From NCBI GenBank assembly GCA_903839035.1, contig CAIMAQ010000118.1, forward strand, positions 1 through 51,558: a DNA stretch of 51,558 nucleotides. Reading direction: 5' to 3'. Of the stretch, positions 1 through 51,558 are shown one piece after another; position 1 is the stretch's first letter, and each line of letters starts with the position of its first letter. The DNA comes from an uncultured Opitutia bacterium. GTDB taxonomy: Bacteria; Verrucomicrobiota; Verrucomicrobiia; Opitutales; Opitutaceae. Under the pieces are notes generated by a model that saw only the letters and a program-made list of their open reading frames with translations, was not told the origin of the DNA and did not search any database. The position numbers and the translations under genes are program-made.

Positions 1-318
1 AAGGATTACCCTCTGCTCTACCCGATCGGACCGGCCAAGGCGATGGAGCCCACCCTCACACTGGCACGGGTCACCGGGGATGCGTTCTACCGGAAAATGG
101 CCGACGAGATGGCCGCCTTCATCGGCAACTGGCAGATGGACGCGCCCGGGCAGCCCTGGCATGGCGGCATGGTCCACGCGCTCGGGCAGTTCTGCGGCAA
201 GCATTGGGGTCCCGCCCTCGCCGGCCAGGTGGACAGCGGCATGGCCACGTCCAACAGCCTCGCCGCGCTGGAAAGCTGGCTCGAGCACCGCGCCCAGGAA
301 AAACCCCGCGCCCACTAA
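1..318 (+). CDS. C-terminal end of an unidentified protein (5' truncated)
   Basis: The reading frame is open from the first base of the window and ends at a TAA at 316-318, so only about the last 105 residues are visible. The Met at base 43 is internal rather than a convincing start. The fragment is rich in amphipathic helix and contains aromatic and Gly-rich turns such as PWHGGMVHALGQF. That pattern recalls the last hairpins of an (alpha/alpha)6-barrel glycosidase-type protein, but I do not recognise the family. The stop is one base before the ATG of the lipoyl-domain gene, so the two are almost certainly co-transcribed as part of the catabolic locus that follows. Confidence 0.6.
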   Translation, partial: KDYPLLYPIGPAKAMEPTLTLARVTGDAFYRKMADEMAAFIGNWQMDAPGQPWHGGMVHALGQFCGKHWGPALAGQVDSGMATSNSLAALESWLEHRAQEKPRAH

Positions 319-319
319 C

Positions 320-733
320 ATGGAAATCAAAATGAAAATGCCCGACCTGGCCACGACGGACTCCGCGATCAAGGTGATCCGGTGGCTCGTCACGCCCGGC
401 CAGCCCATCCAGCGCGGCCAGGCCCTCCTGGAGGTCGAGACGGACAAGGCCACGATGGAAGTGGAGTGTATCGCCACCGGCATCTTCAAAGAACCCCGCG
501 CCCAGCCCGGCGACACCCTCCTCGCCGGTCAAATCCTCGCCGTGCTCGAGGTCGCAGGGCCCGCGCGTCCCGCGGAGGCCGCTCCGCCGGCCTCACCCTC
601 CGTAGCTTTAGCGAAGGAGGACCCGACAATCGAAAATCCCCCCCCTCCCATCGCCCCTAGCCCATCGCCTCGTGCCGCGGGTGGCATGTTCGCCAAGAAC
701 CGCGCCGCCGCGAATCGGCCCAACCAAAACTAA
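320..733 (+). CDS. Free-standing lipoyl-domain protein (E2-like, no acyltransferase domain)
   Basis: A 137-residue protein. Residues 3-80 form a biotinyl/lipoyl domain with the lipoylation motif ETDKATMEVE, where Lys43 is the expected attachment site. Known relatives are the N-terminal swinging arms of 2-oxoacid dehydrogenase E2 subunits. Here the domain is followed only by an Ala/Pro-rich tail. There is no peripheral-subunit-binding domain and no catalytic acyltransferase domain before the stop, and no other frame restores one before the next gene at 753. The start at 320 is chosen because a longer upstream frame would run through the preceding gene. Context with E1 alpha (7941) and E1 beta (9786) suggests that it carries the acyl or aldehyde group made by that E1. 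The C-terminal tail contains a REP-like hairpin at 597-620, which may have contributed to truncation of a former E2. Confidence 0.8.
   Translation: MEIKMKMPDLATTDSAIKVIRWLVTPGQPIQRGQALLEVETDKATMEVECIATGIFKEPRAQPGDTLLAGQILAVLEVAGPARPAEAAPPASPSVALAKEDPTIENPPPPIAPSPSPRAAGGMFAKNRAAANRPNQN
597..620. repeat. REP-like inverted repeat inside the lipoyl-protein linker
   Basis: CCTCCGTAGC at 597-606 pairs with GCGAAGGAGG at 611-620 (8 of 10 positions) around a TTTA loop. From memory, similar CTTCGCTAAAGCTACGG-type repeats occur at many sites in Verrucomicrobia and Bacteroidetes genomes. Here the repeat lies within coding sequence and encodes part of the linker (SVALAKEDP). Confidence 0.5.
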
Positions 734-752
734 ATTTCATCCGCTCTTTTCC

Positions 753-1961
753 ATGAGTTCCCCCACCGTTGCCCCCGCCGGCCTCGAGCCCGAGCTGGCC
801 GAGGCCTATCGCCAATGCGCCGACAAAAGCGTCCTCGCGGCGCTCAATCCGAAGATCTTCTTCGGCTACTTCTCGGTCTGCGCCGACACTACGCAGGGCC
901 ACGGCTTCAACACGACTTTCCCCGGCCTCGACTGGGGCCAGTCCGCCGAGGCGCTGCTCTGGCTGGGCCGCACTGCCGAGATTCTGGCGAGCTGGGACTA
1001 CGTGAAGTCGTTCCTGCGCGAGGACGGCCTCGTCCCGTTCGCGATCGTGCCCGACCAGGCCGGCCAGACCCACATGATGGAGCTGCCCAAGAAGACCGAG
1101 AAATTCCCTTTCGTCGTGGCGGCCAACGGCGGCGCGTACTCCCACTGGTTTCCCGGCAATCCCCTGATGATGCTGCCCAACGTCACCGTGGTCCAGGTGG
1201 CCGACGCGATCTTCCGGCACACGAAGGACTCGGCCTGGCTCGCGGCCCAGCAGTCGTTCCTGCGCAGCGTGACCGACTGGATGGCGAAGCAGGTCACGCC
1301 CGAGGGGCTCGTGAAAGGCGGCGGCTTCTACGTCGAGCGCCCCCCGCGGCTGGAACATGACGGCGTCACCCAGTGCTACACCGCCCACGCGTTCCGCCTC
1401 GCGGCCAAACTCACCGGCGCCCCCGCCTACACCGCCGTCGCCAACCGCATCACGGCCGCCTTCCGGACTAAATTCTGGGCCGGCGACCACTGCGTCGAGT
1501 ACATCAACGCCGAGCACGGCGTGATCTCGCACCATGGCCTGACTGACGTGGACTGGGCCGCCATCGCCACCGGCCTGGCCACGCCCGAGCAGGTGAAAAT
1601 CCTCTGGCCGCAGCTGCGCCGCAACCCGGACTTCGTTTACAACGGCATTCCCACCGGCATCTCCACGCGGCCGGAGACCTACGAGGACTGGGAAATGATG
1701 TTCCTCGACCGCCACGACTTGGCCGCCATGGGGCGTGTTTGGTACGTCGAGGCGTGGGCCCGCTCCGTGATGGGTGACCGCGAGGGTCTGCTCGAGTCGC
1801 TGCGCCAGGTCGCGCGCGTCGGCCGCGAGAACAACTGGTACTGGCGCGAGCGTTACTACTCGGAGCGCAGCGGCGACCTTGGCAGCTACCGCATCAACAC
1901 CTACTGCGAATACCCCGCGAACTTCATCCGGATCGTCCACCGGTTTGTGCTCGGCACCTGA
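753..1961 (+). CDS. Putative (alpha/alpha)6-barrel sugar-processing protein
   Basis: A 402-residue protein without signal peptide or membrane segment. The ATG at 753 is preferred over one at 672 because the earlier one overlaps the lipoyl gene and adds a low-complexity, Pro/Arg-rich leader. The body is rich in aromatic and acidic residues, with motifs such as FPGLDWGQSAEALLW near the N-terminus and NNWYWRERYYSE near the C-terminus. These are typical of six-hairpin barrels seen in many glycosidases and epimerases. I could not assign a CAZy family. It starts 20 bases after the lipoyl gene and ends 5 bases before the DUF4450-like gene, so it belongs to the same operon. A role on imported oligosaccharide is inferred from context only. 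Confidence 0.6.
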   Translation: MSSPTVAPAGLEPELAEAYRQCADKSVLAALNPKIFFGYFSVCADTTQGHGFNTTFPGLDWGQSAEALLWLGRTAEILASWDYVKSFLREDGLVPFAIVPDQAGQTHMMELPKKTEKFPFVVAANGGAYSHWFPGNPLMMLPNVTVVQVADAIFRHTKDSAWLAAQQSFLRSVTDWMAKQVTPEGLVKGGGFYVERPPRLEHDGVTQCYTAHAFRLAAKLTGAPAYTAVANRITAAFRTKFWAGDHCVEYINAEHGVISHHGLTDVDWAAIATGLATPEQVKILWPQLRRNPDFVYNGIPTGISTRPETYEDWEMMFLDRHDLAAMGRVWYVEAWARSVMGDREGLLESLRQVARVGRENNWYWRERYYSERSGDLGSYRINTYCEYPANFIRIVHRFVLGT

Positions 1962-1966
1962 ACCTC

Positions 1967-4900
1967 ATGGCCGCCCCGTCCGCCACGCTCACCGCTCCCG
2001 CCGCCCGGGGTCCCGTCACCGAGACGGGGCCGTGGCGCGAGCCGGGCCAGGCGGTGGACGCCGCGTACCTCCGGGCCGGCAAGCTGCGGTACCGCGCCGA
2101 GGACGGGGAAATCATCGGGCACAACCGGCCGTATTTTAACAACCGCCCGCTCTATTGCCGGCTCAACACCGACGGCGCGGTGCTCACCGGCGACCGGCCG
2201 CTCGCCCGCCTGATCGCCAAGCCCTACCTCTTCGGCGCCCTCTCCCTGGCCATCGCGCGGCAGCGCCGGGCGATCTGGCTCCATGACGCCGCGGAAATCG
2301 AGTCCCGCTACCACTGCGGCCGGATGGCCTGGCGCTGCTCCGACCCCACCCTGCCCGGCCTCGAGGTTTTCCTCACCGTCGTACCGCTCACGGAAGTCGC
2401 CGGCTTTGCCGCCCAGCTCCACGTCTCAGGCGCGAAGCCCGGCGACCAGCTCATCTGGGCCTTCAGCGGCGCGCGCAGGGAAGAGGGCGATCCGCGGTTG
2501 AACTGGGATCCCGTGATGCGGGGCAACCCGGATATCTGCCGCTCCGGCGATCCGCGCCGGCCGTTGCTGTTTCAGGGCCTCGTACCCGGGTTTTGCGCTG
2601 GCAACGTCGCCACGATTGACGGTCCGGCGTTCCGCCTGGCCGCCACCGCGGACGCCACTTCGGTCGCCGTGGGCCGCGCGAGCCGGACGGACGGAATGCG
2701 CGTCGGCGATTCCCTGTGGCTGGCCAACCCGGTTCACCTCGCGAAGTCCGCCCCGAGTGCCGCGCCACTGATCGTCGGCACCGCCAGGCTCGCTGTCCGG
2801 CAGGATGAACTGTTCTTCGCGGTCGAGTCCTGCCCCGCGGACGCCCCGGCCGCCAGCTTGCGCAGCGCGAATCCGGCCCAGGCGTTTGCCGACGGAGTCG
2901 CCTATCTCGGCGAGGTCGAGCGCGTGCGGATCGCGAGCCCCAGTGTCCGGCTGAACGCCGCCGTCGCGGCGGTGTGTCACGCGGTGGACGCCAACTGCGA
3001 GCGCGCCCCCTACATTTTCCGCCACGGCTGCATGGCGTTCAGCTGCCGGTTTGTCGGCTGGCGGGTGATCTGCGGTGCCACCGCCCTCGGCTGGCACGAG
3101 CGCGTGCTCGGCAACGCCGGCTACACGCTCGGGCTGCAGAAAAAATCCGACCCCGCCCGCACCCGGCCATCGGCCAGCGTAGAACGGCTTCTGGTGCACG
3201 AGGGCCCGGACTCGCGGCTCTACGGCAAGGGTTCACTCGACCGGGATTTCCCGATGTACGACGTGCAGACGCAGTTCTTCGACCAGACCATCGCCGGCTG
3301 GCGCGCGTCGGCCGACCCGGAGATGGAACGGCTGCTCCGGCCGGCGCTCGAGCTGCACTTGGAATGGATGCAGGAGTGCTTCGATCCGGACGACGACGGC
3401 CTGTACGAGAGCTACATCAACACCCTCCCCACCGACTCCGTCTGGTACAACGGCGGCGGTAGCGCCGAGCAATCGGCCTACGCCTACACCGCGTATCGCG
3501 CCGCGGCCGACCTGGCCCGTCGCGCCGGTGACCTGGCCGCGGCCGAGCGCCATCAGGCGCAGATGGCAAAAATCCAGCGCGCCCTCCGCGAAAAGCTCTG
3601 GGTGCAGGAACGCGGGCATTTTGGCCTGTATCGTGAACAGGGTGGACACGGCCGCGTGCACGCCGACGCCTGGACGTACAGCGTGTTCCTGCCCATCGAT
3701 GCCGGCCTGACCTCGCCGCTCGAGGCGTTGCAATCGCTGTATTACACCGAGTGGGACCTCGAGCGCATCCGCCTCCCCTACGGTGGCGTGCTCTGCCAGC
3801 TTTCCAACTGGGTACCGTGGAAATGGTCGGTGCGCGACATGTTCGGCGGCGACCTTTTCGCCCTCGCCCTCGCCTATTTTCAAGCCGGCCTCGGCGACGC
3901 CGGCTACGAGCTCCTCGAGGGTGCCACCCTGGAGAGCGCCTATGCGAGCGTGGTGCCGGGCGGTTTCAGTCACATCGGCGCGGCGACGGATTTCGGCGAC
4001 AATGTCCACATGTTCGCGCGGACCGTGGTCGAGGGACTCTACGGTTACGCACCGGACTACCCGAACGGCTGCGTACGGATCCAGCCGGCGTTTCCCTCCG
4101 TCTGGCCCACCGCGTCGATCCAGACGCCGGACTTTGCCTTCAGCTACCGCCAGGGCAAGGACACGGACCTTTACGTGCTGGAGCTGACCAAACCCGCGGA
4201 GATCAGCTTCCGCCTGCCTGTGCGCGCCGAACGGATCCGGCGCGTGCTGGTCAACGGCCACGAGCTGACCGGTCGGACCGAGCCGGGCTTTGGCTGTACG
4301 CTGCTGACGCTCACGGTGCCCGCGACCGAGAGCGTCGACCTGACGATCGAACTTGCCGACCGCCTGACCCAGAGCCAGCCGATCCACCTCAACGGCCGGG
4401 TCGGCGACAACCTGGCCTTGAAGGTGCCAAAGGGACAGGTCGAAGAATGGCTCGACCTGCACCAGGTGCTCGAAGCCACCCAGCCGGAGGCAGCCGTCCT
4501 CCGCGGCCGGATCAGTGCCAAGCCCGGCCACCATCTCGTGCTCGCCCGGTGCCGCTGCGGCGAACTCCCGCGCTGGGAAATCTTCAAGCTGCACATCACG
4601 GATCCCGTGACGGGCATCGCCCGCATCACCCAAACCCCGCGCGCCCCCGCCCCGGGCGCCCTCTGGGACTGCCTCGACCTGGCCGGAAAGCACAACGGCG
4701 ACATCCGCACGATCTTCCAGCAGCGTTATCTTTCCCCCCGCCCGGCCACCTGCTCCGTCCGGCTCGGCGTGGACGGTTATTCCGCCTGGACGTTCCCCTA
4801 CTGGGGTCTGCCCCCGCCGAAGATCGAGCTCGGCCACATTGCCCAGCTCACCGGCGCCAAGAATCGGCTCGTCACCCCGCAGGGCGTGCCGTTCACGCGC

Positions 4901-5335
4901 TTCACCGAGGAACGGAACATCGCCTTTACGTCGCTCTGGGACAACTGGCCGACGTCCGTGGAATTCCCGGTCCACCGCGCAGGCAAGACCGCTTGGTTGC
5001 TCGTCTGTGGCAGCACCTTCCCGATGCAGACGCGCATCGCCAACGCCGAGTTTCGCTTCCGCTACGCCGACGGGCAGGTCGAGAAGCTCGAACTCATGCC
5101 GCCTGACAATTTCTGGATGCTCTGCCCATGGGGCGGCGAGGATTACAGCTACGAGCACGACGCCTTCGCCCTGCCCGCGGAACCGCCCCCGCAGGTCCAG
5201 CTCGGCGCCAACTGCCGCGCCATGGTGCTCTCCTGGAAACTCCGTCCCGACGTGATGCTGGAATCCGTCACCCTTGAAGCCCTGTCGCAGGATGTCGTCA
5301 TCGGCCTGATGGGCCTGAGCCTGGAAACCGCCTGA
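1967..5335 (+). CDS. Large DUF4450-like carbohydrate-active protein
   Basis: An 1122-residue protein. Its N-terminal region, with NRPLYCRLN around residue 60 followed by a GDRP motif, resembles the DUF4450 family that I know from polysaccharide-utilisation loci of Bacteroidetes and Verrucomicrobia; this assignment is from memory. The middle (about residues 400-750) looks like an (alpha/alpha)6 barrel, with an acidic stretch (FDPDDDGLYES) and a WYNGGG motif. The C-terminal third appears beta-rich. There is no evident signal peptide, so a cytoplasmic location is likely, which is unusual if the substrate is a polymer. It lies 5 bases after the preceding gene and 14 bases before the GH38-like gene. 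The precise activity is unknown. Confidence 0.65.
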   Translation: MAAPSATLTAPAARGPVTETGPWREPGQAVDAAYLRAGKLRYRAEDGEIIGHNRPYFNNRPLYCRLNTDGAVLTGDRPLARLIAKPYLFGALSLAIARQRRAIWLHDAAEIESRYHCGRMAWRCSDPTLPGLEVFLTVVPLTEVAGFAAQLHVSGAKPGDQLIWAFSGARREEGDPRLNWDPVMRGNPDICRSGDPRRPLLFQGLVPGFCAGNVATIDGPAFRLAATADATSVAVGRASRTDGMRVGDSLWLANPVHLAKSAPSAAPLIVGTARLAVRQDELFFAVESCPADAPAASLRSANPAQAFADGVAYLGEVERVRIASPSVRLNAAVAAVCHAVDANCERAPYIFRHGCMAFSCRFVGWRVICGATALGWHERVLGNAGYTLGLQKKSDPARTRPSASVERLLVHEGPDSRLYGKGSLDRDFPMYDVQTQFFDQTIAGWRASADPEMERLLRPALELHLEWMQECFDPDDDGLYESYINTLPTDSVWYNGGGSAEQSAYAYTAYRAAADLARRAGDLAAAERHQAQMAKIQRALREKLWVQERGHFGLYREQGGHGRVHADAWTYSVFLPIDAGLTSPLEALQSLYYTEWDLERIRLPYGGVLCQLSNWVPWKWSVRDMFGGDLFALALAYFQAGLGDAGYELLEGATLESAYASVVPGGFSHIGAATDFGDNVHMFARTVVEGLYGYAPDYPNGCVRIQPAFPSVWPTASIQTPDFAFSYRQGKDTDLYVLELTKPAEISFRLPVRAERIRRVLVNGHELTGRTEPGFGCTLLTLTVPATESVDLTIELADRLTQSQPIHLNGRVGDNLALKVPKGQVEEWLDLHQVLEATQPEAAVLRGRISAKPGHHLVLARCRCGELPRWEIFKLHITDPVTGIARITQTPRAPAPGALWDCLDLAGKHNGDIRTIFQQRYLSPRPATCSVRLGVDGYSAWTFPYWGLPPPKIELGHIAQLTGAKNRLVTPQGVPFTRFTEERNIAFTSLWDNWPTSVEFPVHRAGKTAWLLVCGSTFPMQTRIANAEFRFRYADGQVEKLELMPPDNFWMLCPWGGEDYSYEHDAFALPAEPPPQVQLGANCRAMVLSWKLRPDVMLESVTLEALSQDVVIGLMGLSLETA

Positions 5336-5349
5336 GCGCCCTGCCACCC

Positions 5350-7944
5350 ATGTCCCCCGGAAACAAGCCCCGCCTCTGCCTGACCCTGCTGAACCACTGG
5401 AGCTACACCGGCATCGGCTGGAACCTCGGGCTGGAGTCCTGCGCGCAGTCCATCACCGACAGCCTCGACATGGCGGACTATTCGCCGAGCGTGAAGACGG
5501 GGATCAACCTCGACGCGCTCACCTACGAGCTCGTCGCCGAGCACTATCCCCACCTCAACCGGCGGCTGCAGCGTTACCTCGCGGCGGGTCAGGTAGAAAT
5601 CATCGGCGGCACCTTCGGCCAGCCCATCGGCTCGATGGTATCCGGCGAATCCAACCTGCGGCAGCTCATCGTCGGCCAGCAGACCATCACCCGCGTCCTC
5701 GGCCGCCCTGTTGCCGTCTTCCTTGAGGAGGAGGAGATGAGCCACCCGCAGATTCCCCAGCTGCTCGCCCTCACGGGTTACCGGTATGCGAGCATGGCGC
5801 AGTGCGACACGTGGGGCCGGCACGGCGCGCCCTCCATGGAGGAGCCCGTTATCTGGTGGGAGGGCGCGGACGGCACCCGGATGCTCGCGGTGCCGGCCAG
5901 TCCCCTGGTGTTTCATCCGCCGATGGTCACCCACGACATCGACTGGCTCTGGACCGACGAAGGCCGCGCCACCGTGGTCCGCATGTCGGGCTCCCGGATT
6001 CCACTGGCGCTGAAATGGACCGAGTTCGGCTGGGAAAAACTCACCGGCAAATCCATCAACAAGTTCGACCCGGAGCTGTTCCGCGCGCTCTCTGCCCAGT
6101 TCGACGTCGAGTATCTCACGGTTGAGCAATACCTCGACCGCGAGTCGGCCCCCGGCCGCCCCGCCATCCCCGTGAAGCGTCCCGCCGTGGACGATTTCAC
6201 GAAGCTTCTGCCGTGGGGCATCGGCGGCGACCAACTGCGCCGCTTCGGCCGCGAGGTGGAGGCCACCCTGCTGGCCGCCGAGCGCTTCGAGGCGGTCGCG
6301 CACCTGCTGGATGCCGGCTTCGACGCCGCGGCGCCGCTGCACGAGGCGTGGCGGCAGTTCCTCGCCGCGCAAAGCCACGACGTTTCCCTCTGCGAATACA
6401 CCCGGCACCAAGGCGCCACGCCGCCCGCCGACCCGGTGCTCGACACGCATTTCCAAACCTGGGGCTCCTACGGCTACCGCTTCATGGACGAGGCCGTGGC
6501 CGCGGGCCGCAAGGTGCTGGGCGGGGCGTTGCGCGCCATCGCCCAGTCCGTCGGCACCGCGCCGGCTCACGGCCCCGGCAGCCAGGCGGCGGTGGTCTTC
6601 AATGCCTGCGGTTTCGCGCGCGATGCCCTCGTGACCACGGGCACTTTGCAACTGGAGGAACTCAAAACAGGCGCGCTGCACGTTTGCGATTCCACCGGCC
6701 AGCGGATTCCGTCCCAGCTGCTGAACAGCGAGCGCAGCTCCGGTGGCCAGCTGGTCTGCGCCGACGTGGCCTTCACCGCCCGCGCCCTGCCGGCGCTGGG
6801 CTACGACACCTATTTTCTCGTCCCGGCTGCCACCGACGCCCCGTCGCCCGCGACGGACCTGCGGGTCGACCGGGATGCGCTGGTGATCGAAAACGCCCGG
6901 GTGCGCGTTTGCCTCGATCCGGTCAGCGGTGCCATCCGCAGTCTCGTCGAACGCGCCAGCGGCAAGGACCTGCTCACCGGCAACACCCGGCCGTTCCCGA
7001 CCCTCACGGGCGAAGCCAACGGCTCCTCGCCCCTGGCACGTCCGCCCAACACTCCGGTCGCGCCCTACAATACGGCCCAGACCCAGGCGCACTTCACCTG
7101 GCTCGAGACCGGGCCGTTGCGGGCGCGGGTGCGGGCCACGCATCCCGACACCCGCGGACTGCGCTTTGAGATCACCGTCACACTCACGGCGGATTCGCCC
7201 GAGGTGGACGTGGCGGTGCGCGTTTTCCCCGACCTGCCGCCCAAAACCGGCGAGGCCAAGGTCAACGGCTGGCAATTCCCCCTGGAGATTCACGAGGGTT
7301 ACTGGCTGGAGTTGGTCCCGGGCTTCAAAGTTGCGACGGTCCTACGCGACTATCCCTTCGGCGCCGAGCCCAGCGGGAAGCAGGCCGTGACGGCGCTGTC
7401 GTGGCTGGACCTGATGGCGGCGGATGGCTCCGGGCTCCTCGTCGTGCACAGCGGCACCCAGTATTTCAAGCGCCGCGACGACGGCGGTTTCGCCAACCTG
7501 GTCGTGCGCGAATGGGAATCGCACTTCACCGGCGAGTTCGGCTGGCCCCGCACGTGCGCCTATCGCTACGTGCTACGGCCCCATGGCGCCGGGTTCACCA
7601 ACACCGACCGGAATCAGGCGGTCGCGGCGTTCGACCAGAAGCCACGCGTCATCGTGCTGGCCCCGCAGCCCGGCGCGCTGCCCCGGCGGCAAAGTTTCCT
7701 GACCGTGACGGGGACCACGCTTTCCGCGTTCCGCCGCCCGGCAGGCCAAGCCGGCTGCGAACTGCGGCTGGCCGAATGCGAGGGACAGGCCGGCACGGCC
7801 CGCGTGACCACCACCCTGCCCCTAACATCGTGCCATCCGACCGACGCGATGGGTCGGACCCGGGGCGCATCCAGCCTGCTCGCCAGCTCTGGGGACATCA
7901 CGCTTCGCCCCTGGGAAATCAGGCAATTCCAACTTCTAAAATGA
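5350..7944 (+). CDS. Divergent GH38-like protein with altered active site
   Basis: An 864-residue protein with the overall plan of glycoside hydrolase family 38: an N-terminal catalytic-type domain, a helical middle with SHDVSLCEY (His343-Asp344), and a beta-rich C-terminal part beginning around ENARVRVCLDPVSGAIRSL. In canonical GH38 enzymes the first zinc site is H-x-D. Here His16 is followed by Trp-Ser, so the Asp is Ser18. The region that normally carries the catalytic Asp in a D-x-F-G-H motif reads LEEEEMSHPQIPQ (residues 125-137). The canonical paralogue at 14426 keeps all these residues. This copy may therefore use another mechanism, or be non-hydrolytic. Its TGA overlaps the ATG of the E1 alpha gene by four bases, implying translational coupling. 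Confidence 0.75.
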   Translation: MSPGNKPRLCLTLLNHWSYTGIGWNLGLESCAQSITDSLDMADYSPSVKTGINLDALTYELVAEHYPHLNRRLQRYLAAGQVEIIGGTFGQPIGSMVSGESNLRQLIVGQQTITRVLGRPVAVFLEEEEMSHPQIPQLLALTGYRYASMAQCDTWGRHGAPSMEEPVIWWEGADGTRMLAVPASPLVFHPPMVTHDIDWLWTDEGRATVVRMSGSRIPLALKWTEFGWEKLTGKSINKFDPELFRALSAQFDVEYLTVEQYLDRESAPGRPAIPVKRPAVDDFTKLLPWGIGGDQLRRFGREVEATLLAAERFEAVAHLLDAGFDAAAPLHEAWRQFLAAQSHDVSLCEYTRHQGATPPADPVLDTHFQTWGSYGYRFMDEAVAAGRKVLGGALRAIAQSVGTAPAHGPGSQAAVVFNACGFARDALVTTGTLQLEELKTGALHVCDSTGQRIPSQLLNSERSSGGQLVCADVAFTARALPALGYDTYFLVPAATDAPSPATDLRVDRDALVIENARVRVCLDPVSGAIRSLVERASGKDLLTGNTRPFPTLTGEANGSSPLARPPNTPVAPYNTAQTQAHFTWLETGPLRARVRATHPDTRGLRFEITVTLTADSPEVDVAVRVFPDLPPKTGEAKVNGWQFPLEIHEGYWLELVPGFKVATVLRDYPFGAEPSGKQAVTALSWLDLMAADGSGLLVVHSGTQYFKRRDDGGFANLVVREWESHFTGEFGWPRTCAYRYVLRPHGAGFTNTDRNQAVAAFDQKPRVIVLAPQPGALPRRQSFLTVTGTTLSAFRRPAGQAGCELRLAECEGQAGTARVTTTLPLTSCHPTDAMGRTRGASSLLASSGDITLRPWEIRQFQLLK

Positions 7945-8942
7945 CCACGACCTCCCAATCAGGCGCCGCCCACCCGGCCGCGCCGAGCTCTGACCGGGCC
8001 TTTCTGCTCGGCCTCTACCAGCGCATCGTCCTTATCCGCGAGTTCGAGGAGCGGGTGAAGTTCCTCTTTCTCGAGGGCACCATGCCGGGCACCATCCACC
8101 AGTGTCAGGGCCAGGAAGCCACCGCCGTCGGCGTGTGTGCCGCCCTGCAGGCCGGTGATTACATCACGTCCACGTTCCGCGGCCACGGCCACGCGCTGGC
8201 CAAGGGCCTGAGCGTGCAGGAACTCCTCGACGAGCTGTACGGCGCCACGACCGGCTGCTGCAAGGGCAAGGGCGGTTCCATGCACATGGGCAACATGGAC
8301 AAGGGCATGGTCCCCGGCATCGCCATCGTCGCAGGCGGCATTCCCCTCGCCGCCGGCATGGCCCTCGCATTCAAGCTGCAGAAGAAACCGCAGGTCGTCG
8401 CCTGCTTCTTCGGCGACGGCGCCGTGGCCGAAGGCGCGTTTCACGAGGGCGTCAATATGGCCGCCATCTGGAACCTGCCCGTCGTGCTCGTCTGCGAGAA
8501 CAACCTCTACGGCGCGTCCACCCACATCGGTAAGGTCATGAAGAACCCGAAGATCTCCGACCGCGCCGCCTCGTACGGCTTCCGCGGCGAGACCGTGGAC
8601 GGCAACGACGTGCTCGCCGTCCTCGCCGCCGCCCAGCGCGCCGTCGAGGAATGCCGCGCCGGTAAGGGACCGGTCCTGCTTGAACTGCTCACCTACCGCC
8701 GCACCGGCCACTCGCGGCGCGATGCCTGCCATTACCAGCCGAAGGACGAGCGCGAGGCGTGGTTCGCCCGCGACCCGATCACCCGCTTCGCCGAGGTGCT
8801 GCTCGCCCGGCCCGATGTGAAGCAAGCCGACCTCGACGCCATCAAGGCGAAGATCGAGGCCGAGATCCAAACTGCCGTCGTCAACGCCCAGCAAGCGCCC
8901 CAGCCTACCCTCGCGAACCTCACCGAGGACGTCTTCGCCTGA
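7941..8942 (+). CDS. TPP-dependent dehydrogenase E1 component, alpha subunit
   Basis: A 333-residue protein of the acetoin/pyruvate dehydrogenase E1 alpha family. It shows the thiamine-diphosphate fold signature, GDG at 158-160 through to NN at 187-188 (FFGDGAVAEGAFHEGVN then CENN). It also has the GKGGSMHMG loop and the GHSRRD segment of the regulatory loop. E1 enzymes decarboxylate a 2-oxoacid, or cleave acetoin, and pass the product to a lipoyl arm. The ATG overlaps the preceding stop (ATGA at 7941-7944). Unusually, its beta partner is not adjacent: a PhyH gene lies between them. Substrate specificity cannot be read from sequence; acetoin-type enzymes are the closest match I recognise. Confidence 0.88.
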   Translation: MTTTSQSGAAHPAAPSSDRAFLLGLYQRIVLIREFEERVKFLFLEGTMPGTIHQCQGQEATAVGVCAALQAGDYITSTFRGHGHALAKGLSVQELLDELYGATTGCCKGKGGSMHMGNMDKGMVPGIAIVAGGIPLAAGMALAFKLQKKPQVVACFFGDGAVAEGAFHEGVNMAAIWNLPVVLVCENNLYGASTHIGKVMKNPKISDRAASYGFRGETVDGNDVLAVLAAAQRAVEECRAGKGPVLLELLTYRRTGHSRRDACHYQPKDEREAWFARDPITRFAEVLLARPDVKQADLDAIKAKIEAEIQTAVVNAQQAPQPTLANLTEDVFA

Positions 8943-8951
8943 TTTACCGCC

Positions 8952-9773
8952 ATGAAAACCCCGGAAATCACCCCGTTGTCCGACGCCACCAAGCGTGCCG
9001 CCGCCGCGCAGTATGCGCGGGATGGATTTTATCTCGCACCCTCCGTCATCCCGTCCGAGCTGCTGGCCCGGGTGCGGAAGCGCATCGATGCGGTCTACGC
9101 CGGGGAATACGAAACTGGCATCCCGCCCTGCGGCAGTCCCAAGGGCTCGCAGGAACCCCCGCAGAAGCTGGTAAAAATTGACAACGCGCACCGCTCCGAC
9201 CGGACGATCTTCGAACTCGTGACCCATCCCGCCATCGGCGAGTGGGCCGCCGCGCTCACCGGCGCGAAAATGGTTCAGGTCTTTGCCTGCCAGATGCTGA
9301 TCAAGCCCCCCGGGCGCCAGGGCGGCGTCAATGTCGGCTGGCACCAGGACCAGGAATACTGGGACCACGCCCTGACCGGCGAGCTGTTCACCGCGTGGGT
9401 GGCCATCAGCGATGTCACCGCGGAGTCCGGGCCCATGCGCTTCGTGCCCGGCTCGCAGCACTGGGGTCTGCTCAAGGCCGGCGATTTCTTCAGCGACAAG
9501 CTCGACGAGATCAAGGCGCGCTTCCAGGGCAAGAGCGGCGGCGGCAAGTGGGAGGAAGTCGCCGCGGTGCTGCCCCCGGGCGGCGTCAGTTTCCACCACC
9601 GGCTCACCGTCCACGGCAGCGGCGAGAACCACGCCGCCAGCCCGCGCGTGAGCTTCGCCATCCACTTCCGCACCGAGAAATCCGGCCTGCGTGAGGGCAC
9701 GAAATGGCAGGACGCCGGTTATCTCAACGACTTCGCCGACCCCGTCGGCAGCCCCGTCAGCTATCGCGCTTAA
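8952..9773 (+). CDS. Phytanoyl-CoA dioxygenase (PhyH) family Fe(II)/2-oxoglutarate oxygenase
   Basis: A 273-residue double-stranded beta-helix oxygenase. The iron ligands expected for the family are visible as His131-x-Asp133 (WHQDQEYW) and a distal His221 (VHGSGEN), with Arg232 (SPRVSF) as the probable 2-oxoglutarate anchor. Members hydroxylate aliphatic or sugar-like carbons, and some cause demethylation or de-etherification through unstable hydroxylated intermediates. Bacterial substrates are mostly unknown. It sits between E1 alpha and E1 beta with short spacers (9 and 12 bases), so its product may be handled in the same pathway. It is only distantly similar to the other two PhyH proteins in this window and has an extra insertion (SDKLDEIKARFQGKSGGGK). 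Confidence 0.85.
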   Translation: MKTPEITPLSDATKRAAAAQYARDGFYLAPSVIPSELLARVRKRIDAVYAGEYETGIPPCGSPKGSQEPPQKLVKIDNAHRSDRTIFELVTHPAIGEWAAALTGAKMVQVFACQMLIKPPGRQGGVNVGWHQDQEYWDHALTGELFTAWVAISDVTAESGPMRFVPGSQHWGLLKAGDFFSDKLDEIKARFQGKSGGGKWEEVAAVLPPGGVSFHHRLTVHGSGENHAASPRVSFAIHFRTEKSGLREGTKWQDAGYLNDFADPVGSPVSYRA

Positions 9774-9785
9774 CTTTTAAAATCT

Positions 9786-10802
9786 ATGAAACGACAAGGC
9801 ATTGCAGAGGCACTCCGGGACGGCATCGCCGAGGAAATGACACGCGACTCCAGCGTGTTTTGCATCGGCGAGGACATCGGCGTGCCCGGTGGCTGGGGCG
9901 GGGCGTTCACCGTCACCCTCGGCCTGTCCGATAAATTCCCCGGCCGCATCATCGACACGCCCATCGCCGAACTCGGCTTCACCGGCATGGCCGTGGGCGC
10001 CGCGATGATGGGGATGCGGCCCATCGCCGACATGCAGTACGGCGACTTCCTCTTTCTGGCCAGCGACCAGCTGATCAACAACGCCGCCAAGATGCGGTAC
10101 ATGTCCGGCGGCACGATCAAGGTGCCCATGGTCATGCGCGCCCCCATCGGCGCCACCGGCCGCGGCTCGCAACATGCGCAGAGCATGGAGCGCTACTTCA
10201 CCGGCGTGCCCGGCCTCAAGGTTGTCGCCGTCTCCACCGCTTACGACGCCAAGGGCATCCTCAAGGCCGCCGTGCGCGACGACAACCCCGTCATGATCTT
10301 CGAGCACAAGCTGCTCTACGGTTCCAAGGGCGCCCGCGCCGAACCCGGCGCCGTGGATGCGACCAGCGACATTCCCGAGGAGGATTACGTCGTGCCGCTC
10401 GACCGCGCTGTGGTCCGCCGCGACGGCCAGCACGTGACCATCCTGGGTTGGCTCCTGATGGCGCACTTCGCCGCCCAGGCCGCGGAGCAACTCGCCAAGG
10501 AGGGCATCGAGGCCGAGGTCATTGATGTGCGCAGCCTGTCGCCGATCGACTACGACACCATCGGCGCCTCCATCCGGAAGACCGGCCGCGTCATCATTGT
10601 CGAGGAAGGCCCCAAGACCGGCGGTGTCAGCGCCGAGATCGCCGCCGGCATCATGGAGCACTGCGGCGAGAGCCTGCAGGCCCCCGTCGTGCGTGTCGCC
10701 TCGCCCGATGTTCCCGTGCCCTTCAGCCCCATCCTCGAGAACGCGTACCGCCCCGACGTCGCGCGCATCGTCGCCGCCGCGCGCAACCTGACCCAGTCCT
10801 GA
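9786..10802 (+). CDS. TPP-dependent dehydrogenase E1 component, beta subunit
   Basis: A 338-residue protein that matches E1 beta subunits of pyruvate/acetoin dehydrogenases along its whole length. It has the early IGEDIG motif, the DTPIAELGFTG segment with the thiamine-activating Glu62, the AAMMGMRPIADMQY stretch, and a C-terminal transketolase-type domain with an EEGPKTGG segment. With the alpha subunit it should form an alpha2beta2 heterotetramer. No E2 acyltransferase or E3 dihydrolipoyl dehydrogenase is encoded in the window. The only candidate lipoyl carrier is the short protein at 320-733. A long hairpin repeat begins immediately after the stop codon and separates it from the second PhyH gene. 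Confidence 0.9.
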   Translation: MKRQGIAEALRDGIAEEMTRDSSVFCIGEDIGVPGGWGGAFTVTLGLSDKFPGRIIDTPIAELGFTGMAVGAAMMGMRPIADMQYGDFLFLASDQLINNAAKMRYMSGGTIKVPMVMRAPIGATGRGSQHAQSMERYFTGVPGLKVVAVSTAYDAKGILKAAVRDDNPVMIFEHKLLYGSKGARAEPGAVDATSDIPEEDYVVPLDRAVVRRDGQHVTILGWLLMAHFAAQAAEQLAKEGIEAEVIDVRSLSPIDYDTIGASIRKTGRVIIVEEGPKTGGVSAEIAAGIMEHCGESLQAPVVRVASPDVPVPFSPILENAYRPDVARIVAAARNLTQS

Positions 10803-10896
10803 TTTTACAGGAGGCAACGGAGAGAACAGAGAAGAGTTAACCGCCCTCTTTACAGGAGCCCGCCTCTCTCCATTCCCTCCGTTCCCTCCTGTAAAA
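10803..10896. repeat. Inverted-repeat hairpin element, family A copy 1
   Basis: The outer arms TTTTACAGGAGG (10803-10814) and CCTCCTGTAAAA (10885-10896) are exact complements. Pairing continues inward with CAACGGAGAG against the region containing CCCTCCGTT. An internal TTTACAGGAG echo lies near 10849. The element fills the space between E1 beta and the second PhyH gene. A second copy lies at 11687-11771. Confidence 0.8.
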
Positions 10897-10910
10897 AACC
10901 ACCCCACCCC

Positions 10911-11675
10911 ATGAGCCTGATTGATGATTACAACCGCGACGGCTACGTCGTGGTCCGCAACGTCCTGGACGCCGACCTGATTAAGGAGGCCAGCAACCAC
11001 GTCGAGTGGTTGATGAAGAAGAACCCCGGCCGCCGCCCCGAGCAATTGTGGCAGGACCTGATCCCAAACGACCCGTTCTGGGTGCGACTCGTCAGTGACC
11101 GCCGGCTGCTGGACGTCGCGCAGGAATTCATCGGCCCCGACATCGCCCTGTTCGCCTCCCACTACCTCTGCAAACCCGCCGGCAACGGCCTGCCCGTGCT
11201 CTGGCACCAGGACGGCAGCTACTGGCCGCTCGACCCGATGAACGTCACGACCATCTGGCTCGCCGTGGACGATTCCACGCCCGAGAACGGCTGCATGCGC
11301 GTCATCCCCGGCACGCAGCACCTCAAGCTGCAGCAGCTCAAGGAGCGGAAGGACGTCACCAACGTCCTCAGTTCCGAGATCGACAGCTCGTTTGTGGACG
11401 AGTCCAAGGCCGTGGACATCATCCTCAAGGCCGGCGACCTCTCCGTGCACCACCCGAACGTCATCCACGGCTCCAACGCCAACACCTCGCCCAAGCGCCG
11501 CTGCGGCCTGACCATCCGTTACATCCCCACTACGACCCGGATCACGGTTCCGTGGGGCTGCGATTTTCTGCTGCGCGGCGCAGCCGTCCCCGGCATCAAT
11601 GACTACAAGCCGTTCCCGAAATACGTCGGGGGCGACAGCCAGATGGCCTTTCGCGACTGCGCGCAGTGGCAGTAA
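10911..11675 (+). CDS. PhyH-family Fe(II)/2-oxoglutarate dioxygenase (second copy)
   Basis: A 254-residue oxygenase with iron ligands His99-x-Asp101 (WHQDGSYW) and distal His186 (VIHGSNANTS), followed by an Arg-rich RRCGLTIRYIP strand that should hold the 2-oxoglutarate. It is closer in motif spacing to the PhyH at 32122 than to the one at 8952. The start at 10911 follows a run of C-rich sequence with no Shine-Dalgarno-like sequence. The gene is bracketed by two near-identical hairpin repeats (10803-10896 and 11687-11771), as though it were a modular insertion in the operon. The substrate is unknown; sugar or sugar-acid modification is inferred from neighbours. Confidence 0.87.
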   Translation: MSLIDDYNRDGYVVVRNVLDADLIKEASNHVEWLMKKNPGRRPEQLWQDLIPNDPFWVRLVSDRRLLDVAQEFIGPDIALFASHYLCKPAGNGLPVLWHQDGSYWPLDPMNVTTIWLAVDDSTPENGCMRVIPGTQHLKLQQLKERKDVTNVLSSEIDSSFVDESKAVDIILKAGDLSVHHPNVIHGSNANTSPKRRCGLTIRYIPTTTRITVPWGCDFLLRGAAVPGINDYKPFPKYVGGDSQMAFRDCAQWQ

Positions 11676-11686
11676 CGACACCTAAC

Positions 11687-11771
11687 TTTTACAGGAGGTA
11701 ACGGAGAGCACAGAGAACAGACCAAACGCACGCATGAATCCTCTCCGTTCCCTCCGTTATCTCCTGTAAAA
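11687..11771. repeat. Inverted-repeat hairpin element, family A copy 2
   Basis: TTTTACAGGAGG at 11687-11698 followed by TAACGGAGAG is mirrored by CCCTCCGTTATCTCCTGTAAAA ending near 11771; a T/A difference interrupts the outer GGAGG pairing. The arms are close copies of the element at 10803-10896, while the loop sequences differ. It fills the gap between the second PhyH gene and the isomerase gene. Confidence 0.8.
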
Positions 11772-11791
11772 ACAAATCCCCCAGCAATCCC

Positions 11792-12346
11792 ATGATCACG
11801 AAAGCAGAACTGAAACGCCGCCAGCAGGAAGCCTACGGCTTTTTCCAGAAAGCGAGGCTCGTCATCACCTCCGCCGAGCAGGAAAAGATCGAGGTCGCGG
11901 ACTTCGGCCTGAGCGAATTCGAGCAGACCGGCCTCGGCGTACTCGTCTACGTCAACACCCTGCGCTGCTGCGCCAAGGAGCTCGCCATGTGGCCGCGCCA
12001 GACCTGCCCGGAACACCGCCATCCCAACGTCAACGGCCAGCCCGGCAAGGAGGAGACGTTCCGCTGCCGCTGGGGCAAGGTGTTCCTCTACGTCGCCGGC
12101 GCAAAGGCGACCGCCCCGCAATGCCGCCCGCCCGCAGGCCGCGAGTCCACCTATACCGTCTGGCACGAGGTCGTGCTGAATCCCGGCGACCAGTACACCA
12201 TCACGCCGAACGTCCCGCACTGGTTCCAGGCCGGCGACGAGGGCGCCGTCGTGTCGGAGTTCTCCACCCACAGCACCGACGAGAACGACATCTTTACCGA
12301 CCAGGCCATCGGCCGTGAGACCAAGGTGAGCGAGGGCCAGTCATGA
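11792..12346 (+). CDS. D-lyxose ketol-isomerase-like cupin protein
   Basis: A 184-residue single-cupin protein resembling the D-lyxose/D-mannose isomerase family. These are metal-dependent enzymes interconverting D-lyxose with D-xylulose and D-mannose with D-fructose. Probable metal ligands are the two His of PEHRHPNV, the Glu of GKEETFRCRWG and the His of PNVPHWFQ, in the order and spacing expected for the family. Its ATGA stop/start overlap with the aldolase-dehydrogenase gene implies coupling, and suggests that the ketose formed is the aldolase substrate or its precursor. With alpha-mannosidases in the same locus, a mannose-configured sugar is a reasonable substrate. The natural substrate remains inferred. 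Confidence 0.82.
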   Translation: MITKAELKRRQQEAYGFFQKARLVITSAEQEKIEVADFGLSEFEQTGLGVLVYVNTLRCCAKELAMWPRQTCPEHRHPNVNGQPGKEETFRCRWGKVFLYVAGAKATAPQCRPPAGRESTYTVWHEVVLNPGDQYTITPNVPHWFQAGDEGAVVSEFSTHSTDENDIFTDQAIGRETKVSEGQS

Positions 12347-14316
12347 ACAGCCGCTGGAACGACGCCGAGGCGGCGAACTATCCCGGCGACCTCGGGCAGC
12401 GCGTGTACAGCTCGCGCCTGCTCGGACGCGATTCCGCCCTCGTCCTCCACGGTGGCGGCAACACGTCCGTCAAATCGCGCGAGAAAAACATCTTCGGCGA
12501 GGAGGAGGACATCCTCTACGTTAAGGGCAGCGGCTGGGACCTCGAGACGATCGAGGCCGCGGGGTTTTCGCCCTGCCGGCTGAACCACCTGCTCAAGCTG
12601 GCCCGGCTCCCCGAGTTGTCCGACCTGCAGATGGCCAACGAACTCAAGGGCTGCCTGACGAACTCCGCCGCACCGATGCCGTCGGTCGAGGCGATCCTCC
12701 ACGCCATCCTCCCCGGCAAGTTCGTGGACCACACCCACGCTGACGCCCTCATCTCGATCACCAACACCGCCACCGGCCTGAAACGCGTTCAGGAAGTCTT
12801 CGGCGACCGCGTCGTGTTCATTCCCTACGTGATGCCCGGCTTCAAGCTGGCCCGCCTTTGCGCCGAGCTATTTCCGCAGAAGGCGACCGGGAAGACCATC
12901 GGCCTTGTGCTGATGAACCACGGGCTGTTCACCTTCGGCGACACCGCCAAGGTCGCCTACGAGCGCATGATCGAGCTCGTCACCCTTGCCGAGTCGTATC
13001 TCGCCAAGCACCAAGCCTGGGAGTTGAAGTCGCCCGCTCCGGTTTCCGCGCCCCGCCCTGCCCGCCTTGAAATCGCCGCCCTGCGGAAGGAAGTTTCCGC
13101 CGCCATGGGCGGCCCCGCCATTCTCGCTGTGCAGGGCACGGTCGCCGGTCATGAGTTCGCCCGTCGCCCAGACGTGGCCACCATCTCCCAGCAGGGCCCG
13201 GCCACCCCCGATCACGTCATTCGGACAAAGCGAATTCCGATGTTGGGCCGCGACGTCGCGGCGTTTCGCGCCGCCTACCGGATCTATTTTGATGCCTGTG
13301 CCGCCAAAGCCGGCCGGAAACTCGTCATGCTCGATCCCGCGCCCCGCGTGCTGCTCGATCCCGAACTGGGTCTCTGCACCATGGGCCGCACCGCCAAGGA
13401 AGCCACCATCGCAGCCGATATCTACCATCACACCATCGACATCATCTCGCGCTCCACCGCGCTCGGCGGCTGGCAGGCACTGCCCGCGGAGGATATCTTC
13501 GATGTCGAATACTGGGACCTCGAGCAGGCCAAGCTCCGCGCCGCCGGCAAGGCCCCCGCGTTCGCCGGCGAGATCGCCCTCGTCACCGGCGCGGCCTCGG
13601 GCATCGGCAAGGCCTGCGTGGACTCCCTCTTGAAACGCGGCGCCGCCGTCGTCGGCCTCGACGTGAATCCCGCCATCACGAAACTCTACTCCCGCCCCGA
13701 CTTCCACGGCATCGTCTGCGATCTCACCCAGGAAGCCAGCCTCGCCACCGCGATCGAGGAGGCGGTCCGCAAGTTCGGCGGACTCGACATGTTGGTGCTG
13801 AACGCCGGGATTTTCCCGCCCGGCTCGCCGATCGCGGACATGAAGTCGGACCTCTGGCACAAGGTGATGTCCGTCAACCTCGACGCCAATTTCCTGCTCC
13901 TCCGCGAGTGCCATCCCCTGCTCAAGCTCGCGCCCAACGGCGGGCGCGTCGTTGTCATCGGCTCAAAGAATGTCCCTGCCCCCGGCCCCGGTGCGTCCGC
14001 CTACTCGGCGTCCAAGGCCGCCGTCAACCAGCTCGTGCGCGTCGCCGCCCTCGAGTGGGGCAAGGACCGCATCCGCCTCAACTCGCTGCACCCGAACATG
14101 GTCTTCGACACCGCGCTCTGGACCCCGGAGATCCTCGCCTCCCGCGCGAAGCACTACGGGTTGAGTATCGAGGAGTATAAGACGAACAACGTACTGAAGA
14201 CCGAAGTCTCCAGCCGCGACGTCGCCGAACTCGCCGCTGAGATGTGCGGCCCGCTCTTCGCCAAGACCACCGCCGCCCAGGTCCCCGTCGACGGCGGCAA
14301 CGACCGCGTCATCTAA
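12343..14316 (+). CDS. Bifunctional class II aldolase / short-chain dehydrogenase
   Basis: A 657-residue fusion. Residues 1-400 are a class II (zinc) aldolase of the rhamnulose-phosphate/fuculose-phosphate group. It has HGGGNTSVK at 36-44 for phosphate binding, zinc ligands His130 and His132 (DHTHAD), and a further MNHGLF motif near 188. Residues 408-657 are a Rossmann-fold short-chain dehydrogenase with TGAASGIG near 416 and the Tyr554-x-x-x-Lys558 catalytic pair (YSASK). Known proteins of this design cleave a ketose phosphate to dihydroxyacetone phosphate plus an aldehyde and oxidise the aldehyde, as in some rhamnose pathways. No sugar kinase is present nearby. The start overlaps the isomerase stop. 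Confidence 0.87.
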   Translation: MNSRWNDAEAANYPGDLGQRVYSSRLLGRDSALVLHGGGNTSVKSREKNIFGEEEDILYVKGSGWDLETIEAAGFSPCRLNHLLKLARLPELSDLQMANELKGCLTNSAAPMPSVEAILHAILPGKFVDHTHADALISITNTATGLKRVQEVFGDRVVFIPYVMPGFKLARLCAELFPQKATGKTIGLVLMNHGLFTFGDTAKVAYERMIELVTLAESYLAKHQAWELKSPAPVSAPRPARLEIAALRKEVSAAMGGPAILAVQGTVAGHEFARRPDVATISQQGPATPDHVIRTKRIPMLGRDVAAFRAAYRIYFDACAAKAGRKLVMLDPAPRVLLDPELGLCTMGRTAKEATIAADIYHHTIDIISRSTALGGWQALPAEDIFDVEYWDLEQAKLRAAGKAPAFAGEIALVTGAASGIGKACVDSLLKRGAAVVGLDVNPAITKLYSRPDFHGIVCDLTQEASLATAIEEAVRKFGGLDMLVLNAGIFPPGSPIADMKSDLWHKVMSVNLDANFLLLRECHPLLKLAPNGGRVVVIGSKNVPAPGPGASAYSASKAAVNQLVRVAALEWGKDRIRLNSLHPNMVFDTALWTPEILASRAKHYGLSIEEYKTNNVLKTEVSSRDVAELAAEMCGPLFAKTTAAQVPVDGGNDRVI

Positions 14317-14330
14317 AACGCAGATATTCT

Positions 14331-14408
14331 CACGCAGAGCCGCCAAGACGCAAAGGTCAGGATTACCCAACCCACTCTCCGAACTTCGCGCCTTAGCGTC
14401 TCTGCGTG
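14331..14408. repeat. Inverted-repeat hairpin element, family B
   Basis: The arm at 14331-14355 (CACGCAGAGCCGCCAAGACG then CAAAG) is the imperfect complement of 14384-14408 (CTTCGCGCCTTAGCGTCTCT then GCGTG). Repeats of this ACGCAGAG..AAGACGCAAAG kind are, from memory, common between genes in several phyla. It occupies most of the 109-base gap before the GH38 gene. Confidence 0.75.
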
Positions 14409-14425
14409 CAAATCGCCCTACCCCC

Positions 14426-17158
14426 ATGGCCTCCCCGAAAAAACGCCCCGTCCATTACACGCTCAGCACCCATTGGGACCGCGAGTGGCGCGAGCCCTTC
14501 CAGGGCATCCGCTACGCCCTCGTGACCCTCATGGACCGCGTCATCGCGGGACTCGAGGACGGGCGATTGCAGGGCCCGTTTCAGACCGACGGCCAGTCCA
14601 TCCTGATTGACGACTACCTCGAGATCCGGCCCGACCGCCGCGCCCAGGTCGAGCGCCTCGCGCGCGAGGGCAAACTCGTGGTCGGCCCGTGGTATTCGAT
14701 GCCCGACGAGTTCACCGTCTCGGGCGAAGCCCTCATCCGCAACCTGCTCGTCGGCCGCCAGGACGCGCGGGCCATCGGCGGCGAACCCTCCCGGGCGGGT
14801 TATGTGCCCGACATGTTTGGCCACACCAGCCAGCTCCCGCAGATCTTCGCCGGATTCGGCATCCCGGTCGGTTACGTCTGGCGCGGCATCAACCTGCAGC
14901 AGCGGAATTTCATCTGGCGCGGCGCCGACGGCACCGAAATGCCCTGCCACAAGTTCGGCAATGTCGGCTACGGCACGTTCGCCCACGCGGTGAACCGCGG
15001 TCACGAGTACAACGGACCCGTCGAGGACCGTCCCGAGGAACACGCCCGGCGCGCCAAGGAATACCTGGACAAGGAGGCCGCCGCCACCGCCGTGGACGCG
15101 ATCCTCCTCCACGATTCCTGCGACCACCAGGAATGGAACCCGCAGCGCTATGCCCTCCTTTTCGCGCAGCTGGCCCGGAGCCCGAAGTACAAATTGGTGC
15201 ACACCAGCCTCGATGCCTACCTGGTCGAGTTGCTGGCCCAGCGCGACAAGATCACCACGGTGCTCGAGGGCGAACTCCGCGTCGCCGGCCGGGAACACCC
15301 CACGTCGCAGGTCGAGGGCTACTGCAACCAGTGGGTCATCCCCGGCGTGCTCTCCAGCCGCGTGCGCCTCAAGCAGGCCAACCACCGCTGCCAGACACTG
15401 CTCTGCGCCTGGGCGGAACCGTTCAGCGCCTTTGCCCACACCGCACTCGGCGCTGACTTCGCGCCCGGCTTTCTCGAGCACGCGTGGAAGCTTCTGATGC
15501 AGAACCACGCGCATGACTCCATTGACGGCTGCAGCCCGGACCAGGTGCACCAGGACATGGCGTACCGCTTCGACCAGGTCCGGATGATCGCCGAGAAACT
15601 CACCGTCGACTCCACCAGTCGGATCGCGGCCTGTGTGCGCGGCAAGGTCGCGGACAACCAACTGCGCGTCACCCTCTTCAACTCCCTCCCCCGGGACTTC
15701 GCCGGCGTCACCGAGGTCACCCTCGAGATCCCGGCCTCCTGGCCGGCCTTCAACGAATTCTTCGGCTTCGAGCCCAAGACCGGCTTCATCATCCACGATG
15801 CCGATGGCCGCGAGGTGCCCTACCAGCGCCTCGGCCAGACCCTCAACCGCCTTCGCCAGCGCATCCGCCCCACCAAGTTTGCCGAAGGCGTCATGAGCCA
15901 CCACATCCCGGTCGCGCTTCAGGTCGCCATCCCGGCGCAGGGCTACACCACGCTCACCGCCAGCGCCGTCGCCGCCGGCCGGCCGACGCGTTACCCCGAG
16001 GTACCCGCCCTCGCCACGAGCGAACGCTCCATGGCCAACGAGCACCTCGACGTCGCCATCGAGGACAACGGTACGCTCACCCTCACCGACCGGCACACCG
16101 GCCGCGTCTATTCGCGCCTTCTCACCTTCGAGGACCGGGCCGACATCGGTGACGGCTGGTACCACGGCGTCGCCGTCAACGACCAGGTCTTCGCCTCCAC
16201 CGCCTGCCGGGCCGATGTGGCCCTCGTGCACAACGGCCCCCTGCTGACCACTTTCCGTGTGCGCACCACGATGAATGTTCCCCGGGAATTCGTCTCGGGC
16301 GACACGATGGCCCGCTCGAGCCAGTTCGTGCCCATGGTCCTCGACAGCCTCGTCAGCCTCCGGCCCGGTCAGGAGTTCGTCGAGGTGCAGACCATCGTGG
16401 ACAACCCGGCCGACGACCATCGCGTCCGCGTGCTGTTCCCCAGCGGCGCCAAGGCGGAGACCTACCTCACCGACACCGCCTTTGACGTCGTGGAGCGCCC
16501 GATTGCCCTCCCGCAGGACAACCACGAGTACCGCGAGCTCAACGTCGAGACCCAGCCCCAGCAAAGCTGGACCGCAGTCCACGACGCCAAGTCCGGCCTC
16601 GCCGTCGTCGCCGACGGCCTGCTCGAGACCGCGGTCCGCGACACCGCCGAGCGGCCGATTGCTCTGACGCTCTTCCGTGGCACCCGCCGCACCGTCTTCA
16701 CCAACGGCGAGCCCGACGGCCAGATGCGCGGCCTACTGACATTCCGCTACCTCGTGATGCCCCTCGCGGGGAAGCCCAACCGGGCGCAGCTCTGCGAATT
16801 GGGCCAGCGCCTCTCGGCCGGCCTGCGCGCCGTCCAACTGCGCCGGGAAGACGTGGATATTTATCGGACCACCCCGGCACTGCCGCCGACCGCCGGTTTC
16901 CTCCGCCTGGAAGGCCCCGCCGTCGTGACCAGCACGCGCCAAGTGGGTGAGTCGCTCGAAATGCGGATGTTCAACCCCGACACCAAGCCCATCAGCGCCA
17001 CAATCCATCTCGGCACCAAAACGGGAAAAGCCCAACCGGCCACCACCGCCCAGCGCGTGGATTTCGAAGGCAACCCGCTCGGTCAGCTCGCCGTCGCCAA
17101 CGGCCAGATCAAGGTCACCCTCAAGCCGAAACAGATTGTGACGGTGCGGTTGGGGTAG
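14426..17158 (+). CDS. GH38 alpha-mannosidase
   Basis: A 910-residue protein with all the landmarks of glycoside hydrolase family 38: zinc ligands in STHWDREW (His16, Asp18), the nucleophile Asp129 in PDMFGHTSQ, and His363-Asp364 in AHDSIDGCSPDQVH. A helical mid domain and a long beta-sandwich C-terminal part follow. The family hydrolyses alpha-linked mannose with retention. Length is normal for bacterial members. No signal peptide is present, so it should act in the cytoplasm on imported alpha-mannosides or mannosylated small molecules. It closes the co-directional locus and is followed by a REP-type palindrome. Compared with the GH38-like protein at 5350 it is the catalytically intact copy. 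Confidence 0.9.
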   Translation: MASPKKRPVHYTLSTHWDREWREPFQGIRYALVTLMDRVIAGLEDGRLQGPFQTDGQSILIDDYLEIRPDRRAQVERLAREGKLVVGPWYSMPDEFTVSGEALIRNLLVGRQDARAIGGEPSRAGYVPDMFGHTSQLPQIFAGFGIPVGYVWRGINLQQRNFIWRGADGTEMPCHKFGNVGYGTFAHAVNRGHEYNGPVEDRPEEHARRAKEYLDKEAAATAVDAILLHDSCDHQEWNPQRYALLFAQLARSPKYKLVHTSLDAYLVELLAQRDKITTVLEGELRVAGREHPTSQVEGYCNQWVIPGVLSSRVRLKQANHRCQTLLCAWAEPFSAFAHTALGADFAPGFLEHAWKLLMQNHAHDSIDGCSPDQVHQDMAYRFDQVRMIAEKLTVDSTSRIAACVRGKVADNQLRVTLFNSLPRDFAGVTEVTLEIPASWPAFNEFFGFEPKTGFIIHDADGREVPYQRLGQTLNRLRQRIRPTKFAEGVMSHHIPVALQVAIPAQGYTTLTASAVAAGRPTRYPEVPALATSERSMANEHLDVAIEDNGTLTLTDRHTGRVYSRLLTFEDRADIGDGWYHGVAVNDQVFASTACRADVALVHNGPLLTTFRVRTTMNVPREFVSGDTMARSSQFVPMVLDSLVSLRPGQEFVEVQTIVDNPADDHRVRVLFPSGAKAETYLTDTAFDVVERPIALPQDNHEYRELNVETQPQQSWTAVHDAKSGLAVVADGLLETAVRDTAERPIALTLFRGTRRTVFTNGEPDGQMRGLLTFRYLVMPLAGKPNRAQLCELGQRLSAGLRAVQLRREDVDIYRTTPALPPTAGFLRLEGPAVVTSTRQVGESLEMRMFNPDTKPISATIHLGTKTGKAQPATTAQRVDFEGNPLGQLAVANGQIKVTLKPKQIVTVRLG

Positions 17159-17236
17159 CGCAGGCGCTCGTACACGAGCCTCCGAGGTGGTCGCCGATCT
17201 CCACATCGGTGACTGCCAGCCGACCTCAATCTGTCG

Positions 17237-17294
17237 TAGGTCGGGCTTTACGCCCGATATCCGAATTCCCTGACATCGGGCGTAAAGCCCGACC
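17237..17294. repeat. REPIN-like palindrome (two inverted REP units)
   Basis: GGTCGGGCTTTACGCCCGAT at 17239-17258 and its exact complement at 17275-17294 face each other across a 16-base spacer. Each unit is itself a small hairpin (CGGGC-TTTAC-GCCCG less one base). The head TAGGTCGGGC (17237-17246) is identical to the head of the REP unit upstream of the RAYT gene at 30654-30663. It lies between the convergent GH38 and lolD genes, where it could also serve as a terminator. Confidence 0.8.
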
Positions 17295-17303
17295 AACGTT
17301 GCC

Positions 17304-17952
<649 letters not shown>

Positions 17953-17960
<8 letters not shown>

Positions 17961-19179
17961 TGCGCAGGGCCTCCACCGGTTTGAGCCGCGCCGCCATCAC
18001 CGCGGGGATGATTCCGGCGAGCGTCGAGAGCACGAGCGCCGACACCACGATGAGCGCCAGGTCGCGGTTCTCCAGATGCTCCGGCAGCACGCTGAACTGG
18101 TAAAACCGCGCCAGCAGCTCCTGGCCACCCGTCAGGTGCGTGATGGCGCGCACGAGGTCATTGCGGAAATGCAGCACGGTGAACCCCAGGGCGAGCCCGA
18201 GGCCCGTGCCCACGACGCCCACCCCGACGCCCTGCAGGCAGAAACACAGTGCAATCTGCCGCCGGCTGGCGCCGAGCGCCCCGAGCAGGCCGATCTCGCG
18301 GGTCTTTTTCAGCACGAGCACCAGCAGCAGGCTCATGGTCAGGAAGGCGGCCACCAGCACCACAAAAAGCAGCACGAACATCATCATGTTCTTCTCCAGC
18401 TGCAGCACCCAGAGGAAGTCCGCAAAGCTGTCCCGCCACGAGAACGCCCGCACCTCGTCCGGCAGGATCGCGTTCACCCGTGCGGCCACCTCGTCCTCCC
18501 TCGCGCCGGGCGCGACACGGAGGTTGATGCCGTGCACGTCGCGGCCAAGGCCGTAAAGGTCCTGCGCCATCCGCAGCGTGCAATAGAGCGTGGAGCTGTC
18601 GAGTTGCTGGTGCCCGATCTCAAGGATGCCCACGACGCGCGCCGTGCGCGGCAGGATGACCTCGCCGTCCTTTTTCGCCAGCATCAGCGGCGTGTAAATG
18701 TCCACCATGGCACCGAGGCGCACGCCCAGCGCATCCGCCAGCCCGCCGCTCAGGATGACCGAGTCATCGTCCAGCGCCTCAAGCGAACCGATCCGCACAA
18801 ATTTTCCCAGCGACACCACCCGGTCGAGGCTGCCGAGATCGAGCCCGCGCATCTGCGGGAAGGCCGGCTTGTTTTGGTACTGCACCATCAGCATGCCCGC
18901 CGCGTACGGCGTGGCACCGGCGACGCCGGGCACCGCCGCGACTTTTTTCACCACACCGGGGTAGTCGCTGATCAGCCCGCGGGACTTGATCTGGATCTCG
19001 CCCTCCGTGTCCGTGATCATCGCGCGGATCTGGTAGCCGAAGCCGCCCATCACCCCGAGCACCACGATCAACAGGGCCACGCCGAGCGAGACGCTCACCA
19101 CCGAGATCGCCGTGAAAAACGGAAACCGCCGTCCCGTCGGGAACAGCTGCTTGATCGCGAGGTAGAGGTACCAGGGCAT
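17953..19179 (-). CDS. lolC: Lipoprotein-export ABC permease (LolC/LolE-like)
   Basis: A 408-residue membrane protein. There is one transmembrane helix near residues 22-45 (FFTAISVVSVSLGVALLIVV), then a periplasmic MacB-type domain of about 200 residues. Three further helices around 270-300, 315-345 and 375-400 form an FtsX domain, with the coupling segment LKKTREIGLLGALGASRRQI. This is the LolC/E arrangement. Only one permease gene is present, implying a homodimer or a dual-function LolF-like protein. It follows lysS on the same strand after an 80-base gap holding an inverted repeat. Confidence 0.85.
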
Positions 19180-19195
19180 GAGGGCGAAAAAGATG

Positions 19196-19268
19196 AAACC
19201 GTTGAAACTTGGGAAAGAAGAAACGAGGCCGGGTTTCTAGATTTCTTCTTTCAGTCGTTTCACGGTTT
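19196..19268. repeat. Imperfect long inverted repeat between lysS and lolC
   Basis: GAAAGAAGAAA (19213-19223) pairs exactly with TTTCTTCTTTC (19242-19252). The outer segments AAACCGTTGAAAC and GTTTCACGGTTT also pair with one bulge. The element overlaps the last codons and stop of lysS. It could attenuate transcription from lysS into lolC, or simply be a dispersed repeat. Confidence 0.65.
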
Positions 19269-20735
19269 GTCCGCGGATCGCAGCTGCGGGAAGAGAATCA
19301 CGTCCCGGATGCTCTCGGCGCCGGTGAGCAGGATGCAGAGGCGGTCTATGCCCACGCCCATGCCGCCGGCCGGCGGCATGCCGTGCTCGAGGGCAAGCAG
19401 GAAGTCCTGGTCGATGTTCTGCTTTTCCTCGCCGGCCTGCGACTCGAACATCGCGCGCTGCACGTCGGGGTCATTCTGCTCGGAGTACGCGGGCGCCACC
19501 TCCATGCCGCCGATGCAGAGCTCGAACACGTCGAGGGTCGTCGGGTCGTCGGGGGTGAGCTTCGCCAGCGGGCAGAGTTCCTTCGGCAGGTGCGTCACGA
19601 AGGTCGGCTGGATCAGGTTCGGCTCGATCTTCTTGGAGAAAATCTCGTTCGTGATCTCAAACTCCTCCCAACCCGGATGGATGGAGAGGCCGAGCTTTTC
19701 GGCCCCGGCGGTCTTTTCCGCCTTGGAACGCTCGAACCAGCCCGCATCGCCGGTCGTCTCGCGGATGAGGTCCTTGTACTTCACCTCACGCCACGGCCCG
19801 CCAAAGTTGATCACCTGCCCGCTCGGGGCGTGCTGGACCTCGCTCGTGCCGAGCACGTCGAGGCAGAGCGTCGTGAGCAGGTCCTTGATGAGGACCATCA
19901 TGCCGCGGTAATCGCTGTAGGCCTGGTAGACCTCGAGCATGGTGAACTCGGGGTTGTGCTTCCGCGAAACGCCTTCGTTGCGGAAGATGCGGCCGATCTC
20001 GAACACGCGGTCGTAGCCGCCGACCAGCAGGCGCTTGAGCCGGAGCTCCGTCGCAATGCGCAGGAAAAAATCGGCGTTAAGGGCGTTGTGGTGTGTCACG
20101 AACGGCCGCGCCGCCGCGCCGCCCGCCGTGCTCTCGAGGATCGGCGTTTCCACCTCGATGAACTTCTGGTCCTCGAGGAAGCGCCGGATGTGCGAGACAA
20201 TGCGCGAGCGCAACATCAGCCGCTTCCGCGACTCCTCGTTGACGATCAAATCGAGGTAGCGCTGGCGGTAAACCTGCTCCGGGTCGCTCAGCCCGTGCCA
20301 CTTTTCCGGCAACGGGCGCAGCGCCTTGCTGACGAGGGTATAGGTCTCCACCCGCACCGTGATCTCGCCGGTCTTCGTCTTAAAGAGCGTGCCCTTGGCG
20401 CCGATGATGTCGCCGAGGTCGAGCTTCTTGAACGCCGCGTAGGCGTCGTCGCCGATCACGTCCTTCTTCACGTACAGCTGGATCTGGCCCTGCTGGTCGA
20501 GGATCTTGACGAACTGGCTCTTGCCCATGTCGCGCATGGTCACGAGCCGGCCAGCGACGGCCACTGTCACCGCGTTATCCTGGCCTTCGACGTAGGATTT
20601 GATCGCCTCACCCGAGAAATGCGTGGTCGTAAAGCTGGCGCGGAACGGATCGGTCCCCGCCGCGCGCATTTCGACCAGCTTCTGCCGCCGCACGGCATGC
20701 TGGTCATGGGAGATATCGGAGTGGGTGTCGCTCAT
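19260..20735 (-). CDS. lysS: Lysyl-tRNA synthetase, class II
   Basis: A 491-residue protein. The N-terminal OB-fold anticodon-binding domain covers about residues 50-160 ([19 protein letters not shown]). The class II catalytic core shows motif 1 (FIEVETPIL), motif 2 ([20 protein letters not shown]) and motif 3 ([15 protein letters not shown]). It charges tRNA-Lys with lysine and is essential. The start is taken at 20735 (MSDTHSDI). An in-frame ATG at 20756 would add seven residues and would sit opposite the possible start of the divergent membrane-protein gene, leaving no room for promoters. Confidence 0.95.
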
Positions 20736-20775
20736 GGAACCCGATGAAATAGCCATGGGGGAAGGCGTGGCGCAA

Positions 20776-22098
20776 ATGGATTTTACACCGCCACCTCCGC
20801 CTTGCGCGCCCCGGCGCAATGGGCCATCCTGTCGTACCGTGGCCACCCTGCTTGTCTCGATCATCGTCAGCGCCTGCCTCGGCGCCCTGGTGGGGTTGAT
20901 CCGGCAATGGAGCGACCAGACCGCCACCCCGGAGGGTAACGTGGATTTCGGCGGCGTGCGCACCTATGCCCTGTGGGCCATGCTGGGGTGCAGCAGCGCT
21001 TACCTCAACGAGTCGCTGGCGCCCCTGCTGCTCACAGTGACGTTCCTGCTCGTCGGCACGCACCAGGTGGTGGCCATGGCCAAGACGCCTTCCGTAACCC
21101 GCCCCGGCGGCACGACGTTTGCCTCGGCCCTGCTGACCGTGCTGGTCGGCGCCCTCGTGTACTGGGAACAAACTCAGGCCGCCGTGCTGATTGCCGCCAC
21201 CACGGTCGTCCTGCTGGGTGTGAAGCAGCCCCTGCATGCCTGGACCAAGCGGTTCACCGCCGATGATGTCCGCGCCACGCTGCAGTTCGTGGCCATCACC
21301 GGCGTCATCCTGCCGCTCGTGCCCAACCGCAGCTTCGGCCCGTACGGCGCCTTCAACCCGTACACCACCTGGCTGCTGGTCGTGCTGATCTCGGGTCTGG
21401 GTTTTCTGGGCTACCTCGCGGTCCGGTCGCTGGGCACGCGCGCCGGCCTGCTCGTCACCAGTTTTTTTGGCGGACTCGCCTCCAGTACCGCCATCACCCT
21501 CGCCTTCAGCCGGCGCAGCAAGGACGACCCCGTTTTTTCCGAGCACTACTCGCTGGCGGTCGTGGTGGCGTGCAGCGTGATGCTGGCCCGCGTGGTCGTG
21601 ACCGTCGGCGTGCTCAACCTCGATCTCGCCTTCACCCTTATCAGCCCGTTTGCGCTAATGGCCCTGCCGGGCGTGCTCTACGGCGCGTGGCTCTGGTTCC
21701 ACCGCCAGCCGGGCAAGGGCGAGGTCGCCACGCCGCAGATCGGCAACCCGCTCAGCCTCAAGCTGGCCATCAAGTTTGCCCTGCTGTACGCGGCCATCGG
21801 GTTTCTGGTCAAGGCGCTCACCAGCCTGAACCAGCTGCACTCCAGCCTGCTGCCGCTGAGCTTCATCTCCGGCCTCACCGACATGGACGCGATTTCCCTC
21901 TCCGTCACGGGCAACCACACAAGCGGCGCCGTCCCGCTCCATCTCGCGACGCAGGCCATCGTCATCGCCGCCGTGGCCAACTCGCTCCTCAAGGCCGGCT
22001 TCGCCATCAGCCTCGGTTCGCCCGTCCTGCGGAAGCAGGTCTCCCTCGTCCTCGGCCTCACCGCCGCCGCAGGGGCCGCGGCATGCTGGTGGCTGTGA
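20776..22098 (+). CDS. MgtC/DUF4010-family membrane protein
   Basis: A 440-residue polytopic membrane protein of probably 12 or so helices. The N-terminal MgtC-like region (ACLGALVGLIRQW) has the typical small-residue helix, and the C-terminal half matches DUF4010 with SFFGGLASSTAITLAFSRRS and SFISGLTDMDAISLS. The function of the family is not established; roles in Mg or other ion homeostasis have been proposed for MgtC relatives. The start could be 20755 or 20776; the latter avoids overlap with the lysS leader. The 3' end overlaps the convergent M20 peptidase gene by 41 bases. Confidence 0.8.
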   Translation: MDFTPPPPPCAPRRNGPSCRTVATLLVSIIVSACLGALVGLIRQWSDQTATPEGNVDFGGVRTYALWAMLGCSSAYLNESLAPLLLTVTFLLVGTHQVVAMAKTPSVTRPGGTTFASALLTVLVGALVYWEQTQAAVLIAATTVVLLGVKQPLHAWTKRFTADDVRATLQFVAITGVILPLVPNRSFGPYGAFNPYTTWLLVVLISGLGFLGYLAVRSLGTRAGLLVTSFFGGLASSTAITLAFSRRSKDDPVFSEHYSLAVVVACSVMLARVVVTVGVLNLDLAFTLISPFALMALPGVLYGAWLWFHRQPGKGEVATPQIGNPLSLKLAIKFALLYAAIGFLVKALTSLNQLHSSLLPLSFISGLTDMDAISLSVTGNHTSGAVPLHLATQAIVIAAVANSLLKAGFAISLGSPVLRKQVSLVLGLTAAAGAAACWWL

Positions 22099-23398
22099 AG
22101 ACTGCTGAGCGCGTCAGCCGGTAGATCAGTAGCGCCGACCGTTTCACCAACTCGGGCGCGCGGGCGATCGAAGCCGTCTCGTGCGTCGTGTGCTCGCCCG
22201 CCCCGCCCAGGCCCAGGCCATCCAGTCCCGGCAGTGGCGGTGAGACAAAGGAGATGTCGCCGGCTCCGCGGCCCCGCGGGTCGAACGCGGTGATTTCCGC
22301 ATAGCCGAGGTCGCGGCTGGCCTGGTCAAGCTGGGCGAGCAGCGCGTAGTTTTGCGGCGTCGCGTCCATCGGCGGATACGCGTCGTCAAGGAAAGTGAGC
22401 ACGGCTGACGTGCGCGGCAGGTGCTGGGCCACCACCGCTTCCATCCGGGCGCGCGCCTCGGCCAGCTGCGCCGCACTCAGGCAACGGAGATCGCCGCGCA
22501 CGAGCGTCCGCTGCGCGATGATGTTCGCCTTGCCCGCGACCGTCCCGCCCGTGCGCGTCAGCTCGGCCTCGGCACCGCCGGCGATCAGCGCCGGGTTGAT
22601 GGTCACGCCGTCCAGCTGGCGCAGCTGCTCATAAAATCCCTGGAGGATCCGGGCCGTTTCAAACACGGAACCGCTCCCGACCGCGGCCGAGAAAATGCCC
22701 CCGGAATGTCCCGTGGCGCCTTGGACCTCGAGGGTCCACTGGGCATAACTCCGGCGGGCCACCGTGCCTGTGTTGCCAATCGCCGATTCAAACGCGAGGG
22801 CCAGGTCGCTGTGCTTCGCGGCGTCGAGCAACTCCCGCCGGCAGAGTTCGCTGGGCAGGCCCACCGCTTCCTCATCCCCGTCCATGATGACCGTGATCTG
22901 CGTGTCCGCCAACAGCCCGGCCCGGTGCAGCGCCCGCAAGGCGTGGATCATCACAATGTCCCCGCCCTTCATATCCGCTACGCCCGCGCCGGCAACCTCG
23001 TCGCCGTCCCGCTTGAAATTCGCGCCCGGATACACCGTGTCGAGGTGGCCGATCAGCAGGACGCGCTGGCCCTTGGTCCCGCGATGCTCCGCGACCAGAT
23101 GTCCCGCGCGTCCCGTCGACGCCGGCAACGGCACGAAGCGGGTCTCAAATCCAAGCTCGGCCAGCTGCCGGGCGAAAAGTTCCCCCAGCTGCCGGACGCC
23201 CGCCAGGTTCTCCGTCGCGCTGTCGATCTGCACCGCCTGCCCGAGCGCCGCCCCAAAGTCATCCTTCCCCGCCTCCACCGCGGCGATGAGCCGCTGCTCC
23301 TCGGCCGTGAGCGGAGTCGTCGGAATGGACGCGGTCCGGCCGGGCACAGACCCTGCCACGATGACGGCCAGAACCAGCAATAGACGGGAAAACGTCAT
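22058..23398 (-). CDS. Secreted M20-family metallopeptidase
   Basis: A 446-residue protein starting with a signal peptide (RLLLVLAVIVAGSVPG, cleaved near SVPGRTA). The dinuclear-zinc M20 landmarks are visible: LIGHLDTVYPG, GAGVADMKGG, the catalytic Glu in MDGDEEAVG, and the late His in GEHTTHETAS. A dimerisation domain with TGHSGGIFS lies between. Family members are carboxypeptidases or aminoacylases, most like CPG2-type carboxypeptidases. The export signal suggests periplasmic peptide or N-acyl amino acid degradation. A near-perfect 29-base palindrome lies about 60 bases upstream of its start. Confidence 0.87.
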   Translation of the reverse strand: MTFSRLLLVLAVIVAGSVPGRTASIPTTPLTAEEQRLIAAVEAGKDDFGAALGQAVQIDSATENLAGVRQLGELFARQLAELGFETRFVPLPASTGRAGHLVAEHRGTKGQRVLLIGHLDTVYPGANFKRDGDEVAGAGVADMKGGDIVMIHALRALHRAGLLADTQITVIMDGDEEAVGLPSELCRRELLDAAKHSDLALAFESAIGNTGTVARRSYAQWTLEVQGATGHSGGIFSAAVGSGSVFETARILQGFYEQLRQLDGVTINPALIAGGAEAELTRTGGTVAGKANIIAQRTLVRGDLRCLSAAQLAEARARMEAVVAQHLPRTSAVLTFLDDAYPPMDATPQNYALLAQLDQASRDLGYAEITAFDPRGRGAGDISFVSPPLPGLDGLGLGGAGEHTTHETASIARAPELVKRSALLIYRLTRSAVFTATSMPRPLRRR

Positions 23399-23457
23399 CC
23401 CAGAAGCTAAGTGATACCCGGCCGATCGGGCGATGATAAATCTGCCCGGGCCCCCAG

Positions 23458-23486
23458 GTCGTTTTCACTTAATAAGTGAAAACGAC
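23458..23486. promoter_or_regulatory. 29-base perfect palindrome, candidate operator or terminator
   Basis: GTCGTTTTCACTT, three bases AAT, then AAGTGAAAACGAC: 13-base arms match exactly. It lies in the 149-base gap downstream of the GH43/32-like gene and upstream of the M20 gene, both on the minus strand. It is AT-richer than its surroundings. It has no following T-tract on either strand, which favours a protein-binding site over an intrinsic terminator. Confidence 0.5.
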
Positions 23487-23547
23487 ACGAGGGCGGGGCC
23501 GGCCCAATTCCGTCCCCCAAACCGGCGGGGTGGATCAGGGCGCACTC

Positions 23548-24501
23548 TTAGAAGTCAAATTCCCGCAACGCGGCCTGATCCGTGAGCTGGGTGATTGTCG
23601 GCTCCGCGGCCGACCAGTCGAGGACGCCGAGCAGCAGGCGGTAGTAACGCAGGCCAAAATAGGCCACGAGCCAGCGGTTGCCGCGGCGGGAGATGACTTC
23701 CATGCCGGTGATGTCGGCGCGCAGGGCCCGAGGCTTCACATCGGGCCAGCGGAGCGGGTTGTCCGACTCGACATAGCTCCAGGCGTGATGCCCGCCGAAG
23801 AACAGCAGCCAGCGGCCGTCATCGCGTTGCTGCACGTTGCACGACTCGCACTGGTTCCAGCCGGAAAAGGCGTAGGCGATACCCTCGTCCTGCCATGTCA
23901 GCAGGTCGCGGGACGACGCCCGGGCCACGCAGCCGCGTCCGTCCTTCGTGACCGCCGTGTAATACATCTGCCACCCATCCTCATGCGCGATGACATGCGG
24001 ATCGCGGCACGCCGCGCCGCCGGTCGTCGGGCAAAACGCCCAGCCATACGCCTCCGGCCGAATCACCGGCCGGTCGCCCGCGCGCTCCCAGCGAAACAAA
24101 TCGGTGGAGGTCGCCACGCCGATGCGCTGCGTGTTGTCCGTCGCCACACCCGTGTAAAACATCCAGTGTTTGCCGCCGTGCGAAATGACATACGGCGCGA
24201 ACACGTGCCCGTGGTCCCATCCGCCCGGGTTGATGAAGAAGCACGGCTCGTGCGTCTCCCAGGTGACAAAATCCTTCGTACTCGCGTGGCCGAACCAGAT
24301 TTCATTGCCCGGCAGGCAGCAGCTGACGCCCGGGGTGCCCGCGATGTGATAAAGGTGCCAGATGCCGCCCGCCTCGTGCAGGCAGAAATCCTTCAGGTAA
24401 AACCCCAGCGGCGCGTAACCGACCTTCAGCCAGTCCTCGTGGTGCGCCCGCTGCCGCGCGATCGCATCAAGGTAGCACTGGTAGTCGGGATTGGAGATCA
24501 T
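23548..24501 (-). CDS. Five-bladed beta-propeller glycosidase (GH43/GH32/GH117-like)
   Basis: A 317-residue protein with repeating blade motifs. They include GGIWHLYHI, IWFGHASTKDFVTWE, HVFAPYVISHGGKHWMFYTG, CRDPHVIAHEDGWQMYYTA and NQCESCNVQQRDDGRWLLFFGG. The RDP motif supplies the transition-state-stabilising Asp in this clan, and the Glu of QCESCNV fits the general acid position. There is no signal peptide. It is the last gene of an operon with GH172- and GH127-like enzymes, which points to furanosidic sugars (arabinofuranose or fructofuranose). The exact CAZy family was not assigned. A long hairpin repeat sits only four bases upstream of its ATG. Confidence 0.75.
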   Translation of the reverse strand: MISNPDYQCYLDAIARQRAHHEDWLKVGYAPLGFYLKDFCLHEAGGIWHLYHIAGTPGVSCCLPGNEIWFGHASTKDFVTWETHEPCFFINPGGWDHGHVFAPYVISHGGKHWMFYTGVATDNTQRIGVATSTDLFRWERAGDRPVIRPEAYGWAFCPTTGGAACRDPHVIAHEDGWQMYYTAVTKDGRGCVARASSRDLLTWQDEGIAYAFSGWNQCESCNVQQRDDGRWLLFFGGHHAWSYVESDNPLRWPDVKPRALRADITGMEVISRRGNRWLVAYFGLRYYRLLLGVLDWSAAEPTITQLTDQAALREFDF

Positions 24502-24505
24502 TTTG

Positions 24506-24606
24506 TAACCGCGAATGGACGCGAATAGCCGCGAATTCAGGATCAGAAAGTACGATCACCATTCCTGCAGATTGGATTCGCGTTAAATCGCGTCCATTCG
24601 CGGTTA
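24506..24606. repeat. Inverted-repeat hairpin element between GH172 and GH43-like genes
   Basis: The arm 24506-24538 (beginning TAACCGCGAATGGACGCGAA) is the near complement of 24575-24606 (ending CGCGTCCATTCGCGGTTA). It fills the whole gap between the two genes of the operon. Repeats with the core ATTCGCGTCCATTCGCGGTT are, from memory, seen in several unrelated genomes. Confidence 0.8.
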
Positions 24607-24610
24607 TATC

Positions 24611-25717
24611 TCACCGCTGCCAGCGTTCGTTGAGCGTGGGGAACTTCGGGAAGGCCACGTGCGGCTCGTTTTGGTACCAGAACGCCGTCGAGGCGACATC
24701 CTCCGTCAACGGCTGATAGATGTGGCCCGGCCACCAGCCGAGCGTCTGCACGGTCACCTTCAGATCCTTGGCGAAGCCGATGCTGTCAAAGATGTGCCAG
24801 CGATAGAGGCTGAAGTAGCGCGGGCCGTCCGCGCTGCCGGTGTGCGCCAGCGGCATGCCGTAGAACGGCGCGTTGAACGCCTGCTCGACCTGGTCCTTCT
24901 GCGGGTGCTTGAAGAAACCCCACGCGCCGCCGAAGTAATCCTCGGTGCCGTTGTCACAGATCGTCGGGAACTCCTTGTCGCCATCGAGGTAGAACTTCAC
25001 CTCGCCCTCCCCCCACCAGCCGCGCGAGAGCGCCGTCCAGGCGAGGTACGTGCCGACGTAGAGGCCCTTGCCCTTCACGCCGTCGAGGATCGTGTGCTCG
25101 GGGTGCTCTCGGGTGGTCAGGCTGCGCCGCCATTGCGCGTGGAAATACGCGGCGCCGGCCGGGATCGGGTGGAGCTTGTAGAGCACCTTGAAGGCCACGA
25201 TGCGCACGTCCTTCTTGTCGTCGTTCGTCAGCGTGATGCGCGCGTGCTTGCGGAACGGCATCTGCCAGTAACAGCCGCAGCCGCGGTGTGGGGCGACGAC
25301 CACGGGCATCGAGGTCACCTGGTGAGGCTGCGTGTCGAAGCCCATCGCGAAGAAATCCCCCATCGGCGCCTCGACCGAGGGCGTCTTCTCGTTGTCCCAG
25401 TACATCCGCACCACGAGCGTGCGAAATTCCTCGGCGCTCGCCGTGATCCAGAAGTGATTGATGCAGCCCGGCCCCTTGATGTCCGCCAGCGTGGCGGTCT
25501 CGCCGGCCTTGAGACTGATGAACGGCCGCACCTTCCAGCCGCGGCCGAGGTGCTGCGCCGCGCCGCTGTGCGCGAGAAACGGATCGTCGGGATTCGGGTC
25601 CCACTTGGCGCCGCCGCCTTTTTCGCCGGTGGGATTCTCGGCGTTGATCATGCGCGTCACCGCGCCGGTCTGGAACGGCAGTTGTCCCAGCGGGTTGTTC
25701 ATCAATTGGGGTGTCAT
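24611..25717 (-). CDS. GH172 (DUF2961) glycosidase
   Basis: A 368-residue protein with the DUF2961 signature. Visible segments are AENPTGEKGGGAKWD at the front, GPGCINHFWITAS, a FFAMGF segment, WQMPFRKHARITLTND, GWWGEGEVKFYLDGD and NGTEDYFGGAWGF (with the Glu thought to be catalytic in the family). DUF2961 proteins are now known as GH172, including enzymes acting on difructose anhydride I and on D-arabinofuranan. The ATG at 25717 is chosen because it lies eight bases after the stop of the upstream GH127-like gene. A longer frame starting at 25993 only overlaps that gene. No signal peptide is seen. Confidence 0.85.
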   Translation of the reverse strand: MTPQLMNNPLGQLPFQTGAVTRMINAENPTGEKGGGAKWDPNPDDPFLAHSGAAQHLGRGWKVRPFISLKAGETATLADIKGPGCINHFWITASAEEFRTLVVRMYWDNEKTPSVEAPMGDFFAMGFDTQPHQVTSMPVVVAPHRGCGCYWQMPFRKHARITLTNDDKKDVRIVAFKVLYKLHPIPAGAAYFHAQWRRSLTTREHPEHTILDGVKGKGLYVGTYLAWTALSRGWWGEGEVKFYLDGDKEFPTICDNGTEDYFGGAWGFFKHPQKDQVEQAFNAPFYGMPLAHTGSADGPRYFSLYRWHIFDSIGFAKDLKVTVQTLGWWPGHIYQPLTEDVASTAFWYQNEPHVAFPKFPTLNERWQR

Positions 25718-25724
25718 GGGAAAA

Positions 25725-27416
25725 TCAGCGGGAGAATACCGACTGCAGCGTCCGCGTGCGCGCCACGGCCTCGGGCAGATACGTAATACCGTCGATCGGC
25801 GTGAGCAACACCGACGTGCGCCGGCACTGGTAGCGTCCGCTGCCCAGATAGGCCAGATCCGCCGTCGCCGGCATCGCAATGGCGGTGGCCGTTTCCGCGC
25901 CGAGCAGCAGCGGGCCGTGCATGAAGTGCCGCGCTTCGGGAAAGTTCGTGGGATATTTCGCCGGCTCGCACACCAGCGTGATCGCAAACTCAACCGCCAT
26001 CACGTCGTTGGCCGCCAGCGCCGTCTCCACCACGACAAAGCCGTTCTCGAGTTTTGCCGGCAGCACGGCCCCGCCTTTTTTCACGACGAACGATTTCGCG
26101 TCCACGCCTGGCGGCACGAGGAAATGCAGCCGCCAAGGCGCGCCGGCCGTGGCCTGCTTGACCTGATAGTTGATCTTTCCGCCGTAGGGATACTCGCCGG
26201 TGGCGTTGAGGACGAGCACGCCGCCCGGCGCGCGCACCGTCACCGCCCCTTCGAAGTAAAACGGGAACCAGACACCGCGCGGCACCGCCGGATCGGTGAA
26301 CGCCGCGTACCGCGCCGCACAGGACAGCCCCTCCGCCCCGCGCATGGAGCAGCACCAGGGTGCCTCGAACCACTTGAAGGCGTGGACAAAGCGGTCGCCG
26401 TTCGAACCCGTGCAAAAATCGCAGCCGAAGCCGCCGTTGGGCCGCTGGTGGTGGCAGATGGCGTTGTGGTAAATCCGGTGCGCCTCCTCGAGGTAGAACG
26501 GCTCGCGTGTCACCTGCCAGAGCTGCACGCCCAGCATGAACGAGTCGATGATGGCACAGCTTTCCGTCCAGTCCGGCCGGCCGAACCAGTTGAAATTCGC
26601 GTGGTGCTCCGTGCGCGCCTGGTCGAGGTAGAGCTGGAAGCGTTCCCGCACGATCTTCAGGTACTCCGGCCGCGCCTCCACCTCCATGTGCCAGCGCAGG
26701 ATGCCACGCAGCGCCGTGAGCGTCGCATGCGTCTGCGCGCTGAGCGCGATGATATCCAGCTGCGCATACCGCGCGATCATTGTCTCGATCAGCATCCGCA
26801 GCTCCGGCGTCGGGTCCACGAGGTAGGCCTGGGTGAGGCCGTCGAGGGTGAAAAAGAGCGTGCCAATGTCCGTCGAGAGCCCGAGCCACACGCCGTCGTG
26901 CGCCACGGTGAGTCCGGAAACCGGGCCGCCCATCAACTTGTCGAGGAGATGGTCCGGGTACGCGCCATAGAGCGGACGCGTGGGCAGCATCAGGTGGTTG
27001 ATGATGCCGCGGATCGCCGCGAGGGCGCGGGGATCCTTTTTCCAGAGGTAATATTCGCACAGGCCGCGCAGCATGGCGTTGTGGCCGCCGACCTGGTTTT
27101 CGTCCGCCCGGCCCGTCGGATGCACGAGACCGATGTAGCCGCGCTCGTTGCAGGCTTCCGGCCAGCGGCGGACGGTTTCCTCGGTGCGGGGCGACTCGCG
27201 GTCGAGCGCCTGCGCATCGAGCGTGAGGCCGAGCAGCGTGCGCCCGAGCCAGTCGCCCGGCGCCTCGCGGGCCGTGAAGGCGGTGATGGCGGCCTCGAAG
27301 GAAAACTCGGCGTCATGCAGGCGGCCGAAATTGAGCTCCAGGCGGCGGCGCAGGTCACCGGCGGGCGCGCTGTCAGCCAGTGCCGTCGGTTGCAGGAGGG
27401 ACGAGGAAAGCGGCAT
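25725..27416 (-). CDS. GH127-like (DUF1680) beta-L-arabinofuranosidase-type protein
   Basis: A 563-residue protein with an (alpha/alpha)6 barrel and a beta-sandwich tail. Features typical of the GH127/146 group are visible: NQVGGHNAMLRGL near 107-119, DWTESCAIID (Glu285, Cys287), a CDFC pair (Cys332, Cys335) and APWCCSMRG (Cys355-Cys356). In characterised members a Cys acts as nucleophile and a Zn2+ is bound by Cys and Glu residues. Spacing here differs somewhat, so substrate preference may differ. It has no signal peptide. It leads the operon with GH172 and the GH43-like enzyme. The 139 bases between its start and lipB hold the divergent promoter region. Confidence 0.78.
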   Translation of the reverse strand: MPLSSSLLQPTALADSAPAGDLRRRLELNFGRLHDAEFSFEAAITAFTAREAPGDWLGRTLLGLTLDAQALDRESPRTEETVRRWPEACNERGYIGLVHPTGRADENQVGGHNAMLRGLCEYYLWKKDPRALAAIRGIINHLMLPTRPLYGAYPDHLLDKLMGGPVSGLTVAHDGVWLGLSTDIGTLFFTLDGLTQAYLVDPTPELRMLIETMIARYAQLDIIALSAQTHATLTALRGILRWHMEVEARPEYLKIVRERFQLYLDQARTEHHANFNWFGRPDWTESCAIIDSFMLGVQLWQVTREPFYLEEAHRIYHNAICHHQRPNGGFGCDFCTGSNGDRFVHAFKWFEAPWCCSMRGAEGLSCAARYAAFTDPAVPRGVWFPFYFEGAVTVRAPGGVLVLNATGEYPYGGKINYQVKQATAGAPWRLHFLVPPGVDAKSFVVKKGGAVLPAKLENGFVVVETALAANDVMAVEFAITLVCEPAKYPTNFPEARHFMHGPLLLGAETATAIAMPATADLAYLGSGRYQCRRTSVLLTPIDGITYLPEAVARTRTLQSVFSR

Positions 27417-35339: not shown

Positions 35340-35363
35340 TTTGTCAAAGGGTTTGCGGACAAA
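35340..35363. promoter_or_regulatory. Inverted repeat TTTGTC-N12-GACAAA in the sco/ctaA divergent region
   Basis: TTTGTC (35340-35345) and GACAAA (35358-35363) are exact complements in the 86-base gap that must contain the promoters of both the sco operon and ctaA. It could be a regulator site. The arms are short and may be coincidental. Confidence 0.3.
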
Positions 35364-35398
35364 GGCAGAGGCCCTTCTGCTGGCGAGTCACTCTGCTC

Positions 35399-36382
35399 AT
35401 GGCCTCCTTATCGACCACCCGCCGCACCGCGGACTGCAAACCCACCCTCGCCTTCTTCGCGGCCTTTGGCAGCGCGTGGGTGTTCCTGCTGGTCACGCTG
35501 GGGGCTTTTACCACCAGCATCGGCGCGGGCATGGCGTTTTCCGACTGGCCGCTCTCCAACGGCTCCCTCAACCCGCACGGTTGGATGACCAATCTCGCCA
35601 TGTTTGCCGAGCATTCGCACCGCCTGAGCGCGGAGGTGATGAGCACGGTGACGATCATCCTCGCGGTCTGGCTCTGGCGGACCGAGGAACGCGCCTGGTT
35701 GCGCAAACTCGCTTATTTTGCGGTCGGGCTGGTTCTGGCGCAGGCCGTCGTGGGTGGGCTGCGGGTGCTGTATGACAGCCATCAGGTCGAGCTGGTGGAC
35801 ACCAGCCTGGGCCGGCTCTTTGCCATGCTGCACGCCTGTCTGGCGCAACTCTTCGCCTGCACGCTCATTGCCATCGCCGCCGCCTGCTCGAAAAGCTGGA
35901 TTCTGGGGAATGGCGGCTCGGTTGACCCCCACACCCGCCGGCTCGGCCGGCTCTGCGTGGCCCTGCTGTTTGCTCAGCTCGCAATCGCGGCCGTGATGCG
36001 GCATAGCTTCGCCGGCCTCGCGATCCCGACCTTTCCCGCGTCCAATTTCGACGGCGGCCTGCTGCCCGCGACGTGGAATTTCCGCGTCGGCATTCATTTC
36101 GCCCACCGGGTGATGGCCGCGGGGCTCTGCGTGGCCCTGCCCTGGTACGCCTTCACCCTGCGCGCCGACCGGGGCTCCTCGACCGGGCTGCGGCTCGGAG
36201 CCATCGCCCTGCTGGTGCTGCTGACGCTGCAAATCGCCCTCGGCGCCCAGATTATCTGGACGTACCGCGCCGCGGCCGTGACGACCGGTCATGTGCTCGT
36301 CGGCGCGCTCACGCTCGCCACGACGTTCTGGCTGACCTGGCTCGCGCACCGCGATGCCATCGAGACGAAGGCCGCCGCATGA
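35399..36382 (+). CDS. ctaA: Heme A synthase
   Basis: A 327-residue membrane protein with about eight helices arranged as two four-helix halves. Heme-ligand His residues are visible in the AEHSHRLSAEVM and AMLHACLAQLF segments of the first half and in FAHRVMAAGL of the second. It converts heme O to heme A for the oxidase. It has the GAFTTSIGAGMAFSDWPL motif typical of CtaA/Cox15. Its stop overlaps the ctaB start (ATGA at 36379-36382). Confidence 0.92.
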   Translation: MASLSTTRRTADCKPTLAFFAAFGSAWVFLLVTLGAFTTSIGAGMAFSDWPLSNGSLNPHGWMTNLAMFAEHSHRLSAEVMSTVTIILAVWLWRTEERAWLRKLAYFAVGLVLAQAVVGGLRVLYDSHQVELVDTSLGRLFAMLHACLAQLFACTLIAIAAACSKSWILGNGGSVDPHTRRLGRLCVALLFAQLAIAAVMRHSFAGLAIPTFPASNFDGGLLPATWNFRVGIHFAHRVMAAGLCVALPWYAFTLRADRGSSTGLRLGAIALLVLLTLQIALGAQIIWTYRAAAVTTGHVLVGALTLATTFWLTWLAHRDAIETKAAA

Positions 36383-37266
36383 GCCCGGTCCCGGAAACAC
36401 TGCCGCCCAAATTCGGCGACTACATTGAACTGACGAAACCGCGCCTGAGCCTGCTCTCCGTTTTCACGGTGCTGGTCGGCTACATGGCGGCCCACGGGGA
36501 GCGCGGCGCCCGGCTGGCGTGGCTGGTGGCCGGCACCATCCTCGCCGCCGGCGGGGTGGCGGCGCTGAACCAGTGGATGGAACGCGACACCGATGCGCTC
36601 ATGAAGCGCACAGCCGACCGGCCCATTCCCACGGGCAAGGTGCCGGACGGGTCGGCCTTCGTACTGGGCACGCTAATGTGCATCGCCTCGCTCTTTCTGC
36701 TGTTCGCGCTGGTCAATCCGTTGTCCTCGCTGTTCACGCTGCTCACCATCATTTCCTACCTCTGGTGGTACACGCCCGCAAAGCGCTGGTCGCGCTGGGC
36801 GACGGAAATCGGCGCGCTGGCGGGCGCCTTCCCTCCGCTCATCGGCTGGTCCGCCGGCGAGGGCCGGGTGACCACGCTGGGCTGGATCCTGTTCGGGGTG
36901 CTGTTTTTCTGGCAAATCCCCCACTTCATGGCCGTGGCTTGGACCTACCGGCGCGATTACGCCACGGTTCATTTCCCCATGCTGCCCGTGCGCGATGAAT
37001 CCGGCCGCTGGGTCGCCGCCTGGTCGCTCCTGGCCACCCTCGCGCTCGTCACCGTCAGCGTGCTCCCCACCGTGTACGGCCTGGCGAGCCGGTATTACCT
37101 CGGCGCCGCCGCGGTCTGCGGCGCGTGGTTTCTCTGGCGCGCGCTCCTATTCCTCCGCGCGCAGGGCCGCGACCAGGCCGCCCGGAAACTGTTTCTCACC
37201 TCCATCACCTATCTGCCGCTGGTGCTCATCGCGCTCGTGGTTGACCGGCTTATTTTTTCACCATGA
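36379..37266 (+). CDS. ctaB: Heme O synthase (protoheme IX farnesyltransferase)
   Basis: A 295-residue UbiA-family prenyltransferase with about nine helices. ELTKPRLSLLSVFTVLVGY at the front, the first Asp-rich motif NQWMERDTDALMKRT and the PHFMAVAWTYRRDY segment are diagnostic for CtaB. It attaches farnesyl to protoheme, feeding CtaA. A longer in-frame upstream start exists at 36073 but lies within ctaA, and the ATG at 36379 fits the family. It overlaps the DUF420 gene by four bases. Confidence 0.93.
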   Translation: MSPVPETLPPKFGDYIELTKPRLSLLSVFTVLVGYMAAHGERGARLAWLVAGTILAAGGVAALNQWMERDTDALMKRTADRPIPTGKVPDGSAFVLGTLMCIASLFLLFALVNPLSSLFTLLTIISYLWWYTPAKRWSRWATEIGALAGAFPPLIGWSAGEGRVTTLGWILFGVLFFWQIPHFMAVAWTYRRDYATVHFPMLPVRDESGRWVAAWSLLATLALVTVSVLPTVYGLASRYYLGAAAVCGAWFLWRALLFLRAQGRDQAARKLFLTSITYLPLVLIALVVDRLIFSP

Positions 37267-37697
37267 GCATCCACGACATCCCCGCCCTCAACGCCACGCT
37301 GAACGGACTCGCCACCGTGCTGATCACGGCGGGGTTCATCCTGATCAAAACCGGCCGCAAGGAGGCGCACCGAAAGGTCATGACCACGGCCATGGTGGTT
37401 TCCGCGCTGTTTCTCGTCGGCTATGTGACCCACAAGGTATTGATCCGAGGCGTACATACGCCCTTCGGCGGCGAAGGCCTGATCCGGACAGTGTACTACG
37501 TCATGCTCGTCTCGCACATCCTGCTCGCCATCAGCATCGCGTACCTGGTGCCCCGGACCTTCCTGTTTGCGCTTCAGGGCAACTACGAGCGCCACCAGGC
37601 CTGGGCGAAATGGACATTCCCCATCTGGTTTTACGTCTCGGTGACCGGAGTGCTGGTGTATTTCTCGCTCTACCAGTGGTGGCCAGCGGCGAAATAA
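37263..37697 (+). CDS. DUF420 (CtaM-like) membrane protein
   Basis: A 144-residue protein with four transmembrane helices and conserved His residues (RKEAHRKVM, LVSHILLA, YERHQAWAKW). It matches DUF420 proteins. A member in Bacillus/Staphylococcus (CtaM) is needed for heme-copper oxidase activity. Position right after ctaA-ctaB with four-base overlaps supports an oxidase-assembly role. A minus-strand terminator for the convergent azurin gene follows. Confidence 0.85.
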   Translation: MSIHDIPALNATLNGLATVLITAGFILIKTGRKEAHRKVMTTAMVVSALFLVGYVTHKVLIRGVHTPFGGEGLIRTVYYVMLVSHILLAISIAYLVPRTFLFALQGNYERHQAWAKWTFPIWFYVSVTGVLVYFSLYQWWPAAK

Positions 37698-37702
37698 GGC
37701 CC

Positions 37703-37726
37703 AAAAAAACCGGGCTTGCAGCCCGG
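37703..37726 (-). terminator. Intrinsic terminator of the azurin-like gene
   Basis: On the minus strand CCGGGC-TGCAA-GCCCGG is followed by seven T (37709-37703), 31 bases after the azurin-like stop. It lies just beyond the convergent DUF420 stop. Confidence 0.8.
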
Positions 37727-37756
37727 CTTGAGAGTGAAGCGGCGCGGGCCGCGGGC

Positions 37757-38248
37757 TTATTTGACCGTCAGCACGCCCTTCATGCCGACCTGGAAGTGGG
37801 CCGGGAAGCTGCAGAGGAACGGATAATCGCCGGGCGTGGTCGGAACCGTGAACGTGATTTCACCTGACTTACGGGGCCCGAGAAGCGGAATCTGCGCCAG
37901 CACCTGGCCGGACAGCTCGGCCGGGGAATAATCCGTGGCCTTCGCCAGCGCGGCGGCCTTGTCAAAGGCCTCCACATCGGTGCCCATCTTGAGGAGGATC
38001 CAGTTGTGGCCCATGACTTCCTTCGGCTGCGTGCCGATATTGGTCAATACGACGGTGATCTGCTCGCCGGGCTTGGCCTCGATGGCGGTGAGGCTGTATT
38101 TCATGTTGTCGCCGGCGGTGATTTCCACCGTGCGCGGTCCCGCGGGGGCGGCTGCCGTGGCGGTGGACGAGGTGTCCTTCTGGCCGCAGCCGGAAGTGAC
38201 AAGGGCGATGAGCGCCGAGGCGCAGAGGAGACGGAGGTTCAGGTTCAT
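37757..38248 (-). CDS. Azurin-like blue-copper lipoprotein
   Basis: A 163-residue cupredoxin. The start at 38248 gives a clean lipoprotein signal (ALIALVTSGC, lipid Cys21). Type-1 copper ligands fit azurin: His81 (MGHNWILL), Cys146, His151 and Met156 in FLCSFPAHFQVGM. The protein should be a membrane-tethered electron carrier, plausibly delivering electrons to the caa3 oxidase encoded divergently at 38478. The 229-base region between the two starts has no gene and should contain both promoters; I see no clear operator in it. Confidence 0.9.
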   Translation of the reverse strand: MNLNLRLLCASALIALVTSGCGQKDTSSTATAAAPAGPRTVEITAGDNMKYSLTAIEAKPGEQITVVLTNIGTQPKEVMGHNWILLKMGTDVEAFDKAAALAKATDYSPAELSGQVLAQIPLLGPRKSGEITFTVPTTPGDYPFLCSFPAHFQVGMKGVLTVK

Positions 38249-38477
38249 GGCGTTGGGACCATCAGCCAGCCGGCGCAGGGATGCAACCGCCAAGCGAGTA
38301 AATGCCGGGCCTTATGCCGGGCCGTCCAAAATTAATAGCCGGGTACCAATCCGGCGGCACCCCTTGCGGCCCATGACATAACTCCAAGGATTATGGCTTG
38401 AAATGCCGGAACGTTCGCGAACTCTCTCTGCCTTGGCGTCCACCGCCAGACACCTTATTTTTCCCACGACTGAACCC

Positions 38478-39731
38478 ATGCGTTTGACCTCCCTCCTCAC
38501 CACCCTCGCCCGTCGGGGTCGTATTCTCCTCGCGCTCGGTGGCCTGGCCCTGCTCACCGGGTGCAACTTGGATTTCTGGACCATGAAGGGGCACCAGTCG
38601 ACCATCGCGGTCGACGGCCCCGTGGCCAAGTCCCAGCTGAATGTCTTCCTGGTCACCTGCTGGGTCACCCTCGTCATCTTCATTATCGTCGGCAGCGTGC
38701 TGGCCTACGCGACGTACAAGTTCCGCGCCCGCAGTGAGGCCGACGAGCAGGCTGTCCCGCCCGAACAGGGCCATGGCAACCCGCTCATCGAGCTCGGCCT
38801 CATCGGCGCCTCGGTGCTCGCCCTCGTCATCATCGCGGTCCCCACCCTCAAATCCATCACCTACACCGCGGACGTGCCCGCCGAGGAAAAGGCCAATGCC
38901 TATGAGGTAAACGCCTATGGCTACCAGTGGTGGTTCAAGTTCGAGTATCCCGCCGAGCAGATCGCCGGCTCCGGCCAGCTCGTGTCCGCGAACGAACTCG
39001 TCATCCCCGCCGGCCGGCCCGTCCACATCAACCTGCGCGGCATGGACGTCATCCACAGCTTCTGGGTGCCCAAGCTCGCCGGCAAGGTGGACATGATCCC
39101 CAACCGCGGCAATTTCCTGTGGCTGAAGGCCGATGCGCCCGGTTACTTCTGGGGCCAGTGCGCCGAGTACTGCGGTGACTCCCACGCCGTCATGCGCTTC
39201 CGCGTGATCGCCCTCGGGCCGAAGGATTTCAACAACTGGCTCAATGCCCAGACGGCCCCGGCCCGCGAGGTCGCCAAGGTCGCGTCCACTGACCAGCCCA
39301 AGGCGCAGTTCGCCGCCTACCGCTCAGACTGGAAGCGCAACGAGGCGGGCTGGAGTCCCCAATTTGAACTGAACCCGCTCGAGTCCTGGAAAGCCCACCA
39401 GGAGCCCGACGCCAAGCATGAGGACACCGCGCTCATCGCCAAGGGCCGCGCCCTCTTCCAGTCCAAGACCTGCTTCTCCTGCCACGTCGTCCGCGGCCAC
39501 ATGGTCGGCGGCAGCGGGGCCTACCCTGAGCTGACCCATGTCGGCGCCCGCACCACCATCGCCGGCGGCCTGCTGGAGAACAACGCCGAGCAACTCGCCC
39601 GCTGGATCTCGCATCCCGATGTGGTCAAGCCCGGCAACAAGATGTACGTCAACGGGTACCTCGCGAACAACATTAAGCTCACGCCCGACGATGTCTCCGC
39701 GCTCGTGGCCTATCTCAGCAGCCTCAAATAA
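38478..39731 (+). CDS. coxB: caa3-type cytochrome c oxidase subunit II with fused cytochrome c
   Basis: A 417-residue lipoprotein (signal ending LALLTGC). Two transmembrane helices (about 55-80 and 98-118) precede a CuA domain. The CuA ligands are His193 (VIHSFW), Cys228, Glu230, Cys232, His236 and Met239 (CAEYCGDSHAVM). A C-terminal class I cytochrome c domain carries CFSCH at 332-336 and an axial Met389 (NKMYV). This fusion defines caa3 oxidases, which accept electrons without a free cytochrome c. It starts the subunit II-I-III-IV operon. Confidence 0.94.
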   Translation: MRLTSLLTTLARRGRILLALGGLALLTGCNLDFWTMKGHQSTIAVDGPVAKSQLNVFLVTCWVTLVIFIIVGSVLAYATYKFRARSEADEQAVPPEQGHGNPLIELGLIGASVLALVIIAVPTLKSITYTADVPAEEKANAYEVNAYGYQWWFKFEYPAEQIAGSGQLVSANELVIPAGRPVHINLRGMDVIHSFWVPKLAGKVDMIPNRGNFLWLKADAPGYFWGQCAEYCGDSHAVMRFRVIALGPKDFNNWLNAQTAPAREVAKVASTDQPKAQFAAYRSDWKRNEAGWSPQFELNPLESWKAHQEPDAKHEDTALIAKGRALFQSKTCFSCHVVRGHMVGGSGAYPELTHVGARTTIAGGLLENNAEQLARWISHPDVVKPGNKMYVNGYLANNIKLTPDDVSALVAYLSSLK

Positions 39732-39739
39732 TCCCTCTC

Positions 39740-41680
39740 ATGGAAGCCACGGCCAAATCCCACTTCACCGGCAAAGAGGAGCATGCTCCTGCCACGCCCT
39801 CCTTCGCCTTCTGGCGGCCCACGGCCAAGACCGGCCTCATGAGCTGGCTGACCACCGTCGACCACAAGAAGATCGGCTTCCTCTACGGCTCGTTCGCCCT
39901 GTTCTTCTTCCTCGTGGGCGGCTGCGAGGCCCTGCTCATCCGCCTGCAGCTCATCGTGCCCAACAACACGCTGCTGACCGCGCCGCAGTACAACACGATG
40001 TTCACGATGCACGGCACGACGATGATCTTCCTCGCCGTCATGCCCCTGGGCGCCGCGTTTTTCAACTTCATCATGCCGCTGCAGATCGGCGCGCGGGACG
40101 TCGCCTTCCCGCGGCTGAACGCCTTCTCGCTGTGGACCTTCGTCGCCGGCGCGATCATCCTCAATGTCGGCTGGTTCCTCCCCGACGGCCCGCCGGACGC
40201 CAGCTGGGTCGGCTACGCGCCCCTCACGTCCAAACTCTACAACCCCACCCACGCGACCGATTTCTGGATCCTCGGCCTGCAGCTGCTCGGCGTCGCCTCC
40301 ATCGCGGCCGCGCTGAACTTCATCGTCACCATCATCAACCTGCGCGCCCCCGGCATGACGATGATGCGCCTGCCGGTGTTCACGTGGATGACGCTGATCA
40401 CATCCTTCCTCATCATCCTCTCCTTCCCCGCGATCACCATCGCGCTGGTCGAAGTGATGTTTGACCGCCAGTTCGGCACCAACTTCTTCGAGGTGTCCAA
40501 CGGCGGCATGCCCATCCTGTGGCAGCACTTGTTCTGGATCTTCGGTCATCCCGAGGTGTACATCCTCATCCTGCCCGCCATGGGCATCGTCTCGGAAATC
40601 CTCCCGACCTTCGCCCGCAAGCCCCTCTTCGGCTACCCGATCGTCGTCTTCTCGGGTGCCTCCATCGGCTTCCTCGGCTTCACCGTCTGGAGCCACCACA
40701 TGTTCACCACCGGCATGGGCACGGTCGCCACCGCGGCCTTCTCCCTCGCCACCATGACCATCGCGGTGCCGACCGGCGTGAAGATCTTCAACTGGATCGG
40801 CACCCTCTGGGGCGGCCACCTGAAGATGCGCACGCCGATGATGTTCGCCCTCGGCTTCATCTGGATGTTCATGATCGGCGGCTTCTCCGGCGTGATGCAC
40901 TCCGCCGCCCCCGCCGACGCCCAGCAGCAGGACAGCTACTTCGTCGTCGCCCACTTCCACTATGTGCTCATCGGCGGCTCGATCTTCGCGCTGCTCGGCG
41001 GCATCCACTACTGGTTTCCCCTGATGTTCGGCCGCCGCGTCAGCGAGTTCTGGGGCAAGCTCTCCTTCTGGGTCATCTTTATCGGCTTCAACGTCACGTT
41101 CTTCCCGATGCACTTCCTCGGCCTAAACGGCATGCCCCGCCGCACGTTTACCTACGACGGCAACATGGGCTGGAACGTCGGCAACATGATTGCGACCATC
41201 GGCGCCCTCATCCTCGGCACCGGCATCGCGATCTACTTCGTGGTGGTCATCTACACCTACCTCAAGGGCGAGAAGGCCGGCCGCGACACCTGGGACGCCC
41301 GCACCCTCGAGTGGTCGGTGCCCACAAATCCCCCGCCGGAATACAACTTCGCCGTCATCCCGACCGTACACGCCCGCGATGCCTTCTGGTACGAGAAGCA
41401 CCACCAGTCGGAGATCGAGCAGGAGAAGGCCGCCCATCACCAGGCCGAAGCGGCTCACGGCGGCATCCACATGCCGTTCCAGTCCATCTACCCTCTGGTC
41501 GCCAGCACTGGCGCCCTGATCGGGGCGTTCGGCGCCATCTACCACAACCTGATCGTCGCCCTGATCGGCGGCTCCCTCCTCTTCATCGGCATCTACCTCT
41601 GGTCGCTCGAGGGCGCCGAGGGCTACCACATCCATCCCGACGAGGAAGGCCACGACGCCACCCCCGCCCCGAAGCACTGA
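39740..41680 (+). CDS. coxA: Cytochrome c oxidase subunit I (heme-copper, A1 type)
   Basis: A 646-residue integral membrane catalytic subunit with heme a, heme a3 and CuB. Visible are the low-spin heme His in TMHGTTMIF, and GHPEVYIL with the CuB ligand His270, Glu272 and cross-linked Tyr274. The CuB His pair is His319-His320 (SHHMF), and the heme ligands are His405 and His407 (HFHYVLIGG). The XGHPEVY form marks an A1-type proton channel. A soluble, His-rich C-terminal segment and extra helices (about 540-640) make it longer than the 550-residue minimum. It lies nine bases after coxB. Confidence 0.96.
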   Translation: MEATAKSHFTGKEEHAPATPSFAFWRPTAKTGLMSWLTTVDHKKIGFLYGSFALFFFLVGGCEALLIRLQLIVPNNTLLTAPQYNTMFTMHGTTMIFLAVMPLGAAFFNFIMPLQIGARDVAFPRLNAFSLWTFVAGAIILNVGWFLPDGPPDASWVGYAPLTSKLYNPTHATDFWILGLQLLGVASIAAALNFIVTIINLRAPGMTMMRLPVFTWMTLITSFLIILSFPAITIALVEVMFDRQFGTNFFEVSNGGMPILWQHLFWIFGHPEVYILILPAMGIVSEILPTFARKPLFGYPIVVFSGASIGFLGFTVWSHHMFTTGMGTVATAAFSLATMTIAVPTGVKIFNWIGTLWGGHLKMRTPMMFALGFIWMFMIGGFSGVMHSAAPADAQQQDSYFVVAHFHYVLIGGSIFALLGGIHYWFPLMFGRRVSEFWGKLSFWVIFIGFNVTFFPMHFLGLNGMPRRTFTYDGNMGWNVGNMIATIGALILGTGIAIYFVVVIYTYLKGEKAGRDTWDARTLEWSVPTNPPPEYNFAVIPTVHARDAFWYEKHHQSEIEQEKAAHHQAEAAHGGIHMPFQSIYPLVASTGALIGAFGAIYHNLIVALIGGSLLFIGIYLWSLEGAEGYHIHPDEEGHDATPAPKH

Positions 41681-41698
41681 CCGATTTCCCCTTTCTCC

Positions 41699-42547
41699 AT
41701 GACCAGCCACGCTGCCAACGGTGCCATTGACCACCATCACGATCACACGACGTCGACCGGCATTCCGAACAAGAAGCTCCTCATGTGGGCGTTCCTGGCC
41801 TCGGACTGCATGTTCTTCGGCACACTGATTTCGACGCACCTCATCTACCGGCTGCACCCACCCCCGGGCAACCCGGTCCCGCGGCAGATCTTCGATATCC
41901 CGCTGACCTCCTTCTCGACGTTCATCCTGCTGATGTCGTCGCTGATGATGGCCCTCGCGGTGAACGCCATCCAGAAGGGCAACCTCAAGAGCATGCGCTT
42001 CTCGCTGCTCGCGACGATCGTCTGCGGCGCCATCTTCCTCGGCTGCCAGGTGTTTGAGTTCAACAATTTCGTGTTCGAGAAGCACATGACGATCACGAAC
42101 AGCATCCTGGGCACGACCTTCTTCACCCTCACCGGCACCCACGGCACGCACGTCGCCATCGGCGTGCTCTGGCTCGGACTGATGTACGTCCGCTCGTTCA
42201 AGCCCGCCACCGGCGGCCAGCCCTGGGTCACCACCCTCCTGCACGTGGTCGCCCTGGTGGCAGCCGTGCTGCTGTCGATGAAGATCGTCCTCTCGGTCAT
42301 CTGGGCCCTCGAGGCCCACGGCCTGAGCGGCGCCACCCTCGGCGGTGTCGTCGGCGCGCAATGGCTCGCCATCGTCGGCGCCGTGATCGCCATCGGCGCC
42401 GAGCGCTGGTTCGCCCGCCCCGCCGGCCCGGTCCAGTTTGACCAGTCCAACGCCATCGACGTCGAGTCCATGGGCCTCTACTGGCACTTCGTTGACATCG
42501 TCTGGATCGTGATCTTCACCGCCGTCTACCTGCTCGAATACCTCTGA
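41699..42547 (+). CDS. coxC: Cytochrome c oxidase subunit III
   Basis: A 282-residue protein with seven or more helices. A His-rich N-terminus (DHHHDHTT) is followed by the conserved FLASDCMFFGTL segment, NAIQKGN, CQVFEFNNF and FFTLTGTHGTHVAIGVLWL; WHFVDIVWIVIF closes the protein. It has a longer late region than standard subunit III because of two extra hydrophobic segments around 180-235, just before the final helix. It does not bind metals but stabilises proton pumping by subunit I. Confidence 0.92.
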   Translation: MTSHAANGAIDHHHDHTTSTGIPNKKLLMWAFLASDCMFFGTLISTHLIYRLHPPPGNPVPRQIFDIPLTSFSTFILLMSSLMMALAVNAIQKGNLKSMRFSLLATIVCGAIFLGCQVFEFNNFVFEKHMTITNSILGTTFFTLTGTHGTHVAIGVLWLGLMYVRSFKPATGGQPWVTTLLHVVALVAAVLLSMKIVLSVIWALEAHGLSGATLGGVVGAQWLAIVGAVIAIGAERWFARPAGPVQFDQSNAIDVESMGLYWHFVDIVWIVIFTAVYLLEYL

Positions 42548-42549
42548 CC

Positions 42550-42921
42550 ATGAGCGACTCCGCCCACTCCACCGCCACCGCCGGCCACGCCGCCGAGGAA
42601 AGCAAGTTCGCCGCCTACGTGCAGATCGCGATGCTCCTCGCGGTCATCACCGGCGTCGAGATCGCCGTCATCGGCCTGCCCTTTGCGACCTGGCTGCTCG
42701 TCACCGTCCTCGTGGTCCTCTCCATCGTGAAGTTCATGTTCGTTATCTTCTACTTCATGCACCTGCGGTGGGACAAATTGTTCTGCACCATCCTGTTCTT
42801 CATCGGCCTGATCCTGGCCGGCGGGACGATGTGGGCGCTGCTCAAGCTGTTCGGGGCCGAGGCCAGCGTGCCGCTCTCCATGGCCGTCAACACGGTGGCG
42901 GACCTGTCGCGTCTCGTCTGA
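42550..42921 (+). CDS. Cytochrome c oxidase subunit IV (CyoD/CtaF-like)
   Basis: A 123-residue small membrane protein with three helices. KFMFVIFYFMHLRWDKLF is diagnostic of bacterial oxidase subunit IV. It lies two bases after coxC, and a strong terminator follows at 42953. Confidence 0.88.
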   Translation: MSDSAHSTATAGHAAEESKFAAYVQIAMLLAVITGVEIAVIGLPFATWLLVTVLVVLSIVKFMFVIFYFMHLRWDKLFCTILFFIGLILAGGTMWALLKLFGAEASVPLSMAVNTVADLSRLV

Positions 42922-42952
42922 CGCCGCCACGATCGACCTCGCAACTCTCCAC

Positions 42953-42976
42953 GGCGGCCCTCGGGCCGCCTTTTTT
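42953..42976 (+). terminator. Intrinsic terminator of the caa3 operon
   Basis: GGCGGCCC-TC-GGGCCGCC followed by six T. It sits 31 bases after the subunit IV stop and only five bases before the CtaG start codon, so CtaG is either read-through expressed or has a promoter inside this region. Confidence 0.88.
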
Positions 42977-42981
42977 ATCCC

Positions 42982-43767
42982 ATGATTGACTGGCGCCACT
43001 GGCACAACGAACCCCTCCTCGTCGGCGGGATCGTGTTCCTGGGCTGGCTCTGGGCCGTGCTGGCCGGTCCGCTGCGCGCCCGGCTCGCCCCCGGGCAGCC
43101 CTTTCCGCGCCGGGAGGCGTGGTATTTCTATGCCGCGCTGATCCTGTTCTACCTCGCGGTCGGCTCGCCGCTCGACCAGGCCGGCGAGCGCTTCCTGTTC
43201 AGCGCGCACATGTTCCAGCACCTGATCATCATGTACCCGGCACCGGTGCTGCTGCTGTGCGGCCTGCCGGGGTGGATGGTGGATGCCGGCCTGGACCGCC
43301 CGTCCCTCCAGCGGCCGCTTCGGCTACTGTTCTCGCCGATCAGCTGCGGCGCGCTGGCCACCCTCGTCATCGGCCTCTGGCACGCCCCGTGGCTCTATGA
43401 ATGGGCGCTGCAGGACAAGCTCATCCACGTGGTCGAGCACCTGATGTTCTTTGGCGTGTCGGTGCTCTTCTGGTGGCCCATCATGAGCCCGTCGCGAGCG
43501 TATCCGCCGCTCAGCTATGCCGGGCGGATGATGTTTATTTTCTGCATCGAGATCGCGATGACGCCCCTCTTTGCCTACGTCTCGTTTTCCTCCAACATCC
43601 TCTATCCGACCTACGAATATGCCCCGCGGCTGTTCGCGACGTTCTCGGCGGCGGACGACCAGACGCTGGCGGGCGTGATGATGAAGCTCACCGGCGTGGC
43701 CGTGTCGCTGATTGCCTTTGGGTACAGTTTCTACCGCTGGTCGGAGTTGAACCGGGACAATAAATAA
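42982..43767 (+). CDS. ctaG: CtaG (caa3_CtaG) oxidase assembly protein
   Basis: A 261-residue membrane protein with seven helices, of the Bacillus-type CtaG family, distinct from Cox11. Conserved His residues are seen in AHMFQHLIIMYPAP, LWHAPWLYEWAL and VEHLMFFGVS. It is thought to help copper insertion into caa3 oxidases. It ends in a perfect 12-base hairpin convergent with cysK. The close upstream terminator suggests lower expression than the structural subunits. Confidence 0.88.
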   Translation: MIDWRHWHNEPLLVGGIVFLGWLWAVLAGPLRARLAPGQPFPRREAWYFYAALILFYLAVGSPLDQAGERFLFSAHMFQHLIIMYPAPVLLLCGLPGWMVDAGLDRPSLQRPLRLLFSPISCGALATLVIGLWHAPWLYEWALQDKLIHVVEHLMFFGVSVLFWWPIMSPSRAYPPLSYAGRMMFIFCIEIAMTPLFAYVSFSSNILYPTYEYAPRLFATFSAADDQTLAGVMMKLTGVAVSLIAFGYSFYRWSELNRDNK

Positions 43768-43794
43768 CCGGCCGGCAGCGAGGCTGCCGGCCGG
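43768..43794. terminator. Perfect GC hairpin between convergent ctaG and cysK
   Basis: CCGGCCGGCAGC-GAG-GCTGCCGGCCGG begins directly after the ctaG stop. There is no T-tract on either strand, so termination efficiency is uncertain. It is 20 bases from the cysK stop. Confidence 0.55.
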
Positions 43795-43813
43795 TCGGAC
43801 TAGCCGGAAATAC

Positions 43814-44800
43814 TCAGGCCTTGCCTGCGGGCAGAAGGAGATCGTCCAGGGTATCGCTCTCCGCGCTGACATCCGCAAACAGCCAGGTCGAGAGGTAGCG
43901 TTCGCTACTCGACGCGATGATCACGACGATCTGCTTGCCCTTGTTCTCGGGCCGCTTGGCCAGCTGGAGCGCGGCCCAGACGGCCGCGCCCGAGGAAATG
44001 CCGATCGGGATGCCGTCCTGCTGGTTGACCTGCTTCGAGATCGGGCCGGAATCGGCCTCCTTCACGCGGATGACCTCGTCATAGACCTTCGTGTTGAGGA
44101 TCGCGGGCACGAAGCCGGCGCCGATGCCCTGCAGCTTGTGCGGGCCGGGCTGGCCGCCGGAAAGGATGGGCGACGCGTCGGGTTCGACGGCGACGATCTT
44201 GATCGCGGCGTTTTTGGCCTTCAACGCCTCGCCGACGCCCGTGATGGTGCCGCCGGTGCCGATGCCGGACACGACGATGTCCACCTTGCCGTCGGTATCG
44301 CGCCAGATTTCCTCGGCCGTGGTGCGGCGGTGGACCGCGGGATTGGCCGGGTTGGCGAACTGCTGGAGGATGACGCTGTTGGGGATCTTGGACTGGAGTT
44401 CCTCGGCCTTGGCGATGGCGCCCTTCATGCCCTTCGGCCCCTCGGTGAGCACGAGGCGGGCGCCGAGGATCTTGAGGAGCTTGCGGCGCTCGGTGCTCAT
44501 CGTCTCGGGCATCGTGAGGATGAGCTTGAGGCCCTTGGCCGCGGCGACAAACGCCAGCGCGATGCCGGTGTTGCCGCTGGTCGGCTCGATCAGGGTGGTC
44601 TGGGCGTTGATTCTGCCGGACTTCAGCGAGTCATCGATCATGGCGAGACCGATACGGTCCTTCACGCTCGAGAGCGGGTTGAAAAATTCCAGCTTGAGCA
44701 GGATCTCCGCCTGCGCGCCGTGGGCGGCCGCGGTGCGGTTGAGGCGGACGAGCGGCGTGTTCCCGATCGTCTCGGTGATGTCGTTATGGATTTTGGCCAT
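43814..44800 (-). CDS. cysK: Cysteine synthase A
   Basis: A 328-residue PLP enzyme joining sulfide to O-acetylserine. The PLP lysine is in [11 protein letters not shown], the substrate loop is [13 protein letters not shown], and [13 protein letters not shown] binds the cofactor phosphate. Late [13 protein letters not shown] is also typical. The ATG at 44800 gives the normal length; an upstream ATG at 44920 overlaps the permease gene. It is the last gene of a seven-gene minus-strand operon for sulfonate-type uptake, 77 bases after the permease. Confidence 0.94.
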
Positions 44801-44877
44801 GGTGGTCTTTGGTGGGTTGAATTGATGAACGTTGAGAAAAAGAATGGGAAACGAAAATCCCGGCATTGTCCTACGGA

Positions 44878-45642
44878 TTATTTCGCGGTGCCCCAGCGCC
44901 GATGGAGGAATTTTTCCCACGGGGAAAACAGGATTTTATCCGCTAGCAGGCCGATGACAATGATGACGAACATGATGCCGATAACCTGCTCCATGGCATT
45001 AAGCTCGCGCCCGTAGTGCAGCAAATTGCCAAGACCGAATCCGCTGAGGATTGTCACGTAGATCTCGGCCGCCATGAGTGAGCGCCAGGCGAAGGCCCAG
45101 CCCTGCTTCATGCCGCTGACGATGTACGGCAGCGATGCCGGCAGCATGACCCGGAACCAGAGTTGGAGGCCTGACGAGCCCATCGTGCGGGCCGCGCGGG
45201 CGTAGATGGGCGGCACGTTGCGCACCCCATTATCCGTTGCGATGATCATGGACCAAAGTGTGCCCATCACGACGACAAAGAACATGGCCGTTTCGCTTTG
45301 ACCGAACCAGAGCAGCGCCAGCGGCACCCAGCAGACGCTCGGCAGAGTCTGCAGACCCAGCGCTACCAGGCCCAGGGTGTCCTTCACGATGCGGAAGCGT
45401 GCCGTCAGCAGCCCGAGCGGCAGGCCCAGCGCAATCCCGAAACCGTAACCTAGCAGGAGCCGGCGCATTGTGACCAGGGTCGCGTCCCAGAGCGTACCAT
45501 CGACAGCGGCCTCATACAGATAACGACCCACGCTGACGGGTGACGGCACCAGCACAGGGGACCAGATCTTGGCGCGAAACAGCGCCTCCCAAGCCACGAG
45601 AGCCAGGACGAAGAACAAAAGTGCGCGCAGGAGATGCTTCAT
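44878..45642 (-). CDS. ssuC: Sulfonate/taurine-type ABC transporter permease
   Basis: A 254-residue inner-membrane permease with six helices and the EAA-type loop ([21 protein letters not shown]). It closely resembles SsuC/TauC proteins. It overlaps the ATPase gene by four bases (45639-45642). The substrate may be sulfonates, taurine or a similar organosulfur compound; nitrate-type relatives are less likely given cysK and the regulator. Confidence 0.87.
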
Positions 45643-46448
45643 ATGGCGTATTCATCGGACGGCCGCGCGTCGCCCTTGAGCGCAGCCGTGATCTCGATCG
45701 CGTAGCGCGCGAGCTCGATGCTGTTGATGTCGCGCCGGCGCGGCAGCGTGATCGTGAACTGCTCCTTGATCCGCCCGGGGTGCGGTGAGAAAAGTGCGAC
45801 GCGGTCGCCGAGGCACACCGCCTCGCGGACATTGTGCGTCACAAACACAATGGTTTTGCGGTGCTGCTGCCAGATATCCTGCAGATCGCCGTAGAGCTGC
45901 TGGCGCGTCAGGGCGTCGAGAGCCGCGAAGGGCTCATCCATCAGCAGCACCCGCGGATTGGGCGCGAGCGCGCGGGCCAGCGCCACCCGCTGCTTCATGC
46001 CGCCGGACAACTCATGGACGTAGGACTTGGTGAATTTCTCCAGGCCCACGAGCTTGAGGTAAAATTGCGCCACCTCGGTGCGCTCCGCCCCGCTGAGCCC
46101 GGGTTTCAGCTTCAACCCGAACAGCACGTTGTCCAGGACGTCCAGCCACGGGAAGAGGGCCGCCTCCTGGAACAGCACCATGCGGTCGCGGCCAGGCCCG
46201 GTGATGGGTGCCCCCGCGGTGTACAACCGGCCCTCATCCGCGAACTCGAGACCCGCGATGATGTTGAGCAAGGTCGACTTGCCGCAGCCACTCGGCCCCA
46301 CCAGGCAGATGAACTCCCCTTCCCCCACCTCCAGCGAGACATCGTCCAGCGCATGCACCTCGCGCCCACCCGAGCGGTAGCGCTTGCTGATGTGCTGCAC
46401 GGAGAGCTTCGAGGGGGTCTCGCTCTGGAGTTCGGTCGAAAGGGTCAT
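45639..46448 (-). CDS. ssuB: Sulfonate/taurine-type ABC transporter ATPase
   Basis: A 269-residue ABC ATPase. Walker A is GPSGCGKSTLL, the Q-loop is LFQEAALFPWLDVLDNV, the signature is LSGGMKQRVALARAL and Walker B is VLLMDEPFAALDALTR. FPWL and FAALD are characteristic of the SsuB/TauB/NrtD branch. Both ends overlap neighbours by four bases, forming a tightly coupled transporter set. Confidence 0.9.
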   Translation of the reverse strand: MTLSTELQSETPSKLSVQHISKRYRSGGREVHALDDVSLEVGEGEFICLVGPSGCGKSTLLNIIAGLEFADEGRLYTAGAPITGPGRDRMVLFQEAALFPWLDVLDNVLFGLKLKPGLSGAERTEVAQFYLKLVGLEKFTKSYVHELSGGMKQRVALARALAPNPRVLLMDEPFAALDALTRQQLYGDLQDIWQQHRKTIVFVTHNVREAVCLGDRVALFSPHPGRIKEQFTITLPRRRDINSIELARYAIEITAALKGDARPSDEYAI

Positions 46449-47404
46449 GGTTGGCCGGAAAACAATCGGTCCAGCGGGAGGGCATTCCGCAGGAACCCCG
46501 CATTTTGGGCGTCGGCCACCAGAAGCTCAAACTGCTTCTGTGTCACCTGGTCGGAAAATTTCAGCCGCCGCCAGGCGCTGGTCACGATGGCGTTGGACAT
46601 TTCCCGCTTCATCTCGGCACTAAGACCCGCGCGGACCCGCGCCCGAGCCTCCTCCGGATGGGTGTTGAGCCAGGCCGTGAGCTCACCGTGAGCCGCCTTG
46701 AACCTGGCCACCAGGTCTGGGTGCGCCTTCAGGAACTTCACGCTGGTGACCAGCACGGTCGTGACCGCGTCATTCTGCTCGAGAAAAATCTTCCCGCCGG
46801 CCTCCAATTCAAGGCGCGATACCCACGGCTCCACGGTCCAAACCGCATCGAGGCGGTCCGACTGGAACAGGGCGAGCTGGTCGGGATTCGCCGTCGGCAG
46901 CACCAGCACGTCGCCTCCGGTCTGGGTGACCTTGAAGCCCTGCTTTTTCAGCCAGGCGCGAGCGGCGACGTCCTGGGTGTTACCCAACTGCGGCGTGGCG
47001 AGGCGGCGGCCCTTGAACTGACCCGGGGCCGCAATGCGTCCGTCCCCCGCGACGACCAGCGCCGCGCCTCCAAGCGCGGAACCGGCCAGGACGCGGATTT
47101 CATCCCCGCCAGAGCGGATGTAGGCGTTGAGGGCGGGATTCGGACCGACATACGTCAGGTCGATCGAACCGGCAAAAATCGCCTCCATGGCACTCGGGCC
47201 GGCATTGAAGGGGAACCAGTGGATCGTCACGTCGGGCCCGAGCCGCTGCTCGAACCAGCCGTGTTTCTCCCGGGTGGAATTGCTGCCAATTACGCCTTGG
47301 GCGTGGGTGATATTGGGGAAATAGCCGACCCGCAGCGTGATTTTTTCCGCCCGCACGGCGCTGGCGCCTAAAGCGGTGAGGAGGAGGAGATAAAAAAGTT
47401 TCAT
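46445..47404 (-). CDS. ssuA: Sulfonate/taurine-type periplasmic binding protein
   Basis: A 319-residue protein with a signal peptide (MKLFYLLLLTALGASAVRA). The NMT1/SsuA-type two-lobe fold is shown by LRVGYFPNITHAQGVIG, FNAGPSAMEAIFAGSIDLTYVG and VWTVEPWVSRLE. FPNITHAQ is typical of a branch annotated as aliphatic-sulfonate binding. It delivers ligand to the SsuBC-like permease. Confidence 0.87.
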   Translation of the reverse strand: MKLFYLLLLTALGASAVRAEKITLRVGYFPNITHAQGVIGSNSTREKHGWFEQRLGPDVTIHWFPFNAGPSAMEAIFAGSIDLTYVGPNPALNAYIRSGGDEIRVLAGSALGGAALVVAGDGRIAAPGQFKGRRLATPQLGNTQDVAARAWLKKQGFKVTQTGGDVLVLPTANPDQLALFQSDRLDAVWTVEPWVSRLELEAGGKIFLEQNDAVTTVLVTSVKFLKAHPDLVARFKAAHGELTAWLNTHPEEARARVRAGLSAEMKREMSNAIVTSAWRRLKFSDQVTQKQFELLVADAQNAGFLRNALPLDRLFSGQP

Positions 47405-47424
47405 GATGGTTGCCGGGTAGAAAT

Positions 47425-48786
47425 TTAGAAAGAGACCTGAAAGCGGCTGATAAGGACCTGTTCGTCCTGCCGCAGGATTGGGGTAGTCGATGTCGCCGGC
47501 GCGGCGGAATTGAAGCCAAAGTTCGTCTGGTAATAGTCGAACTTGAACGCGACGGCTTTGCTCAGGTACCAGTTCAGGCCGAGACCGACGGAGGAGGCCT
47601 CGTTGGCGTTGCTCGCGGCCGCGGCGTAGAGCGGGAACGCCGCGTCATCGACCTTCAGGTTGGCGTAGCGCGCGGTGACCTCGAAGGCGCCCCACGTGCC
47701 CGCGGCGAAGTCGAAGTTCGTCTTGGGTACGACGCCGGTGAAGGACGAATCCTCGCCGGTCAGCACATACCCGGCGGCGACCTGCCAGGCCTTGTTCCGC
47801 AAATCGGTCTTCAAGCCGGTAGCGTTCGGACGAACCTCGACCGCAGAAATTACATACTCAGCGATCACCCCGAATGAGCCGATGCGATAATCAGCCTGCG
47901 GCGAAACACGCCAGGTCTGGCCGTCGGCAATGGTGGTGGAGTTGAAGGCAAAAAACGTCTGCTGTCCGTCGGTCTTGTAGCCTGAGGTACGGCCAGCGGT
48001 CGTCTTCTCGCGACCCGCACTGGCGGAGAGCCCGAAAGACAGGCCCTGCACGGTGGAGCCGGCGTCATTCTTGAACGGCGATGCCACCAGGCGCGCCACG
48101 ATATCCTTCTCGTTGTCGAAGTCCGTGTTGTTGGTGCTGCCACCGTCGCCAACGCCACCAAAGACACCGACCGTGTAATTGAGCGTGCCGTTGGACACCT
48201 CGCCGGAGGCCTGAACTCCGAGGTCGCGGTTGGGGACCAGGTTGGTGACGATTGAGCGCTCGTTGAAGAAGGTCCACGAGTCGGACTGCAGAAGCTCGAG
48301 GCCGACCGGCGACTTGAATTTGCCGAACTTGACCGTCAGGGCCTTGGAAAGGGCGACACTCAGGTTTGCATCAAGAATGCTGACACTGCTGCCGCCGAAC
48401 TCCGGCACGAACTGGAAGGAGTAGATCTTGGCGAACGTGCCTTCGGTGATGAGGCGCGCCCGGCGCAGGACGAAGGCATTTTTCACCACCCCGCCGCCGT
48501 CGCCGAAAAAGAGGCGCGAATCGAGCTGGGCGAGGCCGCGGATCTTCAGGGAGTTGGCATTGTCGGCTGACGCGAGCGTGACGCCCTTGTCGGTGACGGC
48601 GACCTTGTCGTCCTGAATCTCTTGTTTTCGTTCGAGCACGAGTAATTTGTGTTCAAGCGCGCTGATTTGTTCGCGCAGTTCCTGGAGCTCGGAATTGTCG
48701 ACCGGGGCGGCAGACAAGACGGTGGAAAGCGCCAGGACGGCCAGCAGCGCGGACGCGGGACGGGATGAAAATTTCACGGGATGCAA
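47425..48786 (-). CDS. Outer-membrane porin (OprO/OprP type)
   Basis: A 453-residue protein with a signal peptide (ALLAVLALSTVLSAAP). A short coiled coil (LQELREQISALEHKLLVLER) is followed by a 16-strand-type barrel ending in the C-terminal Phe of SRFQVSF required for outer-membrane assembly. The fold matches phosphate-selective porin O/P proteins. Its place upstream of the ABC transporter suggests that it admits the organosulfur anion rather than phosphate. The periplasmic coiled coil may trimerise the porin. Confidence 0.87.
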   Translation of the reverse strand: MHPVKFSSRPASALLAVLALSTVLSAAPVDNSELQELREQISALEHKLLVLERKQEIQDDKVAVTDKGVTLASADNANSLKIRGLAQLDSRLFFGDGGGVVKNAFVLRRARLITEGTFAKIYSFQFVPEFGGSSVSILDANLSVALSKALTVKFGKFKSPVGLELLQSDSWTFFNERSIVTNLVPNRDLGVQASGEVSNGTLNYTVGVFGGVGDGGSTNNTDFDNEKDIVARLVASPFKNDAGSTVQGLSFGLSASAGREKTTAGRTSGYKTDGQQTFFAFNSTTIADGQTWRVSPQADYRIGSFGVIAEYVISAVEVRPNATGLKTDLRNKAWQVAAGYVLTGEDSSFTGVVPKTNFDFAAGTWGAFEVTARYANLKVDDAAFPLYAAAASNANEASSVGLGLNWYLSKAVAFKFDYYQTNFGFNSAAPATSTTPILRQDEQVLISRFQVSF

Positions 48787-48891
48787 TGATGAGCTGTGGG
48801 TGCATGGTAACCTCCCGTGGACGGGTCAGTGCGGTGCGCGTGGATGGATTGGTTGTATACGGCCGCCGGTGGTGCCGGAAGGCCGGGAAAA

Positions 48892-49092
48892 TTATTCCGC
48901 GTCGGCCCGCAGTGACCCCGGAAGGCCGAGCCGGGTCTTTTCGGTGCGCTCGATCTGCGTGACGCGGCCTTCATGGACGGTGAGCTGCACGACGCCGTAA
49001 CGCAGGCCCTCAACCTTTTCGCGCACCAGGGCGAGCCAGTCGGGCAACGGAACGGACGCGGAAGGTGCGTCGAGCGAGATGGGTTTGGGCAT
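48892..49092 (-). CDS. DUF2292 (YezD-like) small protein
   Basis: A 66-residue protein matching DUF2292/YezD. LRYGVVQLTVHEGRVTQIERTEKTRL is split by a small hairpin and is the defining segment (residues about 30-55). Such proteins occur next to sulfur-assimilation genes in many bacteria, and a role in cysteine or sulfate control is suspected but not proven. It lies 23 bases after the Rrf2 gene. The 105-base gap to the porin has no gene. Confidence 0.82.
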   Translation of the reverse strand: MPKPISLDAPSASVPLPDWLALVREKVEGLRYGVVQLTVHEGRVTQIERTEKTRLGLPGSLRADAE

Positions 49093-49115
49093 GACGGAAA
49101 GTGCGGGCGTGAGAA

Positions 49116-49715
49116 TCAGATGGCGTAGTCGCCGAGCAGCTGGTGGAGCACGCCCTCGGTTTCATCGAGGCGGGCCGAACCGTGGCGGCGGGCGAGTTTC
49201 TGGGCATGGCGGGCGGGCAAACGGGGCGGCGTCGGCGCGACGTCGGCTTCGGGCGTAAACGGCAGCGGGACATTGTCGCGGCGCAGCTTGCGCAGCGTGA
49301 CCTCAACAACGTCGGCGAGCGTGTAGCGGTCGAGGATGCCGGCGATGGCGTTGCGCACATCGAGCATGAGCATCCGCAGGCCGCAGTGCGCCTCGTCGGG
49401 GCAGGTGCACTTTTCGTACGCCGTCTGGCTGACGCAGCCGATCGGGGCGAGCGGGCCGTCAATCAGGCGGACGACCTGGCCGATCGTAATCGCCTTGGCG
49501 GGCTTCGCGAGGCGGTAGCCGCCGAACTTGCCGCGAACGCTCGTGACCAGCTTGGCGTCCTTCAGCGCCGACATGATCTGTTCAAGAAACTTGACCGGGA
49601 GCTGCTCGGTGTCGGCGAGCTCCGAGACCTGGACCAGGGAACGTCCCACCTCGGCGGCGATGCCGAGATTGATGAGGGAGCGGAGGGCGTATTCGCCTTT
49701 TTTGGAGAGCTTCAT
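49116..49715 (-). CDS. Rrf2-family transcriptional regulator
   Basis: A 199-residue protein. The N-terminal winged helix (MKLSKKGEYALRSLINL then VKFLEQIMSALKDAKLV and SVRGKFGGYRLAK) is typical of Rrf2/CymR/IscR. Four Cys follow, at 94, 103, 105 and 111 (GCVSQTAYEKCTCPDEAHCG). This pattern could hold an iron-sulfur cluster or act as a thiol sensor. Being first in the operon with cysK and transporter, it probably represses this sulfur regulon when sulfur is ample. A basic C-terminal extension of about 50 residues is unusual for the family. Confidence 0.88.
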   Translation of the reverse strand: MKLSKKGEYALRSLINLGIAAEVGRSLVQVSELADTEQLPVKFLEQIMSALKDAKLVTSVRGKFGGYRLAKPAKAITIGQVVRLIDGPLAPIGCVSQTAYEKCTCPDEAHCGLRMLMLDVRNAIAGILDRYTLADVVEVTLRKLRRDNVPLPFTPEADVAPTPPRLPARHAQKLARRHGSARLDETEGVLHQLLGDYAI

Positions 49716-49770
49716 TTGCTGACTGCTTTAATCTACATTGATTTGATATGGATTAAGGCAAGAGGAAATT

Positions 49771-49789
49771 TTAGGATCGTTTGTCCTAA
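49771..49789. promoter_or_regulatory. Candidate operator TTAGGA-N7-TCCTAA upstream of the Rrf2 gene
   Basis: A perfect 6+6 inverted repeat within a 91-base AT-rich gap between the Rrf2 start and the MBL-hydrolase stop. A second weaker pair, TTAATC (49728-49733) and GATTAA (49751-49756), lies closer to the gene. Self-regulation by the Rrf2 protein is a reasonable guess. Confidence 0.4.
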
Positions 49790-49806
49790 TTCTTAAACCA
49801 CTCAGG

Positions 49807-50583
49807 CTAAATGATTAGCCGGAGTCCGTCGTAGGCCAGAAATACTCCAGCGGGCAGCTTACCTTCCCATTCCGTGTGCTCCACGGAGTGGGTCATATGG
49901 GTAAGATAGCTGACCGGGCTGCCGATCTCCGCTGCGGCGGCACACGCCTCCTCGATGTTCATGTGGGTGGGATGCGGGTCCGGGCGCAGGCCATCGAGGC
50001 ACACGGCGGCGGCGCCCCGCGCCAGCGTCACGGCCTCGGGGGACACGCTCTTGCAGTCGGAATAGTAGGCGAATTTTTTGCCCGACGATTTTTCCTCGAA
50101 CACGAGGCCCAGCGTGCTGATCGGCCCGTGCGGGAGCAGCGTCGCATGGATCCACCCCTGGGGAAATTCGAGCACCGGCGGCATGTCCGCCAGCAGGAAC
50201 GCCGGGTAGCCCTTCGACACCGGCCGGTCCCCGATCGCGTAGGGAAACATCGCCGCGACGCGGGCCTTCCCCTCCCCCGTCGAATAAACCGTGACCGCCT
50301 TCGCGCCGTGATCACAGAACCGGCGCAGGTCATCCATGCCCGCGAGGTGGTCGGCATGCCCGTGCGTCAGGATGAACACATCGAGGTGGCTGATCTTTTC
50401 CCGCACGCACTGCAGCCGGAACTCCGGCGAGGCGTCCACCTGGACATGCAGCCCGTCCATCACCACGTGGATGGAAGTCCGCATCCGGTTATTCCGCGGA
50501 TCGGTTGAGGTGCAGACGGCGCAGTCGCAGCCGATCATCGGCACGCCCTGCGATGTCCCCGTGCCAAGAAAAATAACCTCCAT
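49807..50583 (-). CDS. MBL-fold metal-dependent hydrolase (PhnP-like)
   Basis: A 258-residue metallo-beta-lactamase-fold enzyme. THGHADHLAGMDDLRRF supplies the di-metal site. An early GTGTSQGVPMIGCDCAVC has the Cys pair typical of the PhnP/phosphoribosyl cyclic phosphodiesterase branch. SDCKSVSP and LTHMTHSVEH provide later ligands. The exact phosphodiester substrate is unknown. The start at 50583 gives MEVIFLGTG; a 4-codon longer alternative is less typical. Confidence 0.83.
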   Translation of the reverse strand: MEVIFLGTGTSQGVPMIGCDCAVCTSTDPRNNRMRTSIHVVMDGLHVQVDASPEFRLQCVREKISHLDVFILTHGHADHLAGMDDLRRFCDHGAKAVTVYSTGEGKARVAAMFPYAIGDRPVSKGYPAFLLADMPPVLEFPQGWIHATLLPHGPISTLGLVFEEKSSGKKFAYYSDCKSVSPEAVTLARGAAAVCLDGLRPDPHPTHMNIEEACAAAAEIGSPVSYLTHMTHSVEHTEWEGKLPAGVFLAYDGLRLII

Positions 50584-50637
50584 GGTGGGGATCACGGAAA
50601 CACGGAAGCGCCGCCAGCGAAAGCAAAACGTGGGCGC

Positions 50638-50669
50638 AAAAAAGGCGCCCCGCTTGCGCGGGACGCCTT
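50638..50669 (-). terminator. Intrinsic terminator after groEL
   Basis: On the minus strand AGGCGTCCCGC-GCAA-GCGGGGCGCCT followed by six T (50643-50638). It lies 29 bases beyond the expected groEL TAA at 50698-50700. This supports that TAA, not the distal TGA of the open frame, as the true end. Confidence 0.85.
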
Positions 50670-50697
50670 GTGATTTATTGGGAGGGAACAGCGGGAC

Positions 50698-51558
<861 letters not shown>

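Follow-up and report, generated by a model that had tools for sequence, protein, structure and literature searches.

The window, a stretch of 51,558 nucleotides from an uncultured Opitutia bacterium, begins with twelve ORFs on the plus strand (positions 1-17158). Eight of their eleven junctions overlap or measure less than 20 bases; the remaining three are 108, 116 and 109 bases long. The initial annotation had described twelve same-strand genes, and the ORFs together with Pfam matches confirm the families that it named (Biotin_lipoyl, DUF4450, two GH38N, E1_dh, Transket_pyr/C, two PhyH, Lyx_isomer and Aldolase_II+SDR). Position 1 is the end of a contig (G000:C118), not the start of the operon. 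The end of contig C103 of the same genome carries genes for a DeoR regulator, a class II FBA-type aldolase and PfkB, and most of the gene for P680, a protein of approximately 688 amino acids. As the same genes are contiguous in the relatives G058 and G388, this end was placed beside the start of C118. Gene content and domain architecture are observed directly, as are the conservation, the status of the E1 subfamily and the missing E2 domain described below.

The 3' end of the P680 gene (1..318; this and all following features are on the plus strand) was recognised by a 229-bit match of the C-terminal end of the protein to the profile of a G320 protein. P680 has no sequence match in Pfam, NCBIfam or PDB; its predicted model (pLDDT 46) contains a beta-sandwich and a helical barrel with generic (alpha/alpha)6 matches. 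The g2 gene (753..1961) encodes a predicted (alpha/alpha)6-barrel glycosidase-like protein with no Pfam family and no sequence match in PDB, which is 82-98% identical across five relatives. Its AF2 model is weak (pLDDT 56), and the Foldseek and VIA matches are GH barrels. The match of this weak model to the methylmannose polysaccharide hydrolase 7qsj (Z 20.5, rmsd 3.9, 294 aligned residues, 18% identity), an enzyme type that we take to be labelled GH188, is one among many barrel matches with Z of 17.7-22.7. The DUF4450 protein (1967..5335; PF14614, 47.7 bits, cut-off 27) has an MGH1/GH116-like region (PF22422, 27.2 bits, cut-off 27).

Two proteins had been annotated as GH38-type. Both are indeed over the PF01074 cut-off, but they are not equal. 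GH38b (14426..17158; PF01074 90.6, PF07748 59.0 and PF09261 40.0 bits) is of the canonical alpha-mannosidase type, matching 3lvt/5kbp (E 2e-86) and 2wyh (E 2e-75). Its GH38 domains are present and its HWD and PDxFG motifs, presumably catalytic, are intact. In GH38a (5350..7944; PF01074 46.1 bits, cut-off 25) the two motifs are replaced by HWS and EEEE, as seen in all four aligned GH38a sequences, and the protein may be altered relative to canonical GH38. By our reading of the N-termini, the complete glycosidases are without signal peptides, in agreement with the initial annotation.

The genes for the alpha and beta subunits of a TPP-dependent E1 (7941..8942, PF00676, 273.6 bits; 9786..10802, PF02779 and PF02780) are accompanied by a gene for a lipoyl carrier with the lipoyl motif ETDKA (320..733; PF00364, 1e-14) and no E2 catalytic domain. 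The subfamily to which this E1 pair belongs was collected from 19 loci in Verrucomicrobiota and Planctomycetota. The 17 cluster rows group together in both trees (E1 beta 98/92, E1 alpha 93/85). All of them have the signatures QHA, replacing HS, in E1 beta and HQ in E1 alpha, compared with 0 of 19 rows from unrelated contexts; the histidine beside the signature presumably has an active-site role. The pair is a separate subfamily, apart from other E1s and from the E1 of a second, PDH-type E1/E2 pair on contig C29 of the same genome. The best NCBIfam model of E1 alpha is PDH alpha, with a score under the cut-off (351.2, cut-off 393.85), as is that for a second PDH equivalog (259.9, cut-off 411.35). 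E1 beta is over the cut-off of the PDH-type subfamily NF006667 (337.5 vs 321) and misses that of NF008854 (345.5 vs 454). The E2 catalytic domain PF00198 is found neither on C118 nor on C103, and three times elsewhere in the genome. A lipoyl domain was found at 15 of the subfamily loci, and at eight of these there is no E2 acyltransferase domain; at one of the eight the lipoyl domain is fused to E1 alpha. Where the acyltransferase domain is present, the Asp of the catalytic motif is replaced at six of seven loci.

PhyH1 (8952..9773) and PhyH2 (10911..11675) are both over the PF05721 cut-off (95.3 and 120.9 bits). They retain the HxD...H pattern in the alignment and look intact as candidate 2-oxoglutarate/Fe oxygenases. 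The PDB relatives of PhyH2 include, at a distance, antibiotic oxygenases such as EvdO2 and SnoK. Profiles detect PhyH at 9 of the 19 E1-subfamily loci, all in one window-type group, to which the big GH38 likewise belongs. Outside this group a single PhyH-like ORF was spotted by eye (G619, 8 kb from E1, incomplete at the end of the sequence covered).

The cupin protein (11792..12346) is related over its full length to the solved D-lyxose/D-mannose isomerases of the B. subtilis/TsLI group (phmmer, 7nzo, E 6e-66; 2y0o, E 1e-62), and is a putative aldose-ketose isomerase of this type. The next gene (12343..14316) encodes a class II aldolase and a short-chain dehydrogenase in a single chain (PF00596; PF00106/PF13561). 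This aldolase-SDR is over the cut-off of NF006196 (1081 bits, cut-off 831) and under that of TIGR02632, RhaD_aldol-ADH (420, cut-off 567.75). PfkB and the FBA-type aldolase are far under every NCBIfam cut-off listed for them. Myo-inositol catabolism was considered as well; the PfkB kinase scores 113.6 with the IolC model TIGR04382, under the cut-off of 300.

Conserved clustering in relatives had been named by the initial annotation as a point on which its proposal could fail, and it was observed: a close pair of E1 alpha and beta genes occurs at 8 of 80 aldolase-SDR loci, and gene neighbours recur at the 19 E1-subfamily loci. FBA adjoins E1 at 14 of these, compared with none of 12 paralogous E1 loci used as a control. 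The corresponding counts are 12/19 and 0/12 for D-lyxose isomerase (nine of the cupin type, three of the PF07385 type), 11/19 and 0/12 for class II aldolase, 11/19 and 1/12 for DeoR, and 9/19 and 1/12 for PfkB; the 19 loci are not independent, nine being from the window-type group, and the DNA of L003 and G320 is 92-94% identical to the window. Counted by lineage in our own grouping of the 19 loci, FBA is present in 9 of 11 and the isomerase in 6 of 11. Given the recurrence of the gene order in relatives and the paralogous-E1 control, the arrangement is more than chance. The cluster is variable: G236 is without PhyH2, cupin, aldolase-SDR and GH38b over the 9.6 kb read past E1 beta, G387 is without PhyH2, cupin and GH38b, the G386 locus has no PfkB, and the G027, G589, G624a and G385b loci have no isomerase. 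In G027, a cupin and PfkB are on a different contig from E1. The available text of the TsLI paper treats the cupin and PF07385 isomerases as different groups (PMC8378251). Occupation of the same slot by both argues that the D-lyxose isomerase reaction is part of the pathway.

Taken as a whole, the cluster is best read as a cytoplasmic sugar-catabolic operon under DeoR, ending in an E1-lipoyl step; we give this reading an even chance. Its enzyme families are known ones in what appears to be a new combination, which includes a reduced relative of pyruvate dehydrogenase. The reactions and their sequence, the identity of the sugar and the carbon that is phosphorylated are all inferred. Imported glycosides would be cut in the cytoplasm by the glycosidase-like P680, g2, DUF4450 protein and GH38b, with GH38a as a possibly altered member of this set. 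PhyH1 and PhyH2 would act oxidatively on the glycone or the aglycone, at either a substituent or a carbon. The cupin isomerase would turn the released D-lyxo/D-manno aldose, which may be D-mannose, D-lyxose or a 5/6-deoxy relative, into its ketose, and PfkB would add a phosphate, probably at C1. This ketose phosphate would then be split into DHAP and a C2/C3 aldehyde by the FBA-type aldolase, the aldolase-SDR or both, and the SDR part would oxidise the aldehyde. Finally, E1 would load a C2/C3 acyl group, coming from a pathway 2-oxoacid, ketol or aldehyde, onto the small lipoyl protein. The order of isomerisation and aldol cleavage proposed previously agrees with the isomerase-kinase-aldolase set, of which the kinase and the second aldolase lie upstream, beyond the DNA then in view. 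A D-mannose-like configuration, also proposed, fits both the isomerase type and the intact GH38. Several observations count against the preferred reading: the operon shows no transporter, the locus counts are not independent and several loci miss genes, as given above, PfkB and FBA have low scores, and a pathway for a single sugar has no need of a second aldolase. Moreover, the available part of its description gives TsLI a high specificity for D-lyxose, with mannose activity below 2% (PMC8378251), which fits poorly with a mannosidase in the operon.

The proposed acyl transfer is doubtful in this genome, the E2 catalytic domain being missing from the operon; a thioester would thus need the general E2/E3. 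One possibility is that, for this subfamily, a free lipoyl carrier takes the place of the E2 core, forming with E1 a soluble pair that would oxidise the aldolase-derived aldehyde, a ketol or a hydroxy-2-oxoacid and pass the thioester to the general E2 or another acceptor rather than to a dedicated E2. This prediction is tentative and rather unlikely to hold as worded. If true, it would describe a branch of sugar breakdown that depends on lipoyl but has no multienzyme core of its own. If the preferred reading is right, the cluster encodes a route for sugar breakdown, assembled from separately known families, in two phyla with many uncultured glycan degraders. It would also give a context to a distinct E1 subfamily whose E2 catalytic domain is missing at about half of the loci, which makes the action of an E1 with a free lipoyl domain a testable question, and a likely context to D-lyxose/D-mannose isomerases, for which the available text of the TsLI paper states no natural role (PMC8378251).

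Alternatively, the E1 may be a spare front end of pyruvate dehydrogenase: the aldolases would give DHAP and lactate, both would become pyruvate, and the acetyl-lipoyl product of the E1 would be finished by housekeeping E2/E3, so that the chemistry is not new. We consider this a serious candidate, although we lean against it. It agrees with the PDH-type score of E1 beta, with PDH alpha as the best model of E1 alpha, with lactate as a RhaEW product in the accessible text of PMC3870299, and with G039, where a DeoR regulator, PfkB and the cupin are neighbours of E1, E2 and lpd genes that belong to a different clade. However, C29 already provides a PDH-type E1/E2 pair, E1 alpha is under the PDH alpha cut-off, and the C29 E1 and other E1s fall outside the subfamily, which has its own signature. 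Cleavage of an acyloin (ketol), as by acetoin dehydrogenase, could instead act on a phosphorylated deoxyketose, moving two carbons to acyl-lipoyl and leaving a sugar-phosphate aldehyde. Genes for kinases, glycosidases or sugar transporters do accompany rhizobial and Clostridioides relatives of the E1. At 3 of 19 loci E1 is adjoined by an orthologue of LsrF, the name of a thiolase of AI-2 phosphate breakdown whose substrate is a phosphorylated hydroxydiketone; the window has none. As the two trees place three reference E1s from acetoin operons in a clade of their own that excludes the cluster E1s, and the operon already has an aldolase for the sugar, acyloin cleavage seems improbable.

The initial annotation named as one candidate an O-methylated or otherwise capped mannose, which PhyH would uncap oxidatively before isomerisation. 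O-methyl mannose is a possible substrate, and cap removal is possible too, its one basis being the intact-looking PhyH proteins; the canonical GH38 and the fold match of g2 to 7qsj point the same way. However, that match is one of many for a weak model of a protein without PDB sequence matches, PhyH profile matches are restricted to the window-type group, and none of the operon genes was recognised as handling formaldehyde, making the full scheme distinctly unlikely. In avilamycin-type pathways, E1-type enzymes add a two-carbon branch to sugars, and PhyH2 is distantly related to EvdO2 and SnoK. Synthesis or trimming of an own glycan or natural product is nonetheless highly improbable, as glycosidases, DeoR, isomerase, kinase and aldolases make a catabolic set and no glycosyltransferase or nucleotide-sugar enzyme was seen among the operon genes. 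Finally, 23 of 80 loci with related aldolase-SDRs carry MtnA or MtnP, a link to another ketose-1-phosphate that also speaks for the preferred reading. A role in methylthioadenosine or 5-deoxyadenosine salvage, with cluster membership by chance, is very unlikely: the operon copies lie across a starred branch of the tree from all 23 Mtn-linked copies, and the aldolase-SDR recurs in the cluster at nine E1-carrying loci, including the window, and in L007 on a short contig.

Parts of the cluster resemble known systems. According to the accessible text of PMC3870299, the fused RhaEW splits L-rhamnulose-1-phosphate into DHAP and lactate; as in this L-rhamnose pathway, a fused class II aldolase-SDR would follow an isomerase and a kinase and give DHAP and an oxidised C3 fragment. 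Unlike it, the operon has a D-lyxose/D-mannose cupin isomerase, PfkB, a second, FBA-type aldolase and the E1-lipoyl pair. The pyruvate and acetoin dehydrogenase complexes share with the operon an E1 alpha/beta heteromer and a lipoyl domain, but here the E1 is of a separate subfamily, the setting is a sugar operon and the E2 catalytic domain is missing from it. A Citrobacter freundii plasmid (L158) carries, in order, an ABC transporter, D-lyxose isomerase, class II ketose-bisphosphate aldolase and a carbohydrate kinase. The last three can thus form a unit, which, like RhaEW, speaks for the preferred reading; in contrast to the operon, there is an ABC transporter, and no E1, lipoyl, PhyH or glycosidase gene is annotated within the 14.7 kb seen. 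An Arthrobacter plasmid cluster (L134/L155) has FBA, E1, a free lipoyl protein and a sugar kinase. It differs in an E1 alpha-beta fusion, FGGY kinases, a SorC-type regulator and an ABC transporter, and the same plasmid encodes lpd and a separate E2 catalytic protein. Its E1 alpha is the closest among the plasmid records, and in the E1 beta tree its E1 joins the cluster E1s (99/94).

The genome carrying the operon (G000; 3.39 Mb in 126 contigs, of which C118 is the window) has Verrucomicrobia and Opitutae MAGs as its nearest named relatives. ORFs and a codon-based gene call place twelve genes, all on the + strand, at positions 1-17158, and comparison with relatives and with 12 control E1 loci bears out this cluster of the initial annotation as more than chance. 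The 3' end of the interval is correct, and ABC/FtsX and class II tRNA synthetase genes on the - strand follow the operon. Position 1, however, is the contig end and not the operon start. In the close relatives with the same operon (the window-type group), where that side was read, the operon begins with DeoR, a class II fructose-bisphosphate-type aldolase (FBA) and the sugar kinase PfkB, the latter being absent in G386. These genes are followed by a 688-aa protein and a short lipoyl protein in G058, G320 and G388. In G290 and G386 a full E2 follows instead, along with PhyH3 and an MGH1-like glycosidase. The DeoR, FBA and PfkB genes of G000 itself and most of its 688-aa protein are found at the end of contig C103, with an additional PhyH gene ahead of DeoR. 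A promoter scan found no promoter, and terminator-like sites were fewer than in shuffled sequences. An imperfect inverted repeat of the type ACGCAGAG...CTCTGCGT was seen by eye in the gap ahead of GH38b (14320-14420).

The operon is best read as a catabolic isomerase-kinase-aldolase set with glycosidases, a reading to which we give an even chance. We compared 19 loci of the E1 subfamily with 12 control loci at paralogous E1s from the same or related genomes. In these 19 loci, which are of unequal length and include several short contigs, FBA is present in 14 (0/12 in the control), D-lyxose isomerase in 12 (0/12), class II aldolase in 11 (0/12), DeoR in 11 (1/12), PfkB in 9 (1/12) and PhyH in 9 (0/12). 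GH38b scores above 1000 bits in 6/19 loci and 0/12 controls; G388 was counted without it, as the count drew on a single one of its two stretches; the other (L006) has GH38b and makes this 7/19. Lipoyl domains (15/19 against 9/12) and E2 catalytic domains (7/19 against 6/12) occur in both sets. Nine of the 19 loci form the window-type group, two of them having 92-94% DNA identity to the window. When this group is counted once, 11 lineages remain in our grouping, with FBA in nine and the isomerase in six; beyond these six, G624b has an isomerase fragment at the contig edge. Four loci (L103, L121, L125, L011), all outside the window-type group, encode UroD-like proteins.

E1 beta at E <= 1e-120 occurs in 10/387 genomes of the phylum, and cupin matches in 10/384 genomes of the class, seven of them at >=60% identity (own genome counted in both cases). 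Among the best 80 of 412 loci matched by the aldolase-dehydrogenase (aldolase-SDR), one genome per species, both E1 alpha (>=79%) and E1 beta (>=85%) are present in eight. The short contig L007 carries PhyH2, aldolase-SDR and GH38b in this order.

In E1 trees of 37 rows, 17 cluster E1s form one group (at 93/85 on a branch without a star for E1 alpha, at 98/92 on a starred branch for E1 beta), separate in both trees from the C29 pair of the same genome, three acetoin operons and rhizobial E1s. The E1 beta proteins of the cluster have QHA where 19/19 other rows have HS; the E1 alpha proteins have HQ, found in 0/19 other rows. An Arthrobacter E1, which adjoins FBA, a free lipoyl protein and sugar kinases, has both motifs and joins the cluster in the E1 beta tree (99/94). 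Further E1 beta relatives in G000 are on C29, C21, C13, C42 and C46. LsrF orthologues adjoin E1 in L011, L120 and L126 (above 500 bits in L011 and L120, the cut-off being 297), together with a ribulose-phosphate-epimerase-like gene in L011 and L126. The rhizobial plasmid loci L131, L139 and L140 encode E1 alpha/beta, E2, lpd, a sugar ABC transporter and an NAD(P)H-dependent oxidoreductase of about 441 aa, as well as, in those whose region reaches far enough, a kinase of the sugar or PfkB type. We suspect that this oxidoreductase is DXR-like and that these clusters serve methylerythritol breakdown; NCBIfam gave no match for the L131 protein.

The unusual point of the locus is an E1 subfamily whose carrier is often without an E2 core. 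A lipoyl domain was found in 15 loci; seven of these also encode an E2 catalytic domain, and eight lack it. The other four loci were left out: in L003, G387 and G236 the sequence stops within g2 or DUF4450, and G624b, a 4.1-kb contig, has no lipoyl domain in its FBA-E1 gap. The E2-less carriers of G000, G058 and G388 have a linker with GGMFAKNRAA, and that of G320 is similar; carriers are about 80-100 aa in G533 and G589 and 160 aa in G624a, and in G619 the lipoyl domain and E1 alpha share one ORF. In Arthrobacter the lipoyl and E2 catalytic parts are separate proteins. The Asp of the DHxxxDG motif is replaced by Asn or Ser in six of the seven loci with an E2 domain (G290, G386, G385a, G384, G027, G385b); it is kept in G600 and in 5/5 other E2s read. 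Some plastid-type E2s likewise lack this Asp, and thus its replacement does not demonstrate inactivity. Elsewhere in G000, E2 domains are encoded on C29, C38 and C42.

The cupin of the window is a full-length match to two D-lyxose isomerases of solved structure, 7nzo and 2y0o. In L011, G533 and G619 a PF07385-type isomerase stands in its place. According to the TsLI paper, B. subtilis-like and E. coli-like isomerases are different groups. As the same slot is filled by two isomerase groups, isomerisation is supported as a pathway step. Cupin scores of 36-40 bits in G385a and G533 were excluded from the cupin count, as the protein scored there is the PF07385 isomerase. A Citrobacter plasmid also combines genes for a PF07385-type isomerase, a kinase and a class II ketose-bisphosphate aldolase; the L011 isomerase had no DNA-level match in E. 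coli genomes. The 14 cluster FBAs read have GYFE[SA]W[ND] near the N-terminus; it was not found in three other FBAs inspected, one of them without its N-terminus. In locus L095 (G039), DeoR, PfkB and the cupin isomerase accompany a PDH-like set of E1, E2 and lpd, whose E1 belongs to another clade.

The aldolase-SDR scores above the NF006196 cut-off. A characterised relative by architecture is RhaEW, for which PMC3870299 describes the in vitro formation of DHAP and L-lactate from L-rhamnulose-1-P. A second aldolase-SDR of G000, on C3, is 32% identical.

DeoR, PfkB, FBA and the cupin resemble enzymes of inositol catabolism, but the kinase falls far below the IolC cut-off, and this pathway was rejected. 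Acetoin dehydrogenase as the identity of E1 was rejected on the E1 trees, and classic PDH was rejected because E1 alpha scores below the PDH cut-offs and no E2 catalytic domain was found in the operon. Methylthioadenosine salvage was considered for the aldolase-SDR and rejected: MtnA or MtnP lies at the same locus in 23 of the best 80 loci (L013, L036 and others), all from Pseudomonadota, one MtnA and one MtnP having been verified. In a quick 81-row tree, however, a starred branch parts the operon copies from all 23 of these. The smallest fork with the ten operon copies also includes L010, which has no operon. The linkage of the Mtn branch is what a methylthioribulose-1-phosphate aldolase would be expected to show.

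The isomerase-kinase-aldolase reading leaves several possible substrates, and the O-methylated or otherwise capped mannose of the initial annotation, uncapped by the PhyH proteins, is one among them. Both PhyH1 and PhyH2 retain HxD...H, and PhyH profile matches among the 19 loci are limited to the window-type group. GH38b is a canonical GH38 and GH38a is not; the DUF4450 protein is over its family cut-off. A weak GH38b match in G589 (59 bits) is a separate GH38, with its own PF01074 score of 168. The AlphaFold model of g2 (pLDDT 56) is an (alpha/alpha)6 barrel too weak for family naming. Its second match is the methylmannose polysaccharide hydrolase 7qsj (Z 20.5, rmsd 3.9, 294 aligned) among 50 barrel-type rows listed (Z 17.7-22.7); family names reached via these rows are fold matches only, and unlisted families may fit as well. 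The model of the 688-aa protein (pLDDT 46), likewise too weak for family naming, has mostly generic barrel matches (GH76, epimerases, others).

In an open literature library, no paper combined dehydrogenase E1, lyxose isomerase and aldolase, or at least four of lipoyl domain, dehydrogenase E1, sugar kinase, fructose-bisphosphate aldolase and operon, or joined D-rhamnose catabolism with D-lyxose isomerase. By term search, the main texts of PMC5615132 and PMC8857213 mention neither GH38 nor dioxygenase, and that of PMC8857213 neither lyxose nor pyruvate dehydrogenase.

A further PhyH protein is encoded outside the operon, at 32122-32955 (+). A PhyH-like ORF with HxD was seen by eye in G619 (L122:19012-19500), 8 kb beyond E1 beta and truncated where the stretch ends. 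The window also contains a second carbohydrate cluster at 23551-27416 (-), which encodes GH32/43-like, DUF2961 and GH127-like proteins.
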